This document shows positions 1 to 64,000 of a DNA stretch of 64,000 bases, piece by piece; the first letter of the stretch is position 1, and the number at the start of each line of letters is the position of its first letter. The translations under genes were made by a program, and so were the position numbers. The notes beneath the pieces are model-generated. The model did not search any database. It was not told the origin of the DNA and was given only the letters and a program-made list of their open reading frames with translations. This DNA comes from Glycomyces tenuis DSM 44171 (GTDB lineage: Bacteria > Actinomycetota > Actinomycetes > Mycobacteriales > Micromonosporaceae), in the NCBI RefSeq assembly GCF_000427885.1, contig NZ_ATYW01000017.1, forward strand, positions 62,001 through 126,000, written 5' to 3'.

Positions 1-94
1 CCATCGTCTGGTCCAGTCCATTCGGTGGCTAGAGAGCCTCGTCGGGTAGCGGCCCGCCGGGGCTTTCGTCGTTTCTGGGAGTCGTACTGTCCCT

Positions 95-123
95 ATAGTA
101 TGTCTCACTGTGAGACATCGCTA
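95..123 (-). promoter_or_regulatory. Palindromic operator overlapping a possible leftward promoter
   Basis: ATGTCTCAC-T-GTGAGACAT at 100-118 is a perfect 9-1-9 palindrome. Read leftward, TACTAT (100-95) would be the -10 and the palindrome fills a 17-bp spacer. The -35 at this spacing (TAGCGA) is weak. The gene it would control lies left of the window. The geometry copies that of the two operators at 1690 and 3360, with a different sequence. Confidence 0.4.
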
Positions 124-171
124 GGGGTGGGGCTGCACGGGTTCTTCTCCGTCGGGTTCCGGACACGCGAA

Positions 172-193
172 AGGCCCCGCCGGAGCGGGGCCT
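172..193 (-). terminator. Hairpin terminator after the leftward 287-1630 gene run
   Basis: AGGCCCCGC and GCGGGGCCT form a perfect 9-bp stem with a 4-nt loop, about 95 bp past the stop codon of the 287-826 gene. No U-run is evident. Confidence 0.5.
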
Positions 194-286
194 GTGGCTG
201 GCCGGCCTGCGACAACCAGGAGACCAGCCGTGGTCAGCCTACGCGGCCGGACTATCCCCGGCGGGGAGGCGGGGCCGGGTGTCGGC

Positions 287-826
287 TCAGGTAGCGGCGT
301 AGTAGTCGCCGCAAGCAGCGATCGCGGCCATGATCGGGTCGTCCCGGTAGCCGCTGTAGCCCTGGATCAGGCCGACGAGCCGCTGACCGTCGTCGGTGTA
401 CCGGTAGGCGGCCAGCGGCCCGTCCGGGTCGGTGGCGGACCGGAGGTCGAGGAGCCCGATGGCGAGGTCGGCGACGCCCTCGGGGATGCTCCGGATCTGC
501 CCGGCCGGAGTGATGAGGACCCGGTCTCCCCGGTAGCCCCAGCCGGTGATCGTGACCGGGGCGTCGTCGCGGCCTTCGGCCTCGGCGAGCGCGTCGTACA
601 GGGCCTGGCCGGTCGGCATCCCGGACGCGTCGGTCTCGGTGAATTTGCGGCCGCGGAGCTCGTAGTACCCGTCGCCGGGGATGGTGGGGACGTACGGGCG
701 CAGGGCGTCGGCGTTCCAGATGGCGGCTCGGTTGCCGATGATGGTGCGCCCGCCGTCGCGGGCGACGGTCACGAGCCGGTAGTTCGCGGGGAACATTTCG
801 GCCCAGGCGGTGGTTTTGACGGTCAT
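287..826 (-). CDS. Hypothetical element protein, 179 aa
   Basis: Unrecognised. The ATG at 826 is chosen because GAAAGGA stands 7 nt upstream; the open frame extends further but without a ribosome site. The product is soluble, mixed alpha/beta by eye, rich in Gly, Asp and aromatic residues, with no signal peptide, membrane segment or catalytic motif that I can name. It is the last of three leftward genes (1310-1630, 879-1214, 287-826), each with its own good ribosome site, behind the operator-promoter at 1685-1713. The context of a short cargo gene under an element repressor would suit an anti-defence or establishment role, which is inference only. Confidence 0.7.
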   Translation of the reverse strand: MTVKTTAWAEMFPANYRLVTVARDGGRTIIGNRAAIWNADALRPYVPTIPGDGYYELRGRKFTETDASGMPTGQALYDALAEAEGRDDAPVTITGWGYRGDRVLITPAGQIRSIPEGVADLAIGLLDLRSATDPDGPLAAYRYTDDGQRLVGLIQGYSGYRDDPIMAAIAACGDYYAAT

Positions 827-878
827 GTCGGTGTCCTTTCTGGTGTGGTGCCCCCGGCCGGAGCCGGGGCCGGAGTGG

Positions 879-1214
879 CTAGCGGTTGTAGCAGGTGTCG
901 CAGGTGTAGAACTCGAACACCGCGGCACTACCCTTGCGGAGCCCGGCGAAGAAGTCGTTCGCGTAGGAGACCAGCTGGGCGGCGGTGCGCGGCCAGTCGC
1001 CGTCCTGCACGATCTCGGGGAACGCGTCGATGAAGTGGTCGTCGAGGTAGCCGCGGGCGATGTTGCGGACGTCGCGCTCGTGCCGGCAGACAGCTCGGGT
1101 CGTGTGGCGGGCCTGGGCGGCGTCGACGCGGGGGCGGAGTTGGCAGGCGAGGTGGCGGCGGGCCCAGGCGAGGGCGGTGCGCTTGTCGGTGGGGGCCTTG
1201 GTCGTGGCTACCAT
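879..1214 (-). CDS. Hypothetical small element protein, 111 aa
   Basis: Unrecognised. Start ATG at 1214 is preceded by AGGAG at a 6-nt spacing. The N-terminal half is basic (Arg/Lys/His rich) and the C-terminus ends in a short Cys pair, CDTCYNR, which might bind metal or form a disulfide. No signal peptide or membrane segment. It is the second gene of the leftward operon starting at 1630, with 95 bp to the gene before it and 52 bp to the one after. Confidence 0.65.
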   Translation of the reverse strand: MVATTKAPTDKRTALAWARRHLACQLRPRVDAAQARHTTRAVCRHERDVRNIARGYLDDHFIDAFPEIVQDGDWPRTAAQLVSYANDFFAGLRKGSAAVFEFYTCDTCYNR

Positions 1215-1309
1215 GGGGTTCTCCTGTTCTAGCGGATGGGAGTGGGCGGTCCGGGGATGCTGTGGAGGTGATCCGGGCCGCCCGTGGTGTTCTGGCCGGG
1301 GGTGGTGGG

Positions 1310-1630
1310 TCAGTAGCCGACGCAGGAGGCGACCAGGCCGAGCTGGGCGGTGTGCTTGTCCCACTCGGCGTCGGTCAGGTGGACCTCGGAGGGGTCGATG
1401 CCGGCGATCGCCATCGTGTCGCGGGCCTTGAGGCGCTGCACCAGGGCTTTCAGGCCGGGCTTGGCGTATTTCGCGGGGCGGTCTTCGAGCGCGAGCGAGT
1501 AGTCGATGAAGATGGTGAGGAATTCCTCGGTGCGGTCGGCCTTGGGGGCGAACGCTTCGGCGCAGCGCTGGGAGGCGGCCTGGTACGCCTGGTAGGCGGT
1601 GGAGGTGGTCTTCCAAGTCTGGTAGCTCAT
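1310..1630 (-). CDS. Hypothetical small element protein, 106 aa; first gene of the operator-controlled operon
   Basis: Unrecognised, soluble and probably helical. The ATG at 1630 is chosen because AAAGGA lies 9 nt upstream; 16 more codons are open but have no ribosome site. It is the first gene after the promoter whose spacer is the palindrome 1690-1708, so it should be directly repressed by whatever binds there. The second promoter of the same kind drives the 3087-3296 gene; the two products share no evident sequence similarity. Confidence 0.65.
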   Translation of the reverse strand: MSYQTWKTTSTAYQAYQAASQRCAEAFAPKADRTEEFLTIFIDYSLALEDRPAKYAKPGLKALVQRLKARDTMAIAGIDPSEVHLTDAEWDKHTAQLGLVASCVGY

Positions 1631-1684
1631 GGGTCCGAGTCCTTTACGGAGTGGCCGGGGCTGGTCCCCTTGCCTCATACCCCA

Positions 1685-1713
1685 ATGTTACACCCTAAAT
1701 TAGGGTGTAGCAA
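1685..1713 (-). promoter_or_regulatory. Promoter with palindromic operator in its spacer (copy 1)
   Basis: Reading leftward: -35 TTGCTA (1713-1708), 17-bp spacer, -10 TAACAT (1690-1685). The spacer is almost wholly the palindrome ACACCCTAA-A-TTAGGGTGT (1690-1708). A protein bound here would block RNA polymerase directly. The same palindrome and spacing recur at 3355-3383. The flanking words CAAGTCG and TCACCCGAACG are also shared. Confidence 0.75.
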
Positions 1714-1745
1714 GTCGAAGGGGTCACCCGAACGGATGAATCTCC

Positions 1746-2588
1746 CTAACGGCCATGGCGCGCCGCCGCCACCGTCATCGCCTGGTCCAACACCGGGTGC
1801 TCGGACCGGTACTTCCGGAGCGTCTTGGAGGACACGCCGGCGCGCCTCGCCGCCGCGACTATGGACATACCACCCTCGATCATGGCCGCGATCTCATCGA
1901 ACAAGACCGCATCGAACCCACGCCGGCGATACCGGTCGGCCGCGCACTCCATGGCCGCGGCCAACTCAGGATGCCGCTCAGCCTTCCGATAGATCCCCGC
2001 CTCAGATATCCCGAGCCGCTCCCGAGCCTCCTGGATGGAAGCACCGCCCTCCAGCAGCTCGATGGCGCGGTCGACGAGCAGATCGGAGATGTGAGTGTAC
2101 TGCCGCGCCTCAGCTTCGACGATGTCCCGCAGGTACAGGGACAGCAGACGCTTGGCCTCCTCCAGGCGCTCATCTTCATGGAAGAGATGCAGCAGCTCGC
2201 CCGGTGAGATGCCGGTGTCGGCGTGGGCGTCCTCCTCACTGCCCACCGAGCGGCACAACGCGGCGAAGAAGTCGCCGACGCGCGCTGCCCGCTGCACACT
2301 GATCGGAGCGCCCTCCAGCGCACAATGCAGCTCGGAGTCGATCAGGGCGGCGGCCATGACCGCCTGTGTCGTCACGCCGACCTCGGCGACGGCCGCATCG
2401 AATGACCAGCCGCCGTTGATGATCGCGATGACCGCATCGCGCTGCTCGCGGGTGAGCCGCTTGCCGCGCTCGGCGGCGCCTTTCTCGGCGTTCGATCGCC
2501 GGCACCGGTAGCACCGGCCCCCGGACTGGTAGCCCGAGAGCGTCCCGCACAGCTCGGGCTTGGCCGCACAGACCGGGCCCTCGCTCAC
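1746..2588 (-). CDS. Triple helix-turn-helix protein with N-terminal Cys cluster
   Basis: 280 aa. Residues 7-29 hold four Cys ending in CYRC, likely a small zinc knuckle. Three HTH units of similar design follow, at about residues 45-90, 168-212 and 228-272; each has the form ...GGxSxxxAxxxxGVSxxTxxx followed by a short helix. This repeated layout resembles resolvase/terminase-small-subunit type HTHs and would suit binding of a long or repeated DNA site. It starts with GTG at 2588 inside a GTGA overlap with the stop of the regulator at 2585-3034, so the two are translationally coupled. Function (regulator, replication or packaging factor) is open. Confidence 0.7.
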   Translation of the reverse strand: MSEGPVCAAKPELCGTLSGYQSGGRCYRCRRSNAEKGAAERGKRLTREQRDAVIAIINGGWSFDAAVAEVGVTTQAVMAAALIDSELHCALEGAPISVQRAARVGDFFAALCRSVGSEEDAHADTGISPGELLHLFHEDERLEEAKRLLSLYLRDIVEAEARQYTHISDLLVDRAIELLEGGASIQEARERLGISEAGIYRKAERHPELAAAMECAADRYRRRGFDAVLFDEIAAMIEGGMSIVAAARRAGVSSKTLRKYRSEHPVLDQAMTVAAARHGR

Positions 2589-3034
2589 TGGGCGCGCCGC
2601 CCCTCAACCACGACTAGGCCCGGCACCTCTTGGGCCACGCGCATGAGGACCCGCCGATGCCAGGAGGCCGGCCAGCGCACCACGGTCCCGTCGTCGTGCA
2701 CCCTGGCGGTGGTCTCCTCTCCTGGACGGTCGGCGTGGTAGTCCTCGTCGCTGTAGTAGGTGGCGACGGCGGGCTCGGGGGCATCCATGAGCGCGTCGAC
2801 GTTCATACCGACGATCTGCGCGGTGACCTCCTCGAGCCGTTCGATCTCGAGCCGGATACGATCGGGGATCTTCGAGCGGCCCTCTTCCCAGTCGCGGATC
2901 GTGCGCGGGTTCACGTTCAGGCAGCGGGCCAGCCAGGGCCCGGAGACCCCGAGCCATTCGCGGACGGCCTTGAATTCGAGCCCGATCATGCGCTCGTTCT
3001 CGGGCATGCCGGGCGGGTCGGTGTAGTCGGTCAT
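2585..3034 (-). CDS. HTH regulator resembling the DUF1870/Aca2 family
   Basis: 149 aa. Residues 15-72 read as an HTH with the pattern LEFKAVREWLGV...NPRTIRDWEEGRSKIPD, typical of the YdiL/DUF1870/Aca2 family (WExGRxxIP after the recognition helix). The C-terminal half carries ATYYSDEDYHADRP and VVRWPASWHRR, matching the order of the Aca2 C-terminal dimerisation region. Aca2 proteins repress phage anti-CRISPR operons through inverted repeats overlapping promoters. By position this is the best candidate to bind the two palindromes at 1690 and 3360; that is inference. ATG at 3034 has TTGGAG 5 nt upstream. A terminator separates it from the 3087-3296 gene. Confidence 0.7.
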   Translation of the reverse strand: MTDYTDPPGMPENERMIGLEFKAVREWLGVSGPWLARCLNVNPRTIRDWEEGRSKIPDRIRLEIERLEEVTAQIVGMNVDALMDAPEPAVATYYSDEDYHADRPGEETTARVHDDGTVVRWPASWHRRVLMRVAQEVPGLVVVEGRRAQ

Positions 3035-3050
3035 GGTGTCTCCAAACGGA

Positions 3051-3074
3051 AGGCCCCCGGTTCCCCGGGGGCCT
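3051..3074 (-). terminator. Hairpin between the 69-aa gene and the HTH regulator
   Basis: AGGCCCCCGG and CCGGGGGCCT form a 10-bp stem with a TTCC loop. It sits 12 bp past the stop of the 3087-3296 gene and upstream of the regulator start, so it may limit how much operator-2 transcription reaches the regulator. Confidence 0.6.
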
Positions 3075-3086
3075 CGCTATGGTCGG

Positions 3087-3296
3087 TTAGGCCTCGTGGG
3101 CGGTGAAGACCTCCTGGACGACGGCCCAGAACTCGTCGGGGGTGACGTTGTCGCGGTCTTCGAGCTTGAGGACCAGGGCCTCGCGGACGGTCTCGGGGAG
3201 TTCGTTGTCGCCGATGGCGGCGGTGAGCTCGTCGCGGATCTCTTCGCGGTTGAGGGTGGTGAAGTCGGTGATCTGGTCGCCTTCAGTGTTGATCAT
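3087..3296 (-). CDS. Small acidic element protein, 69 aa
   Basis: Unrecognised. ATG at 3296 follows AAAAAGGA with a 6-nt gap; the longer open frame upstream contains the promoter and cannot be coding. The product is strongly acidic (many Glu/Asp, few Lys/Arg), probably all-helical, without Cys, signal or membrane segment. It is the only gene between operator 2 and the terminator at 3051-3074. Small, acidic, repressor-controlled proteins in such elements are often DNA mimics or anti-defence factors, but nothing in the sequence proves it. Confidence 0.65.
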   Translation of the reverse strand: MINTEGDQITDFTTLNREEIRDELTAAIGDNELPETVREALVLKLEDRDNVTPDEFWAVVQEVFTAHEA

Positions 3297-3354
3297 GATC
3301 GAGTCCTTTTTCGATCGGTGGTCCGGGGCTGTTCCCCTTGACCTGATGAACTCC

Positions 3355-3383
3355 ACTCTACACCCTAATTTAGGGTGTGACAA
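3355..3383 (-). promoter_or_regulatory. Promoter with palindromic operator in its spacer (copy 2)
   Basis: Reading leftward: -35 TTGTCA (3383-3378), 17-bp spacer, -10 TAGAGT (3360-3355). The palindrome ACACCCTAA-T-TTAGGGTGT spans 3360-3378. Only the central base differs from copy 1, while the promoter hexamers differ, so the operator rather than the promoter is what is conserved. Confidence 0.78.
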
Positions 3384-3451
3384 GTCGGGAAGGGTTCGAA
3401 TTCAAATGTTCACCCGAACGAGTGACACCGCCCAGCTAGCAGCACCTAACC

Positions 3452-3697
3452 TCACCAGCGCTCGGCACCCTCGGCGTAGATGACCGCTACCGCGTCCCAC
3501 GCCAGCCACTCCACCCCGTCTTCATCACCGATGACGCAGATGCCCCACTTCTCGACGGCGGCGACCTCCGGCGGCGCGAACCCCTGCGACCGGATGTAGT
3601 CGGTGAACGCATCCCCGGTGTCGGTGGCCGTGTCGTACTCACCGATCAGCGCGTCGTTGCGTTCCCGGTCGCCGGTGACTCTCACCTGCTTAACCAT
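3452..3697 (-). CDS. Small protein coupled to the deaminase gene; candidate immunity protein
   Basis: 81 aa, acidic, with a Trp-rich C-terminal half (WGICVIGDEDGVEWLAWDAV) that looks like a small beta sheet. It is not a clear match to a family I know. Its ATG at 3697 overlaps the stop of the deaminase-like gene by 8 bp (ATGGTTAA), so it is made by coupled translation right after it. SCP1.201-type deaminase toxins are normally followed by an immunity gene (often Imm1), and the position, size and charge fit that role. The function is inferred from context alone. Confidence 0.6.
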   Translation of the reverse strand: MVKQVRVTGDRERNDALIGEYDTATDTGDAFTDYIRSQGFAPPEVAAVEKWGICVIGDEDGVEWLAWDAVAVIYAEGAERW

Positions 3698-4430
3698 CAG
3701 TCAGTGCCTCCCCGGTGCCTGTGATGCGCCTGCGGTATCGGATCCGGTTCTCGCTGTCGTAGACCTTGATGTCCAGGACCGATCCCGGTTTGAGATAGTG
3801 CGCGGTGTTGTCCTTGCATCCCTGCCCCTTATAGTCGCACGGTTGGACGTTGAGGAACAGGCTCGCCTTGGTTTCCCCGGTGTGGAGCATGTCGGCGGCG
3901 GCGTTGCCCTCGATGTGTCCTTGAGCGGGTTTGGTGTGCCGCCATTCGGGTTTGACCTCGCCGGGCTTGAACTTCGTCTCCCCTGGTGTCGCCTTCAACG
4001 GCCGGTCGTTCTGCCGCCCCGTGGCGAAGAACAGGTTGCCCTCGGCGGTGCCGGCCTCCTCGTAGGGGCGGATGCCGGCCATGCCTTCGCGTGGGGGGAT
4101 CGTCGAGGGGTCGCGTCGTAGTGGCTCGGCCGCTGGCGTCACCGGAGGCGGCCCCGGTGGAGCGCCGCCACCTCCACCACCCCGGAGTGCCTCGGCTTGC
4201 GCGAGCACGGTCTCGGCGTGGCCGATTGCCGTTTGGGCTGCCGCCTGCTGCTCCTCGATGGCGTCCACGATCGCGGCCGTGTCGCGGGCCTTCCCCTCGG
4301 CGCCGAGGCTCGTGAACCGGTCGCGGACCTCTCCGGCGGTGGTACGCGAGGCGGTGATACTGACTGCGGCTGCGCGGATCTGTTCGAGGGCGTCGCGGAT
4401 CGCGGCGGTGAGGGTGTCGATTGAGGGCAC
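3690..4430 (-). CDS. SCP1.201/DddA-like deaminase domain protein
   Basis: 246 aa. Start GTG at 4430 has GGAGGG 6 nt upstream. Residues 1-82 are Ala-rich amphipathic helices, 83-115 a Gly/Pro linker, and 165-246 a domain with GHIEGNAAADML (His172, Glu174 as HxE) and, 23 residues later, PC-DYKGQ-GC (Cys198, Cys205). HxE followed by PC...C is the zinc and proton-shuttle signature of the deaminase fold; this arrangement with a basic end matches the SCP1.201-like family that includes the dsDNA cytidine deaminase DddA. The wider Cys spacing is seen in actinobacterial members. The helical N-terminus resembles trafficking domains of polymorphic toxins. No signal peptide. It overlaps the likely immunity gene 3452-3697. 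Confidence 0.72.
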   Translation of the reverse strand: MPSIDTLTAAIRDALEQIRAAAVSITASRTTAGEVRDRFTSLGAEGKARDTAAIVDAIEEQQAAAQTAIGHAETVLAQAEALRGGGGGGAPPGPPPVTPAAEPLRRDPSTIPPREGMAGIRPYEEAGTAEGNLFFATGRQNDRPLKATPGETKFKPGEVKPEWRHTKPAQGHIEGNAAADMLHTGETKASLFLNVQPCDYKGQGCKDNTAHYLKPGSVLDIKVYDSENRIRYRRRITGTGEALTDG

Positions 4431-4525
4431 GGGGCTCCCTCCGTCAGGGGACGAGGGGGACGCTAAACGCCGTGGGGGTTGGTTGGTAGGGGTCTGTCGG
4501 ATGCCCGACAGTGCCTGCGCCCTGT

Positions 4526-5002
4526 CTACGACCGCTCGGCGCCTTCGGGCCAGACCACCGTCACCGGCACACCCCGCTCCTTCGCGGCCTTGACGGCGTC
4601 CGCTGTGCCGCCGGTCTTCCACTCCGGTGAGGGCTGGCCGTCCCAGACCGCGATCATGGCATCGACCTCGTCGAGCATCTGGGCGTTGGCGGCGTCGTAG
4701 GCGGCCATCGAGGACGACTCGGCGACGTACCGGACCTCGTCGGCGGCGTCAACGAGCGCGTCGAACACGGGCAGGTGGGCCTCGGAGACGCGGGTGTCGC
4801 GGTAGTCCGGGGCCGGGAGGAGCGCGACCAGGCGACCACCAGCGTCAAGCACGGCTTGGGCGAAGAGGCTGTCGGCGCCCTCGGCGAAACAGGAGTACCC
4901 CACCAGGTGGTCATGGCCGGCGAGGAGCTTCTCGAGCTCGACCCGCACCAGCTCGCATGTCGCGGGGGTGAGGTTCATGTGGCCGGTAATGCCGATCCGC
5001 AC
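4526..5002 (-). CDS. SLOG-domain (Rossmann-like) protein
   Basis: 158 aa, one domain. It opens MRIGITGHMNL, then has AEGADSLFAQAVL, ALLPAPDY, MLDEVDAMIAVWDG and a C-terminal GVPVTVVWP strand. This order (G-I-T-G-H start, small-residue motif EGAD, DxxIAVWDG) is that of the SLOG superfamily of nucleotide-ligand binding Rossmann folds (LOG, DprA, TIR-associated SLOGs). GTG at 5002 lies 9 nt after the stop of the XRE-TPR gene, with AGGAGA as ribosome site, so the two are an operon. SLOG proteins bind or cut nucleotide-derived ligands; here it may sense or make a signal for the regulator beside it, which is inference. Confidence 0.72.
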   Translation of the reverse strand: MRIGITGHMNLTPATCELVRVELEKLLAGHDHLVGYSCFAEGADSLFAQAVLDAGGRLVALLPAPDYRDTRVSEAHLPVFDALVDAADEVRYVAESSSMAAYDAANAQMLDEVDAMIAVWDGQPSPEWKTGGTADAVKAAKERGVPVTVVWPEGAERS

Positions 5003-5011
5003 AGAGGTCTC

Positions 5012-6208
5012 CTATCTAACTGCGAGTTCGTCCCGCAGCTCGACCGCAGCGGGGATGGACGGATAGCGGGCGGCCTCGACCAGGAGGCGGCGGGCGTACT
5101 CCTCGACGCGCGCCGACTGTACCGTCACCGCAGCGTCCAGGGCCTGCCGGGCGTAGACGCAGGCGTGTTCGGGTTCGTCGGCGGCAAAGTACACCAGCGC
5201 GGTGTGCCCGAGGTTGAGGACTTGCCCGCGCGGGAGGGGCCGGGCGAGGCGCGCGGTCCGCTCGGCGGCGTCGACGGCATTCGGGCGGTCGCCGGTGAGG
5301 TGGAGGCATTGGGCGATCCGGCCGTCGAGCCAGGCGTGGCCGACGTGCGAGATCCAGTCGGGGGCGCCGGGGCGGTCGGCGCGGTCCATGTCGGTCTGCG
5401 CGGCGACGATGAGCCGGGCGACCTCGACGGTGTTCCCGCCGAGGGCTTCACCGTGGGCGACAGCCATGCGGGCTTCACCGATGAGCGCATGGTCGCCGAG
5501 GCGCACGGCGCCGTCGACGGCGGCACGGCCGGCTTCGACTGCTGTCGTGGCGTCGCCGGTGATGGCGGCCTGATTGGAGGTGGCGATGATCGTCTCGCAC
5601 GCCAACGGGCCGTTCCCGGCGTCCTCGGCGAGCTCAAGCGCCCGCGCGAAATGCGCGGAGGCGGCGGCTTGGACGCCAGCGTCGAACGCCGACCATCCCG
5701 CGAGGAGCGCGAGCTCGGCGACCGCGGACTGGAGCAGCCCACGAACCGGACTGGCGACCGGGCCGGTGAGCATCGGGAGTGCGACGGCGTCGAGGTAGGC
5801 CGCGATCGAATGGGTGGCGTGCGTCCCGCCGTGGTGTGAGTCGAGGGTGCGAAGCGTCGCGGTCATGGACCGGACGATGTCGAGCTGCGGGGAGCCGACC
5901 TGGCCGCCGCTGGATTCGGCGTCGGGGATGGCGGCGCCCATGAGCGCGAGGGATTGGAGGATGATTCTGCGGCGCACGCCGTTCTCTCCACAGGTCGCGA
6001 GATCGGACAGGAGCCCGTGCGTCCCAAGCTGTGTCTCCAGGTCGCGCAAGAGCGGGGCGCCCGGCGACTTGTGGCCGTTCTCGATGTTCCGCAGATGCGA
6101 CTCGGAAGTGTGGCAGGCCTGCGCGAACTCGGGGCGTCCTCGTCCGGCGCGCTCCCTGAGCGACCGGATGACGCGGCCAAAGCTACGGCGGTCATCGGCG
6201 GTCGTCAT
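5012..6208 (-). CDS. XRE-family regulator with C-terminal TPR-like helical repeats
   Basis: 398 aa from ATG 6208; a GTG 33 nt further up is possible and neither has a clear ribosome site. Residues about 8-65 are an XRE HTH (RSFGRVIRSLRERAG...SESHLRNIENGHKSP). After a short linker the rest is alpha-helical with repeated ALxxAxxxxD and A-x-YARQALDAA-type motifs, as in the large actinomycete family of HTH regulators with TPR sensor domains. It forms an operon with the SLOG gene and is divergent from the 6406 gene, sharing a promoter region of about 200 bp. Confidence 0.75.
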   Translation of the reverse strand: MTTADDRRSFGRVIRSLRERAGRGRPEFAQACHTSESHLRNIENGHKSPGAPLLRDLETQLGTHGLLSDLATCGENGVRRRIILQSLALMGAAIPDAESSGGQVGSPQLDIVRSMTATLRTLDSHHGGTHATHSIAAYLDAVALPMLTGPVASPVRGLLQSAVAELALLAGWSAFDAGVQAAASAHFARALELAEDAGNGPLACETIIATSNQAAITGDATTAVEAGRAAVDGAVRLGDHALIGEARMAVAHGEALGGNTVEVARLIVAAQTDMDRADRPGAPDWISHVGHAWLDGRIAQCLHLTGDRPNAVDAAERTARLARPLPRGQVLNLGHTALVYFAADEPEHACVYARQALDAAVTVQSARVEEYARRLLVEAARYPSIPAAVELRDELAVR

Positions 6209-6405
6209 CGGTGCGGCCCCGACGGAATCAAACGGAATCACTCCAGGTGTGGAGATTCATGCGTGCTGCGTCCCACACTACACAGGTAGGCACTGCGCGT
6301 CGTCCCCTGCTGACCCGGGCGGCGCCGGACAGACTGCGGGCCGCCGCGAGACCTTGGATCGGGCGGCGGCCCGTGCATCACCAGACAGAGATCGGACCTC
6401 TGACG

Positions 6406-6705
6406 ATGACACAGCCCAGACTACGACCAGCCAGCCCACCAGGGCAAGACGGACTGATCGGCGAGTACTCGCCGCGGTACTCCGTCCGGTTGACCATGCA
6501 CCGCATCGCCCCCGGCAAAGCAGTCGTGCGCCGGCACCGCGTGAAAGCCAGCATCCGGCCCGACGACATCGCCACGGTCACCTATTCGATGAAGAACGTC
6601 GAGATCACCTGGGACGAGCACCACCGTGACGCGGGCCTGGACTGGCAGCCGGGCGCGGTCACATGGATCCATGAGGTCGTCGCCTCGCTCAGGGGCGCGT
6701 CGTGA
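6406..6705 (+). CDS. Hypothetical element protein, 99 aa
   Basis: Unrecognised. The ATG at 6406 is used because the conserved-looking part begins there; the frame is open upstream through the intergenic region but has no ribosome site. Basic first half with alternating hydrophobics (YSVRLTMHRIAPGKAVVRRHRV), then Trp-containing strands, suggesting a small beta-rich protein. It is divergent from the XRE-TPR regulator and its last base overlaps a short GTG frame (6702-6839), a GTGA coupling typical of an operon. Confidence 0.6.
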   Translation: MTQPRLRPASPPGQDGLIGEYSPRYSVRLTMHRIAPGKAVVRRHRVKASIRPDDIATVTYSMKNVEITWDEHHRDAGLDWQPGAVTWIHEVVASLRGAS

Positions 6706-6839
6706 GTGCGCTGTATCCGGGTGCGGGCCGGTGGGATGTGCCGGCGCCGTCCACGCATCCCCGCAGGCCCATGGCCTGGTATGTGGAGCGTGCCCAGCGG
6801 CGACTGCGTCGAGCTGGCTGTCTGGCCTCTGGGCGTTGA
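6702..6839 (+). CDS. Very small coupled ORF, 45 aa
   Basis: GTG at 6702 overlaps the TGA of the 6406-6705 gene (GTGA). The product starts VSALYPGAGRWDVPAP and ends in a basic helix with WYVERAQRRLRRAG. The coupling and the short sensible composition support it; no family is recognised. It is followed by a strong hairpin at 6908-6936. Confidence 0.45.
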   Translation: MSALYPGAGRWDVPAPSTHPRRPMAWYVERAQRRLRRAGCLASGR

Positions 6840-6907
6840 TGCTGGCCGCTGTGGCGCTGCGCGGCCGACCGGCCCGGCCCGTGGTGGGGGGTCGGGCCAC
6901 CTAGTCC

Positions 6908-6936
6908 CCCGGCCGCCAACCCCACCGGCGGCCGGG
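6908..6936. terminator. Bidirectional hairpin between convergent genes
   Basis: CCCGGCCGCC and GGCGGCCGGG form a perfect 10-bp stem with a 9-nt loop, between the rightward 45-aa ORF and the leftward RHH gene, whose stop is at 6938. Confidence 0.6.
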
Positions 6937-6937
6937 C

Positions 6938-7102
6938 CTATCGCTCATCGGCAGGCCGCTCCTGCTCGTCGAGGTAGCGCTCGAGCGCGAGCATGACCAG
7001 GCCCGAGGAGGTCATCCGCCGCTCCTCCGCGTACTCCTTTGCACGGCGCCAGAGGTCCAAATCCGTCTCGCGGACGTAGACCGTCACGCGCTTGCCCCGC
7101 AC
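6938..7102 (-). CDS. Ribbon-helix-helix (RHH) DNA-binding protein
   Basis: 54 aa from GTG 7102 (AGAGGTGA 8 nt upstream); a GTG at 7114 would add four residues. It reads RGKRVTVYVRETDLDLWRRA, then two helices (RRMTSSGLVMLALERYL). A basic N-terminal strand VTVYV followed by two helices is the MetJ/Arc/CopG fold. Such proteins are antitoxins or, in actinomycete elements, copy-control and partition regulators. Three 10-bp repeats immediately upstream (7131-7157) are a likely autoregulatory operator. Confidence 0.7.
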   Translation of the reverse strand: MRGKRVTVYVRETDLDLWRRAKEYAEERRMTSSGLVMLALERYLDEQERPADER

Positions 7103-7130
7103 ATCACTGCTCACCTCTGGAGCATCAACC

Positions 7131-7157
7131 TTACGTCAGGTTGCGTCATGTTACGCA
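7131..7157 (-). promoter_or_regulatory. Three phased 10-bp repeats, likely RHH operator
   Basis: TTACGTCA (7131), TTGCGTCA (7141) and TTACGCA (7151) start exactly 10 bp apart, one helical turn, just upstream of the RHH gene. RHH dimers typically bind short sites spaced this way, cooperatively. Confidence 0.6.
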
Positions 7158-7475
7158 CACGAGGTATCGTGCGGGCTCGCTATCACCCTTCCGGGCGGCT
7201 TATGCACACCGGTCACATGGATACGCCTGGATATATGCGACCCCTAGAACCCCGTCGCCTGCGGGCGGCGGGTAGGCCCGGTCATGGCCTGCCGCCTGGC
7301 CGGGCCGCCCCCATGTTTACAGGCTGTTACACGCTCGGAGTCGCTCCCAGGTTGCAACGATGGCATACCAGATAATGAAATGTGTACACGGACCGTTACA
7401 GGGTCACCCGATCGACCGATACCACTTTCAGAGTCGGGTAGGAGACACTTGACGTTCTAAGGCGGCAGGCGTAGC

Positions 7476-7526
7476 CAGGGCCCCGACCGACAAGAGGTTT
7501 AGCAGCACCTGTCAGCCGGGGCCCTG
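7476..7526. other. Structured intergenic sequence near the element end
   Basis: CAGGGCCCCG (7476-7485) and CGGGGCCCTG (7517-7526) are perfect arms around a 31-nt interior that itself has GACA...TGTC pairing. It could be a terminator, a small structured RNA or a protein-binding site. The rest of 7160-7640 shows no gene I can support. Confidence 0.35.
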
Positions 7527-7647
7527 TCTTCATACCATCATGGACGGTCCCTGTACATCGATCGCGGGTACTGGTCTGCGTGACTGATCAGCCTGCTAGT
7601 AGCAGGGCCCGTAGCGGCCCGGTTCCGCGCCGATGGAGTGGACTGGA

Positions 7648-7699
7648 CCGATGAAAACGATGGGACCTATGGACCAGCAGGTCACAGCGTTTTCATCGG
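7648..7699. repeat. 12-bp inverted repeat beside the attachment core; possible integrase arm sites
   Basis: CCGATGAAAACG at 7648-7659 and CGTTTTCATCGG at 7688-7699 are perfect inverted copies 28 bp apart, with the nearer arm about 30 bp from the tRNA fragment. Tyrosine integrases bind arm-type repeats in this position. The lack of a gene between them supports a site function. Confidence 0.45.
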
Positions 7700-7730
7700 T
7701 GCTATCCGGGCCATCGGTTTACCAGAGCCA

Positions 7731-7776
7731 ACTCTTAATCAGCGGGTTCGGGGTTCGAGTCCCTGGCGGCGCACCA
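7731..7776 (+). other. attR: 3' half of tRNA-Lys(CTT) left by integration
   Basis: The sequence contains ACTCTTAATCAGC (anticodon loop with CTT) then GGTTCGAGTCCC (T arm) and the acceptor end GGCGGCGCACCA. No acceptor or D-arm sequence precedes it: bases 7700-7730 do not pair with the acceptor. It is therefore the displaced 3' end of a tRNA-Lys gene, with the att core starting near 7731. The intact gene should stand at the other end of the element, outside the window. Confidence 0.8.
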
Positions 7777-7785
7777 GACGAAAAG

Positions 7786-7811
7786 AAGGCCGGTCGTGGA
7801 CCGGCCTTTTT
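7786..7811 (+). terminator. Former tRNA-Lys terminator
   Basis: AAGGCCGGTC and GACCGGCCTT with a short loop, followed by TTTTT; an intrinsic terminator 10 bp after the tRNA CCA end, evidently the original terminator of the chromosomal tRNA gene. Confidence 0.8.
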
Positions 7812-7852
7812 GCTTGCCTGGATCGCTCCGTCATATGAGCGCGGGCCTCGTC

Positions 7853-7890
7853 GAATCGGGCGGCCGGGTCGGGACCCGGCCGCCCGATTC
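7853..7890 (-). terminator. Long hairpin directly after the 7892-8650 gene
   Basis: GAATCGGGCGGCCGGGTC pairs perfectly with its complement after a 2-nt loop: an 18-bp stem that ends next to the stop codon at 7892. Confidence 0.75.
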
Positions 7891-7891
7891 G

Positions 7892-8650
7892 CTATACGTA
7901 GTCGGCGAACATCTCGGCCGCCTGCTCGCCCAGGGACTGGAGGTACTCGTCGGCCACGGCCGGGTCCTGCTCGTCGGGGTAGATCCAGACTTCGGCATCG
8001 ATCTCCAGGCCGCCCACGACGACGTGGATGCTGCGTTTCTGGTAGGTGTCACCCTCACCGAAGACCATGTGGTAACCGGCGTCGCCGAAGGCGGTGTAGT
8101 CGGTGACCACGTAGTCGGAGTCCTCGGACCAGGTCTCCTTCTCGTCCTCCCACCAGTCCATCGCGGAATCGGAGTCGCCCCACGCGTAGACGTACACACC
8201 TGAGGAGTCGTAGTTGGTGGTGTAGTAGTTGCACGACAGCGAGCCGGTGTCGCCGCTGGAGGACGCCGAGGTGTAGGACTCGTCGGGGTCGGGGGCCTCG
8301 CCGTAGAGCTCTTCGAACTTCGACTGGTCGAAGGCCTCGCAGGTGGCCTCGGTGAAGCCGGCGGCGTCGCCTCCGCCGTCGTCGGTGGGCTCCTCCTCCG
8401 TGGGCTCCTCTTCGGTCGGTTCCTCTTCGGTCGGCTCCTCCTGCGTCGTGGGCTCCGCCGCGGAGGTGGACGGGTCGCCGCTGCCGCCCTCGGTGGAGTC
8501 GTTGCTGCGCTGAAGGATGACCAGGACCACGGTCATGATGACGATGAGCACGACGATGACGGCCGACCCCACGAGCCAGAGGTTGGTCTGGCGCGGTGCT
8601 GGAGGCTGTCCGTACGGCGGCGTGTAGGACGGCTGAGAGGGGTACGACAT
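7892..8650 (-). CDS. Membrane-anchored acidic extracellular protein (paralogue 1)
   Basis: 252 aa. A short Tyr/Pro/Gln-rich cytoplasmic tail (YPSQPSYTPPYGQPP) is followed by one membrane helix (about residues 25-47), then a low-complexity linker with repeated PTEEE units, then an extracellular domain of about 150 residues rich in Tyr, Asp, Ser and Trp, with two Cys that could form a disulfide. No enzyme motif is seen. A near copy lies directly upstream (8909-9658), and even the promoter regions match. ATG at 8650 has GGGAG 8 nt upstream. Function unknown; type II topology with the C-terminal domain outside is inferred. Confidence 0.8.
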   Translation of the reverse strand: MSYPSQPSYTPPYGQPPAPRQTNLWLVGSAVIVVLIVIMTVVLVILQRSNDSTEGGSGDPSTSAAEPTTQEEPTEEEPTEEEPTEEEPTDDGGGDAAGFTEATCEAFDQSKFEELYGEAPDPDESYTSASSSGDTGSLSCNYYTTNYDSSGVYVYAWGDSDSAMDWWEDEKETWSEDSDYVVTDYTAFGDAGYHMVFGEGDTYQKRSIHVVVGGLEIDAEVWIYPDEQDPAVADEYLQSLGEQAAEMFADYV

Positions 8651-8908
8651 TCGCTTACTCCCGGGAATCGATCATAGGTCCGGCCCTCACTGTAGCCTCG
8701 CACGTCCAGCCGCCGTCACCTGGAGACCTGTCTGCTCAGGGCTTCTACGGTCCGGGGTTCCCGGTCGGAGCCCACCCGAGTTCGGGCGGTTCGGGAGGGG
8801 GCCGCCGGAGCTGTGCGGGGGCGAGGTGGTGCGGCCGGTCCCGACCGGGCACGGAACCTCGTCGGGCCTGGAGGAACCCGTCCCCTGCCCGGTCAATGGC
8901 CGCCGGCG

Positions 8909-9658
8909 TCACATCTCATAGCCGGCGAACGACACGTAGAGCTCGCTGAGGAGGTCTTCGAGCATCGCGACGGCCGCATCCGCGTCGTGTACGGCGGGGT
9001 CGATGGAGGCTTCGGCCTCGAGCTCGATGTTGGCAACGGCGACGTTGATGAGAATCGTCTGATAGGAGGAGGTGTCCGTCGACTTGGCCATGTAGCCGGT
9101 GTCTCCGAGTGCGGTGTAGTCCGTGACCTCGTAGGTGCCGTCTTCGGCCTGGCTCACCTGCTCGTCCTCGACCCAGCCGATGTTGAACTCGGGGTCGTCG
9201 GTGACGTCGACGTAGAGCCGCAGGCTCCAATAGTCCTTGGTGTAGAAGTTGCAGCTCACACTGCCCGTCTCGCCGCTGGAGGAGGCCGAGGTGTACGTCT
9301 GGTCCGGATCGATCTCGTCGCCCAGGACCTCTTCGAAGGTGCTGAGGTCGTAGGTGGTGCAGATGTCCTCGCTGAAGCCTGTGGCGTCGCCGCCTCCGCC
9401 GTCGTCGGTGGGCTCCTCCTCAGTGGGCTCCTCTTCGGTCGGCTCCTCTTCGGTCGCGGACTCCTCGGCCGAAGTGCTCGGGCCGCCGCTGCCGCCCTCG
9501 GTGGAGTCGTCGCTGCGCTGAAGGATGACCAGGACCACGGTCATGATGACGATGAGCACGACGATGACGGCCGACCCCACGAGCCACAGATTGGTCTGAC
9601 GCGGCGGCGTCGGAGGCTGCCCGTACGGTGATGTGTACGGCTGAGAGGGGTACGACAT
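8909..9658 (-). CDS. Membrane-anchored acidic extracellular protein (paralogue 2)
   Basis: 249 aa. Same plan as its neighbour: Pro/Tyr-rich tail, membrane helix (LWLVGSAVIVVLIVIMTVVL, also present in the other copy), EEEPTEEEPT linker and an outer domain with CNFYTKDYWS matching CNYYTTNYDS of paralogue 1. The N-terminal 50 residues and the 60 bp before the start are almost identical to the other copy; the outer domains have diverged strongly. This indicates an old tandem duplication with conserved anchor and changing outer domain. A -10-like TATGAT occurs at the same place upstream of both. Confidence 0.8.
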   Translation of the reverse strand: MSYPSQPYTSPYGQPPTPPRQTNLWLVGSAVIVVLIVIMTVVLVILQRSDDSTEGGSGGPSTSAEESATEEEPTEEEPTEEEPTDDGGGGDATGFSEDICTTYDLSTFEEVLGDEIDPDQTYTSASSSGETGSVSCNFYTKDYWSLRLYVDVTDDPEFNIGWVEDEQVSQAEDGTYEVTDYTALGDTGYMAKSTDTSSYQTILINVAVANIELEAEASIDPAVHDADAAVAMLEDLLSELYVSFAGYEM

Positions 9659-9804
9659 TCGTTCACTCCCGGCGATCGATCATAGGTCCGGCCCTCACTG
9701 TAACCTCACGCGTCCACGTCTCATCACCTGTCGGTCCGGGGCCTTAGACTGTGCCTGCACCGGGCGGTGAACGCGCCCGGACTCCGACCCGCGATTGGGC
9801 CATC

Positions 9805-10452
9805 ATGGCGAACGTCTTCCATCGGCATCTCAACGACCTCAACGAACTCCTCGTCGACATGGCGCGCCGCGTGGGCGAGGCCATGGAGAAGGCGGGCGCG
9901 GCGCTGCTGGAGGGCGACACCGCGGCGGCCGAGGCGGTGGTGGCGGACGACCGGGAGGTCAACGCGCTCCAGTTCCAGGTCGACGACCGGATCGTGGAGT
10001 TGATGACCCAGTACGAGCCGGTGGCGTCCGATCTGCGGTTCATTCTCGGCGCCGTGCGGATCTCGGTGGACCTGGAGCGGATGGGCGACCTGGCCAAGCA
10101 CGTCGCGAAGACGGTGATCATGCGCTCGCCGGCCCCGGCGATCCCCGAGTCGCTGCACGGGGACTTCGCGGCGATGGGCCGGGCGGCGGTGCGGATCTCG
10201 GAGAAGCTGGTGCGCATCCTCGCCGAGCACGACCGGCTCCAGGCCGCGCAGATGGGTCTCGACGACGATGAGCTGGACGCGATCCAGCAGCGCATCCACG
10301 AACAACTGCCGAGCTTCGGCTACGGGCCGCAGGCGGCGGTCGACGCGGCGCTGCTGGCGCGGTTCTTCGAGCGGTTCGGCGACCACGCGGTGCGAGTGTC
10401 GCACCAGGTCGTGTATCTGGTGACCGGTGACATTCACCTCGACCGTTCATAA
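9805..10452 (+). CDS. phoU: Phosphate signalling protein PhoU
   Basis: 215 aa. Two copies of the three-helix PhoU domain: the first starts HRHLNDLNELLVDMARRVGEAM and has VVADDREVNALQFQVDDRIV; the second (about 115-210) ends ARFFERFGDHAVRVSHQVVYLVTG. The motifs DREVN and ERxGDHA are the metal-binding signatures. PhoU links the PstSCAB transporter to the PhoR/PhoP sensor and restrains phosphate uptake. ATG at 9805 is chosen to match the family N-terminus. It lies upstream of pstS in the same direction, with its own promoter region and a 211-bp gap. Confidence 0.92.
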   Translation: MANVFHRHLNDLNELLVDMARRVGEAMEKAGAALLEGDTAAAEAVVADDREVNALQFQVDDRIVELMTQYEPVASDLRFILGAVRISVDLERMGDLAKHVAKTVIMRSPAPAIPESLHGDFAAMGRAAVRISEKLVRILAEHDRLQAAQMGLDDDELDAIQQRIHEQLPSFGYGPQAAVDAALLARFFERFGDHAVRVSHQVVYLVTGDIHLDRS

Positions 10453-10549
10453 CGTTACGATCACGACACAGCAATCGTCTTATTAAAATCCCTGCTCACA
10501 GGCGTTCGAATCAGCGGCCGGGAGCCGTTGTTGCGAATCGCGCTCAGTC

Positions 10550-10582
10550 GTTCACCTCGAGTTCAACTCCAAGTCGCCAGGT
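10550..10582 (+). promoter_or_regulatory. PHO box upstream of pstS
   Basis: GTTCACCTCGA (10550) and GTTCAACTCCA (10561) are adjacent 11-bp direct repeats, followed by a degenerate third unit to 10582. This is the PhoP operator form known from Streptomyces (GTTCACC repeats every 11 bp). It lies about 80-115 bp before pstS. Confidence 0.8.
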
Positions 10583-10663
10583 GAACACCGGGTTTGGCTT
10601 TGATTGACCGCGAACAGTGAAGCAGTGACCCGGTGCGACCGGGAGACGGAGTAGAGACTAGCT

Positions 10664-11707
10664 GTGAATATGAAACTGAACCGCAGAGCCATCTTCGGCA
10701 CGGTCACCGCCGGCGCCCTCGCGCTGAGCCTCGCGGCCTGCGGCGGCGACGACGGCGAGTCGAGCTCGCCTGAGATCAACGGTACGGGCGCCAGCTTCCC
10801 GGACGCGTTCTACGCCGCTGCCATCGAAGGCTACGCCGACGTCAACGCCGACGCGGTCGTCACCTACGACGCGGTTGGCTCGGGCACCGGCAAGTCCGAC
10901 TTCGGCGAGGGCCTGAACGACTTCGCCGGCACCGACTCCCTGGTTGGCGAGGGCGACGGACCGGAGGAGGGCTCCTACCAGTACATCCCGACGGTGGCCG
11001 CCCCCATCACGGTGTCCTACAACCTGCCCGGCGTGGAGGCCCTCCAGTTGAGCCAGGAGACCCTGGCGCAGATCTTCCAGGGCGACGTCACCACCTGGGA
11101 CGACCCGCTCATCGCGGCGGACAACCCCGAGGCCGAGCTGCCCGCCACCGAGATCACCATCGCCCACCGCTCGGACGGCTCGGGCACCACCAGCAACTTC
11201 TCGATGTTCCTCGACGAGGCCACCGAGTCCTGGACCCTGGGCGCGGGCGACACCATCGAGTGGCCGTCCAACTCGGTCGGCGGCGACGGCAACACCGGCG
11301 TGGCCCAGACCATCCAGGACACCGAGGGCGCCATCGGCTACGTCGACCTGGCCGACGCCACCGAGTCCGGCCTGGTCTTCGCCTCGGTCGAGAACGCCGA
11401 CGGCAACTTCACCCAGCCGACCCTCGAGGGCACCACGGCGGGCCTGGAGGGCGCGGTCGTCAACGACGACCTGTCGTACAACCCGCTCAACGCCGCCGGT
11501 CCGGACGCCTACCCGATCACGGCTCCGACCTACATCCTGATTCGCACCGAGTACGAGGACGCGGAGGTCGGCCAGGCGGTCAAGGACTTCGTCGAGTACC
11601 TGCTCACCGACGGCCAGGAGCTGGCCGCCGAGGCTCACTTCGCCGCGCTTCCCGAGAGCCTGCAGCAGCAGGCCCTCGACGCGCTGAACGAGACGATTGC
11701 CGACTAG
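10664..11707 (+). CDS. pstS: Phosphate ABC transporter substrate-binding lipoprotein PstS
   Basis: 347 aa (GTG at 10664; ATG two codons on is equally possible). Lipoprotein signal: basic LNRRAIFG, hydrophobic stretch and lipobox LAAC with Cys26. The mature part shows INGTGASFPD, YDAVGSGTGKSDF, DFAGTDS and HRSDGSGTTSNF, the phosphate-binding loops of the PstS family. It captures phosphate outside the membrane for PstC/PstA. A PHO box stands upstream, so induction under phosphate limitation is expected. Confidence 0.95.
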   Translation: MNMKLNRRAIFGTVTAGALALSLAACGGDDGESSSPEINGTGASFPDAFYAAAIEGYADVNADAVVTYDAVGSGTGKSDFGEGLNDFAGTDSLVGEGDGPEEGSYQYIPTVAAPITVSYNLPGVEALQLSQETLAQIFQGDVTTWDDPLIAADNPEAELPATEITIAHRSDGSGTTSNFSMFLDEATESWTLGAGDTIEWPSNSVGGDGNTGVAQTIQDTEGAIGYVDLADATESGLVFASVENADGNFTQPTLEGTTAGLEGAVVNDDLSYNPLNAAGPDAYPITAPTYILIRTEYEDAEVGQAVKDFVEYLLTDGQELAAEAHFAALPESLQQQALDALNETIAD

Positions 11708-11713
11708 GAATCC

Positions 11714-12778
11714 GTGCCCGACGGCCCCAGCGGCGCCCCCGGCGCCGGTGGGGTCTTCGGCCGTTCCGCGAACGAAACCGGAGTTTCCATCTTGACCGCT
11801 ACGGCACCACCCGAGACCTCCGAGGACCTCGACCTCGGCGGCGACTCCCGCGCCCGAGGAGCCGACCGGAGCTTCAGGGGCCTGGTCACTCTGGCCGGCC
11901 TCATGGTCCTGGTCATCCTGGCCCTGATCCTGGTCACCACCACGCTCCGCGCCATGCCCGCCCTCCGCGATGAGGGCCTGTGGGGCTTCATCACCGGCAC
12001 GCGCTGGGCGCCGAACGAGGACATCTTCGGCACCTTCCCGATGCTCTACGGGACCCTGGTCACCTCGCTGATCGGCATGATCGTCGCGGTGCCGGTCTCG
12101 ATCGGCATCGCGCTGTTCATCACCGAGATCGCCCACCGGCGAGTGCGCAAGTACATCGTCACCGTCGTCGACCTGCTGGCCACCATTCCCTCGGTGGTCT
12201 TCGGCCTGGTCGGCGTGCTGGTGGTGGTCCCGTTCATCACCGACTGGTACCAGGGCTTCGCCAGACTGGTCGACCCGATTCCGGTCCTTTCGTCGATCTT
12301 CGACGAGTCCAACACCGGTCGCAACTACTTCACGGCCGGCCTGGTGCTGGCGATCATGACGATCCCGATCATCACCTCGATCGCCCGCGAGGTCTTCGAC
12401 ACGGTCCCCGAGACCGACAAGCAGGCCGCCTACGCGCTGGGCGCGACCCGCTGGGAGATGATCAGGGGAGCCGTGCTCCCCCACTCCTTCGGCGGCCTGG
12501 TGGGGGCCTCGATGCTCGGCCTGGGCCGGGCCATGGGCGAGACGATCGCGGTGGCGCTGGTCATCGGCGGCTCGTTCCACATCTCGGCGAACATGTTCGA
12601 CACCGGCAACACCATGGCCGCGGTGATCGCCCAGCAGTGGGGCGAGTCGACCGGGCTGCACACCGACGCGCTCGTCGGCATCGGCGTGGTGCTGTTCGCC
12701 ATCACCATCATCATCAACTTCGTCGCCCGCTGGGTCGTCCGCCGGGCCGAGACCAAGATGCGAGGAGCCCACTCATGA
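11714..12778 (+). CDS. pstC: Phosphate ABC transporter permease PstC
   Basis: 354 aa from GTG 11714 (AGGA 5 nt upstream); a TTG at 11795 is an alternative. The first 60 residues are a hydrophilic extension, then six membrane helices. The EAA loop reads TDKQAAYALGATRWEMI...VLPHSFGGLVGASMLGLGRAMGET, as in PstC. It forms half of the membrane channel with PstA. Six base pairs follow pstS and the stop overlaps the pstA start (ATGA). Confidence 0.93.
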   Translation: MPDGPSGAPGAGGVFGRSANETGVSILTATAPPETSEDLDLGGDSRARGADRSFRGLVTLAGLMVLVILALILVTTTLRAMPALRDEGLWGFITGTRWAPNEDIFGTFPMLYGTLVTSLIGMIVAVPVSIGIALFITEIAHRRVRKYIVTVVDLLATIPSVVFGLVGVLVVVPFITDWYQGFARLVDPIPVLSSIFDESNTGRNYFTAGLVLAIMTIPIITSIAREVFDTVPETDKQAAYALGATRWEMIRGAVLPHSFGGLVGASMLGLGRAMGETIAVALVIGGSFHISANMFDTGNTMAAVIAQQWGESTGLHTDALVGIGVVLFAITIIINFVARWVVRRAETKMRGAHS

Positions 12779-13671
12779 CCACTGTGACCCAGGGCGGCCC
12801 GCCGGACCTGTCGGGGAAGAACCTCTCGCTGCGCCGCGCCGCGGCGAACCGCGCCGCCACCATCGGCATCGGCCTGTGCGTGCTCATCGCCGCCTTCCCG
12901 CTGATCCTGGTCGCCTACCAGGTGGTGGTGCGCGGCGGCTCCGCGATCGGCCTGGATTTCCTGACCGAGGAGATCGCGCGCAACTACCGCACCGCGGGCG
13001 GAGGCATGGGGCCGGCCATCGTCGGCACCCTGCTGATCACCGGGATGGCCGCGCTCATCGCGATCCCGATCGGCGTGCTCGGGGCGGTCTATCTCAACGA
13101 GTACGGCAAGGACCGGCCGCTGGCGAAGTTCATCAGGACGATGGCCGACGTCATGACCGGTGTCCCGTCGATCGTGATGGGCCTCTTCATCTACGTCGCC
13201 TACGTCCTGGTCATCGGGGAGCGGACCGGTTTCGGCGGGGCGCTGGCGCTCGCGTGCCTGATGCTGCCGATCGTGATCCGCTCGACCGAGGAGATGCTGC
13301 GGCTCGTCCCCGACGAGCTGCGCCAGGCCTCGGCGGCCCTGGGGGCGCGCAAATGGCGCACCACGCTGTCGGTGGTGCTGCCGACGGCCTCTTCGGGGAT
13401 CACCTCCGGTTCGCTGCTGGCGGTGGCGCGCGCGGCCGGTGAGACCGCGCCGATCATCGTCACCGTCGGCCTGACCTACCTGTACAGGCCGGACCTGTTC
13501 GCCGGTCAGAACACGACGCTGGCCGCGCAGATCTACCGCAACGCGACGCAGCCGTTCGAGGCCTCGCAGGAGCGGGCCTGGGGCGCGGCCCTGGTCCTGA
13601 TCGCCATCGTCTTCCTGTTCACGATCCTGTCGAGGATCATCTCGGCGCGATTCGCCATCGACAGGCGCTGA
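12775..13671 (+). CDS. pstA: Phosphate ABC transporter permease PstA
   Basis: 298 aa, coupled to pstC by an ATGA overlap. Six predicted membrane helices; the EAA-type loop DELRQASAALGARKWRTT...LPTASSGITSGSLLAVARAAGET is diagnostic of PstA. Partner of PstC in the phosphate channel. In most actinobacteria pstB follows directly; here two hairpins follow instead and pstB lies beyond them on the other strand. Confidence 0.93.
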   Translation: MTTVTQGGPPDLSGKNLSLRRAAANRAATIGIGLCVLIAAFPLILVAYQVVVRGGSAIGLDFLTEEIARNYRTAGGGMGPAIVGTLLITGMAALIAIPIGVLGAVYLNEYGKDRPLAKFIRTMADVMTGVPSIVMGLFIYVAYVLVIGERTGFGGALALACLMLPIVIRSTEEMLRLVPDELRQASAALGARKWRTTLSVVLPTASSGITSGSLLAVARAAGETAPIIVTVGLTYLYRPDLFAGQNTTLAAQIYRNATQPFEASQERAWGAALVLIAIVFLFTILSRIISARFAIDRR

Positions 13672-13696
13672 GCGGGCTCCGGCCGGTCACTGTTCG

Positions 13697-13785
13697 CACG
13701 CCCCCGCGCCGTCGGCGCGGGGGCGTGCCGCCGTCCGGGGGCGGCACGGAGACGACGAGGGCCCCGCCGCGCGGCGGGGCCCTCG
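13697..13785. terminator. Two consecutive hairpins between convergent pstA and pstB
   Basis: Stem 1: 13697-13727, 14-bp arms starting CACGCCCCCGCGCC. Stem 2: 13756-13785, perfect arms starting CGAGGGCCCCGC. They separate the converging transcription units; the pair may serve one direction each. Confidence 0.65.
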
Positions 13786-13801
13786 TGTGTGCGCCGGTGC
13801 T

Positions 13802-14686
13802 CTAGCCGAAGCGGCCGGTGACGTAGTTCTCGGTGCGCTGGTCGGCGGGGGTGGTGAAGATCCGCTGCGTGTCGTCGAATTCGACGAGGACGCCGGTGCG
13901 GGTGTCGCTGCGCTCGTTGACCTCGGTGGAGAAGAACGCAGTCTTGTCGGAGACGCGGGCGGCCTGCTGCATGTTGTGGGTGACGATGACGATCGTGAAC
14001 TGCTTGGCCAGGTCGACCATGAGCTCTTCGATGCGGGCCGTCGCGATCGGGTCGAGCGCCGAGCACGGCTCGTCCATGAGGACGACGTCGGGCTGGAGCG
14101 CGATGGTGCGGGCGATGCACAGGCGCTGCTGCTGGCCGCCCGAGAGCGCCAGGGCGCTCTTCTTGAGGTTGTCCTTGACCTCGTCCCACAGGGCGGCCTT
14201 CTTGAGCGAGTCCTCGACGATGCCGTCGCGCTCCGTCCGGGAGGCACCGTGGATCTTGGGGCCGTAGGCGACGTTGTCGTAGATCGACTTGGGGAAGGGG
14301 TTGGCCTTCTGGAAGACCATGCCGATGCGGCGGCGCACCTCGACGGGGTCGACGCCGGGGTCGTAGATGTTCTTGCCGTGGTAGGAGACGGTGCCCTCGA
14401 CGCGGGCGCCGGGGATGAGGTCGTTCATCCGGTTGAGCGAGCGCAGCAGGGTGGACTTGCCGCAGCCCGAGGGGCCGATGAGCGCGGTGATCTCGTTCTT
14501 GACGACGGTGAAGTTCACGCCTTTGACGGCGTGGAAGGCGCCGTAGAAGACGTTGGCGTCCTTGATGTCGAAGACGGTGGGGCCGTCGATTCCGGCGGGG
14601 CCGCGCTGGGGCGCGGTCTGAGGAGCCGCTCCGATGCGGCGGGGGCTCACGGTGGGGCCGGCGCCGGACATGGTCGGGTCGCTCAT
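13802..14686 (-). CDS. pstB: Phosphate ABC transporter ATPase PstB, convergent to pstSCA
   Basis: 294 aa; PstB is usually about 258, and the surplus is a Pro/Ala-rich N-terminal extension of some 35 residues. Walker [10 protein letters not shown], signature LSGGQQQRL, Walker [13 protein letters not shown] and H-loop VTHN are intact; AYGPKIHG and [16 protein letters not shown] are PstB-typical. It powers phosphate import by PstCA. Placement on the opposite strand, ending head-on with pstA, is unusual. A separate PHO box (14772-14793) keeps it in the Pho regulon. ATG at 14686 has AGGAG 9 nt upstream. Confidence 0.93.
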
Positions 14687-14771
14687 TGGTGGTTCTCCTC
14701 TGCGGCGAGCTGGCCGAAAGCGTTCGGGGGCTGTGGCGACGATAGACGCCGCGGGTAGCGACAGCTTCGCC

Positions 14772-14793
14772 CTTCGGTGAACGGGGGGTGAAT
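14772..14793 (-). promoter_or_regulatory. PHO box upstream of pstB
   Basis: On the minus strand ATTCACCCCCC and GTTCACCGAAG are adjacent 11-bp direct repeats about 85-107 bp before pstB, the same form as the box before pstS. Confidence 0.72.
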
Positions 14794-14877
14794 GCGAGGG
14801 CGCGGGACCGTCTCGCGCCTCGTGCCAGTTGCCCGAGTTGCTGGACGGATGGGCGTTTGCGCGGTGATACTGACGCT

Positions 14878-15264
14878 ATGAGTTTTGTGATACGTCTGCT
14901 GCTGACCGCGCTGGCCTTGTGGCTGGCCTCGGCGTTGATCCCGGGCATCTCGCTGTTCGGCGACTCGACGGGGGGCAAGGTCTTGTCGCTCCTGGTGGCC
15001 GCGGTGGTGTTCACGGTGGTGAACACCTTCGTCAAGCCGATCGTGATGGCGGTCGGCTGCGCGCTGTACGTGCTGACGCTGGGTCTGTTCGGTCTGGTGG
15101 TGAACGCGCTCATGTTCTGGCTGACCGGGTGGGTCTCGGAGCAGTTCGATCTGGGTCTGGCCGTGGACGGGTTCTGGGCGGCGTTCTGGGGCGCGATCAT
15201 CGTCTGGCTGGCGATGTGGGTGATGGACCTGCTCATGCCCGGCAAGCAGGAGTCGCGGCAGTAG
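14878..15264 (+). CDS. Phage-holin-like four-helix membrane protein (PF04020 type)
   Basis: 128 aa with four hydrophobic helices and little else. The FVKPIVMAVGCALYVLTLGLFGLVVNALM region has the pattern of the mycobacterial/actinobacterial 4TM phage-holin family, whose cellular role is unknown. ATG at 14878 is probably leaderless: a TGATACT -10-like box ends about 6 nt before it, and the same arrangement precedes the kinase gene at 52303. Divergent from pstB with a 190-bp intergenic region holding the pstB PHO box. Confidence 0.75.
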   Translation: MSFVIRLLLTALALWLASALIPGISLFGDSTGGKVLSLLVAAVVFTVVNTFVKPIVMAVGCALYVLTLGLFGLVVNALMFWLTGWVSEQFDLGLAVDGFWAAFWGAIIVWLAMWVMDLLMPGKQESRQ

Positions 15265-15415
15265 GGCCGGGGCGAGGCGGCGGGCCGCTCGCGGTGCCGC
15301 TTCGCGCTTCGGCGGGATTGGCGGCGCGCGTCGACGCCGTGGAGCGCGGCGGGCCCCCGGCACCTTGCGGTGTCCGGGAGCCCGGTGGTGCGGGGCGGGC
15401 CTGGCCGCCCCGTGG

Positions 15416-15892
15416 TCAGTAGAAGTAGAGCCCCGTGGCGGCGTCGTCGCGACGGGCCTCGGCCTGCTCGTCGGCCCGTTCGTAGCCGGTGGCGCCCGCG
15501 GCGTTGAAGGGCATGGGGCCTTGGGGCCCGGGCGCCTTGCCGAGGCGCCTGCGGACCACGTTGAGGTTGTGGAGCCCGGCCAGCGCGTAGGTGCGGATGC
15601 GTCGGTACTGCTTGGTCTTCTTGGCCGTCTTGAGGGACTGGTCGGCGTTGCGGTGGAGTTTGCGCGCTCGGTCCAATGCGGCGGCGGCCTCGTCGTCCGT
15701 GACGTGGCCGGGCGCGATCAAGAGTTGGCTTGCGAGGAGTCTGGTCCAGGCTTCGGCGTCGGCCTTGGCGCGGGCCTTCCGGCGTCTTCGCGTCTCGATG
15801 GTCGATCGCAGCCCGAGGACGGCTGCGAAGACGAGAACGATCGCGACGACCGCCCCGAACGAGGCGATGGCTACTTCAATGGCGTTTTGCAT
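15416..15892 (-). CDS. Hypothetical single-pass membrane protein
   Basis: 158 aa. N-terminal membrane helix (about residues 8-30: FGAVVAIVLVFAAVLGLRS), then a strongly basic juxtamembrane RRRRKARAKA and a helical cytoplasmic region with KTAKKTKQYRRIRTYALAGLHNL. ATG at 15892 has GGGGGG 5 nt upstream. No family recognised. It stands alone, divergent from the CDF exporter. Confidence 0.65.
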   Translation of the reverse strand: MQNAIEVAIASFGAVVAIVLVFAAVLGLRSTIETRRRRKARAKADAEAWTRLLASQLLIAPGHVTDDEAAAALDRARKLHRNADQSLKTAKKTKQYRRIRTYALAGLHNLNVVRRRLGKAPGPQGPMPFNAAGATGYERADEQAEARRDDAATGLYFY

Positions 15893-16043
15893 CGTCACCC
15901 CCCGTGCCCAGTGTTGATGTGTCTCTGACGAATATTATTCCATTCTCGCTCCGGGTTTTATGAAACTCCCCCTTGTTCGATGAGCCTGGGCGGTTTCCAA
16001 CATTTGACGCATCTTCATCCCGATGGCATCTTCCGGACGCTTC

Positions 16044-16063
16044 ACATGCAAAAATGCGCATGT
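16044..16063 (+). promoter_or_regulatory. Inverted repeat upstream of the CDF exporter
   Basis: ACATGC-N8-GCATGT at 16044-16063, in an AT-rich pocket about 85 bp before the exporter start. ArsR/SmtB-type metal sensors bind imperfect AT-rich repeats of this sort; no regulator gene is adjacent. Confidence 0.4.
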
Positions 16064-16145
16064 TAGCATTCATCCGTCGAGGGGCATGCCTCGCCGGAGA
16101 CCCTCGTCCGGACCGACGCATCCGGCATGGGAAGGGAACAACCGC

Positions 16146-17081
16146 ATGGGACACGACCACTCGCACGGCGCCGCCAGTCTCGGCGCCCGGCACCGCGGAC
16201 GGCTCTGGCTGGCGCTCGGCCTGGCCCTGACCGTGATGCTCGTCGAAGCGGTCGCCTCCTGGTACACCGGCTCGCTCGCCCTGCTCTCCGACGCCGCCCA
16301 CGTCGCCGGCGACTCCTTGGGCATCGCCATGGCCCTGGCCGCCATCACGGCCGTCCGGCGCGACACCTCGGCGCGCGACGAGCCCGGAGCGCCGCGAAAG
16401 CCCCGCCGGACCTTCGGCATGTACCGCCTCGAAGTGCTCGCCGCGCTGGCGAACACCGTCCTGCTGTTCGGCGTCGCCGGCTTCGTCGCCTTCCAGGCGG
16501 TCACGCGGTTCGACGATCCGCCCGAAGTGGAGTCGCTGCCGATGCTCGCCGTCGCCATCGTCGGCCTGGTCGCCAACATCGTCGCCCTGCTGCTCCTGCG
16601 CTCGGGCGCGGCCGAGTCGATCAACGTGCGCGGCGCCTACTTCGAGGTCCTGGGCGACGCGCTCGGCTCGCTGGGCGTCATCGCCGCGGCGGTGCTCATC
16701 TGGCTCACCGGCTGGTACTACGTCGACAGCGTCATCGCCGTGGCCGTGGCGCTGTTCATCCTGCCGCGGGCGGCCAGGCTCGGGCGCGACGCGCTGCGGA
16801 TCCTGCTCCAGCACGCGCCCGTCGGGGTGAGCATGTCGGAGGTCGAGGACGCTCTGGAGACACTCGATGGGGTGAAAGAAGTCCACGATCTTCACCTCTG
16901 GACGCTCACTTCCGGCATGGACGTGGCCACGGTGCATCTGGCCCTGCGTTCGGAGGCCGATCCGGGCGCCGTCCTCGCCGACGCCCAGCAGACGCTGGCG
17001 CAACGCTTCGGGATCGAGCACACGACGGTCCAGATCGAACCGGGGGGCTCCGCTCAGACGTGCGATGGGCCGAAGTGGTGA
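16146..17081 (+). CDS. Cation diffusion facilitator (CDF) metal exporter
   Basis: 311 aa. N-terminal His cluster MGHDHSHG, six membrane helices, the metal-site motif SDAAHVAGDSLG in helix 2 and its counterpart FEVLGDALGSLG in helix 5 (HD/D-D type), then a cytoplasmic ferredoxin-like domain with VKEVHDLHLWTL. This is the ZitB/CzcD-like zinc/cobalt efflux type that exchanges metal for protons. AAGGG lies about 10 nt before ATG 16146. The inverted repeat at 16044 may carry a metal-responsive repressor. Confidence 0.9.
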   Translation: MGHDHSHGAASLGARHRGRLWLALGLALTVMLVEAVASWYTGSLALLSDAAHVAGDSLGIAMALAAITAVRRDTSARDEPGAPRKPRRTFGMYRLEVLAALANTVLLFGVAGFVAFQAVTRFDDPPEVESLPMLAVAIVGLVANIVALLLLRSGAAESINVRGAYFEVLGDALGSLGVIAAAVLIWLTGWYYVDSVIAVAVALFILPRAARLGRDALRILLQHAPVGVSMSEVEDALETLDGVKEVHDLHLWTLTSGMDVATVHLALRSEADPGAVLADAQQTLAQRFGIEHTTVQIEPGGSAQTCDGPKW

Positions 17082-17201
17082 GTACCCGGCGGACATGTCA
17101 GGAAACCGATAGTGACAAATTTGTGACGTTTGCCATTGGGCCGGTTGACTATGGTAAACCCGACCTGGGGACTCGAAATGCTCCTTGGAAGGAGGAGATC
17201 C

Positions 17202-17375
17202 ATGTTGACCCACACATGGAGGAAGAGCAGTAGATCAGGCCCGAACGGGGCCTGCGTCGAGGTCAGGCTCGCGGAAGGTGTCGTTGAGATCAGGGACACC
17301 AAACTTGCCCAGAGCCCGATCCTGCGGACCAGCCAAGCTGACTGGCTGTCGCTGCTGCACCAAGAAGGCCGGTAA
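17202..17375 (+). CDS. DUF397 protein
   Basis: 57 aa. WRKSSRSGPNGACVEVRLAEG is the DUF397 signature, followed by VEIRDTK and a Trp-Leu ending. ATG at 17202 has a strong GGAAGGAGGAG ribosome site. Actinomycetes pair DUF397 genes with XRE-DUF5753 regulators (whiJ-type loci linked to development). The partner is the next gene, here convergent instead of co-transcribed. Confidence 0.88.
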   Translation: MLTHTWRKSSRSGPNGACVEVRLAEGVVEIRDTKLAQSPILRTSQADWLSLLHQEGR

Positions 17376-17387
17376 CCCAACGGGCTG

Positions 17388-17422
17388 ACGGGGCGGCCGC
17401 GGTGAGAACCGCGGCCGCCCCG
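17388..17422. terminator. Bidirectional hairpin between DUF397 and XRE genes
   Basis: ACGGGGCGGCCGCGGT and its exact complement with a 3- to 4-nt loop: a 16-bp stem between two convergent genes. Confidence 0.75.
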
Positions 17423-17456
17423 TCATTGTGTCTCCAGGCTTTGACGCGAGCAGGAC

Positions 17457-18335
17457 TCACATGGCTTTGAGCCGGTTGGCCTGCTGCTCGATGAACTCCA
17501 GGCTCTGGCCGGGCCCCAGGGCCGCCGAGCGGAGGTTCCCGAACACCTCGTGGAACGGGGCGACGTCCTCGCCCTCCTCGTACACGTCGCCGTTGTGGCC
17601 TTCGATGTAGACCACGTCGGGGTGCCGGTACCCGGGGTCGACCTCGCCGTCGACCTCACCGAAGCCCAGGATCGTGAACGAGGAGAGCATGCCGGGATAG
17701 GCGCCGCCGTCGAAGGGCAGGACCTGGAGGTGCACGTTCGGCAGCGCCGCGAGTTCGAGGAGGTTCTGGAGCTGGTCGATCATGACCTTCGGTCCGCCCA
17801 GGACGCGGCGGATCGCCGCCTCGTCGATGACGTTCCAGATCTTCAGGTCCTCGCGCAGCCGCGCCTGGCGCTCCATGCGCAGCTGGATGCGGTCCTCCAT
17901 GAACCGCCGCCCCTGCTCGAGCACGTAGTCGAACGTGGCGCGGGCGTAGTCGGGCGTCTGGAGCAGCCCGTTGATGATCAGCCCGTCGTACAGGTACAGG
18001 CTCGAGGCGTCCTGCTCCAGGCCCACATAGGTCGCGTACGGCGGGGAGATCGTGTCGGAGTAGCGCGCCCACCAGCCGCGCTTGCGGCCGTCGCGGGCCA
18101 GGCGCACCAGCTCCTCGATCTGCGCGGCGTCGCTCACCCCGTAGACGTCGGTGAGCGCCATGACGTCGCGCGGCTTGATGCCGACCCGGCCGAGCTCCAT
18201 GCGGTAGATCGTGGAGGTGGTGACCTCCAGTGCGTCGGCCGCCGCCTGGGCGTCCCTTCCGGACTGCTCGCGCATCTGGCGCAGGATCTTGCCCGCCCTC
18301 CTGCGGCGCACGGTGGGACTGCCACCTGAAGGCAT
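17457..18335 (-). CDS. XRE regulator with DUF5753 domain (WhiJ-like)
   Basis: 292 aa from ATG 18335, which fits the family start (TVRRRRAGKILRQMRE about 8 residues in); an ATG at 18395 would add 20 residues. Residues 8-65 are the HTH (AQAAADALEVTTSTIYRMELGR), and the rest is DUF5753 with GLLQTPDYARA and LPFDGGAYPG. Members act with small DUF397 proteins in actinomycete developmental and antibiotic control. No operator is obvious. Confidence 0.88.
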   Translation of the reverse strand: MPSGGSPTVRRRRAGKILRQMREQSGRDAQAAADALEVTTSTIYRMELGRVGIKPRDVMALTDVYGVSDAAQIEELVRLARDGRKRGWWARYSDTISPPYATYVGLEQDASSLYLYDGLIINGLLQTPDYARATFDYVLEQGRRFMEDRIQLRMERQARLREDLKIWNVIDEAAIRRVLGGPKVMIDQLQNLLELAALPNVHLQVLPFDGGAYPGMLSSFTILGFGEVDGEVDPGYRHPDVVYIEGHNGDVYEEGEDVAPFHEVFGNLRSAALGPGQSLEFIEQQANRLKAM

Positions 18336-18871
18336 CGCCTTGCCCCCCAACCTTTTCGGCAGATCGTTGTCAGCGTCGTCGTTCGATGTTCCCATTTGAC
18401 ACCCTGATCCCTCCGGTTTCGGTGAGGACGCACCGACCGGGGAGGACTTCTGGCCGATCACCGGTGCGCCGCACGAATTGACGGCTCCGCGAACGTCGCC
18501 GAGGCTGCGAGCCTCCTGCTCCGCAAGCGTCATCGTTGCCGCACATTCACGACTGCGCGGGCATCGCCGGAGCGGATCGGCCCGCGGCGCCGCGGACGCG
18601 CGGCCCCCGAATCTCCTCAAGCCACGGAGCCGCGATGGCTGACGCCCTGGCCCCGAGGCATACTGCGGAAAACACGCCACCCGATCCGGTTATACCTCTT
18701 GCATCGAAAATCTGCATGTGCAATTCTACTTGACGGAGGGGCTACCCGCCTCGTCCGACTGTACCGATTCGACACCGCGACTCGAAACCGACCGTCCCGC
18801 CCGGAGACGGGCATCCAACGCCGCTCGCACAGGCGAGATCCGGCGTCGGCACGACACGAAAGGCAACCCGC
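18336..18871. other. Intergenic region without a supported gene
   Basis: Upstream space of the XRE gene and of the 18872 gene. It holds an AT-rich pocket at 18685-18730 with TTGCAT and ATGTGCAA in near-inverted arrangement and a TTGACG hexamer at 18730 that may be a -35 for the rightward gene. Nothing else is recognised. Confidence 0.4.
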
Positions 18872-19234
18872 GTGCGAAGTCCGTACACACTCGACAACCC
18901 TCCGCCGGACGAGCCTCCGAGCGGGGTCCCGGTGCCGAGCCTGTGGCGCGTCCAAGCGCGGTGGTGGAAACGGCACACGCCCGCGCTCGATCAGCGAAGC
19001 ACCAGGCGGCCGGTCTGCGGCCACTGCCTCCAGGCCTGGCCCTGCCACTCCTGGGCCTGCTGGGACGGGCAGCTCGGCGAGGCCGTCGGCGTCCCCGGGC
19101 TCGACGCCGAGGCCGTCTCCGGTGCCGCAGCGCCCCGGCCGGTCCCCGAGTCCCGCATGAGCGAACCGTCGCCCATCAGCGTGCGGGCACGACAACTCGC
19201 CGCCGGTCAGCGGCACCAAAAGAGCGCGGCCTAG
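18872..19234 (+). CDS. Hypothetical actinomycete protein with Cys-rich motif
   Basis: 120 aa. GTG at 18872 has GAAAGG 9 nt upstream. Pro-rich start (YTLDNPPPDEPPSGVPVP), then WRVQARWWKRHTPALDQ and a Cys cluster CGHCLQAWPCHSWAC that could bind zinc. Similar short CGxC..WPC proteins often stand beside XRE-DUF5753 regulators in actinomycetes. The long reverse frame over the same region has no ribosome site. Function unknown. Confidence 0.55.
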   Translation: MRSPYTLDNPPPDEPPSGVPVPSLWRVQARWWKRHTPALDQRSTRRPVCGHCLQAWPCHSWACWDGQLGEAVGVPGLDAEAVSGAAAPRPVPESRMSEPSPISVRARQLAAGQRHQKSAA

Positions 19235-19369
19235 CGCGTAGCCTCAGCCGGTCACGGTCGTTAAACCCCTTGAGAGAAGAACCGACTCTGGGCGAATTTA
19301 CGACTTGCGGGCTTCGCCGCGAAGGCGAACCACGGCCCGCGAGCTTCGCCGTGAAGGGGAAAGCGCCGG

Positions 19370-20983
19370 ATGCTGAGCACGCGCAACCTCAAGGCAGGCG
19401 ACGTCCTGGACGGGCGGTACCGGCTCGAACGCCGCGTCGGCGGCGGCGGCATGGGCGACGTCTGGGAGGGCACGGACACGATCCTGTGGCGCACCGTCGC
19501 CGTCAAGGTCCTCCTGGCCGACCTCGTCGACGACCGCGGCTTCCGCGAGCGCTTCCGGCGCGAGGCGCGCGCCATCGCCGTCATGAAGGGCCCCGGCGTC
19601 GTCGAGGTCTACGACTACGGCGAGATCGACGACGGCGACGCCGCCATCGCCTACCTCATCATGGAGTTCGTCGACGGCAAGCCGCTGTCGCGCCTCCTCG
19701 GCCTGTGGGGCAAGCTCGGCGCCGCCGACACGCTCCGCGTCGTCGGCGGGGTCGCCGAGGCGCTCCAGGTCGCCCACGACGCGGGCATCGTCCACCGTGA
19801 CATCAAACCCGGCAACATCCTCGTCCGCGACGACGGGTCGGTCGTCCTGGTGGACTTCGGGATCGCCCGGGCGGGCCACAACCTCACCCTCACCACCACC
19901 GGCGTCGTCCTCGGCACCGTCACCTACATGTCCCCCGAGCAGGCCGCCGGAGAGAACCTCACGGCCGCCTCGGACCTGTACTCCCTGGGCGTCGTCGCCC
20001 ACCAGTGCCTGGCCGGGTCGCCGCCGTTCAAGGCCGACACGCCGCTCGGCGTGCTCTCGGCGCATCTGCGCAACGCCCCGCCCGGGCTGCCTCCCGAGGT
20101 GCCCCGCGAGGTCGACGCCATCGTCGCCAAGGCCCTGGCGAAGGAGCCCTCGGACCGCTGGCCGAACGCGGCGGCGTTCGCCGCGGCCTGCCACGAGACG
20201 CGGACGATGATCACCGCCGCGAAACCGGCTCCGGCGCCGGGCCGGACTCGCGAGCAGTCGCCCCCGGGCACTCCAATGGTCCACACAGGACAGCATACCG
20301 GGCCCCGCACCGGCGCGAACCCGGTGCCGCCCGCCCCGGCCGAAGTGCCGGAACCGGCCGACGCAGGGCGGCCGCGGGGGCGCAGGCGACTGTGGGTCGC
20401 GTTCAGCGGGACGCTCATCGTGCTCGGCGCGGCCGGAGCGATCGCCGCCGCGAGCCCGTGGCAGGACACGGCCGCCCCCGGCATCGCGGCCGCCACCGAG
20501 AGCGGCGAGGACGGCGGCGTCTCCGGCCGGTCCAGCGACGAGCCGGCCCCCGCCGGCGAGGAAGGCGCCCTGCCCGAGCCCGACGGCGAGTCCGCCGCGG
20601 CCTCCGCCGCGGCTTCGGCCGATGAGCCGCCGGACGGGCGGACCTCGCCGCCGCCGGCCGGCACCGAGCCCACCGGCGGCTCCAGCGCCTCGCCGAGCCC
20701 CAGTGCGAGCCCCTCGCCCACGCCCGAGGCCAAGGTGCCCGTCCCCGACGTCGGGGGCATGTCCGAGTCCGCGGCGCGCCAGCGCATCGAGGAGTCCGGC
20801 CTGGCCCCGGTCGTCACCAGCAACGGCACCGGCGACTACCAGTGCGGTGTCGTCCGCCAGTATCCGAGCGCGGGCACCGAGGTCGCCCCCGACTCGACGG
20901 TGCAGGTCACCGTCCAGAAGGCCGACGACGCCGCCGGGTGCAAGACCGAGGCCGACGAGACGGAGGCTCCCGGCGGCCCGTGA
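19370..20983 (+). CDS. Serine/threonine protein kinase, PknB-like with one PASTA domain
   Basis: 537 aa. Kinase domain 12-280: glycine loop GGGGMGDVWEG (24-34), Lys46, HRDIKPGN (142-149), DFG (162-164), GTVTYMSPEQ. A Pro-rich juxtamembrane linker, one membrane helix (about 340-360), a long Ala/Pro/Ser-rich outer linker, then a single PASTA domain (about 455-525) with VPDVGGMSESAARQRIEESG. Two Cys in the PASTA region may form a disulfide. Such kinases sense peptidoglycan fragments or lipid II and tune growth and division. Only one PASTA repeat is present where PknB has four. Confidence 0.92.
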   Translation: MLSTRNLKAGDVLDGRYRLERRVGGGGMGDVWEGTDTILWRTVAVKVLLADLVDDRGFRERFRREARAIAVMKGPGVVEVYDYGEIDDGDAAIAYLIMEFVDGKPLSRLLGLWGKLGAADTLRVVGGVAEALQVAHDAGIVHRDIKPGNILVRDDGSVVLVDFGIARAGHNLTLTTTGVVLGTVTYMSPEQAAGENLTAASDLYSLGVVAHQCLAGSPPFKADTPLGVLSAHLRNAPPGLPPEVPREVDAIVAKALAKEPSDRWPNAAAFAAACHETRTMITAAKPAPAPGRTREQSPPGTPMVHTGQHTGPRTGANPVPPAPAEVPEPADAGRPRGRRRLWVAFSGTLIVLGAAGAIAAASPWQDTAAPGIAAATESGEDGGVSGRSSDEPAPAGEEGALPEPDGESAAASAAASADEPPDGRTSPPPAGTEPTGGSSASPSPSASPSPTPEAKVPVPDVGGMSESAARQRIEESGLAPVVTSNGTGDYQCGVVRQYPSAGTEVAPDSTVQVTVQKADDAAGCKTEADETEAPGGP

Positions 20984-21034
20984 CGGCCGCCGGGAGCCTC
21001 CGGCGTCGGCTGTTCTCTTATGGGCGCTCGCGCC

Positions 21035-24000
21035 TCACTGCCCGGCCGCGTCTCTGGCGGCCTGGAGCTGGTCGAGCGCCGCGAACAGTGCGTCCAGGGC
21101 CGCGCCGGCCTCGGCTTCGCTGCCCGAGGCGCGCGCCTCCTCGTAGGCCGCCTGCGCCTCGAGGACGTCCTGGATGGCGGCCTCCACTTCCGGCGGTTCC
21201 TCGCCGGTGGCCGGCGGCGCCTCCGTGGTCGGCGCTTCGGTCGTCGGCTCGTCCGTGGGCTCCTCCGTGCCTTCGGTGCCCTCCTCGACCTCTTCGGCCG
21301 CGGTCGGCACGCCGCGCAGATAGTCCTGCACGACCTGCTCGAGCGCCCCCAGTTGGTCTCTGGGGTACTCGGCGAGCGGCGTCTCCTCGAAGTTGCAGCT
21401 TCGCTCCGGATCGTCCGGGTCGACGCAGGTGAACTCCGCCGCGTAGCCGACGTAGCCGCCGTAGCTGACCGCGACGCGCCGCAGCAGCGGCAGCGTGGTG
21501 CCCTCGCCGCCCGACTGTCTGCGCAGGTACATCGGCTCCATGTAGAGGATGCCGTTGCCGACCGGCAGCGCCAGCAGGTTCCCCCATTCGACGTCGGTGC
21601 CCTGCTGCTGGAAGAGTCTCAGCTCCTCGGCCACGTCGGTGGTGGAGGTGATGATCTGGTGCACCTGCCCCACCGACTGGTCGTCGCCGCCTGAGACGTC
21701 GTAGAGCACCAGCTGCGGATCGCCGTTCTCGTCGTAGTAGCCCGACATGAGGCTCGCCAGCGCGTTCTCGCGGTTGCGCGGCACGTACGTGCCGGTCAGC
21801 TGGAAGTGCGACTGCTCCTGGTTCGGGTACTGCGCGAAGACGTAGTACGGCGGCTGGGTGACCCCGTTGCCCTGCGAGGGGTCGTCCGGCGTCGCCCAGG
21901 CCTCGCCGCCCTCGATGAAGGCCCGCGCCTCGTCGACGTGGTAGCGCTGGAGGATGGTGCGCTGCACCTTGAACAGGTCCTGCGGATAGCGGAAGTGCTC
22001 GACCAGCTCCGGCGGCGTGTCCTCCTTCGGCGTGATGATGTCGCCGCCGTAGACCTCGTTCCACGCCTCGAGGATCGGGTCCTCGGTGTCGAACTCGTAG
22101 AGCTCGACCGAGCCGTCGTAGGCGTTGACGACGGCCTTGACCGACGAGCGGATGTAGTTGACCTCTTCGGACTCCTGGGTGGCCACGCCCTGCCCCGAGT
22201 AGGTGTCGTTGGTGGCGTCGGCCAGGTTGACCCGGTCGGAGTAGGGGAAGTCGTTCGTCGTGGTGTAGCCGTCGACGATCCAGACGATCTCGCCGTCGAC
22301 GACCGCCGGGTACGGGTCGGCCTCGATGGACAGGAACGGGGCCACGTCCTGCACGCGGTCGCGGATGTTGCGGTTGTACAGCAGCTGCGACTCTTCGTTG
22401 ATCTGGTCCGACAGCAGGAAGCGGGGCTCTTGGAACTCCCAGGCGTACAGCAGTCGCGTGGTCCACGAGCTGATGTCGACGCCGCCGTCGCCTTCATAGG
22501 TGGTGTAGCGGTCCGAGCCGCGCTCTTCGGCCTCGACGTCGTCGGGATCCTCGGTGGTGACGGCGATGTCGGCCGGGCGGTCGTACTCGCGCGGCGTCTC
22601 GCCTTCGGGGACGCCGACGATGGCGTACTGGTTCTCGTTGGTCAGCAGCCCGTAGTAGATCTGGGGCCGCTCGACCGCGAGGAAGTCCTCAGTGGCCTCG
22701 CACTGTCCTGCCTCGGCGTCGTCCGAGCGCATGACGCCGTTCATGAAGTACGGGCCGCCGTTGCAGTTCTCGGTGCTCGAGGCCGCGACGAAGCCCCAGC
22801 CGTGGGTGTAGACGGTGTGCTGGACGGTCCAGTCCTGCTGCTCGCCGGTGAGCTGGTCGGGGTTGAGCTCGCGCAGGCCGACCACGAAGTCCTCGGTGAC
22901 CTCTTCGCCTTCAGCGTTGGTGTAGGTGTAGCGGTCGATGTCGAGCTTGTCGTTGAAGTCGTAGAAGCTGCGCGGCTGCTGGCGCTGCGTGAACGCGTCG
23001 GAGACGATGAACGGGTCGATCAGGCGCGTGTACGGCACGGTGCCGGTGTCGGTCTGCAGCTGCTGGGCGTCGGGAGTGGCCGTGACCTCGTACGTCTCCT
23101 GTTGGAGGTCCTCCATGCCGTAGGCGTAGCGGGTGCCGTCGATGGTGTACTGGGCGTACTCGCCTTCGCGCTGGGGCCGGTTGGGCTCGACCTGGAAGTT
23201 GCGGACCACGGCCGGGTAGATGCCGCCGGCGGCGATCGCGGTGACCACGACCAGGCCGAGGGCGGCACCGGGCAGGGCGAGCGACCTCGTGAGGCCCCAG
23301 GAGAAGACGAGGATGGCGACGGCGGCGATGACCGAGACCCAGATGAGGGCGGTCTTGGCGTGCATGAGCGCCTCGATCTCGGTGTAGCCGCCACCGACGA
23401 TGTTGGTGACCTCGTTCTCCTGCGTGGTGAAGTTGAACCGGTCGAAGTAGTAGGCCACGGCCTTGAGGCCGAGGAACAGCGCCACCAGGACCGACAGGTG
23501 GATGCGGGCGATGTTGGTCATGCGGTCGCCCTGGCCGGAGAAGCGCAGTGCCCCGTACAGGTAGTAGGCGCCCAGGGAGGCGACGATGGCGACGACGACG
23601 GCGGCGAAGCCGAAGCCGATGAGGAACTGCCAGAACGGGAGCCGGAACACGTAGAAGCCGGCGTCCATGTTCATGACCGGGTCCTCCCAGCCGAAGTCGC
23701 CTCCGGCTCGGAACAGCAGCCAGGTCTCCCAGCGGGACTGGGCGGACATGCCGGCGAAGACGCCGACGACGACGGCGACACCGGTGATCCACCAGCCGGC
23801 CCGCGGGGAGATCAGCTCCCGGTAGCGTTCGAGGCCCTCCTGTTCGGAGGTGGCCGGCCACGTGTCGGGTCGGAAGCGCCAGGCGAGGTAGAGGTTGAGC
23901 GCGGTCCAGGCGGCCATGACGAGGGTGAACACGGCGAACAGGCCGACGCGCGTCCACATCATGGTCGAGAAGACGGTCGTGTAACCGACCGAGTCGTACC

Positions 24001-24130
24001 ACAGGTAATTGGTGCGGAGGCTGACCAGCCACCCGAGCACCGACAGCAGGACGATGGCGGCGACGAGGAGGATCAGCACGTAACGTCCTCGTCGGCTCAT
24101 CCGTGGGGGCGTGGGCGTCCGATTCGCCAC
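21035..24130 (-). CDS. UPF0182 family membrane protein (COG1615)
   Basis: 1031 aa. GTG at 24130 is chosen because AAAGGAG lies 9 nt upstream. Seven predicted membrane helices in the first 310 residues, then a large soluble domain with VEPNRPQREGEYAQYTIDGTR, YTHGWGFVAA, QEPRFLLSDQINEESQLLYNR and AGTYVPRNREN-like motifs of the family, and an acidic Glu/Thr-rich C-terminal tail. Homologues occur in nearly all actinobacteria (Rv3193c) without a known role. It is leftward, just downstream of the YlbL-like gene (44-bp gap), the order also known in mycobacteria. Confidence 0.92.
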   Translation of the reverse strand: MANRTPTPPRMSRRGRYVLILLVAAIVLLSVLGWLVSLRTNYLWYDSVGYTTVFSTMMWTRVGLFAVFTLVMAAWTALNLYLAWRFRPDTWPATSEQEGLERYRELISPRAGWWITGVAVVVGVFAGMSAQSRWETWLLFRAGGDFGWEDPVMNMDAGFYVFRLPFWQFLIGFGFAAVVVAIVASLGAYYLYGALRFSGQGDRMTNIARIHLSVLVALFLGLKAVAYYFDRFNFTTQENEVTNIVGGGYTEIEALMHAKTALIWVSVIAAVAILVFSWGLTRSLALPGAALGLVVVTAIAAGGIYPAVVRNFQVEPNRPQREGEYAQYTIDGTRYAYGMEDLQQETYEVTATPDAQQLQTDTGTVPYTRLIDPFIVSDAFTQRQQPRSFYDFNDKLDIDRYTYTNAEGEEVTEDFVVGLRELNPDQLTGEQQDWTVQHTVYTHGWGFVAASSTENCNGGPYFMNGVMRSDDAEAGQCEATEDFLAVERPQIYYGLLTNENQYAIVGVPEGETPREYDRPADIAVTTEDPDDVEAEERGSDRYTTYEGDGGVDISSWTTRLLYAWEFQEPRFLLSDQINEESQLLYNRNIRDRVQDVAPFLSIEADPYPAVVDGEIVWIVDGYTTTNDFPYSDRVNLADATNDTYSGQGVATQESEEVNYIRSSVKAVVNAYDGSVELYEFDTEDPILEAWNEVYGGDIITPKEDTPPELVEHFRYPQDLFKVQRTILQRYHVDEARAFIEGGEAWATPDDPSQGNGVTQPPYYVFAQYPNQEQSHFQLTGTYVPRNRENALASLMSGYYDENGDPQLVLYDVSGGDDQSVGQVHQIITSTTDVAEELRLFQQQGTDVEWGNLLALPVGNGILYMEPMYLRRQSGGEGTTLPLLRRVAVSYGGYVGYAAEFTCVDPDDPERSCNFEETPLAEYPRDQLGALEQVVQDYLRGVPTAAEEVEEGTEGTEEPTDEPTTEAPTTEAPPATGEEPPEVEAAIQDVLEAQAAYEEARASGSEAEAGAALDALFAALDQLQAARDAAGQ

Positions 24131-24174
24131 TCTAAGCAACTCCTTTGTGTTTCATCGAGCCGATGCGGTGGTGT

Positions 24175-25146
24175 TCAGCAGGTCGTCACTGCGTCGCCGG
24201 CGGCGATGGACTCCAGTGCGGCGACTGCGTCCGCGAGGGTCTCCACCCTGACAATAGTCATATTCTCGGGCGCCACCGAAGCGGCGTCGGCACAGTTCGA
24301 AGCCGGAGAGAGGAACACGTCGGCGCCCGCGTCCGAGGAGGCGGTGATCTTCTGCTGGATGCCGCCGATGCCGCCGACGTTGCCCTGGGCGTCGATCTCG
24401 CCGGTGCCCGCGACGGTGAGGCCGTCGGTCAGCTCGCCTTCAGTGACGGTGTCGACGATGCCGAGCGCGAAGATCAGGCCGGCCGAGGGGCCGCCGATGT
24501 TGAGCGCCTCGGTGTCGATCTCGATGCCGTAGGGGTCTTCGCGGGTCAGTTGGAGTTCGGCCTCGCCGAGGGCGGCGGTCACGGCGGTCTGGGCGCCGTC
24601 GCGTTCGACGGTCACCTCGGTTTCGCCCTCAGCGAAATCTTCGAGGGAGGAGATCTCGTCCACGGGGGTGCCGTCGACTTCGAGGATGAGGTCGCCTTCG
24701 AGGAGGCCGCCGCCGTCGGCGAGGGCGAGGAGCTCGGCGGGCTGCTCGAGGTAGGCCAGCGCGGCCTGTTCGGCGTTCGACTGGGACTCGATCCAGTCGG
24801 CCTCCTGTTCGGCGCTGATCTCTTCTTCGGACTGGCCGGGCGGGTAGATCAGGTTGCGCGGGACGATGGCGTGCTCATCGGACATCCAGTACTGGAGGGC
24901 CTGGGCGAGGGTGACGCTCTGCTTGACGCGGACCGTGGTCAGGTGCAGCTCGCCGGAGGTGTCGTACGCGACGTCGGCGCTGATGATCTGGTGCTCGACG
25001 CCCTCCTCGTCGACCGTGGCGCCGAGGACGTCCTCGGTGGGGCCGGGGCCCATGGCCACATAGGCGACGTCCATCGTCAACGACTGCCAGGTCAACAGTG
25101 CCACCAGCGCCGCGCCGATCAGGACCGTTATTCCGCGCCTCTTCAT
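24175..25146 (-). CDS. PDZ/Lon-like membrane protease (YlbL family)
   Basis: 323 aa. One N-terminal membrane helix, a PDZ domain (about 140-190: GLLEGDLILEVDGTPVDE), then a Lon-type S16 protease domain with NIGGPSAGLIFAL (Ser221) and a candidate Lys266 in GGIQQKI as the Ser-Lys dyad. YlbL proteins degrade membrane-linked targets; in Bacillus a cell-division inhibitor is one. The ATG at 25146 lies inside one arm of a 17-bp perfect inverted repeat (25141-25194), so no clear ribosome site is exposed. Equivalent of Rv3194c. Confidence 0.9.
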   Translation of the reverse strand: MKRRGITVLIGAALVALLTWQSLTMDVAYVAMGPGPTEDVLGATVDEEGVEHQIISADVAYDTSGELHLTTVRVKQSVTLAQALQYWMSDEHAIVPRNLIYPPGQSEEEISAEQEADWIESQSNAEQAALAYLEQPAELLALADGGGLLEGDLILEVDGTPVDEISSLEDFAEGETEVTVERDGAQTAVTAALGEAELQLTREDPYGIEIDTEALNIGGPSAGLIFALGIVDTVTEGELTDGLTVAGTGEIDAQGNVGGIGGIQQKITASSDAGADVFLSPASNCADAASVAPENMTIVRVETLADAVAALESIAAGDAVTTC

Positions 25147-25194
25147 GGGCGGAAGCCTACATGGCGAAGCCCATGTGGGCTTCCGCCCATGAAG
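25141..25194. repeat. 17-bp perfect inverted repeat over the YlbL-like start codon
   Basis: CTTCATGGGCGGAAGCC (25141-25157) is repeated in inverse at 25178-25194 around a 20-nt centre that itself pairs partly. One arm carries the start codon, so the mRNA would begin its coding part inside a hairpin. Confidence 0.7.
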
Positions 25195-25297
25195 TGAAGA
25201 AAGCACAGCATGGGCGGAAGGCCCGCGCAGCGGGCTCCCGTCCGACGCAGGAGAACGGGACCTACACGGCGAAGCCCATACGGGCCTGCGCCCATTG
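25156..25297. repeat. Two direct copies of a 37-bp hairpin-forming unit
   Basis: 25156-25192 and 25261-25297 both read CCTACA(T/C)GGCGAAGCCCAT and then (G/A)(T/C)GGGC, ending CGCCCATTGA or CGCCCATGA. About five positions differ. The arrangement recalls a REP-like element or a local duplication between two divergent genes. Confidence 0.55.
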
Positions 25298-25427
25298 AGC
25301 GGAGGGCCCGGAGCCGGGGCCGCGTCGGTGAACAGGGGTCGGCCCGTTCACTATGAGCTGACGGAACAGGGCCTCTCAGATTGCCGGGGCGTGGTTATCG
25401 GGGGAGGCTCTGACGTACGGTTGGCGC

Positions 25428-26702
25428 ATGGGCTCCGACATTCCATTCGGCTTCGGCAACTTGGGCGGCGACCTGCCCGACCCGAACGACCCGCGAGTGC
25501 AGCAGATGATGCAGCAACTCCAGCAGATGATGGCGCAGTCGCTGTCGTCCGGTCCGGTCAACTGGCAGCTGGCCAAGCAGCTCGCCGAGTCCGAGCTGGC
25601 CGACGAGAACATCGTGGGCCCGGCCGACCAGGCCGCGGTCTCCGAGGCCGTGCGCCTCGCCGACCTGTGGCTCGACGGCGTCACCGCCTGGCCTTCGGGA
25701 GTCTCGGCCACCGACGCGTGGACCCGCAAGCAGTGGATCTCGCAGACCGAGGACTCCTGGAAGCAGCTGACCGAGCCGCTCGCCGCCCAGATGGGCGAGG
25801 CGATGCAAACGCTCGTGCCCGAGGAGATGTCGGGGATGCTCGGCCCGATGGCCGACTTGATGAAGGGCGTCGGCTCGGCGCTGTTCGGCGCCCAGATGGG
25901 GCAGGCGCTCGCCAAGCTCGCAGGGGAGGTCCTCTCCTCGACCGAGGTCGGCCTGCCGTTGGGCAAGACCGGCGTCGCCGCGCTCCTGCCCGGCAACGTC
26001 GCGGCCTACGCCGAGGGCCTGGAGCTCCCCGTCGAAGAGGTCCGGCTGTTCGTCGCGCTGCGCGAGGCGGCGACGCACCGGCTGTTCACGCACGCGCCGT
26101 GGCTGCGTTCGCACCTCTTGGGGGCGCTCGAGGCGTACGCGCGTGAGATCCGGATCGACGAGGCCGCCATCGAGGAGGCCATGTCCGAGATCGACCCGAC
26201 CGATCCCGAGGCCGCGGCCACGATGGATCTGAGCGAGGTCTTCAAGCCCGAGGACACCGAGCAGCAGAAGGCGGCGCTGGCGCGGCTGGCGACGACGCTG
26301 GCGCTCATCACCGGCTGGGTCAACGAGGTGGTCGCCGACGCCGCCGGCGAGCGGCTGCCGACGATGGACCGGTTGCTGGAGTCGGCCAGGCGCCGCCGGG
26401 CGACCGGCGGGCCGACGGAGCAGACCTTCGAGGCGCTCGTGGGGCTGCAACTGGACCAGGGCAAGGTGGTGGCGGCGACGCGGCTGTGGAGGTCGCTGGC
26501 CGAGGCGCGCGGCGTCGAAGGGCGCGAAGCGGTCTGGGCGCACCCGGACCTGATGCCGAGCGCGGCCGACCTGGAGCACCCTGAGGGCTTCGCGTCGGTG
26601 TCCGAGGCGCTCGGCGACCTGGACATGTCGATGTTCGACCAGCTCGCGGTCAACGACCCGAAGCCGCCGGAAGGCGACGACGAGGACGAGGACGACAAGT
26701 AG
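25428..26702 (+). CDS. Zinc-dependent metalloprotease-like protein (TIGR03624 family)
   Basis: 424 aa. The core reads VPEEMSGMLGPMADLM...GSALFGAQMGQALAKLAGEVLSSTEVGLPL and then LPVEEVRLFVALREAATHRLF, where REAATHRLF is the HExxH-like metal segment of the family. An acidic Asp/Glu tail closes it. Actinobacterial homologues (Rv3195) were first listed as associated with F420 biosynthesis; the substrate is unknown. It is divergent from the YlbL-like gene and ends 12 bp from the convergent YgjP gene. Confidence 0.88.
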   Translation: MGSDIPFGFGNLGGDLPDPNDPRVQQMMQQLQQMMAQSLSSGPVNWQLAKQLAESELADENIVGPADQAAVSEAVRLADLWLDGVTAWPSGVSATDAWTRKQWISQTEDSWKQLTEPLAAQMGEAMQTLVPEEMSGMLGPMADLMKGVGSALFGAQMGQALAKLAGEVLSSTEVGLPLGKTGVAALLPGNVAAYAEGLELPVEEVRLFVALREAATHRLFTHAPWLRSHLLGALEAYAREIRIDEAAIEEAMSEIDPTDPEAAATMDLSEVFKPEDTEQQKAALARLATTLALITGWVNEVVADAAGERLPTMDRLLESARRRRATGGPTEQTFEALVGLQLDQGKVVAATRLWRSLAEARGVEGREAVWAHPDLMPSAADLEHPEGFASVSEALGDLDMSMFDQLAVNDPKPPEGDDEDEDDK

Positions 26703-26714
26703 CGCGGGCCGGTC

Positions 26715-27236
26715 TCAGACCGCTTCGGCGTCGGCGATGCCCTCGAGATAGCCGCGGGCGCGCTCGGCCTTGGTGTAGCGGCCGACGAGGTCCCAGAACG
26801 GCCGCGAGTGGTCGGGGTGGACCAGGTGCGCCAGTTCGTGGAGCAGCACGTAGTCGATGACCCATGACGGCATCATGGTGATCCGGCGCGAGATCCGGAT
26901 GGTGCCGTCGTCGGGGGTGCACGATCCCCAGCGCCGCTGCTGGTTGTCGACCCATTTGACACTGACCGGCTCGGCGCATTCGGGGTGGTCGGGATAGTAG
27001 CGCCTGGCGAGCCGAATGGCCCTGGCCTTGAGCGCGGCGTCGCTCGCGCGGCCGTCGCGGGCCTCGCGGCGGCGCAGTCGCTCGAGCATGTGGTCGATCC
27101 ACTCGCGCTCCTCGGTCTCCGAGAAGGTGCTGGGGATCATGACGACGACGCGGCCTCGTTCCTCGTAGGCCGCCACGGTGGCACGGCGCCGGGTTGAGCG
27201 CCGCACTTCAACGGGGGGATGCACTTTGCGCGCCAT
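26715..27236 (-). CDS. YgjP/WrpA-type M48-like metallopeptidase
   Basis: 173 aa. VLLHELAHLVHPDHSRPFWDLV contains the HELAH zinc motif, and RRWGSCTPDDGTIRISRRI with MPSWVIDYV upstream is the YgjP (DUF45) signature. A cytosolic zinc peptidase of unknown target. It is convergent with the TIGR03624 gene, a conserved neighbour pair in actinobacteria. ATG at 27236; no paired gene on its own strand. Confidence 0.9.
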   Translation of the reverse strand: MARKVHPPVEVRRSTRRRATVAAYEERGRVVVMIPSTFSETEEREWIDHMLERLRRREARDGRASDAALKARAIRLARRYYPDHPECAEPVSVKWVDNQQRRWGSCTPDDGTIRISRRITMMPSWVIDYVLLHELAHLVHPDHSRPFWDLVGRYTKAERARGYLEGIADAEAV

Positions 27237-27320
27237 GACCGCACATTAATCCCTGGGAGTGACAATCGCATAACACGAACGTCGCGATTATGTGGGTCAA
27301 AGCGTGAACATCACAAAAGT

Positions 27321-27360
27321 CCCCTCGCCAGTTTCCCGGTATCCGGGACGAGGCGAGGGG
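27321..27360 (-). terminator. Terminator of the zinc-ribbon gene
   Basis: CCCCTCGCC and GGCGAGGGG arms with an inner CCCGG/CCGGG stem, followed on the minus strand by ACTTTT. Confidence 0.65.
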
Positions 27361-27414
27361 TGAGGGCGTCCTCGGCGGACTCCGCGGGCCGTCGCCGGGC
27401 CCGCTCGACGGCAG

Positions 27415-27576
27415 TCAGGCCTTGCCGAGGATCCGGTTCATCTTGGTGCCGCACTTGGGACACGTCCCCTTGGCCATCCGGCGCCCGGAGTCGGACACGA
27501 CCACATGGCCCTCGAAATCGCGCTTCTGCCGACACTTGACGCAGTAGCCGTTGTAGGTCTCGGTAGCTTGAGCCAC
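27415..27576 (-). CDS. Small zinc-ribbon protein (DUF5679 type)
   Basis: 53 aa from GTG 27576 with GGGGGGA 6 nt upstream. Two CxxC pairs: CVKC near residue 11 and CPKCG near residue 38, with the TYNGYCVKCRQKRDF start common to the DUF5679 family of actinobacteria. Probably a structural zinc-binding protein of unknown partner. Single gene with its own terminator. Confidence 0.8.
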   Translation of the reverse strand: MAQATETYNGYCVKCRQKRDFEGHVVVSDSGRRMAKGTCPKCGTKMNRILGKA

Positions 27577-27743
27577 TGGTATCCCCCCGTTGCTGTCAAC
27601 GGTCACGCTGTGCGACCGCCTGGCCTCAGAATGCCACATATTTCACAGTTGTAAGTCTCGCCGCGCCGCTTCACCCGTGCGGGGTACCCCCGAATGCGAG
27701 CCTCACCCGCATGGGGGGCGAAATACGGTCTCGGCGTGAGAGC

Positions 27744-29126
27744 ATGGGGAACGTGAGCGACAGGCATGGAAACACCCATTCGGGCGACGACCTTCCGCGG
27801 CGGGCCTTCTCCCGCGGCATGAAGCTCGCCTCCCTGCCGCTGGGCCTGGCCGGACGCGCGACCGTCGGTCTCGGCAAGCGGGTCACGGGCCTGGCGGACG
27901 AGATCCTCGGCGAGCAGGCGCAGCGACGGACCGCCGAACACCTGTTCAGCGTGCTCGGGCAGCTCAAGGGCGGCGCGATGAAGCTGGGCCAGGCGCTGTC
28001 GGTCTTCGAGGCGGCGCTCCCCGAGCACCTGGCCTCCCCCTACCGGCAGGCGCTGACGAAGCTCCAGAACGCGGCGCCGCCGCTGCCGGCCGCCAGCGTC
28101 CACGGGGTGCTCGAGCGGCAGATCGGGCCCGAGTGGCGCGAGCGGTTCGCGTCCTTCGACGACACCCCGGCCGCGGCGGCGAGCATCGGCCAGGTGCACC
28201 GGGCGGTGTGGCACGACGGGCGCGAGGTGGCCGTCAAGATCCAGTACCCCGGCGCGGGCGACGCGCTGCGCTCGGACCTGCGCCAGCTGGCGCGGATCGC
28301 GCCGCTGTTCAAAGTGCTGCAACCGAACTTCGACGTCAAGAAGCTCACCGTCGAGCTGCGCGAGCGGCTGCTGGAGGAGCTCGACTACGAGCTGGAGGCG
28401 GCCACGCAGCGCCAGTTCGCCGACGCCTACCGCGACGACGGGCAGATCCTCGTCCCCGAGGTCGTCCACGCCGGTTCCGAGGTGCTCGTGACCGAGTGGA
28501 TCAGCGGGACGCCGCTGTCGGAGGTGATCGCCGAGGGCACGCCCGAGATGCGCGACCGGGCGGGGCAGCTGCTGGCGACGCTGCACTTCTCGGCGCCGAA
28601 GCGCGCCGGGCTGCTGCACGCCGACCCGCACCCGGGGAACTTCGCGCTGGGCGACGACGGCCGCCTGATCGTCTACGACTTCGGCGCGACCGCGCGGATG
28701 CCCGGCGGGATGCCGGTGCAGGTGGGGCGCCTGACGAAACTGACGCTGGAGGGCAAGGCCGATGAGGTCGTCGAAGGGCTGCGCAGCGAGGGCTTCGTCC
28801 CGGCGGACCTCGAGATCGACGCCCCGGCGATCCTGGACTTCCTGACGCCGATGCTGGCGCCGCTGGGGGCCGAGGAGTTCCAGTTCTCGCGGGAGTGGCT
28901 GCGGGGGGAGAGCACGCGGCTGACGAACCAGAAGTCGGAGGCGTACAAGCTGAGCAAGCAGCTGAGCTTCCCGCCGTCCTACCTGCTGATCCACCGCGTG
29001 ACGATGGGTTCGATCGGGGTGCTGTGCCAGCTGGGCGCCAGGGGCCGGTGGCGGGACATCCTCGAGGAGTGGCTTCCCGGCTTCGCCGACCCCGGCCAGG
29101 ACGAGGGACGCGAACTCGAGGCGTGA
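27744..29126 (+). CDS. ABC1/AarF (UbiB-like) atypical kinase
   Basis: 460 aa from ATG 27744 (GTG at 27753 possible). The family motifs are in order: KGGAMKLGQALSV (the KxGQ loop replacing the glycine loop), PAAAASIGQVHRAVW, VAVKIQYPGA (Lys), EELDYELEA, LLHADPHPGNFAL (catalytic HxDxHPGN) and YDFGATARMP (DFG). UbiB-type proteins are ATPases tied to lipid and quinone biology. Homologue of Rv3197, which in mycobacteria also sits next to whiB7; here two WXG100-type genes intervene. Confidence 0.92.
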   Translation: MGNVSDRHGNTHSGDDLPRRAFSRGMKLASLPLGLAGRATVGLGKRVTGLADEILGEQAQRRTAEHLFSVLGQLKGGAMKLGQALSVFEAALPEHLASPYRQALTKLQNAAPPLPAASVHGVLERQIGPEWRERFASFDDTPAAAASIGQVHRAVWHDGREVAVKIQYPGAGDALRSDLRQLARIAPLFKVLQPNFDVKKLTVELRERLLEELDYELEAATQRQFADAYRDDGQILVPEVVHAGSEVLVTEWISGTPLSEVIAEGTPEMRDRAGQLLATLHFSAPKRAGLLHADPHPGNFALGDDGRLIVYDFGATARMPGGMPVQVGRLTKLTLEGKADEVVEGLRSEGFVPADLEIDAPAILDFLTPMLAPLGAEEFQFSREWLRGESTRLTNQKSEAYKLSKQLSFPPSYLLIHRVTMGSIGVLCQLGARGRWRDILEEWLPGFADPGQDEGRELEA

Positions 29127-29269
29127 CCGGCGGACGAGGGACCGCCCGCCGCCGGAGTCGTCGCGGAGGCGCCGCCCGCGCCGGACGGCGTGCCGTCTGA
29201 CTGCGGATCAGAAGGCCGGGGGCTCGCGTGCCGGAGCAGGGTGGACGGACCGCCTTACGCTCGGGGAGC

Positions 29270-30415
29270 ATGACCGGGTTCCTAGCACTCCCCGAGGACA
29301 TCAAGAGCCTCGGCAAGCTCGTCGGCACGCAGGCCGACCACGCCGCCGCCTGCCAGCGCTACATCCTCAACAACACCGGCCTGCAGGGAGGCGAGGGCTG
29401 GCTCAACGATCTCAGCGGCGCCCACGAGGCCCTCGTCGGCAACACCGCCGACTGGTTCTCCACCCTCAGCCGCTACACCCTCGAAGCGGCGGAGTTCTCG
29501 ATCACGGACTCCGCCGACTACTACGCGAAGACCGACGCCGACAGCGCCGCGAAACTCGACTCCCAGCTCGAGGGCTACCAGACCAGCCCGCCGGAGGGGC
29601 ACGAGTACCACTACGAACGGATCGAAATCGTGGTCGGGACCTTCGGCGAGAAGTACGACCCCGAGTCGTACCTCACCGAACCCGACGACTACGCGGCGCA
29701 GGGCGCCTGGCGGTGGGAGCCCAGCTGGTCGGATTACGCCTCCATCTCCTCTGCGGGGCGCGGGGCCATCATGGCCGCCACCGAGGGGCTCTCGTGGCTC
29801 GGCCTGCTCGACCGGTCCTACGACCCGTACGAGTTCCTGCTCAAGCCGGTGACCGGCGACTGGGCGGGGTTCCGCGCCTGCGCCGACGTCTACCGGAACA
29901 CCGCCAACGCCTGCCGGAGCATCGAGTTCAACATCAACCACGGCAGGATCGGGCTGCCGAGCGCGTGGTCGGGACGAGCCGCCGACTCGTGCGAGCACTT
30001 CCTCGCCGCGGTGTGCGCGGCGCTGCCGGGGGCCGCCGACGTCCTCGACGACATCGCCGAGGAGTACGAGGACGCCGCCAAGGGGGCCCTCGAATTCTCC
30101 TCGGTGGTCGGGAGCCTCATCTCGAGCCTGGTCGACGCGGCGGTGATCTGCGCGGCGGCACTCGGAGGCGGGGCGGCCTCGGCCTCCACGATCATCGGTC
30201 CGATCATCGGGGGCGGTGTCGCCCTGTACGAGGGCAAGAAGATCGCGGACATGATCAACAGCCTGGTGGACGTCTACAACACGACGAAGGACATCATGGC
30301 CGCGGTCGAGGCCGGGATGAACAGCTTCGGGCAGCTCCAGGCGTCCGACAAGTCCCTGCCGAAGGCGCCGGAAGCCGGGGACGCCGACTCTTCCATGGGG
30401 CAGCTGCCCGGATGA
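29270..30415 (+). CDS. Large WXG100-type protein, candidate ESX/T7SS substrate
   Basis: 381 aa. The last 170 residues hold the best-defined part: NINHGRIGLPSAWSGRAADSCEHFL, where W-S-G sits in the turn of a helical hairpin as in WXG100 proteins, then an Ala/Gly-rich hydrophobic stretch (VVGSLISSLVDAAVICAAALGGGAAS) and a terminal helix. The N-terminal 60 residues also have a helix-turn with GGEGWLNDL. No signal peptide. ATG at 29270. The next gene (30447) lies 31 bp downstream and is probably co-transcribed. No secretion machinery genes are nearby. Confidence 0.68.
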   Translation: MTGFLALPEDIKSLGKLVGTQADHAAACQRYILNNTGLQGGEGWLNDLSGAHEALVGNTADWFSTLSRYTLEAAEFSITDSADYYAKTDADSAAKLDSQLEGYQTSPPEGHEYHYERIEIVVGTFGEKYDPESYLTEPDDYAAQGAWRWEPSWSDYASISSAGRGAIMAATEGLSWLGLLDRSYDPYEFLLKPVTGDWAGFRACADVYRNTANACRSIEFNINHGRIGLPSAWSGRAADSCEHFLAAVCAALPGAADVLDDIAEEYEDAAKGALEFSSVVGSLISSLVDAAVICAAALGGGAASASTIIGPIIGGGVALYEGKKIADMINSLVDVYNTTKDIMAAVEAGMNSFGQLQASDKSLPKAPEAGDADSSMGQLPG

Positions 30416-30446
30416 CGCCGCCCACCAGCGAGAGGAAGGTCCCGAA

Positions 30447-30908
30447 TTGAGCGAAGCCGAGACCCCCGACGACGAGATACCGGAGTCGGGCCCCGAGCGG
30501 TACATGCGGCTGCTGGAGGGCACGCCGTTGGGCGAGCAGCTCGCCACTTCCGAGGGAAGGCGGAAAGCCCTCTACGACATGCTCGCCGACCACCCTGATC
30601 CGCTGTGGAGGGAAATGGGCGAGCAGCTCAAGGACGGCCGGATGCGGCCGATCGACATGTTCGCCACGCCCGCCTACCGCGAGCACCTGCTCGCGGGGCT
30701 CGAATCGGCGCGGGAGCACCAGGACGAGATGTTCGAGGCGATCGAGGCGGCCGCCGAGAACGGTGAGCTCCCCGGCGCCGGGGAGCCGGAGGGGCCGGGG
30801 CAGGAGGAGGCGGCCGCCGATCCGCCGGAGGAGCCCGAGACGGGCCTCAGGACCTGCCCGAGCTGCGGCCGGGCGCTGACCGGCCCGGACTGCGTCCACT
30901 GCATATAA
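30447..30908 (+). CDS. Hypothetical partner of the WXG-type gene, with C-terminal zinc ribbon
   Basis: 153 aa. TTG at 30447 is preceded by GAGGAAGG at a 7-nt gap, a strong ribosome site for a weak codon. The body is acidic and helical; after a Glu/Pro linker the last 20 residues are CPSCGRALTGPDCVHC, a one-knuckle zinc ribbon. It may be a chaperone or regulator for the 381-aa protein, a guess from position. A terminator follows at 30913. Confidence 0.65.
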   Translation: MSEAETPDDEIPESGPERYMRLLEGTPLGEQLATSEGRRKALYDMLADHPDPLWREMGEQLKDGRMRPIDMFATPAYREHLLAGLESAREHQDEMFEAIEAAAENGELPGAGEPEGPGQEEAAADPPEEPETGLRTCPSCGRALTGPDCVHCI

Positions 30909-30912
30909 GACG

Positions 30913-30946
30913 AGAGGGGCCCATCCCTGTCGGGATGGACCCCTCT
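30913..30946 (+). terminator. Hairpin ending the WXG operon
   Basis: AGAGGGGCCCATCC and GGATGGACCCCTCT arms (one mismatch) with a 5- to 6-nt loop, 5 bp after the stop at 30908. Confidence 0.7.
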
Positions 30947-31180
30947 GGCCAACGCATTCGCTGCGGCGTCAAAGCCTTCTCCGGCGGTGCCTGGGTGCCG
31001 TCAATTCGGCCCCGGCATGCCCGGATTCCTTCCACAGACTCCGCATGCGGATGCGTCCGACCCGTCCGAGCAGCAGCTCTGCCGAGCTCCGCGCCCGACC
31101 GGCCTCGAGTCGCCCGGTGGGCAGATCGAAGTCCCGCGAGCCGACGTCACGCTTGAGGTGGCGGCTCAGGTGTTCGACCG

Positions 31181-31540
31181 TCACGACACATTCACCCCCG
31201 CCAGTGCGAGTTCGGCGGTCCGCGCCTCGAGCTCGGCCTGCGCGGCCTGCTCGATGAGGGCGGCGTCCTTGCGGGGCCGTCCGCGGGGCCGCTTGCGGGC
31301 GACGACGGCGCCCTTCTCGAAGATCTCGCCGCCCCAGACGCCCCAGGGCTCGTGGCGCTGGAGGGCGCCGGTGAGGCACTCCACGCGCACCGGGCAGTCG
31401 GTGCACAGGGACTTGGCGAATTCGAGTTCCGTCGGGGACTCCGAGAACCACAGGTCCGCGTCGTATTCGCGGCAGGGCAGGTCGCTGCCGGTCTCGCAGG
31501 CCTGCTCGCGGAGCTCAGGTCCGATGAGGGTGTCGGTCAT
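31181..31540 (-). CDS. whiB7: WhiB7-type iron-sulfur transcription factor
   Basis: 119 aa. Four cluster ligands Cys23, Cys46, Cys49 and Cys55 (CTDCPVRVEC), the GVWGG turn at 67-71 and the AT-hook RGRPRK at 86-91; LPCREYDADLWFSESP is WhiB7-like. WhiB7 binds the primary sigma factor and turns on intrinsic antibiotic resistance genes and itself. The ATG at 31540 is fixed by family length and GAGAGGAG upstream. It is followed on the other side by uvrD2, as in mycobacteria. Regulation by a long attenuating leader is visible upstream (31541-32190). Confidence 0.92.
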   Translation of the reverse strand: MTDTLIGPELREQACETGSDLPCREYDADLWFSESPTELEFAKSLCTDCPVRVECLTGALQRHEPWGVWGGEIFEKGAVVARKRPRGRPRKDAALIEQAAQAELEARTAELALAGVNVS

Positions 31541-31614
31541 GAACTCGGTCTCCTCTCTCATTTCGATCGGCATCGTGCTCGATGAAGTCGGTCGCGTCCG
31601 TACTTGTTGAGGAC

Positions 31615-32061
31615 TCAATTGCTTCGCAATCTGTCTCGTTTTGTTCTTTGCCTGGTGGTGGGCTTCGCGACCTGGTCTGATGCCATAAAAAATGGCCGCG
31701 ATCCCGGTTGCGGGAGTCGCGGCCTCGAGAGGTCCGGTGGGGCTTCCTGTAAGCCCCTCAGATGTTCTCGAGGCGGTCTCCCGCGGGTGGCGCCGTGGCG
31801 CTTCTTGAGGCCGAGGGCCGGCTGGAACCAGTCGGCCAGGCCGACGGCGGATCCGTCCCAAACGCGCTCAATGAACGCGACAGCGCCCATATCGGTGCTG
31901 TGGACATTCGTCGTGCCCTCGACCGTCGTGGGTTCGATGACGGCGGAGGGCAGAGTGGTGCCACGGAGCGAAGCGGGGACGGGTGCGAGCTGACGATAAA
32001 CAGCGGCAGCGGGCAGCATCGTCTCCACGCGCTTGCCTGCGAAGTCATTTGTCAGCAACAC
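31615..32061 (-). CDS. Leader ORF 2 of whiB7, running through the terminator
   Basis: 148 codons from GTG 32061, with AGGAGGGG just upstream. Codons are GC3-rich and gene-like for about the first 100 residues (to about KKRHGATR), then lose that bias as the frame enters the terminator at 31687-31723, which it reads through before stopping at 31615. No known domain. It could be a real leader peptide whose translation state decides if the terminator folds, as in whiB7/wblC attenuation. The length is unusual for such an ORF. Confidence 0.5.
   Translation of the reverse strand: MLLTNDFAGKRVETMLPAAAVYRQLAPVPASLRGTTLPSAVIEPTTVEGTTNVHSTDMGAVAFIERVWDGSAVGLADWFQPALGLKKRHGATRGRPPREHLRGLQEAPPDLSRPRLPQPGSRPFFMASDQVAKPTTRQRTKRDRLRSN
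31687..31723 (-). terminator. Intrinsic terminator (attenuator) in the whiB7 leader
   Basis: On the minus strand GGCCGCGACTCCCGC pairs with CGGGATCGCGGCC and is followed by ATTTTTTA. It lies about 150 nt before the whiB7 start and inside the leader, so transcripts should end here unless antiterminated. Confidence 0.82.
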
Positions 32062-32063
32062 TT

Positions 32064-32096
32064 TCAACCCCTCCTTCCTTGATCCGTGGTCGCCAT
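32064..32096 (-). CDS. Leader ORF 1 of whiB7, 10 codons
   Basis: ATG at 32096 with AAGGAG 8 nt upstream; peptide MATTDQGRRG. Its stop codon lies immediately before the start of leader ORF 2, and its last codons form the ribosome site of that ORF, so the two are coupled. Confidence 0.5.
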   Translation of the reverse strand: MATTDQGRRG

Positions 32097-32151
32097 CGTT
32101 ACATCTCCTTAGACAGCCTGGTGAGGCGCAGACCTCACCCCGGCATGGGCA

Positions 32152-32190
32152 ACGCTACGCCCGCTGGCATCGGGAACGCAACGCCTTTTT
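32152..32190 (-). promoter_or_regulatory. Candidate WhiB7-dependent promoter of whiB7
   Basis: Minus strand: AAAAA (32190-32186), then GGCG, -35 TTGCGT (32181-32176), 18-bp spacer, -10 TAGCGT (32157-32152). An A-run just upstream of the -35 is the known WhiB7 AT-hook contact. Confidence 0.5.
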
Positions 32191-32232
32191 CGGGGAGTCG
32201 TCAAAGAATTTTCTTGCAAGTGGTCATCGGTG

Positions 32233-34470
32233 TCAGTTTCCTTCACTGGAGATTGCAAGCGCTTCCTCCACAGTACCGCCGTTGACCAGGCACAACACCG
32301 CTGGTCCATACTTGTCCAACTTGGACTTACCGATGCCGTGGAGGGAGGCCAACTCAGTGTCGGATGCCGGACAGCGCTCTGCAATGGCGATCAAGGTCAC
32401 ATCAGTGAACACGGTGAAGGCCGGTTTGCCACCCTCCTTGGCGACGGTGACGCGCCACTCCCGGAGTCGCTCGAACAGCTCTTCGTCCATTGTCGACGGA
32501 CAGTCGGGGCAATGCCCCAGCTTGCGGTCCCGCGCATCGGTCAGCGGCTTGCCGCAGCCCGAGCAGTCGAGCACCTTCGCCGGTTTCCGCGTCCGCTGGC
32601 GCGGCCCGGCCGCCGAGGGCTCGGGCGCGCGGGGGAAGCCGCCGAGCCCGAGCGGGGCGAGGTAGCGGCTGAGCCGCCTCTCGCGCCCGCCCGGGTTGCG
32701 CGAGAGGCCGTACGAGAGTTGCAGCCACTCGCGGGCGCGCGTGATGCCCACGTACAGCAGCCGCCGCTCCTCCTCCAAGGCGTCGTCGGTGCGGGCGAAC
32801 GTCGTCGGGAGCGTGCCGTCGGCCAGGCCGACGAGGAACACCGCGTCCCACTCGAGGCCCTTGGCCGAGTGCAGGCTGGCGAGGGTCACGCCTTCGACGG
32901 CCGGGGCGTGCTGCTCCGCGGCGCGGCGGCCGAGCTCGGCGCAGAACTCCTCCAGGGACGGACCTGAGCCGTCGGCCGCCGCGGTCTGCTCCGCACTCGA
33001 CCCATCGTTCGCTCCGCGCTGCTCCGCACTCGACCCATCGTTCGCTCCGCGCTGCTCCGCGCTGGATTCACTGTTCGCTCCGCGCTGCTCCGCGAACTGC
33101 TCGGCGAGGCCCACCAGGGCCGCCACCGCCTCGTACTGCTCCCGCTGCGCTCCGCCGGAAGGCGCGGCGCCCGGCCGCCAGCCGACCGCCTCCAGCGCCG
33201 CCGGGACGGCCTCGACCAGCGGCAACTCGCCGATGTCGTTCTTGGCGGCCGCGCGCAGCGCCACGACGGCCTGGCGCACCTCGGGCCGATCGAAGAACCG
33301 CGCCGCGCCGGTCACCACGGTCGGCACGCCGTAGGAGGCCATCGCCTCCTCGTACGCCTGCGACTGGGCGTTGGTGCGGTACAGCACCGCGATCTGTGAG
33401 GCGCTGGTGCCGTCGGCGATGAGCTGGGAGCAGCGCCGGGCGACCATGTCGGCCTCCTCGGCCTCGTCCTTGAACGTCTCGGCGAACACCTCCGGCCCGG
33501 TCGGGCGCTGGCCGACCAGTTCGAGCCGCATCGCCGCCTCGCGGCCCTTCGACTCGGCGATGATGCTGTTGGCCAGCCCCACCACCTGCGGCGTGGACCG
33601 GTAGTCGCGCACCAGGCGTATCAGGGCGGCCGACTCGTGGCGGCGGGTGAAGTCGAGCAGGTACCGCGAGGTGGCGCCGGTGAAGGAGTAGATGGTCTGG
33701 CTGGCGTCGCCGACGACGGTGATGTCGTCCCGGTCGCCGAGCCACGCGTCGAGCAGCCGCTGCTGGAGCGGGGTGACGTCCTGGTACTCGTCGACGACGA
33801 AGAAGCGGTACTGGCTGCGGATCCGGTCGGCGGCGGCCTCGTCCTCGGTGATCATGTCCGCGGTGTGGGCGAGCACGTCGGCGAAGTCCATCAGCCCCGA
33901 GCGCCGCTTGCCCTCGACATAGGCCGCGTAGACCTTGGCGACGTCTTCGGGGGCGGCGGGCGCGTCGCGGCCGAGCTTGGCGATGGCCGCGACGTAGTCG
34001 TCGGGCCCGATGAGCGACGATGCGGCCCACTCGATCTCGGTGGTGAGGTCGAAGTTCTTGGCGCGGGAGGTCTTGAGGCCGGTGCGGGCCGCGGCGATGG
34101 CGACGAACTTGAGGGAGGAGTCGACCAGCTCGGGCATGCCGCCGCCGAAGCGGCGGGCGCCGAAGTAGCGCAGCTGCCGCAGCGCCGCGGAGTGGAAGGT
34201 GCGGGCGTTGACGCCGGTGACGCCGAGCCCGCGCAGCCGGTCCCGCATCTCCCCCGCGGCCCGGGCGGTGAAGGTCACGGCCGTGACGTGCTGGCCGCGC
34301 ATGTCGCCCCGCCGTACGCGCCAGGCGATCCGGTGGGTGACGGCGCGGGTCTTGCCGGTGCCGGCGCCCGCGAGGATGCACACCGGCCCGGCGTCGGCGG
34401 TCACCGCCTCGCGCTGCTCAGGGTCGAGATCGGCTAGGAGTTGATCGAGTTCCCGGTCGCGCGAAGTCAC
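32233..34470 (-). CDS. uvrD2: ATP-dependent DNA helicase UvrD2
   Basis: 745 aa. GTG at 34470 matches the family start (RELDQLLADLDPEQREAV). Walker A AGAGTGKT (34-41), FVVDEYQDVTPLQQ, GDASQTIYSFTGA, LRLVRDYRST-type motif, TLASLHSAKGLEWDAVFL and ITRARE cover the SF1A motifs. A tetracysteine element (CSGCGKPL...CPDC) leads to a C-terminal HRDC domain (LASLHGIGKSKLDKYGPAVL), the layout of mycobacterial UvrD2, a 3'-5' DNA repair helicase. Three 33-bp tandem repeats (32986-33084) insert repeated EQRGANDGSSA units in the region between the helicase motifs. Confidence 0.94.
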   Translation of the reverse strand: MTSRDRELDQLLADLDPEQREAVTADAGPVCILAGAGTGKTRAVTHRIAWRVRRGDMRGQHVTAVTFTARAAGEMRDRLRGLGVTGVNARTFHSAALRQLRYFGARRFGGGMPELVDSSLKFVAIAAARTGLKTSRAKNFDLTTEIEWAASSLIGPDDYVAAIAKLGRDAPAAPEDVAKVYAAYVEGKRRSGLMDFADVLAHTADMITEDEAAADRIRSQYRFFVVDEYQDVTPLQQRLLDAWLGDRDDITVVGDASQTIYSFTGATSRYLLDFTRRHESAALIRLVRDYRSTPQVVGLANSIIAESKGREAAMRLELVGQRPTGPEVFAETFKDEAEEADMVARRCSQLIADGTSASQIAVLYRTNAQSQAYEEAMASYGVPTVVTGAARFFDRPEVRQAVVALRAAAKNDIGELPLVEAVPAALEAVGWRPGAAPSGGAQREQYEAVAALVGLAEQFAEQRGANSESSAEQRGANDGSSAEQRGANDGSSAEQTAAADGSGPSLEEFCAELGRRAAEQHAPAVEGVTLASLHSAKGLEWDAVFLVGLADGTLPTTFARTDDALEEERRLLYVGITRAREWLQLSYGLSRNPGGRERRLSRYLAPLGLGGFPRAPEPSAAGPRQRTRKPAKVLDCSGCGKPLTDARDRKLGHCPDCPSTMDEELFERLREWRVTVAKEGGKPAFTVFTDVTLIAIAERCPASDTELASLHGIGKSKLDKYGPAVLCLVNGGTVEEALAISSEGN
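32986..33084. repeat. Three tandem 33-bp repeats inside uvrD2
   Basis: Units at 32986, 33019 and 33052; the first two are identical and the third has changed at a few positions. Each is 11 codons, so copy-number change keeps the frame. A partial fourth unit follows. Confidence 0.85.
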
Positions 34471-34617
34471 CCCGACAGTGTCGCAGAGTCCTGTGACAGG
34501 CTCGTGGCCCTGCCCGGTGCCCCGGCGGCGGGGTGTGCGAACGGACACCACGGGCGCCGCTTCGCGCGGAATGCCGCGTGCGCGCTTCGCGTTAGGGTTC
34601 ATGACGAAGGAGGATCC

Positions 34618-34863
34618 ATGATCACCATGTACAGCACCACGTGGTGCGGTTACTGCAGACGGCTGAAGAGCGGGCTCGACCGTGAGGGCATCCTGTACAA
34701 GGAGGTCAACATCGAGGACGATCCCGAGGCCGCCGACTGGGTCATGGGTGTCAACGGCGGCAACCAGACGGTGCCGACGGTGCGCGGGACCGGCCCTTCC
34801 GGCGAGGAGTTCGCGTTGACGAACCCGAGCGTGGGCCAGATCAAGGCGGCGCTCGGCGGCTGA
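34618..34863 (+). CDS. mrx1: Mycoredoxin (glutaredoxin-like)
   Basis: 81 aa. YSTTWCGYCRRLKSGLD has the C10-G-Y-C13 active site; later TVPTVR holds the cis-Pro and thiol-binding TVP motif. CGYC and the short length match mycoredoxin-1, which reduces mycothiol-protein disulfides. GAAGGAGG lies 6 nt before the ATG. Divergent from uvrD2, as Rv3198A is to Rv3198c. Confidence 0.9.
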   Translation: MITMYSTTWCGYCRRLKSGLDREGILYKEVNIEDDPEAADWVMGVNGGNQTVPTVRGTGPSGEEFALTNPSVGQIKAALGG

Positions 34864-35165
34864 GCCGCCCGTCGCGCCCGCGGGCGCCGGGTGCTCCCCG
34901 GTCACGACGACGGCCGAACGGCCAGTGGCGTTTCCGCGAGCATCGCGCACTCCCCCGGCCGCGACGGCGGCGGTCGATGCCGCGCGAGTGAAGCCCGCCC
35001 CTCGACGCCGAACGCGAAGCGGTCGAGACCACTCGGCGCCGCGCGCGAGCGACGGCCGCGCATCGGCGGTGCCGCAAGGATGTCAGAGAGGCGCGGGCTC
35101 CCGTCCCGTGGCGCTCCCACACCCGTGGCGCCGCAGGCGAAACCGATAAAAGACGAGATTGGCGC
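34864..35165. other. GC-rich intergenic stretch
   Basis: No gene with a ribosome site or a recognisable product on either strand. It separates the mycoredoxin gene from the small-RNA-like unit at 35167-35316. Confidence 0.4.
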
Positions 35166-35166
35166 T

Positions 35167-35316
35167 TGACTTGTGCCACATGCCGAGACTATGGTCACGT
35201 TTAGGACACAGAGCCGGTAACATGCTCTATAGTTGAGTCGTCAAGCTTGCTTGGCTGCTTCGAGGGGTGGCAGCCAAGCATTCAGGCCCGGGATGGATCC
35301 GTCCCGGGCCTTTTCT
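35167..35316 (+). ncRNA. Candidate small RNA or leader RNA with intrinsic terminator
   Basis: A TTGACT hexamer at 35167 and TATGGT 18 bp on could be a promoter. About 60 nt later comes a perfect 10-bp hairpin GCTTGGCTGC/GCAGCCAAGC (about 35246-35276), then a strong terminator AGGCCCGGGA/TCCCGGGCCT with TTTTCT at 35284-35316. No protein frame with a ribosome site spans it. It ends 125 bp before the EamA transporter gene, so it may be an attenuating leader for that gene or an independent RNA. I recognise no known riboswitch or 6C RNA here. Confidence 0.5.
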
Positions 35317-35440
35317 CTGCCCCCGCGCAGACGGCGCGCCACCGGACCTGGGTTCTCCCGTCCGGGCTCGCCGCCCCGTCCCGGTCGCCCCGCCGAGCCG
35401 CGCATCGGCTCGGCGGCCTTCGCCCATGAGGAGCCGCCCG

Positions 35441-36400
35441 ATGTCGTCCCCCCGAGCCGCTCTCGGCGTCGTCCTGATCCTCCTGGCATCCGTGTTCTTC
35501 GGCGTCTGCGGTCCTTTCGGCAAGGTCGTCATCCAGGCCGGTCTGACGCCGGTCCAGGTGACGTGGCTGCGCATCGTCGGCGTCGGCCTCATCGCCGTCG
35601 CCGCGGCGATCTGGCCGCTGCTGCGGGCCCGCCGCCACGGGCCGAAACCGCCGCTGGCGGCGCTGGTCCTGTTCGGGCTCACCGCCATCGCCGGCGTCCA
35701 GGCCTTCTACTTCGTCGCCGTCGAGCGGCTCCCCGTCGGCATCGCCCTGCTGCTGGAGTTCATGGGCCCCATCGTCGTCGTCGCCTGGGTCCGGTTCGTG
35801 CGCCGCAGCCCGCTGCCGCGTGCCGCCGTGGTCGGCGCGCTGCTCAGCCTCGCGGGGCTGTGCATCGTCGTCGAGGTGTGGTCCGGGCTGCGGCTGGACG
35901 CCGTCGGGCTGCTGGCCGGCTCGGCCGCCGCGGCCTGCCAGGCCACCTATTTCCTCTCCGGCGAGCGGCTCACCGCGAAGGTGGACGTGCGGGTCATGCT
36001 CGCCGTCGGCTTCACCGTCGGCACCATTGCGCTCGCGCCGCTGGCCGCGCCGTGGGCGATGGACTGGGCCTCGCTGTCGTCGCCGGTGACGCTCCTCGGC
36101 GCCGAGGCCACGAGCCTCGCCAGCCTCGTCGCGCTCGTCGTCTGCACCGCCGTGGCGTACACGCTCGGCCTGACCGGGCTGCGGTTCCTGTCCGCGCCGG
36201 TGGCCGGGGCGATCGGCTACGCCGAGGTCGTGGTGGCCGCGCTGGCCGCCTGGGCGCTGATCGGCGAGGCGCTGACGGTGCCGCAGATCATCGGCGGCCT
36301 GGTCGTCATCGCCGGTGTCTTCACCGCCCAGCGGGCCGTCGCGAAGCGCCGCGCCCCCGACGACGAGGACGAAGCCGAGCTGGCGCCGACGGCGGTCTAG
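35441..36400 (+). CDS. EamA/DMT-family transporter
   Basis: 319 aa with ten hydrophobic helices in two EamA repeats (first about 5-140: ASVFFGVCGPFGKVVIQAGLTP; second about 150-300: LAGSAAAACQATYFL, ending APVAGAIGYAEVVVAALAAWALIGEAL). The family exports amino acids or other metabolites (RhtA-like). ATG at 35441 has GAGGAG 6 nt upstream. Its TAG overlaps the stop of the convergent nudC gene within CTAG. Confidence 0.88.
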   Translation: MSSPRAALGVVLILLASVFFGVCGPFGKVVIQAGLTPVQVTWLRIVGVGLIAVAAAIWPLLRARRHGPKPPLAALVLFGLTAIAGVQAFYFVAVERLPVGIALLLEFMGPIVVVAWVRFVRRSPLPRAAVVGALLSLAGLCIVVEVWSGLRLDAVGLLAGSAAAACQATYFLSGERLTAKVDVRVMLAVGFTVGTIALAPLAAPWAMDWASLSSPVTLLGAEATSLASLVALVVCTAVAYTLGLTGLRFLSAPVAGAIGYAEVVVAALAAWALIGEALTVPQIIGGLVVIAGVFTAQRAVAKRRAPDDEDEAELAPTAV

Positions 36401-37266
36401 CCTTCGGCGAGCCAGCCCTCGATGAGGAACCTGGCGACCGAGATCCGCACCGCGCTCGGCGTGTCCCGATCGGTCTCGATCCACATGCGGCGCACCTCCT
36501 CGCGGGTGAACCAGCGGGCGTCGACGATCTCGTCCTCCTGGATCCGCAGCTCCTGGGAGGGGTCGGCGCTGGCCCGGTAGGCGAGCATCAGCGACCTGGG
36601 GTAGGGCCACGGCTGGCTCGAGACGTAGGCGAGCCGGTCGAGCTTGATGCCGGTCTCCTCGCCGACTTCGCGGTGCACGGCGGCCTCGGCGGACTCGCCC
36701 GGTTCCACGAACCCGGCGATGCAGGCGTAGCGGGCCTTCCGCACCGATGCGGACGAGCCGCCGTAGCGGCGGTGATGGGCGAGCAGGACCCGGTCGGCGC
36801 CGTCGTCGATGAGGACGATGACGGCCGGGTCGGTGCGCGGGAACACGCGGTCGCCCGCGGCGGTCTCCAGTTCCCATCCCGCCTGCGCGGGCGCGAGCTC
36901 CTCGCCGGTCGTCGGGTGGTACCGGTAGGCGGAGCGCCAGTGCATCATCGCGATGGCCTCCACGGCGACCGCGAGGTCGCGGCGGTTCCAGTGGCCGCCG
37001 ATCCAGCGGGTGGGCAGGCCGTCGGGGACGCTGCCGATGACGGCGAACACCGGCGGGTCCTCGCCGCCGAGGTAGACGCGCTCGCCTTCGGGCGCGGTCT
37101 CGGCGTCGAAGTAGCGCAGGCCGTCCTCGTCGGCGTCGATCCGGTCGGCCGCGGGGTCGCAGACGACGATCTGGGCCCGCTGCCAGGCGTCGGAGATCCA
37201 TTCGGGCTCCCAGCGGTGCTCGGCGCACCGGTCGAGCGCCTCGATCGCCAGGGGCGGGCGGTTCAC
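36397..37266 (-). CDS. nudC: NADH pyrophosphatase NudC-like Nudix hydrolase lacking the zinc ribbon cysteines
   Basis: 289 aa. Nudix box GFVEPGESAEAAVHREVGEETGI (about 190-212) and, 17 residues on, SQPWPYPRSLMLAY, the NudC-type signature for NAD(H). The motif FPRTDPAVI before the box is also family-typical. The CxxC...CxxC zinc ribbon normally found ahead of it is absent: the region reads AYRYHPTTGEELAPAQAGW with no Cys. It hydrolyses NADH and can remove NAD caps from RNA. GTG at 37266 overlaps the stop of the M16 gene (GTGA). Confidence 0.87.
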   Translation of the reverse strand: MNRPPLAIEALDRCAEHRWEPEWISDAWQRAQIVVCDPAADRIDADEDGLRYFDAETAPEGERVYLGGEDPPVFAVIGSVPDGLPTRWIGGHWNRRDLAVAVEAIAMMHWRSAYRYHPTTGEELAPAQAGWELETAAGDRVFPRTDPAVIVLIDDGADRVLLAHHRRYGGSSASVRKARYACIAGFVEPGESAEAAVHREVGEETGIKLDRLAYVSSQPWPYPRSLMLAYRASADPSQELRIQEDEIVDARWFTREEVRRMWIETDRDTPSAVRISVARFLIEGWLAEG

Positions 37267-38573
37267 AGGACCTCGATCTCGGCGATTTCGGAGAGCGGCG
37301 CGGTGACGTGGGAGCCGTCGCCGAGGATGACGGTGACCGCGCCCTCGGGGCTCATCCGCTCGGCGGCGACGCGCTTGATGTCGGTCGGGGTGACCGCGCG
37401 CAGCCGCTCGGAGTGCTCGGCGAGCCACGACAGCGGCAGGCCGCAGGAGGCGAGCGCGGACGTGTAGTTCGCGATGCCGGCCTGGGTGGCGGTGGCGAGT
37501 TTCACCGAGCCGAGCGCGTAGCGGCGGGCCAGGTCGAGCTCGGCCTCGTCGGGCGGGTTCTCGGCCATGCCGCGCAGTTCGGCGACGACTTCGGCCAGCG
37601 CCGGCGCGGTCACCTCGGTGGCGACGTCGACGCTGGTCAGCTGCACCGAACCGGCCGGTGAATGGTCCACTCTGGATCGCGGCGAGTAGCCGTAGCCCTT
37701 GGATTCGCGCAGGTTCATGACCAGGCGCGAGGTGAAGTAGCCGCCGTAGATCAGGTTCGCCAGGTGCTGCGCGGCGTTGTCGGCGTGGGTGCGCGCCACG
37801 GCGGGGTAGGCGACGCGGATCGCGGACTGGACCGAGCCGGGCCGGTCGGCCAGGACGATCGGGCCGGGCGCCGGCTGCGGCAGCGGCTCCATGTGCCGCG
37901 GTTCGCCGACGCCGTTCCAGGAGCTCAGGGACTTCTCGATGGCGGCCCAGGTCGCGTCGGGGTCGATGTCGCCGACGATGATGAGGCGCGCCCCGGTCGG
38001 GTGGAGGCGGGAGGCGTGGAGGGCGCGCACGGCCTCGCGTTCGACGGCGGCGACCTCGGCCGCGGTCGGCTGCTGGTGGCCGTAGGGGTGCTCGCCCCAC
38101 AGGCGGGCGTCGAGCGCCCGGGAGACCTGGAACTCGGGCTGCTGCTCGGCGACGGAGAGGCCGTCGATCATGCGGGACCGCTCGACGCCGAGCGGCCCTT
38201 CGGGGTAGTCGGCGGCGGTGAGGAGCTCGCCGAGGACGTCGAGCAGCTCGCCCAGGCCGCTGGCGAGGCAGTTGCCGGAGGCGGCGATCCGGTCGGGGTC
38301 GGCTCCGGCGCCGAGACTGCCGCCGACGCCTTGGAGGCGCTGGGCGATCTGGGTCATCGTCGAGGACTCGGTGCCGGAGAACAGGGCGGCGGCCAGGAGG
38401 TCGGCGACGGCGAGGTCGGCGTGCGCGGCCGGGATCGACAGGCGCACTTCGGCCAGCGGGACGCCCGGCCTGCGGACCAGCGTCACCGACAACCCGTTGG
38501 GCAGGGCGCGCTCGACCGGGGTCGGCAGCGCGAGCGGGACTTCCGGCGACAGTGCCGGTACGGCGGTGCTCAC
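37263..38573 (-). CDS. M16 peptidase-like protein, inactive-type partner
   Basis: 436 aa. Two M16 half-domains are visible (VERALPNGLSVTLVRRPGVPLAEV; second with RVAYPAVARTHADNAAQHLANLIYGG and MNLRESKGYGYSPRS), but the HxxEH zinc motif is replaced by ADLLAAALFSGTESS. It should pair with the active M16 subunit encoded just upstream (38570-39871), an arrangement seen in bacterial M16B heterodimers. GTG at 38573 overlaps the upstream stop, and its own stop overlaps the nudC start. Confidence 0.9.
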   Translation of the reverse strand: MSTAVPALSPEVPLALPTPVERALPNGLSVTLVRRPGVPLAEVRLSIPAAHADLAVADLLAAALFSGTESSTMTQIAQRLQGVGGSLGAGADPDRIAASGNCLASGLGELLDVLGELLTAADYPEGPLGVERSRMIDGLSVAEQQPEFQVSRALDARLWGEHPYGHQQPTAAEVAAVEREAVRALHASRLHPTGARLIIVGDIDPDATWAAIEKSLSSWNGVGEPRHMEPLPQPAPGPIVLADRPGSVQSAIRVAYPAVARTHADNAAQHLANLIYGGYFTSRLVMNLRESKGYGYSPRSRVDHSPAGSVQLTSVDVATEVTAPALAEVVAELRGMAENPPDEAELDLARRYALGSVKLATATQAGIANYTSALASCGLPLSWLAEHSERLRAVTPTDIKRVAAERMSPEGAVTVILGDGSHVTAPLSEIAEIEVL

Positions 38574-39871
38574 TGGTTTCCTCCGGGAACGACTTCGATG
38601 ACGGCGCGGCGGTTCGGGGTCAGGGTGGCGGCGGCCCGCGCGACGGACTCGGCGGTGACCTCGCCCAGGAGCGTGGCGAACCTGGTGGCGTAGCGGGCGT
38701 CGCCGTGGAAGACCTCGGCGGTGGCCAGGCGGCGGGAGCGGCCCATGACCGAGTCGTCGCCGCGCAGCAGCTGGGCGGCGACGCGGGCCTTGACGCGGCC
38801 GAGTTCGGCCTCGTCGAGGCCGTCGGCGACGCGGGCGAGCTCTTCGCCGACGCCGGCCATGACGGTGTCGGCGTCGCCGGTCGGCGGCAGGAACGCCTGG
38901 ATGAGCAGGGCGGTCGGGCCTCTGGAGGCGAAGGGCTCGGCCATGAAGGTGGCGTGGGCGGCGACGGCGGTGGCGGTGCGGTCGCGGTGGACGAGGCGCT
39001 CGACCAGGCGGGAGGCGTCGCCGTCGGTGAGGAGCTCGCCGAGGACGACGTAGGGCAGGAAGCCGGTCAGCTCGGTCACGGGGTCGGGGGTGCGCCAGGC
39101 CATGGCGACGGCCGGGAGCGTGGCCCGCTCGTCGACGTAGGACTCGCGGCGCTCTTCGTCCAGGTCCGGTTCGGCGAAGGAGGGCAGGACCGGGGCGGGG
39201 CGGGCCGCGACGTCGCCGAAGTGCTTCTCGACCAGGGCGCGGGCGGCCGCGGGCTCGAAGTCGCCGGCGACGGAGAGGACGGCGTTGGAGGCCGGGTAGT
39301 AGGCGTCGAAGAAGGCCTGGGCCTCCTCGACGGTGGCGGCCTCGAGGTCGTCGAAGGAGCCGTAGCCGTCGTGGGCGTTGGGGAAGGTGTCGAACATGAC
39401 CGGCGGGAGCTTGAGCCAGGGGAAGCCGCCGTAGGGCCGGTTGAGGACGTTGACCCGGATCTCCTCTTTGACGACGCTGACCTGGTTCTCGAGGTTCTCG
39501 GCGGTGATCGCCGGGCCCCGCATGCGGTCGGCCTCCAGGAACAGGGCCAGCTCCAGGCCGTTCGCGGGGAGGAGGTTGAAGTAGTCGGTGTAGTCGATGT
39601 GGGTCGAGCCGTTGAAGGTGCCGCCCGCGGACTGGACGTGCCGCATGTGCTCGGCCTTGCCGACGTTGTGCGAGCCCTGGAACATCATGTGCTCGAACAG
39701 GTGCGCGAATCCGGTCCGGCCCTCGGGCTCCGAACGCATGCCGACGTCGTACACCACCGCCACGCCGACCACCGGAGCGCCGGGGTCGGGGGCCAGGACC
39801 ACCCGCAGTCCGTTGTCGAGCCGGAAGGTCTCGATCGCGAACGCCGGTGCGGGAATCGTCGCAACAGTCAT
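38570..39871 (-). CDS. M16 zinc peptidase, active subunit
   Basis: 433 aa. FAHLFEHMMFQGS gives the inverted zinc motif H57-F-E-H61 with the downstream acidic ligand in ENQVSVVKEEIR. DYTDYFNLLPANGLELALFLEADRM is family-typical, and a second M16 half-domain follows. It probably processes small peptides in a clam-shell chamber with the inactive partner next door. ATG at 39871 opens a coupled run: M16 active, M16 partner, nudC. Confidence 0.93.
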   Translation of the reverse strand: MTVATIPAPAFAIETFRLDNGLRVVLAPDPGAPVVGVAVVYDVGMRSEPEGRTGFAHLFEHMMFQGSHNVGKAEHMRHVQSAGGTFNGSTHIDYTDYFNLLPANGLELALFLEADRMRGPAITAENLENQVSVVKEEIRVNVLNRPYGGFPWLKLPPVMFDTFPNAHDGYGSFDDLEAATVEEAQAFFDAYYPASNAVLSVAGDFEPAAARALVEKHFGDVAARPAPVLPSFAEPDLDEERRESYVDERATLPAVAMAWRTPDPVTELTGFLPYVVLGELLTDGDASRLVERLVHRDRTATAVAAHATFMAEPFASRGPTALLIQAFLPPTGDADTVMAGVGEELARVADGLDEAELGRVKARVAAQLLRGDDSVMGRSRRLATAEVFHGDARYATRFATLLGEVTAESVARAAATLTPNRRAVIEVVPGGNQ

Positions 39872-40090
39872 GGCCAGACCCTATCTCAAGAGACCGCGCG
39901 GTGTTGATCACAGAAACTTGGATCCCGTACGTTCACCTGCTTCACTTGCCAACTGTGAACAGGTGGTACACGATCTCCGACCGCGGCGCTCGGCGCGTCG
40001 CGGCCTCGTGCTGCCGAATGTGCGCCGTCTGAGGGCCCCCACGTCCGCCGCGCCCCGAAGCGGCAGTGAACCCACGGCGAAAGCGATTCA

Positions 40091-40870
40091 ATGTCCAAGC
40101 CCAGCATCCGCCTGTCCGGCGTGAGCAAACGCTTCGGCGCCACCGTCGCGCTCGACGGCGTCGACCTCGAGGTCCAGCCCGGCGAGATCTTCGGCATCCT
40201 CGGCCGCTCGGGGGCGGGCAAGTCCACGCTGCTGCGCACCGTCAACCTCCTCACCAGGCCCGACGAGGGGACCGTCCACGTCGACGGAGCCGAGCTCACC
40301 GCCCTGCGAGGGCGCGAGCTGCGGGCCGCGCGGGCGGGGACGGCGATGATCTTCCAGCATTTCAACCTGCTGTCCAACCGCAACGCCGCCTCCAATGTGG
40401 CGCTGCCGTTGCGCTTCGCGGGGGTTCCCCGCGCCGCGCGCCGCGCCCGCTCGGTCGAACTGCTCGACCTGGTGGGCCTGGCCGACAAGGCCCGCGCCTA
40501 CCCCGGGCAGCTCTCCGGCGGGCAGCGCCAGCGCCTGGCGATCGCCCGCGCCCTGGCGGCCGATCCGACCGTGCTGCTCTCCGACGAGGCCACCAGCGCG
40601 CTCGACACCGACACCACCGACGAGATCCTCGACCTGCTCGCCGAGCTCAACCGCGAGCTGGGGCTGACGATCCTGCTCATCACCCACGAGCTCGAGGTCA
40701 TCACCCGGATCTGCCACCGCGCCGCGGTGATGGAGGCCGGGCGTTTCGCCGAGACCGGCGCCGTCGCCGAGCTCTTGGGCGACCCCGACACGCGCCTGGG
40801 GTCCTCGGCGCGGCGCCTGGCCGCGCGGCTGCTCGGCGAGAGCGCCCTCGACGGGGGTGAGCGGGCGTGA
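40091..40870 (+). CDS. metN: Methionine ABC transporter ATP-binding protein MetN (short form)
   Basis: 259 aa. Walker [11 protein letters not shown]-loop FQHFNLL (the MetN-type FQHFNLL), signature LSGGQRQRL, Walker [14 protein letters not shown]-loop LITHE. The NIL regulatory domain that makes typical MetN about 340 aa is absent; the protein ends shortly after the ABC domain. It powers D/L-methionine uptake with MetI and MetQ. Stop and metI start overlap (GTGA). I see no S-box in the 219 bp upstream. Confidence 0.9.
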
Positions 40871-41520
40871 ACGACCGCTTGACCGAGCAGCTGTACGAGT
40901 CGCTGCTGGAGACCCTGCACATCGTCGGCGTCTCGGGGGCCTGGACGCTCCTGGGCGGCCTGGTCCTCGGCGTGATCCTCTACGTCACCTCGAAGACCGG
41001 CCCGAGGCCGCTGGCCGTGGTCAACGCGCCCCTCGGCCTGGCCGTCAACATCGGCCGCAGCGCCCCGTTCGTGCTGCTCATGGTCGCGGTGGTGCCGCTG
41101 ACCAGGGCGATCACCGGGACGACCATCGGGACCGAGGCGGCGATCGTGCCGCTGGCGGTGGCGTCCATCCCGTTCTTCGCCCGGCTCGTGGAGTCCTCGC
41201 TGCTCGAAGTGCAGCCGGGGCTGATCGAGGCGGCCCGCTCGATGGGCGCCTCGACGCCGGCCCTGGTGTGGCGCGTCGTGCTGCCGGAGGCGACGCCGGG
41301 GCTCATCCGCGGGTTCACCGTGACGCTCGTCGCGGTCGTCTCGTACTCGGCGATGGCCGGCATCGTCGGCGGCGGCGGCCTGGGCGACCTGGCCTACCGC
41401 TACGGGTACCAGCGCTTCGAGACCGAGTACATGATCTGGCCGCTGGTCGTGCTGGTCGTGCTCGTGCAGCTGTTCCAGATTCTCGGCGACCGGGGCGCCC
41501 GCACCCTCGACCGCCGCTAG
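40867..41520 (+). CDS. metI: Methionine ABC transporter permease MetI
   Basis: 217 aa, GTG start at 40867 coupled to metN. Five membrane helices; [36 protein letters not shown] is the EAA loop contacting MetN, and [27 protein letters not shown] is MetI-specific. Part of the metNIQ uptake system. Confidence 0.92.
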
Positions 41521-41581
41521 ACCCACCCCTGAACGTCCCTTGCCAACCGCATCCAGCAATTTCCTACTAAAGGAGTAGAAT

Positions 41582-42415
41582 ATGTTCAACCGTCGAGTCC
41601 TCCTGGGCAGTACCATCGCGGCCGCCTCGACCCTGGCCCTGACCGCCTGCGGCGGCTCGGACGAGTCCGAGGCGACCGAGACCAACGGGACCGTGGTCGT
41701 CGCGGCGACGCCGGTGCCCCACGCCGACATCCTGACCTTCATCTCCGAGGAGCTGGCCGACGACGCCGGCATCGAGATCGAGATCGAGGAGTTCACCGAC
41801 TACGTGCAGCCGAACGTGGCGACCGCGGACGGCTCGGTGGACGCGAACTTCTTCCAGACCGAGCCCTACCTGGAGGAGTACAACGCGGCGAACGGCACCG
41901 ACCTGGTCACCGTGGCGCCGGTCCACATCGAGCCGCTGGGCCTGTACTCCGACAAGGCCGACTCGGTCGAGGCGATCCCCGAGGGCGGCCAGGTCGCCAT
42001 CCCGGGCGACGGCTCGAACGGCGGCCGGGCCCTGGCCCTGCTGGCCGACGCGGGCCTGATCACCCTGGCCGAGGGCGTCGACCCGACCCTGGCCACCGAG
42101 GACGACGTCGCGGAGAACCCGAAGAACCTCGAGTTCGTCCCGCTCGAAGCCGCGCAGCTGGCCCGCTCGCTCCCGGACGTGGACGCGGCCGTGATCAACG
42201 GCAACTACGCCCTCGAAGCCGACCTCAGCCCCGCCGAGGACGCCCTCGTGAGCGAGTCCCCCGAGGGCAACCCGTACGCGAACTACCTGGTCACCACGTC
42301 GGCGAACGCCGAGAACGAGGACGTCCAGAAACTCGCCGAGCTGCTCCAGTCCGACGAGGTGCGCCGGTACATCGCAGAGACCTGGGCGGACGGCTCCGTC
42401 GTCCCAGCCTCCTGA
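41582..42415 (+). CDS. metQ: Methionine-binding lipoprotein MetQ (NlpA family)
   Basis: 277 aa. Signal peptide with lipobox LTAC (Cys23). Mature part: VVVAATPVPHADILTF, EFTDYVQPNVATADGSVDANFFQ, PYLEEYNAANGTDLV, IEPLGLYS and GDGSNGGRALALL are the ligand-binding loops of MetQ. It hands methionine to MetI/MetN. A ribosome site AAAGGAG lies 7 nt before ATG 41582, after a 61-bp gap from metI. Confidence 0.93.
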   Translation: MFNRRVLLGSTIAAASTLALTACGGSDESEATETNGTVVVAATPVPHADILTFISEELADDAGIEIEIEEFTDYVQPNVATADGSVDANFFQTEPYLEEYNAANGTDLVTVAPVHIEPLGLYSDKADSVEAIPEGGQVAIPGDGSNGGRALALLADAGLITLAEGVDPTLATEDDVAENPKNLEFVPLEAAQLARSLPDVDAAVINGNYALEADLSPAEDALVSESPEGNPYANYLVTTSANAENEDVQKLAELLQSDEVRRYIAETWADGSVVPAS

Positions 42416-42504
42416 CCTGCGCCAACACCACCGGAACCCGGTTGCACCGGCCTGGAATCGCCACGTAAGATGGTTGCGGCCAGGCCGGGCAACGGGTCTG
42501 GCGT

Positions 42505-42577
42505 AGGGGCGTGGCGCAATTGGTAGCGCATCGGTCTCCAAAACCGAGGGTTGCAGGTTCGAGTCCTGTCGCCCCTG
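42505..42577 (+). tRNA. tRNA-Trp (CCA anticodon)
   Basis: Acceptor AGGGGCG pairs with CGCCCCT; D arm GCGC...GCGC; anticodon stem-loop CGGTCTCCAAAACCG with CCA; T arm with GGTTCGAGTCC. Discriminator G, and CA of the tail is encoded. Complete cloverleaf. The accessory zone starts right after it. Confidence 0.95.
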
Positions 42578-42590
42578 CAGATGATCAGTC

Positions 42591-42625
42591 GAGGCGCGGT
42601 CGTCACATTGTGACGACCGCGCCTC
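42591..42625 (+). terminator. Terminator of tRNA-Trp
   Basis: GAGGCGCGGTCGTCAC and GTGACGACCGCGCCTC form a 16-bp stem around a 3-nt loop, followed by GTTTTCTTTG. Confidence 0.85.
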
Positions 42626-42639
42626 GTTTTCTTTGTCTC

Positions 42640-43542
42640 TCAGGCCTGCTCATCCCATGTTCGCGCTCGGCCGCTCCATCGTGAGTTCGCGGCGCTGCCG
42701 CTCAGCAGCGGGTCCGCGAAGCGGATGACATCGGCGATCAGTGCTCCGAAGCCTTCGGGATAGCTCTCGACCTCGGCTCCTTGCCTGCGGCGCCAGGTCC
42801 GGTAGTTGCCTTCGCGCGAGTCGACCAATGAGCCGATTCGCTGGGACAGCGGCCCGAGCGGGATGCCCCGATACTCGGCTGTGCGTCGCAGCGCCTCGGA
42901 AAGCGTGCCGCCATCGAGGTCGTGCCCGCCTGTGAGCCGCCAGATGTCGGCCCAGTCCCGCTCCCGGGTATTGATCTCGCCGAGGTTCACCGCCGTGGTG
43001 ATCTTCTCGGCGAGGGCGGTCTCGATGGGGTACGCCAGGATCTCGAAGCTCTGGGATTCGAGCACACTCGGATAGGGGATGCGAACCGCTCCCGGTGTGA
43101 CGGGATCGCCGAAGTTGACATCCAGGGCCAGCTTGATCCGTGCCTTCCCGAGGAAGGCGGGCATCGTGATCCGGAGGCCGGAGTACAAGTCGTCCTCACG
43201 GATGACCGTCGCACGGATCTGGTCGGTGTCGAACTGGAGGCCGTCGTCGACACCGATACCGGCGATCTCACCGACTCGGTCGACGAGTACCTCGACGTCG
43301 TTGTCCATGCGTCCGAGCAGGTCGGCGTCGCGGGTGGGCCTGCGAGCATCGAAGGCCGCGAGCAGCAGTCCGCCCTTGAGGATGAACTGCTCCCGATAGG
43401 GCGAGACGGAGACACGGTAGAGCCAGCGCTCCAGCGCGTAGGCCACCAAGAGCTCGTCAGTGCCTCGTTGCTGTCGCCGAGCGGTGTTTCGCAGATCGTT
43501 GAACACACGACCCGCCGTCGTGTCTCGAGAGGGAGTCGGCAT
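42640..43542 (-). CDS. abiEii: AbiEii-type nucleotidyltransferase toxin
   Basis: 300 aa. KGG (56-58) with R68-x-T-x-D72-x-D74 (RPTRDADLL) gives motifs I-II of the DUF1814/AbiEii nucleotidyltransferases; LALDVNFGD and ALAEKITTAV are the later motifs. In type IV toxin-antitoxin AbiE systems this enzyme blocks growth, for example by adding nucleotides to tRNA, and stops phage spread. Its ATG shares one base with the TGA of the AbiEi gene before it, so the pair is coupled. Confidence 0.9.
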   Translation of the reverse strand: MPTPSRDTTAGRVFNDLRNTARRQQRGTDELLVAYALERWLYRVSVSPYREQFILKGGLLLAAFDARRPTRDADLLGRMDNDVEVLVDRVGEIAGIGVDDGLQFDTDQIRATVIREDDLYSGLRITMPAFLGKARIKLALDVNFGDPVTPGAVRIPYPSVLESQSFEILAYPIETALAEKITTAVNLGEINTRERDWADIWRLTGGHDLDGGTLSEALRRTAEYRGIPLGPLSQRIGSLVDSREGNYRTWRRRQGAEVESYPEGFGALIADVIRFADPLLSGSAANSRWSGRARTWDEQA

Positions 43543-44141
43543 CAGCTGAGTATCACCCGCATCGCATCGGTCAACGCGGAGGCACGGCCAAGCCTCCTGG
43601 CAACGTTCATCAGTTCCGCGGGTCGACCGCGCTTCTCGGCGAGGTAGGTCCGCAACGCCGCGAGCGCGACACCCTCACCGACCAGGTGGCGCATACGCAT
43701 CGCGTCAGCGATGGCACGCTCGGGCGAGTAGACGTTCACCGACTCTCCGGGCGCTGCTTCGAAGGGCTGTTTGCCGATGTCAAAAGTGGCGGGATCGAAG
43801 CGGTGCACCTCTGTCGGCGGATAGGCGATGCGCGGCGGATTGACGCCCCTCGGCACCGCCAGCTGCACAGCCGGCGGAATGTCGTCGGTCAACTCATGGA
43901 GCGCCAACGCTGACACCAGGCAGACGACCCCGCGTGGAGCGCGCTTGGCAGCCGCCAGGACGTCGAGGTACGCGGTCTCGGCCGCGTCGGCCTTGCGGTA
44001 CACGCCTCGGGAGATCTGGACGACCTTCCCCGAGTCTCGCCATGAGTACACCGCTCGTCGGGACCCGCCCGCGGCGATGACCTCCGGGAGCGTGAACGTG
44101 GCTGGAAGCTCATCCAGTTGGACAGCCATGAACAAAACCAT
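43542..44141 (-). CDS. abiEi: AbiEi-type antitoxin/repressor
   Basis: 199 aa (ATG 44141; ATG 44129 is an alternative). Residues about 12-55 are a winged HTH (FTLPEVIAAGGSRRAVYSWRDSGKVVQISRGVYR), followed by the AbiEi C-terminal domain with CLVSALALHELTDDIPP. AbiEi represses its own operon and neutralises AbiEii without direct binding. An inverted repeat over the start codon (44138-44165) is a likely operator. Confidence 0.88.
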   Translation of the reverse strand: MVLFMAVQLDELPATFTLPEVIAAGGSRRAVYSWRDSGKVVQISRGVYRKADAAETAYLDVLAAAKRAPRGVVCLVSALALHELTDDIPPAVQLAVPRGVNPPRIAYPPTEVHRFDPATFDIGKQPFEAAPGESVNVYSPERAIADAMRMRHLVGEGVALAALRTYLAEKRGRPAELMNVARRLGRASALTDAMRVILS

Positions 44142-44165
44142 ACCATGTTTATGTTTAAGGTATGG
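44138..44165 (-). promoter_or_regulatory. Candidate AbiEi operator over the start codon
   Basis: CCATACC (44138-44144) and GGTATGG (44159-44165) are perfect inverted arms separated by 14 bp of AT-rich DNA. The left arm contains the ATG of abiEi. Confidence 0.55.
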
Positions 44166-44200
44166 ACTTGTTCCTTGCCATGTTCTTGTACATGGCTCTC

Positions 44201-44245
44201 ACCTGCGGAAACAGATTCCCATAGGCATCGATGAGGCCTGCAGAT
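44201..44245 (+). repeat. Dispersed 45-bp motif, copy A
   Basis: Starts ACCTGCGG and contains TTCCCATAGG then ATCGATGA, ending CTGCAGAT. Five nt later a terminator begins. It lies between divergent abiEi and the DUF4143 gene, so on this strand it belongs to neither gene. Confidence 0.75.
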
Positions 44246-44251
44246 TGAAAG

Positions 44252-44282
44252 GGTCCGAACCGCATGCGGTTCGGGCCTTTTT
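44252..44282 (+). terminator. Intrinsic terminator after motif copy A
   Basis: GGTCCGAACCGC pairs with GCGGTTCGGGCC around a short loop, followed by TTTTT. The U-run shows it works on the plus strand. Confidence 0.8.
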
Positions 44283-44437
44283 GGATGTTGTGATCACGAC
44301 GGTCGCTCAGCCGGGCCCTTTTCCCTGCACTCGCCGTACGAGAAGCGGGCCCGACAGTCGCTACCCCTGAGAAACTTGGTGTCGACACGCCGATAATCTT
44401 GGTACTCAGAGTTCCAGAATCTTGGTATTGTGGCATT

Positions 44438-45691
44438 ATGAGCAGGGAATACATCGCGCGCATCGCAGACCAGTTGGTTGACGATCTCATGGAGGATTTT
44501 CCGGCTGTGCTCATCGTCGGACCGCGAGCGTGCGGCAAGACAACGACGGCTCGGCGTCACGCGCGGACCGTGATCCAGCTCGACCGCGAGGCTGAAGCGG
44601 CGGTTGTGCGCGCCGATCCTGAAGGGGCCCTTGATGTGGACCGGCCGGTGCTGCTGGACGAATGGCAGGTGGCGCCGGGGGTCCTCGGTGCCGTGAAGCG
44701 TGCGGTCGACGCTCGGCCCGGGCCGGGCGCGTTCCTCATCACCGGTTCCGTCCGTTCGGACCTCGAAGCCGAGGGGTGGCCGCTAACAGGGCGTGCGATT
44801 CGGGTCGAGATGTACGGCCTCATCCAAAGGGAGGTCGAAGGGAACGTGGAGGTGGCTCCGCTCTTCGATCGTCTGCGTTCCGATCCCGAGGGAGCGCTAC
44901 GAGGGGCGACGACGGATCTAGCCCTCAACGACTATCTGGACTTCACGATCCGCGGCGGATACCCCGACTCCGTCCTGGCGCCCAGCGCTACTGCTCGGAA
45001 CCGATGGCTCAGGGCATACGTCGATCAGGTGGTCTCGAGGGATGCCGAACTCATCGACGGCGGACGGGATCCGATCAAACTGCGGCGATACCTGCATGCC
45101 CTCTGCCTCAACACCGCCGGGGTCACGGTCGCGAAGACGCTCTACGAGGCCGCAGGCATCAACAGCAGGACCGCGCAGGCGTACGACCGCCTGTTGGGGA
45201 ACCTCCTACTCGTCGAGGAAGTGCCGGCGTGGTGGAACAACCGCTTGAAACGCCTGGCGAAGACGCCGAAACGGTACATCATCGATCCCGCCGTAGCGGC
45301 CGCCGTCCTTCAAGTGGACCGCCAAGGTCTGCGACGCGACGCCGACATGGTCGGGCGGATGCTCGACACCTTCGTCGCCAGTCAGCTCCGTGTCGAGGCC
45401 CGCTTGGGCGAGTCCGATCCCGTGCTGCACCACCTGCGTACGAGCGACCAGCTCCACGAAGTGGACCTCCTTGCCGAGTACCCCGACGGCAGTGTGTTCG
45501 CCTTCGAGATCAAGTCGTCATCGGCGGTCGCCGCCAAAGACGGGCGACACCTGGCCTGGCTCCGCGATGAACTCGGCGACCGATTCCTCGGAGGCGCAGT
45601 CCTGCACACCGGCCCGCGTTCGTTCACTCTCGGCGACCGGGTGATCGCCGCACCGATCGCCGCCCTCTGGTCTCGACCGACGTCGACCTAG
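44438..45691 (+). CDS. DUF4143 AAA-type ATPase (1)
   Basis: 417 aa. Walker A GPRACGKTT (28-36), Walker B RPVLLDEWQ, ITGSVRS sensor, then the DUF4143 region with VTVAKTLYEAAGINSRTAQAYDRLL (winged HTH) and a C-terminal PD-(D/E)XK-like block: EVDLLAEYPDGSVFAFEIKSSS has the E-V-D...E-I-K pattern. Such AAA_14/DUF4143 proteins are mobile, patchily distributed ATPases, some linked to toxin-antitoxin or defence loci. Two AATCTTGGTA direct repeats lie before ATG 44438, which may be leaderless. Flanked by motif copies A and B. Confidence 0.85.
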   Translation: MSREYIARIADQLVDDLMEDFPAVLIVGPRACGKTTTARRHARTVIQLDREAEAAVVRADPEGALDVDRPVLLDEWQVAPGVLGAVKRAVDARPGPGAFLITGSVRSDLEAEGWPLTGRAIRVEMYGLIQREVEGNVEVAPLFDRLRSDPEGALRGATTDLALNDYLDFTIRGGYPDSVLAPSATARNRWLRAYVDQVVSRDAELIDGGRDPIKLRRYLHALCLNTAGVTVAKTLYEAAGINSRTAQAYDRLLGNLLLVEEVPAWWNNRLKRLAKTPKRYIIDPAVAAAVLQVDRQGLRRDADMVGRMLDTFVASQLRVEARLGESDPVLHHLRTSDQLHEVDLLAEYPDGSVFAFEIKSSSAVAAKDGRHLAWLRDELGDRFLGGAVLHTGPRSFTLGDRVIAAPIAALWSRPTST

Positions 45692-45725
45692 AGCGAATGG
45701 TTCCAATCGGGTGCGCACGACCGTG

Positions 45726-45770
45726 ACCTGCGGGTACAAGTTCCCATAGGCCTCGATGATCCCTGCAGAT
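45726..45770 (+). repeat. Dispersed 45-bp motif, copy B
   Basis: ACCTGCGGGTACAAG followed by TTCCCATAGGCCTCGATGA and TCCCTGCAGAT. It begins 34 bp after the DUF4143 stop and is followed 4 nt later by a perfect hairpin. Confidence 0.78.
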
Positions 45771-45774
45771 CGCT

Positions 45775-45808
45775 GAAGGGCCTCTCCGGTATGTCGGAGA
45801 GGCCCTTC
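45775..45808. terminator. Terminator hairpin after motif copy B
   Basis: GAAGGGCCTCTCCG and CGGAGAGGCCCTTC form a 14-bp stem between convergent DUF4143 genes. Its sequence is unrelated to the hairpins of copies A and C apart from the GAAGGGCC edge. Confidence 0.8.
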
Positions 45809-45885
45809 ACTTTCCCCATTCGAGTTGCCGGGCGCACGTCGATCGCTGCCGAGTTGCGGTGGGCCTCAATGCGTCGAAGCGGCGG

Positions 45886-47151
45886 TCACGGCAGGGGCGC
45901 GCCACCCCAGAGCGCTGAGAGGGGAACGGCTGCCATGTCAGGTCCGAACGGCCGCAGCTCCTCACCCAGGTAGAGGACATAGCCCGCGCGGAACCGGTCA
46001 CCGAGTCGATCACGCAGCCAATGGAGGTGCTTGAACGAGTCGGACCGCACCGTCGCCGAAGCCTTGACCTCGATGGCGACTACCGCTCCGTCTCTGCGTT
46101 CGAGTACGAAGTCGATCTCGCGGCCGTCCCTGTCGCGGTAGAAATGCAGTCCAGCCCTGATCGCGCTCACTGTGAGCTGTCGGGTCAGCTCGGCGAACAC
46201 GAAGGTCTCCACCAGCGGTCCCGCGAGCGGGTGCCCAGGGGCGGACACCGCTTCCAGATCCGCCCCGAGCAGCGATGCCGTCAGACCCGAGTCGGTGACG
46301 TAGGCCTTCGGGGTCTTGATGAGCTTCGAGGTCAGGTTGGTCGACCACGTCGGCAGTTTCGCGGTCAGGTAGACGATGTCGAGATAGCCGAGGTAGTCAC
46401 GGACGGTGGCGTGGTTGAGCTCGAGGCTCCTGGCGAGATCGGAAAACACCAGGTTCGACCCGCTACGCGCGGCGACCAGGCGCAGGAGTTGCGGCACCAG
46501 GTTGGCATGGCGAACGTCTGCGAACTCCGCGACGTCCCGCAATACCACCGTGGACACATAGCTGTCGAACCAGTCCGCGCGAAGCGATTCGGACCGGATT
46601 CGGATCGCCTCCGGATAGCCTCCCTCGCAGATGAGTTTGAAGTAGTCGCCCCTACCCCACTGCGATGCCGGCGATGAGTGCAACAATCGCTCCCGATCGA
46701 ACAGGAGCGCAGGCGCATCCACCTCTGACCTCGTCCGCTCGGCGGCGCTCAACGGCCAGAGATCGACGAACACGGCTCGCCCCGCAAGCGACTCTGACAA
46801 TGTCGGTACCGTCAGAAACCGCGTCGAGCCCGACAGCACGAACTGGCCGGGCGCATCGTCGAGATCCATGAGCCGCTTGACCGCGAGCAGAAGATCATCG
46901 CCACCGCGTTGGACCTCGTCGAAGATCCGCGGCGCCGAACCATATCCTGCGAATCCCGACGGGTCGGCCCGGACCGTCTGGAGAACGGTCGGATCATCGA
47001 GCGTCGCGAAGGTTCCGCCTCGTTCAGCATGCAGCTGCCGCAGCAGCGTGGTCTTTCCCGCTTGCCGAGGACCACCGACCACGACCGCTCGGAACGCGTC
47101 AACGCGCTCGTTCAAATGGGCGAGCGCTCGGCGAGGCAGAAGGTTCGACAT
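45886..47151 (-). CDS. DUF4143 AAA-type ATPase (2)
   Basis: 421 aa. Walker A GGPRQAGKTT (26-35), Walker B APRIFDEVQ (73-81), LSGSTRFL sensor, C-terminal REIDFVLERRDGAVVAIEVKAS with the PD-(D/E)XK-like E-I-D...E-V-K pattern and DYLGYLDIVYLTAKLPTW typical of DUF4143. It is only distantly similar to the 44438 protein, so the two are not a recent duplication, yet they lie tail to tail with motif copies on each side. Start ATG at 47151. Confidence 0.87.
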   Translation of the reverse strand: MSNLLPRRALAHLNERVDAFRAVVVGGPRQAGKTTLLRQLHAERGGTFATLDDPTVLQTVRADPSGFAGYGSAPRIFDEVQRGGDDLLLAVKRLMDLDDAPGQFVLSGSTRFLTVPTLSESLAGRAVFVDLWPLSAAERTRSEVDAPALLFDRERLLHSSPASQWGRGDYFKLICEGGYPEAIRIRSESLRADWFDSYVSTVVLRDVAEFADVRHANLVPQLLRLVAARSGSNLVFSDLARSLELNHATVRDYLGYLDIVYLTAKLPTWSTNLTSKLIKTPKAYVTDSGLTASLLGADLEAVSAPGHPLAGPLVETFVFAELTRQLTVSAIRAGLHFYRDRDGREIDFVLERRDGAVVAIEVKASATVRSDSFKHLHWLRDRLGDRFRAGYVLYLGEELRPFGPDMAAVPLSALWGGAPLP

Positions 47152-47313
47152 GCGGCGACGATATCAGACGAATTTATGATCGTAATAACAGATCTGCCGA
47201 TACTACAGTCATAGTTTCGCCGAACTTCTGATCCCAGTTCGGCCGCGCTCAACGCTGGTTACAGCTACCACCTTCCAGCCAGACTGACCACCATGCGGGT
47301 ATGAAGGGCGTCT

Positions 47314-47358
47314 ACCTGCGGGAACAAGTTCCCATAGGCCTCGATGATCCCTGCAGAT
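47314..47358 (+). repeat. Dispersed 45-bp motif, copy C
   Basis: ACCTGCGGGAACAAG followed by TTCCCATAGGCCTCGATGA and TCCCTGCAGAT; nearly identical to copy B. GGGAAC-AA-GTTCCC inside it is a perfect small hairpin. Confidence 0.78.
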
Positions 47359-47363
47359 GCATA

Positions 47364-47395
47364 GAAGGGCCCAGGCCGAATGGCCTGGGCCCTTC
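47364..47395. terminator. Terminator hairpin after motif copy C
   Basis: GAAGGGCCCAGGCC and GGCCTGGGCCCTTC form a 14-bp stem. It also lies 49 bp past the stop of the leftward sigma factor gene and could serve that gene. Confidence 0.8.
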
Positions 47396-47443
47396 ACTGT
47401 CGTTGTCGCTGATTCCGGGGCGCGGCACCGGTTGGGCCGTGTT

Positions 47444-48370
47444 TCACCACCGACTGAGTTTCGCGGGGTTGCGCACCGCCCAGATGCGGGTGATGCGGTC
47501 GCCCTCGAAGTCGAACGCGTACACCGACACGGTGACGCCGCCCAGCTGTGCGATGAGGCCGGGCTGGCCGTTGACCGTGCTTTCCAGGAACTCCATCTTG
47601 CGGAGCCGGCTCTCGAACGGGGCCAGGGAGCGCACGATCTGCTCGGCACCTTCGACCGGGCGGAGCAGCGCACTGGCGGCACCGCCGCCGTCGACGATCG
47701 CGGTGACGTCCGGGTCGAGCAGGCCGATGAGCGCGTCGATGTCCTTGGCCTCCCAGGCTCGCTTGAGGTCTCGGACGATCGCGGCGCGCCGGTCCGCGGA
47801 CGCGGCGGGCGCGCGCTCCCCGCGGACGCGGCGGCGGGCCGATGAGGCCAACTGGCGGCAGGCCGCCGGTGAACGCCCCACGACCTCGGCCACGTCGTTG
47901 AAGGGATAGCGGAAGACGTCGTGCAGGATGAACGCGACGCGCTCGGCCGGGGTCATCGACTCCAGCACGACGAGGAACGCCATGTGGACCGACTCGTCGA
48001 GGGTGATCCGGTCGGCCGGGTCGACCGCCGCGGCGCCCGAGGGGCCGACGTCCCGCTCGGAGAGGTCGGGCAGCGGCTCGGGAAGCCATTCGCCCACATA
48101 GGTCTCCCGTCTGGACCGCGCCGAGTTGAGCAGGTTGAGGCAGATGCGGCTGGCGACCGTGGTCAGCCAGGCGCCGGGTGAACTGATGTCGTCCCGCTGC
48201 TCCGGGGACATGGCGCACCACCGGGCGTAGGTCTCCTGCACGACGTCCTCGGCGTCGGCGAGGGAGCCGAGGAGCCGGTAGGCGACGTTGATCAGCTGGG
48301 GCCGCTCGCCCATGATCGCGCTCAGGTCCGGATCGGCCTGACCGTGCTCCGGCCCGAATCGGTTGGTCAT
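47444..48370 (-). CDS. sigJ: ECF RNA polymerase sigma factor, SigJ/ECF41 type with SnoaL-like domain
   Basis: 308 aa. Sigma region 2 (INVAYRLLGSLADAEDVVQETYARW) and region 4 (FILHDVFRYPFNDVAEVVGRSPAACRQLASSARRRV), then a C-terminal NTF2/SnoaL-like domain (AWEAKDIDALIGLLDPDV...). That extra domain is the built-in regulator of ECF41-type factors, which have no anti-sigma factor. ECF41 genes usually neighbour a small enzyme or a DoxX-like target gene, and a DoxX-like gene is divergent here. It controls its own set of genes together with that partner, by inference. Confidence 0.9.
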   Translation of the reverse strand: MTNRFGPEHGQADPDLSAIMGERPQLINVAYRLLGSLADAEDVVQETYARWCAMSPEQRDDISSPGAWLTTVASRICLNLLNSARSRRETYVGEWLPEPLPDLSERDVGPSGAAAVDPADRITLDESVHMAFLVVLESMTPAERVAFILHDVFRYPFNDVAEVVGRSPAACRQLASSARRRVRGERAPAASADRRAAIVRDLKRAWEAKDIDALIGLLDPDVTAIVDGGGAASALLRPVEGAEQIVRSLAPFESRLRKMEFLESTVNGQPGLIAQLGGVTVSVYAFDFEGDRITRIWAVRNPAKLSRW

Positions 48371-48436
48371 GGCATGCCGCCCGTCATCCCGCTCCCCCTC
48401 TCGCTTCGGTCCTCACCGTTCCGACATGACAGCACG

Positions 48437-48473
48437 CTGGAATGTGAGGTCGTCGCGTCACCTCACATTCCAG
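48437..48473. promoter_or_regulatory. 14-bp perfect inverted repeat between sigJ and the DoxX-like gene
   Basis: CTGGAATGTGAGGT (48437-48450), 9-bp spacer, then its exact complement (48460-48473). The right arm overlaps a possible ECF promoter for the DoxX-like gene (GTCACC and, downstream, TTGTCGTA). It looks like the operator of a dimeric repressor not encoded nearby. Confidence 0.65.
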
Positions 48474-48552
48474 AGGGCTCGATTGTCGTACTGGTGTAGG
48501 GCGGCGTGCTGCTCAGGGCACACCGACCGGACCGAAATGACGAGGAGCCGCC

Positions 48553-49164
48553 ATGCCGACACGAACGACCCACGACTTCCCACGCGCGACCGTCGAGCGC
48601 TCGACGGCGCGCAGCGGGCCGGGCCGATTCCGATCGATCGCCTTCTGGGCCGTGACCTTGGTGGTCGCCTACGAATTGGCTTCTGGGTCGGTGTGGAACC
48701 TGGTGCCGATCACATGGGTCGAAGTCCAGCTGCACCACCTGGGCTACCCGCACTACTTCGCCCACATCCTGGGCGCGGCGCAACTCGGCGCGGCCATCGC
48801 GATCGTGGCGCCCGGCCTCCCGATCCTCAAGGAATGGGCGTATGTGGGCTGCTGCTTCCTGTGGGTGGGCGCGGTGGTGTCGCACCTGATCGTCGGCGAC
48901 GACGTTCAGACGTGGTCGGTGCCGCTGGGTTTCGGGGCCCTCGCCATCGCCTCGTGGGCGCTGCGCCCCGCCGACCGCCGCGTGCCCCGAACAGGCAGGG
49001 GCGCCGACGAGCCGGGGACCGGCGCCTGGGAGATCCGCCCGCGCGCCTGGGTCGTCCCGCTCGTCGTCCTCGTCGTCCTGTACGCCGTCTCCATCCTCAC
49101 GCTTCCCATCTTCGATGACATGACGTACCAGTGGGCGGTCGACTACGGCTGGATCACCGAATAG
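48553..49164 (+). CDS. DoxX-like membrane protein
   Basis: 203 aa with a hydrophilic start and about five membrane helices. ELASGSVWNL, LHHLGYPHYFAHILGAAQLGAAIAI and LKEWAYVGCCFLWVGAVVSHLIVGD match the DoxX-like family (PF13564). DoxX-like proteins are frequent partners of ECF41 sigma factors and may link to redox or thiol stress. GAGGAG lies 8 nt before ATG 48553. Divergent from sigJ, sharing the inverted repeat. Confidence 0.82.
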   Translation: MPTRTTHDFPRATVERSTARSGPGRFRSIAFWAVTLVVAYELASGSVWNLVPITWVEVQLHHLGYPHYFAHILGAAQLGAAIAIVAPGLPILKEWAYVGCCFLWVGAVVSHLIVGDDVQTWSVPLGFGALAIASWALRPADRRVPRTGRGADEPGTGAWEIRPRAWVVPLVVLVVLYAVSILTLPIFDDMTYQWAVDYGWITE

Positions 49165-49329
49165 CCGCCTTGCCGAGGATTCGCAGCCACGCCCTGGACC
49201 GGCCGGATCAGGTCTCGCTTGGTCGGTACTCGCCGATCACTTCGATGAGGCCGATGATGTGGCGGTTGAACTCGTCGAATTCAGCACTCGCCATGCATCC
49301 GGTTTGCGAGCGGACGGGCGCTGGACGAG

Positions 49330-49803
49330 CCGGACCGTGTGGGAACCACTGACGTCCGGTTTCAGGATCTCGCGGGCGACCGCCGCACAGCGAGTGCACG
49401 AGGTGATCGACCTGCTGGCCGCCTGCGCCCCGAAACCGCAGTCCGGGCTGCGCCGGGCCAAGCGCTTGGGCCGGGCTTCGTCATCCTCGACGGCACCCTC
49501 GTCCGCTGCGACCGGCTCGCGGCCGATCGGCCGTTCTACGCCGGCAAGCACCGGTCGTGCGGGATGAACCTCCAGGCCATCGCCGATCCCGATGGGAACC
49601 TGCTATGGGCCTGGGGCGCGATCGGCGGCTCAGTGCACGATGTCAAGGCCGCCTGGATCTGGCAGGTGCCGCGGCTGCTGCGCGAGCACGGCCTGTTCGC
49701 CCTCGCGGACACGGCCTACCAGGGCCTCGACGTCGACCTGGTGATCACGCCCTGCAAGGGCGAAGGCAAGCCGACTCGCCCCAATCGGGTCCTCGCGCCC
49801 TGA
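49330..49803 (+). pseudogene. Transposase remnant, IS5-like (DDE_Tnp_4) with frameshift
   Basis: Frame 1 shows FRISRATAAQRVHEVIDLLAACAP (HTH part). After about 49470 the reading moves to another frame with FVILDGTLVRCDRLA, FYAGKHRSCGMNLQAIADPDG, HDVKAAW and ADTAYQGLDVD, the DDE catalytic core. The N-terminal third and the last part are missing, and no inverted terminal repeats are seen. So it is a dead, truncated copy. The region 49165-49330 before it has no supported gene. Confidence 0.8.
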
Positions 49804-49946
49804 GGCCCGCCGATTCAGTCGCCGAAGTGGTCGTTCAGAACGCGGAAGCGGTCGAGTACGTCCTGACGGAACAGACTCCCGTGGCCAGCCGCCGCGCGGG
49901 GTACGGCAGCTGCGGGTTCAGGCCGCTCACCGGATACGGTTCATGT

Positions 49947-50402
49947 ATGGCCTACAGCTATTTCTCTCAGGACGATGCTTCGGCCGCCCTCCAGTCCACG
50001 CTCGCGCATGCGCAGCGTCTCCCCGCATTGTCGGCACTGCTCGACGGCGACCTGCTGTGGGACCGGTCGGCGCACCAGCTCGTGTTCATGGTCGATTCCT
50101 GGATCGACGGCACCGGATACGGGCGTCGCATGCACACCTGCACGGACCGCCGCGTCATCGACGACATCGACCTCGTGCGCGGGTTCTCCAACGGCACCAA
50201 GACCGCCGACCCCGAACTCGTGAACGCGGCGGCCGACGAGGTCCTCGATATCATCGGCGCCTGCATCTCCGCGGTCGACAGGTCCGCGGCGTCGGCCGCG
50301 ATCACCGCGACGCTCCATGGCGGCCTGGCGGAGTCCCCGTCTCGAAAGCCGATGTTCACAGCGCTGCGGGCACGGCAGCTCGAGCGTACGGCCCAGCGCT
50401 GA
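49947..50402 (+). CDS. Hypothetical protein, 151 aa
   Basis: Unrecognised. ATG at 49947; the open frame upstream is transposase debris in another frame. The product is soluble, helical and acidic, starting MAYSYFSQDDASAALQSTLAHAQRL and ending basic. No catalytic motif or Cys cluster. GC3 is gene-like. It stands alone between the dead transposase and motif copy D. Confidence 0.5.
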   Translation: MAYSYFSQDDASAALQSTLAHAQRLPALSALLDGDLLWDRSAHQLVFMVDSWIDGTGYGRRMHTCTDRRVIDDIDLVRGFSNGTKTADPELVNAAADEVLDIIGACISAVDRSAASAAITATLHGGLAESPSRKPMFTALRARQLERTAQR

Positions 50403-50729
50403 GCAGGAGGCGAGAGCCGACTCGATCGCGGAATGACAGGTGGCTCGCGAGACCTTCGGAACAGTCCGGGCGCTCCGTGTACGCCCATCCGGGGCTCGGC
50501 GCTTCACTGATGGCGCAGACAATCCGATGTCCGATGAGCGCTCAAGATCGCTACTTCGGGATACAGGTCCCCATAGACCTCGATGATCCCTGCAATGTGA
50601 TGTATCAGAACATGAAAAACGGTCCGATCCTGCAGGGTTCGAGCCGCTCGCCGTTCGTTGGCATGCGGGTCCTTCGGGCCAGTCGGCGGCCCGGTGTCCG
50701 CCTATCCTGCCGGCGGGATCGACGAGACA
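50403..50729. other. Intergenic region holding motif copy D
   Basis: No gene supported. It contains motif copy D at 50553-50597. A short GATCCT/AGGGTTC pairing follows near 50625-50640 but no clear terminator. Confidence 0.45.
50553..50597 (+). repeat. Dispersed 45-bp motif, copy D (diverged)
   Basis: ACTTCGGGATACAG then TCCCCATAGACCTCGATGA and TCCCTGCAATGT; about three quarters of positions agree with copies B and C. It lies on the same strand as the others. Confidence 0.65.
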
Positions 50730-52142
50730 TCAATCGGGAACGGGCTCGCCCAGGCCTGAGAACAGCTTCAGGGTCTGCGTCGACGGGTAGTCGGACAAGG
50801 AGGCGATCCCGTGAGCGAGGTCGATGGGCGCCAGAGATCCCTCGTGCAGATAGCTGACCAGGTGCGGCAGGGTGGCGACGATTCGATGAAAGCCGATGAA
50901 GTCCTCAGGATGTGATGGTTTCTCTAGTTCATCGAGGTACTGTCCGGTGGGGATGTTGAGCACAAGCGAGAAGTTCGAATCGAGCCGGACCAGGATCTTC
51001 TCACCGTAGTTGGTGCGCTTCCCGTAGAGATTCTCCATCTGCGGTGCCCGCTGGACCTTCTCCCGGATGTACCGATGGGACAGGATCGCGGTCTGCGGCC
51101 ACTTGGTCTCTTGCCCAGCGTGCAGCGCCCGGCGTTCGTCTTCGAGGTGGTCGAAGAGCATTCCGGACTTCTCCTGCCCCATCAGGTGGATGGTGACTCC
51201 TTGCCGCTTGGCGTACTCCAGCAGTTCCCGAAGCCGTCTGGTCAATTTCGCATACTGCCGAGGGAACATGAGCGGGCCGTCCTTGACCAGCAGGGTGTTC
51301 TCCAGGGTCGCGAAGTCTCCGCGCTCCCAGCAGTGCTGGATGAACGAGACCAGCAGGAGCATCTCGTGGATGGCCATATAGGCGCTCGCGACCGTGTCTC
51401 GGGCCGACTCCTCGTTCATATCGAGGTGAAGGCCGGGTACGTCGGTGATGTAGACCGGCTCACCACACCTCAGGTTGGGGCACTGCGTCTCGTCCACCCC
51501 ATGTGGAAGGCCACCGGTCAGGTTGTCGCAGTGCGGGCATTCGACGCCGGGGCTGGGTTCATCAGATGATTCCCACTGCTTGTAGAGCAGCCACTTCAAC
51601 GCGTCATGAAGCAGGCCGCCGTGCTCTTCGCGGAGGATGTCCCGGACGATCTCGCGGATCGAGCGGTACACCGCTCCGGCCTCGCCGAACCGTTCCTCCA
51701 GGGACACGTTGCGCAGCGGGAACACGGCATTGCAGTGAAGCGCGGAGTCGCTCATGAGCCGCTCCATGTGGAGCGGATGCGGGGCGTGCGGGTCAATCCG
51801 CTCGGTCTCGGCCCGGCTCAGCTTGAACAGGGCCGTCTTGACGAAGCAGATCTCGCGCATCCTGTCGTCGGAGGTGACCCGTTGGAGCGAGTCGATGATT
51901 GACTCCACCAGGGCCCAGGCCTCCGAAGCTGAGAGCTTCGTCTGCTCACCGTCCCGCCGGCCCGGCGTCCCCGAAGACAGACCCGCGGCGCCACCGGTGT
52001 CGAAGCGCGCCCTCCAGTTCCGGACCGACCCGCGCGAGACTCCGAACACCCGCACCGCCTCGGCAGTGCTCATGCCGTCCCCTACAGCGGCCATCACTCG
52101 CTTCCGCAGCACTTCCTGCTGCTGGGGCGAGAGCCTGCGCAT
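50730..52142 (-). CDS. IS630-type HTH fused to a zinc-ribbon/NurA-like domain
   Basis: 470 aa from ATG 52142 (GAGGGTGG 4 nt upstream). Residues 1-65: MRRLSPQQQEVLRKRVMAAV...MSTAEAVRVFGVSRGSVRNW, the DNA-binding head of IS630/Tc1-type transposases. No DDE domain follows. Instead there is a helical region, a four-Cys zinc ribbon (C202, C205, C221, C226), and a C-terminal part with LLVKDGPLMFP (Asp288), LRELLEYAKRQGVTIHLMGQEKSG and a final SLAPIDLAHGIASLS, which follow the NurA nuclease pattern. NurA nucleases resect DNA and occur in phage-defence modules with HerA-type ATPases; none is next to it. Divergent from an APH-like kinase gene. Confidence 0.6.
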   Translation of the reverse strand: MRRLSPQQQEVLRKRVMAAVGDGMSTAEAVRVFGVSRGSVRNWRARFDTGGAAGLSSGTPGRRDGEQTKLSASEAWALVESIIDSLQRVTSDDRMREICFVKTALFKLSRAETERIDPHAPHPLHMERLMSDSALHCNAVFPLRNVSLEERFGEAGAVYRSIREIVRDILREEHGGLLHDALKWLLYKQWESSDEPSPGVECPHCDNLTGGLPHGVDETQCPNLRCGEPVYITDVPGLHLDMNEESARDTVASAYMAIHEMLLLVSFIQHCWERGDFATLENTLLVKDGPLMFPRQYAKLTRRLRELLEYAKRQGVTIHLMGQEKSGMLFDHLEDERRALHAGQETKWPQTAILSHRYIREKVQRAPQMENLYGKRTNYGEKILVRLDSNFSLVLNIPTGQYLDELEKPSHPEDFIGFHRIVATLPHLVSYLHEGSLAPIDLAHGIASLSDYPSTQTLKLFSGLGEPVPD

Positions 52143-52302
52143 GTCCACCCTCAGATCATCGCCCACACCAACCACACGCGATGATCAACCGATAAGTTTC
52201 GGATCAATACGAGTTCCCACGGGCCGCTGTGAAGTCTGTGAACCGGGAGCGGCCCGGTTAACCTGTTGGCGCGGTGAGGGGCGCTGCCGTGATACTGCTC
52301 GG

Positions 52303-53244
52303 ATGACGAGCGATCAGTATTGGCCCAAGGAGCGGTTCGGGCTCGATTTCCCGAAGTTCTTGCAGCAGTATGGGCTTCAGGCCCGGGGCGAGCCGGTGCC
52401 CTTGACCGGGGGCGAGGACAACCGTCTCGCTCGGATCCCCACCGACCGGGGCGAGGTGGTGATCCGCGAATACCTCCACTCCGGCCGTGCCAAGGTCGGC
52501 GCCGAAGTGTCACTGCTCGAGCACCTCGCCCGAGACGGGTTCCCGACGCCGATGCCGATCTTCCCCAAGGCGGGCGAGCGGGTGGCGTTGGTCGGCGGGA
52601 ACCCGATCGTGGTGTTCCCGTTCGTCTCCGGCCGCGTCCCCGAGGCGATGACGGAGGCGCTGGCCGGCCAGTGCGGGGCCTTGCTGGCCCGGATGCACGT
52701 GAGCACCGAGGGCTGGGCCGACGAGCGGATACCGGTGGTCGACCGCCGCGGCATCCTCGAACAGGCCGCCGCGAGCGACGTCAAGCTCGCGGGGGCGCAG
52801 TTCTGGCGGTCCGAGACACGCGGCTTCCTCGAGCGGAACGCCGCGGCACTGGGGCTGCTCGGCGAGCTTCCCTCCGGCCCTCTCCACCATGACCTGCACC
52901 GGCAGAACGTGCTCGTGGACGGGGACGCGGTCACCGCGGTCCTCGACTTCGACGAGCTCAATCGAGGCCCGCTCATCCTCGATCTCGCCCGATGGTGCCA
53001 TTACGCGGCGCTCGAACAGGACGACATGCGGCTGCCCGCCGCCCTCGTCGAGGCGGCCGTGGCCGGCTACCAGAGCGTCAGGCCCCTCACCGGCGCCGAG
53101 CTGAAGATGCTGCCGTTGGCACTCGACCTCGCCGGCATCGTCGACGCGGCGGGCTTCGTCATGTGGGCCGCACCGTATCTGGGCCTGGAGTCGATCAGCG
53201 AGTGCCGCAGCTGGAAGGCCTACCTCGCGAACTGCGACTCCTGA
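52303..53244 (+). CDS. Aminoglycoside phosphotransferase/homoserine kinase-like protein
   Basis: 313 aa. The catalytic loop HHDLHRQN (195-202) and the DFDE metal motif (215-218) define the APH/ChoK-like fold; VVFPFVSGRVPE and LARMH are typical of homoserine-kinase-II or SrkA-like members. Substrate unknown; a small-molecule or protein kinase. ATG at 52303 is likely leaderless, with TGATACT about 6 nt upstream. It shares a 160-bp divergent region with the HTH-NurA-like gene. Confidence 0.82.
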   Translation: MTSDQYWPKERFGLDFPKFLQQYGLQARGEPVPLTGGEDNRLARIPTDRGEVVIREYLHSGRAKVGAEVSLLEHLARDGFPTPMPIFPKAGERVALVGGNPIVVFPFVSGRVPEAMTEALAGQCGALLARMHVSTEGWADERIPVVDRRGILEQAAASDVKLAGAQFWRSETRGFLERNAAALGLLGELPSGPLHHDLHRQNVLVDGDAVTAVLDFDELNRGPLILDLARWCHYAALEQDDMRLPAALVEAAVAGYQSVRPLTGAELKMLPLALDLAGIVDAAGFVMWAAPYLGLESISECRSWKAYLANCDS

Positions 53245-53410
53245 GCCCAGAGAGCGGGCTTCGCGGGCCGGTCGAGCTCGTCATGGATGCGTCATGGATT
53301 CGACGGCGGCGAGAAGGACCGATCGAGGACGCGCACCGGCACGCTTTCCCTGTTCGCAGTGCGTCGCAGTGCGACGGCGAGAGATCTGCACTCGAAGGAA
53401 GTGATTCGCC

Positions 53411-53851
53411 ATGGGCGACAGGATCAGCTACAGCCCGGAGCACATCAGGGAAGTCGGGGAGACCGTCTGCCCCGACATCGCGAACTTCTACGACGACGTC
53501 GGCTACAAGGCGGCCGAGGCCGGGCGCGTGGGGGCTTCGGTCTTCGGCGACCACGGCCTGGGCGAGACCTGGACGACCTTCTTCAACCTCTACTACGACG
53601 TCGTCTACGAAACGGGGTCCAACACCCGCGCCATGGGCCGGACCCTCACGCAGATCGCGGAAGATCAGGAGATCCTCGAGGGCGAACTGGTGAACACGTT
53701 CGGGCAGATGGAATCCGAGATCGACGCGGGCGGATACACCTCGACGCCCTCGACCAGCTACCCCGAGGCGCCCTTGAAAGCCCCCGCGCCGGAGGACAAG
53801 GACGAGAACCCCTACACCGCCGAACTGGGCGGCCCGGTCCCCGGCCTCTGA
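53411..53851 (+). CDS. WXG100-like small protein
   Basis: 146 aa. Two helices with GLGETWTTFFNLYY around a W-containing turn, then an acidic Pro-rich tail (YPEAPLKAPAPEDKDENPY). GAAGGAAG lies about 7 nt before ATG 53411. No signal peptide. The following gene starts 48 bp on, so the two probably form an operon. The small-large pairing resembles ESX substrate pairs; no secretion core genes are in the window. Confidence 0.65.
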   Translation: MGDRISYSPEHIREVGETVCPDIANFYDDVGYKAAEAGRVGASVFGDHGLGETWTTFFNLYYDVVYETGSNTRAMGRTLTQIAEDQEILEGELVNTFGQMESEIDAGGYTSTPSTSYPEAPLKAPAPEDKDENPYTAELGGPVPGL

Positions 53852-53899
53852 CCCGCCCCGACCGCTTTCAAGGTCCTGCACGACGAAGGAGCAAGCCGC

Positions 53900-54961
53900 A
53901 TGAGCGCCTATCAACCACTCGACTTCAACTCGCTGGCGGAGGCGACCGGCGACATCCCCCAGATGATCGCCGACCTCCGCGACCCCTTCTTCGACATGTA
54001 CCAACGGGAGATCGCGATCGCGAAATGGCCGGCCTACGCCGACGTCATCAGGCTCAGCAAGGAAGAGGCGTGGCGCCGGATCGGCATCGGCCCGGGCCAG
54101 GGCATCCCGAACTCGGACAACCCCCTGAACCACCGGCAGCCGAGCCGGCAGTCGAGCATCCTCCCGTTCTTCGTGCCCCAGGAGGCGACCGCCGCGGAGG
54201 AGCAGGCGATCGCCGACAGCGGAGCGGCCAGCGCGACCTCGGCCGTCGACGAGATCCGTTCGGCGTTCGACGAGGTGCTGGAGAACGGCTCCCTGGCCGC
54301 GGCGGACACCTTGCTCCAGAAGCTCTCCGCCGCGGGCGAGTCGGTCGATCACCTCATCGAGACGCATGACCGGGGCGGGTTCGCGAAGGTGGAGGACCTG
54401 TTCGACGCCTGGGACGGGCGCGACTCCGAAGCCGGCGCGGAGCAGTTCGGCGAGCGCCTGCGGACCGCGGCGGGCCTCCACCGCATGATGACCGCGCAAC
54501 TGATACAGGGCGGCTCCGCCGAGTGCGCCGCCAAGCTCACGACGCAGATGTACCTGGGCTCGACGCTCAAGAGCGTTCACGAGCAGATCGACGAGCTCAT
54601 GACCGGCACGAGCACGCTGGTGAAGGTCCTCGTCCGGACCGCGTTCAACGAGATTCCCCACTCGGGGGGCATCGTCAGCCTCCTCGACGGCCTCCTCGAG
54701 CAGCAGGGCAGCGGCGAGACCGCGGCCGGCAACTGGCTCACGGCCGCCTTCGGCAAGCTCGACATGGAATACGACATGGGACTGGAACCGCAGAAGGGTT
54801 CGGTTCTGCGTCAGCAGCTCCTCGCCGCCGCCGCGTACTGCAAGGACACGCTGAAGAACGCCCGTGACGAGGCGCAGCGGGGCCTGGGCATCGACCTGAG
54901 CACCTGGCAGGGCTTCTTCCCTCAAGCGGCGAACGTCCTCATCCCGGGCGAACCCGTCTAG
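53900..54961 (+). CDS. Large helical protein paired with the WXG100-like gene
   Basis: 353 aa, almost all helical, without signal peptide or membrane helix. It begins MSAYQPLDFNSLAEATGDIPQMIADLRDPFFDMYQ. The middle (about 85-190) is Ala/Glu-rich, and the end reads LGIDLSTWQGFFPQAANVL. No toxin motif is seen. It probably is the long partner of the 146-aa protein. A comparable pair lies at 29270-30908, but the sequences are unrelated. Confidence 0.6.
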   Translation: MSAYQPLDFNSLAEATGDIPQMIADLRDPFFDMYQREIAIAKWPAYADVIRLSKEEAWRRIGIGPGQGIPNSDNPLNHRQPSRQSSILPFFVPQEATAAEEQAIADSGAASATSAVDEIRSAFDEVLENGSLAAADTLLQKLSAAGESVDHLIETHDRGGFAKVEDLFDAWDGRDSEAGAEQFGERLRTAAGLHRMMTAQLIQGGSAECAAKLTTQMYLGSTLKSVHEQIDELMTGTSTLVKVLVRTAFNEIPHSGGIVSLLDGLLEQQGSGETAAGNWLTAAFGKLDMEYDMGLEPQKGSVLRQQLLAAAAYCKDTLKNARDEAQRGLGIDLSTWQGFFPQAANVLIPGEPV

Positions 54962-55077
54962 GCAGTGTTCGAGAGGTCGATGCGCGCACCGGGCGAGTCG
55001 GATCCGCCCGGCGGTCGGGCCGGGCCCGCCGGGACGGCCATCGACTCGCAGGACACCAGGGCCGGCCGGCACTGAGT

Positions 55078-56010
55078 TCAAGCGGATCCTGGTGTCGCCG
55101 CCCGCGAAGAGGGCCGGCTGTTCGGGGCGGTCTCGGCAGCGCAGTCCACGAAGGCGCGCACCCTGCCGGTTTCGTTGGATTCGAGCCAGACCGGCGCCCA
55201 TTGGAGTTCAGGCGCGCCGGTGATCGGCAGGTAGACGACGCCGGGGCGCGGGTAGAAGCGCGCGGCGTGCGCGCCGACCGGAAAGACGCCCTGTCCAGCG
55301 GCGACCAGCGCCAGAATCTCCGAGAAGGTCTCCGCCACCGGGCCCGACCGCACCGGGCGGCCCGAAGGGGCCGTGGCGGGGACGCGGTAGCGGATCGCCG
55401 CCTCGGGGAGGCCGCTGGGGTGGATGACCGGATGGGCTGCGAAGGCCTCAGCGGTCGCCTGCCGTTCGCGCGCGAGCCGGTGGCCTTCGGGGACGGCCAG
55501 CACGAGCGGCTCGGTGAACAGCACCGGCCCGACCCGCACCCCCTCGACCGGAAGGGCGGTGATGAGCACGTCGAGCTGCCCGGACACGACGCGTTCGCAG
55601 GCGTCGTGGAGCTGCGCCTCGTGGAGGTGGACCCGGCAGTCCCGGTATCGGCCGCTGAACCGGTCGACGGCCGAGAGGAGCGCTTGACCGGCCGCGGCGC
55701 CGACGAAGCCGACGTGCAGCTCCCCGGCGAGTCCGCGTCCGGCCTCGACCGCGCGCCGCTCGGCCGCGTCCATCTGCGCCACCAGTGGACGCAGCTCCGT
55801 CGCCAGCCGGGCGCCGATCGGGGTGGCCGCGACGGTGCGGCTGGTGCGGGTGAACAGCGGGGCGCCGATACGGCGCTCGAGGCGCTTCACTATGCGGCTG
55901 ACCTGTCCGGTCGACAGGCGCAACCGCTCGGCGGTCCGGCCGAAGTGCAGCTCCTCGTCGAGCGTCAGCAGCACTTCGATGTCAGTGCGTTCGAGCACCT
56001 CAGCCTCCAT
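55078..56010 (-). CDS. LysR-family transcriptional regulator
   Basis: 310 aa. N-terminal HTH (DIEVLLTLDEELHFGRTAERLRLSTGQVSRIVKRLERRIGAPLFTRT), then a type-2 periplasmic-binding effector domain with LHVGFVGAAAGQALL, LDVLITALPVEG and VLAVPEGHRL. Its start codon is 3 bp from the palindrome TTGCGTCGGACGCAA (56013-56027), a classic T-N11-A site, so it should control itself and the divergent DUF998 gene. Confidence 0.9.
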   Translation of the reverse strand: MEAEVLERTDIEVLLTLDEELHFGRTAERLRLSTGQVSRIVKRLERRIGAPLFTRTSRTVAATPIGARLATELRPLVAQMDAAERRAVEAGRGLAGELHVGFVGAAAGQALLSAVDRFSGRYRDCRVHLHEAQLHDACERVVSGQLDVLITALPVEGVRVGPVLFTEPLVLAVPEGHRLARERQATAEAFAAHPVIHPSGLPEAAIRYRVPATAPSGRPVRSGPVAETFSEILALVAAGQGVFPVGAHAARFYPRPGVVYLPITGAPELQWAPVWLESNETGRVRAFVDCAAETAPNSRPSSRAATPGSA

Positions 56011-56012
56011 CG

Positions 56013-56027
56013 TTGCGTCGGACGCAA
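56013..56027. promoter_or_regulatory. LysR-type operator
   Basis: TTGCGTC-G-GACGCAA, perfect 7-1-7 palindrome of the T-N11-A type, touching the LysR start codon and lying 165 bp before the DUF998 gene. Confidence 0.7.
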
Positions 56028-56191
56028 CGACTGTAGCCGGAATCGATCTTGATGGCGGCGCGGGCGGCGCGCAGAGTGGTCTTCGCATACGGCACCGGGA
56101 CCTGCCGCGGAATCGTCGCCCGCGATGAATCCGCGCCCGCCGCCTCGTCTAACCGGACAGCACCCATCACCCGCCACAAGGAGCACTGCTC

Positions 56192-56860
56192 ATGACCACC
56201 GTGACCACCACCCGCCCTCTGGCCGCCCCGGCCGCGACCGCCGCCGTCCCGCGCCGACTGCTGGCGTGCGGAGTACTCGCCGGGCCGCTGTTCGTCGGCC
56301 TCACCGTCGCCCAGGCCGCGACCCGCGACGGCTTCGACCCGGTCGTGCACCCGCTGAGCCTGCTCAGCCTCGGCGAGCTCGGCTGGATCCAGATCGCGAA
56401 CTTCGTCGTCTCGGGCCTGCTGGCCCTGACCGGAGCGGTGGGACTCCACCGCTCGCTCGCAGGCGGCCCCGCCGCCACGTGGGGCCCGAGGCTGTTCGGC
56501 CTCTACGGGATCGCCCTGGTGTGGGGCGGCGTCTTCGTCGCCGACCCGGCCTTCGGCTACCCGCTCGGCACCCCGGACGGCGCTCCCGCCGAGCAGAGCT
56601 GGCACAGCGTCCTCCACGCGTTCGCCGCCCCGGGAGCCTGCCTCACACTGTTCGCCGCCTGCTTCGTCTTCGCGCGCCGGTTCGAGCGCGAACGCCGCAC
56701 CGCCTGGCGCGCGGTCTGCCTCACCGTGCCGGTCCTGTACCTGGCGCTCACGGCGGCCTCCTTCGCCGCGGCCGACTACCGGTTGATGCTCGCCGGCGGC
56801 GCGCTCATCTGGCTGTGGGCCTCGGCCCTCACGTTCCAGCACCTGCGCTCGGTTCGCTAG
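56192..56860 (+). CDS. DUF998 integral membrane protein
   Basis: 222 aa with six hydrophobic helices. RDGFDPVVHPLSLLSLGELGWIQ and FVADPAFGYPLGTPD are the DUF998 signatures. Function unknown. ATG at 56192 has AAGGAG 10 nt upstream. It is the likely LysR target and is followed 41 bp later by the DUF4287 gene. Confidence 0.88.
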   Translation: MTTVTTTRPLAAPAATAAVPRRLLACGVLAGPLFVGLTVAQAATRDGFDPVVHPLSLLSLGELGWIQIANFVVSGLLALTGAVGLHRSLAGGPAATWGPRLFGLYGIALVWGGVFVADPAFGYPLGTPDGAPAEQSWHSVLHAFAAPGACLTLFAACFVFARRFERERRTAWRAVCLTVPVLYLALTAASFAAADYRLMLAGGALIWLWASALTFQHLRSVR

Positions 56861-56901
56861 CGCAGACCGACCACCCGACGACGACCCCACGGAGGATTCC
56901 C

Positions 56902-57129
56902 ATGACCACGCCGCCCAAGGGCCCCACCTCGTACTTCCCTTCGATCGAGCGGACCCACGGCCGAGCGATCGCCGACTGGCTCGACGACATGCGGGCGAGC
57001 GGCCACACCGGACACAAGGCCCTGGTCAACTGGCTCAAGGCCGAGCACGGCCTCGGCCACGGGCACGCCAACGCGCTGACCGCCTACCACCTCAACCCCG
57101 GGAAATGGCCCGAATACCGGGCGACGTAG
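56902..57129 (+). CDS. DUF4287 domain protein
   Basis: 75 aa. SYFPSIERTHGRAIADWL and HKALVNWLKAEHGLGHGHANALTAYHL match DUF4287, a short helical domain often found alone or with DUF5655. Role unknown. GGAGGA lies 6 nt before ATG 56902; probably in an operon with DUF998. Its stop is 11 bp from the stop of the convergent sigma gene. Confidence 0.88.
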   Translation: MTTPPKGPTSYFPSIERTHGRAIADWLDDMRASGHTGHKALVNWLKAEHGLGHGHANALTAYHLNPGKWPEYRAT

Positions 57130-57140
57130 GCCCCGCCCCG

Positions 57141-58364
57141 TCAGGGGCGGCACGCGGCGGCTCTGCGCAAGAGGTATCGCTGCTCGGGCATGCTCGTGGC
57201 GAGCCGTGCCGCCTCCAGGTAGGCGGTGCGGGATTCGTCGATGCGGCCCGCCCGCTCCAGCAGGTGCGCCCTGACCGCGTGCAGGCGGTGGAGCGGCTCC
57301 AGCTTCCGTTGCCGCATCAGCGGTTCGAGCATCGACAGGCCGGCGTCGGGTCCCTCGGTCATCGCGACGGCCACGGCGCGATTCATGGTGACCACGGCCC
57401 CCGGCGCGACGGCGTCGAGCATTCGGTAGAGCTCGGCGATCTGCGGCCAGTCCGTGTCGGCGTAGTCGGCCGCCTCGTCGTGGACGGCGGCGATCGCCGC
57501 TTGGAGCTGGAACGGCCCGACCGGGCCGGTCGGCAGCGCGTGCTCCACGAGCGCCACGCCTTCGGCGATCATCGCCCCGTCCCACCGGGCGCGGTCCTGC
57601 TCGGCCAGCGGCACGAGTTCGCCGCGGTCGTCGACTCGCGCCCTCGCCCGCGCCTCGGTCAGCAGCATCAACGCCAGCAGGCCGGCGGTCTCGGTGTCGC
57701 TGGGCAAGCGGCGCCGAAGTTCCCGGGCGAGCCGGATCGCCTCCCGGGTCAACGAGATGTCGAGCAGCTCGGTTCCGGCGCTTCGGGCGTACCCCTCGTT
57801 GAAGATCAGGTACAGCACCTGGCGCGCCGACCGCACCCGCTCGGGCAGGTCGTCCGCGCCGACGTCGCCGAGACTCGCGTCCGAGGCCGACAGCTTCGCC
57901 TTGGCCCGGCTGATCCGCTGCGCCATGGTGGCGACCGGCACGAGGAACGCCGAGGCGATCTGCTCGGTGGTCAACCCGCCGACCGCGCGCAGAGTCAGGG
58001 CGACCTGGGAGGCCTCGGAGAGCGAGGGGTGGCAGCACAGCAGCAGCACATGCAGCGAATCGTCCCGTTCGGCGCCGGAGCGGCGGGGAGTGGGGTCGCG
58101 TTCTGCGGCGGTCTCGCGAGCCGTGCGGGCCTGGTCGCTGCGCTGGGCGTCGATCAGCCGCCGCGACGCTGCCCGGACCAGCCAGGCGCGGGGGTTCCTC
58201 GGCAGCCCTTCGCGCGGCCAGTGCAGCGCCGCCGCGATCAGCGCCTCCTGGACGGCGTCCTCGCAGCGGTCGAAGTGCCCGTAGCGGCGGACCAGCGCCC
58301 CGAGGACGTGCGGCGACTCGCGCCGCCACACCGCCTCGAGGTCGCCGTCCGGAGTCTGGACCAT
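57141..58364 (-). CDS. ECF42-type RNA polymerase sigma factor (DUF6596)
   Basis: 407 aa. Sigma region 2 (YGHFDRCEDAVQEALIAAALHWP) and region 4 (GLTTEQIASAFLVPVATMAQRISRAKAKL), then a long TPR-like C-terminal domain (LIFNEGYARS..., AIAAVHDEAADYADTDWPQI, LYRMLDAVAPGAVVTMNRAVA). This layout is ECF42, which works without an anti-sigma factor and with a DGPF/YCII protein encoded next to it. The start is 4 bp from the stop of the YCII gene, so they are one operon. Confidence 0.93.
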   Translation of the reverse strand: MVQTPDGDLEAVWRRESPHVLGALVRRYGHFDRCEDAVQEALIAAALHWPREGLPRNPRAWLVRAASRRLIDAQRSDQARTARETAAERDPTPRRSGAERDDSLHVLLLCCHPSLSEASQVALTLRAVGGLTTEQIASAFLVPVATMAQRISRAKAKLSASDASLGDVGADDLPERVRSARQVLYLIFNEGYARSAGTELLDISLTREAIRLARELRRRLPSDTETAGLLALMLLTEARARARVDDRGELVPLAEQDRARWDGAMIAEGVALVEHALPTGPVGPFQLQAAIAAVHDEAADYADTDWPQIAELYRMLDAVAPGAVVTMNRAVAVAMTEGPDAGLSMLEPLMRQRKLEPLHRLHAVRAHLLERAGRIDESRTAYLEAARLATSMPEQRYLLRRAAACRP

Positions 58365-58368
58365 GCCC

Positions 58369-58761
58369 TTACCGCTCCTCGCCGCCCGGCCACATCGCCG
58401 GTCGCAGCTCGATCGTCTCGCCGGGCCCGGAGAAGGCGTGCGCGATCTCCTGGGCGCGTTCAGGGCCGGCGACGTCGATCAGGAAGAACCCGGCCAGGTG
58501 CTCCTTGTACTCGGAGTAGGGGCCGTCGGTGGCCAGCGGCTCGCCGTCGCGCCAGCGGTAGAGCGTCGACGTGGTCGGATCGCCGAGGGCCTCTCCGGTG
58601 ATCAGCTCGCCGTTCTCCTGCATCTCCCCCAGCAGCCGCTCGAACTCGGAGTTCAGCCGCTCGCGCTGCTCGGCGGGCAGGGCCTGGTTCTCGGCGACGA
58701 AGTCGCCGGTCGGGTGCCCCCACGGCTGGGGGTTGGAGTGGATCAGAATGACGTACTTCAT
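58369..58761 (-). CDS. YCII/DGPF-domain protein, ECF42 partner
   Basis: 130 aa. MKYVILIHSNPQPWGHPTG and ATDGPYSEYKEHLAGFFLIDV carry the DGPF motif of YCII-related proteins, which are co-encoded with ECF42 sigma factors and are usually their main targets. Small alpha/beta enzyme fold, activity unknown. ATG at 58761 follows AGGAGG at a 6-nt gap. An ECF-type promoter lies 50-80 bp upstream. Confidence 0.93.
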   Translation of the reverse strand: MKYVILIHSNPQPWGHPTGDFVAENQALPAEQRERLNSEFERLLGEMQENGELITGEALGDPTTSTLYRWRDGEPLATDGPYSEYKEHLAGFFLIDVAGPERAQEIAHAFSGPGETIELRPAMWPGGEER

Positions 58762-58813
58762 GGTGACCTCCTGGCCATCGTCATCGGGCCGGACTTTCCG
58801 GCCGCTCACCTGA

Positions 58814-58843
58814 GACGACGGAGCCGCACCGCGGTTCTCGACA
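58814..58843 (-). promoter_or_regulatory. ECF42-type promoter of the YCII-sigma operon
   Basis: Minus strand: TGTCGA (58843-58838), 17-bp spacer, CGTCGTC (58820-58814). TGTCGA and CGTC are the elements described for ECF42 autoregulated promoters. Confidence 0.6.
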
Positions 58844-59070
58844 TCGTCTGCCGCCTCACCCGGAAAATGCTTCACCGGCGCCGCCCGCCTGGGCGTTCCC
58901 CGGCTCGGCTCCGCGATGAACTCGACTGCCGGTCCCCCGGCAAAGCCCGCAGTGACCGACTCACGGCCGATCTGGTGCCCCGGTCGGAGACATCGTAGTT
59001 CAACAGTTCGGCGGACTGCTGAGCCAACGCTGCGGGCACATGCATCGTTAAGCGACCATGCACGGCCACT

Positions 59071-59115
59071 ACCTGTCGAAAGAAATCCACATAGGCCTCG
59101 ATGAGGCCTGCCGTG
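59071..59115 (+). repeat. Dispersed 45-bp motif, copy E (diverged)
   Basis: ACCTGTCGAAAGAA then TCCACATAGGCCTCGATGA and GGCCTGCCGTG. GGCCTC-GAT-GAGGCC is a perfect hairpin in this copy. No terminator follows. Confidence 0.65.
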
Positions 59116-59448
59116 GTGCCCGCACCGCCCGACGCGTCCTCGACATCGCCTGGGCGGCCGACGGCGTCACACTGCGCGCTCGCCTCCATCGCCGCAGCGC
59201 CGTTTCACGGAGCGTCACAGCTGCGAGGTCGGTCCACGTTCAGGTTCGGCAATGCTCTTGATCGTCTCCTGGTATTCGTCCAGACGGCCCTCCATGCCAG
59301 AATGCGAAGTGCGGTCAGCCCGTGGCACGCATCGAGAACGTCGCCACCGATGCCCGCGTGCCGATTGCCCTTCGGCAGCCTGAAGGCCAGGGATCCGCGA
59401 CCGGCGGCCGACTTCCGTCGAGCACTCGTTCTTTGACCGGGAGACAAC

Positions 59449-59961
59449 ATGGCAGAGCCCAATGGTCACCCGACCGCCCTCAACCCCGCCGCCTGGCTGC
59501 TGATCCTGTGGTCGCTGGGCTTCGGTGGCCTCAGCGTCTTCTGGGCCTGTGGCGGCACCTGGCTGGCCGACAAAGTCTCCGAACAGGCCCAGCAGATGGC
59601 CGCCGACCGCGTGTGGTGGTTCATGCTCCTGCTGTGGCTGACGGCGGCACTGAAACTCGGCTACGGCGTGCGGGCACTGGCGATCACCCGCGCCTGGGGG
59701 CGGGTCTTCCCCCGCTGGCTGCTGCTCCTCGGCGGCTGGGGCGCCGGCCTGGCGACCCTCGGCTACGGCGCAGTGCAGTTGGCATTGTCACTCCCGGTGT
59801 ACACCGGCGCGGTCGAATACGCCAACGCCCCCGACCGCGAGACGCTGTGGTGGCACGTCTTCGTCTGGCAGCCGGTCTGGATCGCCGGAGGACTCCTCGT
59901 CCTGACCGCCACCCTCACCTACCAGATCCAAAGCGGACGGTCCCGGGCGCGAGCCGAGTGA
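59449..59961 (+). CDS. DUF3995-like four-helix membrane protein
   Basis: 170 aa with four membrane helices. Helix 1 region WLLILWSLGFGGLSVFWACGGTWLADKV has the WxxGGTW turn seen in DUF3995 proteins. VWWFMLLLWLTAALKLGYGVRAL and a Trp-rich last helix follow. Function unknown. ATG at 59449; a GGGAGA lies about 6 nt upstream. Single gene. Confidence 0.78.
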   Translation: MAEPNGHPTALNPAAWLLILWSLGFGGLSVFWACGGTWLADKVSEQAQQMAADRVWWFMLLLWLTAALKLGYGVRALAITRAWGRVFPRWLLLLGGWGAGLATLGYGAVQLALSLPVYTGAVEYANAPDRETLWWHVFVWQPVWIAGGLLVLTATLTYQIQSGRSRARAE

Positions 59962-60375
59962 CATGTCCGAAGGAGAATGGTCTTCCCGTCGGTGGGGGTG
60001 TTGTTCCGGTCCTGGTGCGGGCTCACCTGTCGTCCGCGTTCAATGAAACCCTCCGAGGCCCGATGGGTTGCTTGAGGGCGATCGCCGGTTGAGCACATAT
60101 GAGCACTGCGGCACCGGGCTCGGCGGTCGCAGCCGTGCAGGGATCAATTCGCCGTCTCGGCGGGGAGGCGAGCCGGTTCAAGTCCGCGGATCCGATCCGG
60201 AGCGGCGAAACCACGTGTCACGGCCATCAGGGTCGACACCCATCCGGTCGAGGGCGGCGGGTTCGCCCTCCAGGGTGCCGAAGGCCTGCTCGGTCGCCTG
60301 AGCGCCTTGAGCGGGTTCGGCGGTTCGTTCTCGATTTCTATGCTGGTGGCATCGTTTTCGAGTGAAGGGGTGGCC
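59962..60375. other. Intergenic region without a supported gene
   Basis: Contains short frames only and several weak GC palindromes. GAAGGGG at its end is the ribosome site of the next gene. Nothing recognised. Confidence 0.4.
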
Positions 60376-61071
60376 TTGAGCGGCGAGGATGAGCGCTTGC
60401 GGAAGCTCTATGACGAGGTGTGGGCCGGTGGGGCCGCCGCGTTCCGGGGTGGGACGTATCGTGCGGATCCGGTTCCGGCGCATGGTGCCGGGCGGTGGGG
60501 GCTGAGTTTCGTGGTCCGGGTCGAAGGTGCTTTGGCGGAGGCGTTCGCGGCCGAGTGCGATCGGATCGCGCGGGTGCGGCGCTCGCCGCATCTGGTGTAC
60601 CGGCGCGATGAGCTGCACATGACCGTTCGCAGTCTGGAGGGCTACCAGGAGACCGTGCCTGAGGAGCAGGTGCTGCACTACCGGTCGCAGCTCGAGCGGG
60701 CCGTCGAGGGGGTCGGCCCGTTCGCGGTCCGGTTCAGGGGCCTGTGCGGTTCACCCGCCGGGGTCTTCGTGCGCGGCTATCCGGACGGGGCGTTGTTCGA
60801 GCTGCGGCACAGGCTCACCGAGGCGCAGCGGCCGCAGGGGAATCTGGGCGTGCCCGGTGGGGACGGCGAGCGGGTCAGGGACAACGCGCACGTCTCGTTG
60901 CTGGTCGCCAAGTCGCCGGTCGTGGCCGAGCCGGAGCTCGTGGAGTATGTGGACGCCCGGAGCGAGGTCGAGTTCGGGACGCTGCGGTGCGCGGCGGTCG
61001 CTCTGGTCCGGTATCGCCCTGACGCGGTCTCGGTCGGGCTTGAGGAGTACGAGCGGATCCGACTCGGGTGA
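60376..61071 (+). CDS. 2H phosphoesterase-superfamily protein
   Basis: 231 aa from TTG 60376 (GAAGGGG 5 nt upstream). Two H-x-T/S motifs: HMT at 81-83 (ELHMTVRSL) and HVS at 172-174 (AHVSLLV), spaced as in LigT/2'-5' RNA ligase-like enzymes, and VRFRGLCGSPAGVFVRGYPDG between them. Such enzymes cut 2'-5' or cyclic phosphodiesters of RNA or small nucleotides. Substrate unknown. A terminator shared with the convergent beta-helix gene follows. Confidence 0.8.
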   Translation: MSGEDERLRKLYDEVWAGGAAAFRGGTYRADPVPAHGAGRWGLSFVVRVEGALAEAFAAECDRIARVRRSPHLVYRRDELHMTVRSLEGYQETVPEEQVLHYRSQLERAVEGVGPFAVRFRGLCGSPAGVFVRGYPDGALFELRHRLTEAQRPQGNLGVPGGDGERVRDNAHVSLLVAKSPVVAEPELVEYVDARSEVEFGTLRCAAVALVRYRPDAVSVGLEEYERIRLG

Positions 61072-61095
61072 GGGCCGGGAGACCGGCCCTCACCC
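61066..61095. terminator. Bidirectional hairpin
   Basis: GGGTGAGGGCCGG and CCGGCCCTCACCC, 13-bp perfect arms with GAGA loop, between two converging genes. Confidence 0.75.
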
Positions 61096-61100
61096 GCCTG

Positions 61101-63731
61101 CTAGCGGCCTATGCCGTCGAGGGTGAAGTGCTCGTTCCACTCGTGGACCCATTGCCTGCCGAAGGCGTCGGCGACCGCTCCGTTCCTGGAGAAGGTCAGG
61201 GTCTCGGCGTCGAGGCCGGCGTCGTCGAGGGAGGCGGGCTGCACGACGTTCGTGTTGATCTTGTCGCTCCACCTGGCCAGCTCGTAGGTGGACGACGGGT
61301 TCGCGAACGTCGCCGAGGCCGCGCTGTAGTCGCCGCCGCCGATGATCACGGAGTGGTCGAGCTCGTTGCGGGACGGGACGTAGAGCGAGTCCGGGTCCTC
61401 CCAGACGGCGGCCCGGTCGCAGCCGTTGCTCGCGTCCGTCGCATAGTGCTCGGCTTTGCAGTCCTCACCGGTGTCGTCGACGCGGGGCACGTACCAGTCG
61501 TCGATCTCCGGGTAGAGGATCGGCGTGCCGTCGGCGTACGTGTGCTCGCCGCTGGTGTAGTGCTCGTGCCAGGCGGCGACGATCTCCGGTGTCGCGCTGT
61601 ACTTCTCGCCCTCGCGCACGTCGAGGAAGGAGTTGAAGCGGCTCTGCACCACCCAGCCGTTGGACACGGGCAGGTCGGTCTCCCCGTCCTCGTGGTAGAG
61701 CTTGTCGTGCCCGGTGTGCTCGACGTCGATGTACACGTTGTCGTTGGCGGTGTTCGAGTGTCCGGACTGGAAGAACACGCCCGCGTTCGCGTCCTGGACC
61801 ACGTTGTGGTGGAACCGCATCCCTGAGGCGCCGTCGTCCATGTAGAAGGCGTTGTTCGAGCCGCCGATCGTCTCGAAGTAGTTGTAGGCGACCTCGTTCC
61901 CCAGGTAGGTGTAGTCGCGTCCGGTGTAGACGACGCCCTGGTCGCCCGCGTTCAGCACCAGGTTCTGGAAGTGGTTGTGGTTGACCTTCATGTCGTTGCC
62001 CATGATCTGGATCGCCATGTGCGGCGCGTCGTGGACGTAGTTGTACTCGAAGGTGTTCCCCACTCCGTAGAGGTATCCGGCGGGCGTGTAGGTCGCGAGT
62101 TGGGAGAAGCGCGCGATCTCGTTGTGCCGAGCGACGTTGTCGCCGCGTTCGAGGGTCTCGCGGTCGCCGCCGCCGAGGAGGACGCCGCCTCCTCCGAGGT
62201 CGTGGAGGTAGGAGTGCTGCACGACGTTGCCGTGCCCGCCGCGAGTGGTCTCGTAGTCGGGCAGGGCCGTGAGGGTCTCGCTGGTCTCGCCGATGCGGAT
62301 GGCGTCCATGCTCACATTGGAGATCTCGACGCCGTCGATGAGCGTGTCGACCGCGTCCAGCAGCTGCACGCCGGTCACGAGCGAACCGGTCATCGCCATG
62401 CCCTGCAAGGTGACGCCGGCGGTGCCCTCCAGGCGGAAGAAGTTCTGGTCGAAGGTCATCAGCTCGATGTCCTTGCCCTCGACCGTTCCGTCGGCGGGCG
62501 CGTAGTAGAGGACGTCGTTGCCCTCGTAGCGGTCGATGTAGTACTCGCCGGCGACGTCGAGTTCGGACAGGGCGTTGACGACCTTGACCTTGGTCCACTC
62601 GTCCTGCGGGATGTACATCGAGGGGTACTTCGCGTAGAGCCGGTCCTCGCTCCAGGAGACGAGGCGGACCATGTCGTTGGCGTAGTTGTTGCCGAGGTAG
62701 CCCGAGAGCCAGGTCTCCGTCTCGTACGTGGTGTTGTCGATGTCCTCGATCCACTGCGGGTCGAGCTGGGTCGCCACGTCCGAGTACTCGCCGAAGCCGC
62801 GGCCGCCCAGGTCGTCCACGACCGGCTCGCCCTCCGGGGCCCAGGCCTGGTACCGCTCGGCGGCGCGGCCGCCGACGGTGAAGATCGACGGCGTCATCGT
62901 CAGCATCTGCTCGTAGGACCACGAGTCGCTGTCGTCGGGGTGCTCCTGCTTCTTGTCCTCGAACTGGGCGCGCGGGGTGGTGCCGCTCCACTGCCAGTCG
63001 TCCTGCGCGCCGAAGCGGCCGAGCAGGTCGACGTTCATCAGGTCCTCGGGGCCTTCGGCGTCCCACTTCTCGCCGGTGCCCCACAGGTGGCACGCGGTGT
63101 CGGTGGTGTCGCAGGAGTCGCCGTTCGGGTACTCGGCGAGCGTCTGGATCGATCCGTCGACGATGAGCTCCGGCGCGAAGGGCTGCTGCACCCAGTTGAA
63201 GCCGTTCTTGTAGAGCGTGCCGGGGTCGATGCCCGCCGCTCCGAGGTCGTAGACCCAGACGTCCTCGCGCAGGGCCGCGTCGGTCAGGCGCGTGTTCGAG
63301 GAGTACTGGGGCTGGGCGAGCTCGTCCTCGCCGAGCTCGGCGAGCCGCTGCCAGCCGTCGGCGGGGAGCCCGTGGGAGCCGGTGATCGTCACCTGCTCGT
63401 CCTTGTAGGCGGTGTAGGTGACCCACGAGTGCTCCTCGCCGGTCAGCTCGATCGTCTCGTCCAGGACGTACTCGCCGCCGCGGAGGTAGACGGTGCCGCG
63501 TTCGTCCTCAGAGGTCTGTCCGGCCAGCGCGTCGCGCGCGGCCTCGATCGTCCGGAGCGGGGCCTGCTTCGTGCCGGGGTTCGCGTCGTCGCCTTCGGTG
63601 CTGGAGACGTACACGGTCAGCGGCGGCGACGCCTGCGCCGGGGCGCTCACGCTGAGCGCCGCGCTCACCATGAGGACCACCGCGGCCGCTTTCGCGGCGA
63701 GGCGTCTGGCGGGGTGGTGCGTTCTCGTCAT
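61101..63731 (-). CDS. Secreted right-handed beta-helix protein (polysaccharide lyase/hydrolase-like)
   Basis: 876 aa from ATG 63731 (GAGGGAG 7 nt upstream). Sec signal peptide 1-34 (RR, Leu/Ala/Val core, AQA cleavage). The mature start YVSSTEGDDANPGTKQAPLRTIEAARDAL is the DUF1565/pectate-lyase-like opening, and the centre has parallel beta-helix turns (GVEISNVSMDAIRIG, HSYLHDLGGGGVLLGGG, NTFEYNYVHDAPHMAIQIMG, YNYFETIGGSNNAFYMDDGASG). It probably acts outside the cell on plant or microbial polysaccharide. No sugar-binding module is seen. A palindromic AT-rich patch with ACATGT lies upstream near 63780-63805. Confidence 0.88.
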   Translation of the reverse strand: MTRTHHPARRLAAKAAAVVLMVSAALSVSAPAQASPPLTVYVSSTEGDDANPGTKQAPLRTIEAARDALAGQTSEDERGTVYLRGGEYVLDETIELTGEEHSWVTYTAYKDEQVTITGSHGLPADGWQRLAELGEDELAQPQYSSNTRLTDAALREDVWVYDLGAAGIDPGTLYKNGFNWVQQPFAPELIVDGSIQTLAEYPNGDSCDTTDTACHLWGTGEKWDAEGPEDLMNVDLLGRFGAQDDWQWSGTTPRAQFEDKKQEHPDDSDSWSYEQMLTMTPSIFTVGGRAAERYQAWAPEGEPVVDDLGGRGFGEYSDVATQLDPQWIEDIDNTTYETETWLSGYLGNNYANDMVRLVSWSEDRLYAKYPSMYIPQDEWTKVKVVNALSELDVAGEYYIDRYEGNDVLYYAPADGTVEGKDIELMTFDQNFFRLEGTAGVTLQGMAMTGSLVTGVQLLDAVDTLIDGVEISNVSMDAIRIGETSETLTALPDYETTRGGHGNVVQHSYLHDLGGGGVLLGGGDRETLERGDNVARHNEIARFSQLATYTPAGYLYGVGNTFEYNYVHDAPHMAIQIMGNDMKVNHNHFQNLVLNAGDQGVVYTGRDYTYLGNEVAYNYFETIGGSNNAFYMDDGASGMRFHHNVVQDANAGVFFQSGHSNTANDNVYIDVEHTGHDKLYHEDGETDLPVSNGWVVQSRFNSFLDVREGEKYSATPEIVAAWHEHYTSGEHTYADGTPILYPEIDDWYVPRVDDTGEDCKAEHYATDASNGCDRAAVWEDPDSLYVPSRNELDHSVIIGGGDYSAASATFANPSSTYELARWSDKINTNVVQPASLDDAGLDAETLTFSRNGAVADAFGRQWVHEWNEHFTLDGIGR

Positions 63732-63855
63732 CGAGAAACTCCCTCGTCGTAGTGCCATGCGCCGATTCGTGAGAGCACACATGACACATCTACATGTATG
63801 ACATGTTAAGAATAGGGGTCGGGAGGGCGGTACGCAAGACCTGAGGGCGACCGGT

Positions 63856-64000
63856 TCAGTCGTCCTGCGGCGCCCGGGTCTCGCACTGCGGCTGTTGGCG
63901 TCCGAGGCCGTCGATCTCGGCGGTGAGCGGGCGCAACCCGCGCCGGCGCTCGCCGCCGTGCGCCGCTGGGCGCTCCTCGCCTCCGGCGCCGACGCGGGCG
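63856..64000 (-). CDS. 3' end of an unidentified gene, cut by the window edge
   Basis: About 48 codons, with stop TGA at 63856; the end reads LTAEIDGLGRQQPQCETRAPQDD. GC3 is gene-like. Too little is visible to assign a family. Confidence 0.4.
   Translation of the reverse strand, partial: ARVGAGGEERPAAHGGERRRGLRPLTAEIDGLGRQQPQCETRAPQDD

Follow-up and report, generated by a model that had tools for sequence, protein, structure and literature searches.

What are the 45-base repeats behind a tRNA-Trp gene of Glycomyces tenuis DSM 44171, and why are several of them followed by terminators of differing sequence? The window, i.e. the whole analyzed stretch of 64,000 nucleotides, contains an array behind this tRNA gene with AbiE, two DUF4143/PDC-S01 genes, and others (Table 1). 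Five copies of the motif core were found on the plus strand, at 44216, 45741, 47329, 50568, and 59086, each with at most two mismatches, against an expectation of 0.02; at least five copies occurred in 0 of 100 shuffles. A scan of both strands with up to three mismatches revealed no further core copy in the window. A preliminary description of this DNA had reported these five same-strand copies and none elsewhere in the window, and both statements were confirmed. With a tail-profile score below 9 bits, the sixth copy suspected at 49219-49261 was not supported. In the 5.7-Mb genome, a 17-base pattern with at most one mismatch matched the five window copies only, and a protein profile added two related copies genome-wide, both of them in another array, on contig C13. 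As described before, copies A, B, and C were each followed by a strong hairpin (shuffle z -5.9, -6.1, and -6.5), the three hairpins differing in sequence from one another. The hairpin after copy D was weak (z -0.9), and downstream of copy E it was absent (shuffle z +0.2).

Table 1. Features of the tRNA-Trp array, as assigned from sequence. LSR, large serine recombinase; int(C), severed 3' part of the LSR gene.
Feature	Position	Strand	Support
tRNA-Trp, integration target; 3' end gives attB half (..GGTTCGAGTCCTGTCGCCCCTGC)	42505..42578	+	
Left end of first cassette, behind tRNA-Trp	42579..42632	+	
Terminator hairpin in left end of first cassette	42590-42626	+	z -7.2
AbiEii toxin, cassette 1	42640..43506	-	PF08843 1.5e-35
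AbiEi antitoxin, cassette 1	43542..44141	-	PF13338 2.4e-07
Copy A: LSR tail (int(C)) and P half-site, cassette 1 right border	44173..44244	-	
Copy A core CCTGCA	44237-44242		
Terminator hairpin, cassette 2 left end	44247..44282	+	shuffle z (see text)
DUF4143 ATPase (PDC-S01), cassette 2	44438..45691	+	
Copy B: LSR tail and P half-site, cassette 2 right border	45695..45769	-	
Terminator hairpin, cassette 3 left end	45774..45809	+	
Second DUF4143 ATPase (PDC-S01), cassette 3	45886..47151	-	
Copy C: LSR tail and P half-site, cassette 3 right border	47286..47357	-	
Terminator hairpin following copy C	47364..47395	+	
151-aa gene (MAYSYF..), followed by copy D	49947..50402	+	
Copy D: diverged LSR tail and P half-site	50522..50596	-	
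Copy E: diverged LSR tail, without terminator behind	59040..59114	-	

For the AbiEii toxin gene, an alternative upstream ATG at 43542 is possible. For the 151-aa MAYSYF gene, neither Pfam nor PADLOC gave a family.

When the minus strand is read, the motif is, as judged from its sequence, the 3' end of an LSR gene together with the P half of an LSR attachment site. In this frame, 58% of the single changes among 33 distinct tails were synonymous (28% expected), stop codons were absent, and variability was highest at third codon positions; the five other frames gave 12-36% synonymous changes and 9-33 stops. The preliminary description had offered a degraded minus-strand coding family without a start codon as a second option. 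Its coding part held, and the supposed degraded gene family is instead the 3' end severed from a serine-integrase gene. The tail fragment was located by profile search at 30 places in 15 genomes, and matches with E up to 0.01 in 150 genomes of the family were confined to Glycomyces and two other genera. Once the codon pattern had emerged, we also considered that the motif might act as an antisense or guide RNA on an external target, an idea dropped on finding the LSR frame. The lack of a conserved start and, in L065, a stop four codons before the Ala-Gly codons led us to reject a leader peptide or small ORF. A hairpin inside the motif was judged by eye not to be maintained.

An LSR gene beside tRNA-Trp, with its frame open through the junction codon and in register with the tail frame, was present in 8 of 22 genomes (seven whole, one partial), and the frames end in ..SDNAGL before GCA GG. 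In the two LSRs from related genomes that were tested, the Resolvase, Recombinase, and Zn_ribbon_recom domains all lie in int(N), the part beside the tRNA. Sixteen of 20 further LSR loci abut a called tRNA gene (Gln, Ala, Arg, Leu, or Pro), and in all 16 the frame enters the tRNA in antisense. The tail at the far border is of the AGLIEAYGNLFPQVTALHTRL type and usually stands just before a terminator. Both gene halves were found on one contig for 6 of the 16 elements, i.e. four of five at tRNA-Gln and two of five at tRNA-Ala (L170, with an 11-base core, and L169, with a diverged core reading VDL for VEL). No tail was identified in the DNA examined for the remaining 10. L168 had a tail-like stretch without a core, and L213, a broken LSR from another genus, had a stop before its tRNA. 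When the other ends of the non-Trp elements were sought by means of direct repeats, the matches were mostly chance 9-10-mers, with a meaningful 11-mer only in L170.

The location of the catalytic, recombinase, and zinc domains wholly within int(N) would also suit tails that are inert scars, dispensable for the LSR, their coding appearance stemming from ancestry among diverse elements. The weaker coding signal within orthologous int-less cassettes points the same way (synonymous fraction.38-.61 versus.19-.27 expected, on 8-26 codons each;.31 versus.25 in the Asn cassettes). We nevertheless consider inert scars rather unlikely: in the tRNA-Gln tails with an LSR on their own contig, 8 of the 11 single changes were synonymous (.73 versus.26 expected), and two of these tails, L130 and L131, have a common ending up to the stop codon, small as the numbers are.

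In LSR attachment sites, the distance between crossover and ZD motif is 5 bp greater in attP than in attB (PMC3783163). When the shift between attP and attB was scored for the Trp and Gln tRNAs, the T-loop letters of the tRNA agreed best with the motif at +5 (121 of 198 for Trp, 38 of 63 for Gln), in keeping with this rule for both tRNAs; the runners-up were +11 (.51 for Trp,.48 for Gln) and, for Gln, -1 (.48). At their ends, the motifs carry a repeat of the 3' end of the tRNA to which they belong (CCTGC, CCAGC, GGGGAGC, and CTCCACTGAATCGGA).

The array units of the window recur in other orders in relatives, and several different kinds of sequence follow tRNA-Trp directly there. The left end of cassette 3, which holds the second DUF4143 gene, stands immediately behind tRNA-Trp in G103 and G011, and it begins at the identical base whether it follows copy B or the tRNA. 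In G069, the counterpart of the MAYSYF gene is also followed by a motif counterpart. No recognized tail was seen behind the MAYSYF relatives in G115, G106, and G049 or with the cargo genes DUF4143b in G011 and DUF4143a in G115. All 16 copies with E <1e-3 on contigs that bear tRNA-Trp, as well as one half-copy, are located downstream of this gene and on its strand. Two cassette borders, that of copy E and one in G104, are eroded. The earlier view of copies A-C as cassette borders was borne out. Because the motif copies are direct repeats spaced 1.5-8.5 kb apart, the cassettes might have been shuffled by homologous recombination between them, not by a recombinase. This appears improbable, as a cassette left end joins tRNA-Trp directly, which has only the short core in common with the motif, and identity begins at that core. 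A small-RNA family, proposed in the preliminary description, would have a conserved body with its own terminator in each copy. The common strand of all five copies and the strong terminators behind A-C speak for it, but it is almost certainly wrong, since Rfam at the gathering threshold returned only the tRNA, the variation tracks opposite-strand codons, the left end of a cassette can stand with its terminator behind a different motif copy or immediately next to the tRNA, and tRNA-Trp itself is followed by a strong terminator in the window. Because the crossover would sit between motif and terminator, the variable terminators are attributed to the next cassette or the tRNA. The outcome named beforehand as speaking against the earlier reading, a motif that is the end of a protein gene, is what was found, and that reading as a whole is partly supported.

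The continuous frame, the constraint on the coding sequence, the geometry of attP and attB, the borders of the cassettes, and the tRNA targets can be read directly from the sequences. It is highly probable that each copy marks the right border of a cassette inserted behind tRNA-Trp by a tRNA-targeting LSR whose gene contains attP. Recombination in the cell would proceed as follows. Glycomyces LSR elements would insert at tRNA 3' ends, with the LSR gene beside the tRNA. On the excised circle, attP would lie inside the LSR gene; we place the crossover in the Ala-Gly codon pair, so that the last ~25-40 LSR codons would be encoded beyond it. Integration would cut the gene at this point. The catalytic part, int(N), would end beside the tRNA with its frame running into the tRNA antisense, and the int(C) tail, presumably important for the circular form, would be left at the far border beside the former downstream sequence of the tRNA. 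The window cassettes lack the LSR body, either through loss or from the start, and contain other genes, in several cases with a predicted defense or toxin-antitoxin role, besides the tail-bearing half-site. There is no LSR gene in the window, and we therefore infer that LSRs of related elements probably mobilize its cassettes in trans, which would account for gene-plus-motif units recurring in different orders.

Sequence searches yielded no intact LSR-plus-tail gene or circular form. The LSR had no match in phages or plasmids at 1e-30. An intact junction was not found in Glycomyces genomes; the pattern gave 16 places, all with three mismatches, one being a known motif copy. In the search for a parent gene elsewhere, PDB and Pfam gave no match to the tail peptides, and tblastn with the tail gave a single phage match at E 4 and none in plasmids. 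Viral contigs contained no confirmed relative, and seven exact pattern sites there proved to be unrelated sequence when read.

Integrons likewise carry tandem units of gene and recombination site that are reordered between genomes, and they recombine through the tyrosine integrase IntI at folded attC sites. The recombinases found for the Glycomyces elements are of the serine type, and the arrays there have LSR half-sites with tRNAs as targets.

In Dehalococcoides, islands with the serine recombinase DsiB stand in tandem behind a single RNA gene, ssrA (PMC3146451). The 540-residue DsiB adjoins attL; the 3' end of its gene overlaps attL, and the stop codon lies only outside the island. The authors suggest that DsiB is perhaps fully functional only on the circle or beside an island with the 3' fragment (PMC3146451). 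The Glycomyces elements are similar in having a recombinase gene that overlaps attL without a stop and tandem units at an RNA gene. In the available part of that report, no conserved 3' fragment is shown and the alignments diverge there, whereas the Glycomyces fragment is conserved and coding; the targets are tRNAs instead of ssrA, and several Glycomyces cassettes comprise one or two genes (PMC3146451). In archaeal suicidal integrases of the SSV type, the attachment site lies in the gene and integration yields int(N) and int(C), and a review calls self-disrupting recombinases exclusively archaeal (PMC8371274). In Glycomyces, too, the attachment site appears to lie inside the integrase gene. 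The archaeal enzymes are tyrosine recombinases with the catalytic part in int(C), whereas the Glycomyces enzyme is a serine recombinase from a bacterial host that keeps its domains in int(N) and loses only the tail (PMC8371274). In mycobacteriophage BPs, attP lies inside a gene and integration removes the C-terminal 33 residues; the split gene there is the repressor, not the integrase as in Glycomyces (PMC4557955). AICEs share with the Glycomyces elements an actinobacterial host and, in cases described as rare, a serine recombinase at a tRNA target; the accessible text describes neither a split recombinase gene nor int-less cassette arrays (PMC3218068). In the open-licence literature, as far as its text was available, no split serine integrase was noticed beyond the Dehalococcoides paper (PMC3146451), and no paper on Glycomyces and integrase was found.

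In a wider reading, to which we give an even chance, these elements would represent a bacterial, serine-type equivalent of the suicidal integrases of archaea: the full-length enzyme would exist only on the excised circle, the exchange of its tail for a tRNA-antisense tail on integration would set the direction of the reaction, and through the same half-sites int-less defense cassettes would accumulate behind tRNA genes and be reordered in trans, as in an integron that works by serine recombination. The Glycomyces loci point to a bacterial, serine-type case of a self-disrupting recombinase and supply a conserved 3' fragment of the kind that the Dehalococcoides authors only suggested (PMC3146451). 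If the tail controls direction, LSRs would gain a built-in switch between integration and excision, useful to genome engineers. Several tagged cassettes carry defense or toxin-antitoxin genes (AbiE, PDC-S01, PDC-S11, PDC-S27, and YoeB/YefM), and the tail provides a short searchable tag for integrase-less cassettes that would otherwise go unrecognized as mobile.

The motif core occurred five times on the plus strand of the window (copies A to E), against 0.02 copies expected. The window belongs to Glycomyces, and with up to three mismatches the pattern matched in 11 of 22 genomes of that genus; the two named records carrying it are G. albidus and G. luteolus. A profile built from 17 translated motif copies returned 30 places at E <1e-3 in 15 of the 22 genomes, and the DNA was inspected for 29 of them (G103:C12 was left out). 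Half-motifs consisting of the outer part only (LFPQVTAL-type), without the core, were seen at two loci, one in the own genome and one in another genus.

Read on the minus strand, most copies approximated AG[LI]IEAYGNL[FY]PQVxALHxRL, here called the tail. For the codon test, 33 distinct tails were kept from 37 rows; the four left out were two mis-oriented rows, one half-motif, and one row with a profile match over positions 13-23 only. In the tail frame, synonymous changes made up 2541 of 4397 single-change codon pairs (0.58 versus 0.28 expected; kinship among the copies makes the pairs non-independent), and no stop codon occurred. The other five frames gave 0.12-0.36 synonymous pairs and 9-33 stops. 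Mean column entropy was 0.88, 0.64, and 1.15 at codon positions 1, 2, and 3, and the difference between positions 3 and 2 was equalled in 16 of 20000 column shuffles. A start codon was not conserved among the tails, and locus L065 has a stop shortly upstream of its tail. Together with the coding constraint, these features thus mark the motif as part of a coding region, cut off from the rest. The coding signal was weaker within orthologous int-less cassettes, as expected if their tails drift or serve as half-sites only.

The metQ-like gene and tRNA-Trp beside the array were matched in 22 of 22 genomes (in part only in G114). Several kinds of sequence followed tRNA-Trp, all starting at the same place, after ..CCTGC. 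In eight of the 22 genomes, the first gene after the tRNA encoded a large serine recombinase (LSR) and read towards the tRNA; seven of these genes were whole, with about 517-539 codons before the junction, and the eighth (L157) was partial. Pfam assigned Resolvase, Recombinase, and Zn_ribbon_recom to both LSR proteins tested. The LSR frame was open through the junction and ended ..SDNAGL, then GCA GG; the tails begin in this same frame, on the identical Ala-Gly codons. Because frame and codons are shared, we take the motif to be the 3' end of the LSR gene, which integration would have severed. G109 has a second copy, 48 nt long, of the tRNA-Trp 3' half ~16 kb downstream of tRNA-Trp; a copy of the LSR gene 3' end comes after it, and another tRNA 3' fragment lies ~48 kb downstream; these repeats are signs of other islands, or of duplication, at that tRNA.

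LSR relatives were present in 21 of the 22 Glycomyces genomes. A called tRNA adjoined the LSR end at 16 of 20 further loci (Ala 6, Gln 5, Leu 2, Pro 2, Arg 1), none being called at four; one LSR of the own genome is at tRNA-Pro. At L174, the tRNA called as Ala measures 89 nt, and the LSR has an end resembling that of the Leu type. At all 16 loci the LSR frame entered the antisense of the adjoining tRNA. A tail at the opposite border of the element, on the same contig, was found for four of five tRNA-Gln elements (L160-L163) and two of the five tRNA-Ala elements whose ends were clearly of Ala type (L170 and L169); the DNA retrieved for the other ten tRNA-adjoining LSRs showed no identifiable tail. 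Both Ala tails read AYLNP[SP]PQLNTHANQL; that of L170 has an 11-base core in common with its tRNA end, and the L169 core has diverged. In the tRNA-Gln elements L130, L163, and L119, a gene starting MCAKRIPGTN.. comes immediately downstream of the tail, whose stop is thus near the start of that gene. Among ten LSR loci in other genera of the family, a tRNA was called at four and none at six; three LSRs entered their tRNA (L199 Pro, L214 Met, L216 Arg), and the broken LSR of L213 (Gln) ended short of it.

For serine integrases, the distance between crossover and zinc-domain motif is described as 5 bp longer in attP than in attB (PMC3783163). The shift test comprised 34 motif copies (22 Trp, 7 Gln, 4 Asn, 1 Ala; 3 of 37 rows left out). 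In the two classes scored, a shift of +5 gave the best match between the tRNA T-loop stretch and the motif, with 121 of 198 letters for Trp, to which loci without visible tRNA were assigned by default, and 38 of 63 for Gln. Runner-up shifts were +11 (Trp 0.51, Gln 0.48) and, for Gln, also -1 (0.48). The last letters of a motif were also those at the 3' end of its own tRNA, namely CCTGC (Trp), CCAGC (Gln), GGGGAGC (Asn), and, at the Ala locus L124, CTCCACTGAATCGGA. We infer a probable crossover at CC in the Trp and Gln sites, which fits the +5 register.

Hairpins were strong after copies A-C, weak at D, and absent at E; the strongest followed tRNA-Trp. In the tRNA-Trp LSR elements, the LSR reading frame contains the hairpin. 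With the crossover placed after the motif and before the terminator, every terminator would belong to the following cassette as its left end and stand in for the terminator that the tRNA loses. After copy B comes the left end of the second DUF4143 cassette (DUF4143b); this end, terminator included, stands directly after tRNA-Trp in G103 and G011, with identity beginning at CCTGCAGAT. The right end was recognisable through the motif in G000 (the own genome), G103, and G069 and divergent beyond; in the G011 cassette, the motif was not recognisable there. The terminator hairpins of L124 and L131 are almost identical in sequence and follow motifs of different types, suggesting that left ends may have been swapped between element families.

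Coordinates of motif copies and associated features (for the units, strand and position are those of the motif copy)
Feature	Source	Position	Genomes with the unit and a recognised tail
tRNA-Trp	window (+)	42505-42578	
AbiE-A	window (+)	44201 (copy A)	G000, G110
DUF4143a-B	window (+)	45726 (copy B)	G000, G103, G111
DUF4143b-C	window (+)	47314 (copy C)	G000, G103, G069
DDE_Tnp_4 transposase fragment	window	49339-49803	
MAYSYF gene	window (+)	49947-50402	
MAYSYF-D	window (+)	50553 (copy D)	G000, G069
Copy E	window (+)	59071	
Half-motif	L126	7814-7849	
Half-motif	L133	about 1501-1536	
tRNA-Trp 3' repeats of G109	L148; G109:C10	16220-16267; 83486	

Protein identities were 93% for the AbiE pair in G110; 94% (G111, C-terminal 191 residues only), 91% (G115), and 74% (G103) for DUF4143a; 98% (G011), 97% (G103), and 91% (G069) for DUF4143b; and 86% (G069), 84% (G115), 79% (G106), and 52% (G049) for MAYSYF. 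With the same cargo genes, the tail was not recognised in G011, G115, G106, and G049. Unit order was AbiE-A, DUF4143a-B, DUF4143b-C in the window; in G103, DUF4143b preceded DUF4143a. On contigs with tRNA-Trp, all 16 copies at E <1e-3 were downstream of it on the same strand, as was the G099 half-copy. The own genome harbors a second array behind tRNA-Gln, with YoeB/YefM.

Defence or toxin-antitoxin genes are frequent among the cargo: AbiEi/AbiEii and two PDC-S01 in the window, and YoeB/YefM, AbiEii with an Rv0078B-type antitoxin, PDC-S27, and PDC-S11 elsewhere. Some cargo is of a different kind: copies C, D, and E are separated by a sigma factor and other genes. The stretch from copy C to copy D includes the transposase fragment. 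The TIR protein of L085 gave a weak PADLOC match only, and three of ten proteins given to PADLOC gave none: YoeB, a PIN_8 protein, and the 151-aa MAYSYF protein, which had no Pfam match either. MAYSYF is likely cargo in several species and a candidate new defence or toxin gene.

On the excised circle, the LSR gene would be complete, tail included. Upon integration at the tRNA 3' end, its catalytic part, int(N), would acquire a tail read from the tRNA antisense, and the original tail, int(C), would be deposited at the opposite border. Because catalytic and DNA-binding domains would remain in int(N), activity may change rather than vanish. The tail might act as a switch; against this stand the weaker coding signal in int-less cassettes and the searches of phages, plasmids, and, by junction pattern, Glycomyces genomes, in which neither a circle nor an intact LSR-plus-tail gene was found.

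The closest known system is that of the Dehalococcoides ssrA islands, whose recombinase gene is described as always overlapping attL, with a stop only outside the island; the authors suggest that full function of the recombinase may require the circle or a neighbouring island carrying the 3' fragment (PMC3146451). Archaeal suicidal integrase genes are likewise split on integration, and a review calls self-disruption exclusive to archaea (PMC8371274). Elsewhere, attP of BPs-type phages is placed within the repressor gene (PMC4557955), and serine recombinases at tRNA genes are called rare (PMC3218068). Two points would be new here: that a bacterial serine recombinase system has a severed tail which is conserved, coding, and in frame, and that this tail can serve to tag int-less cassettes.
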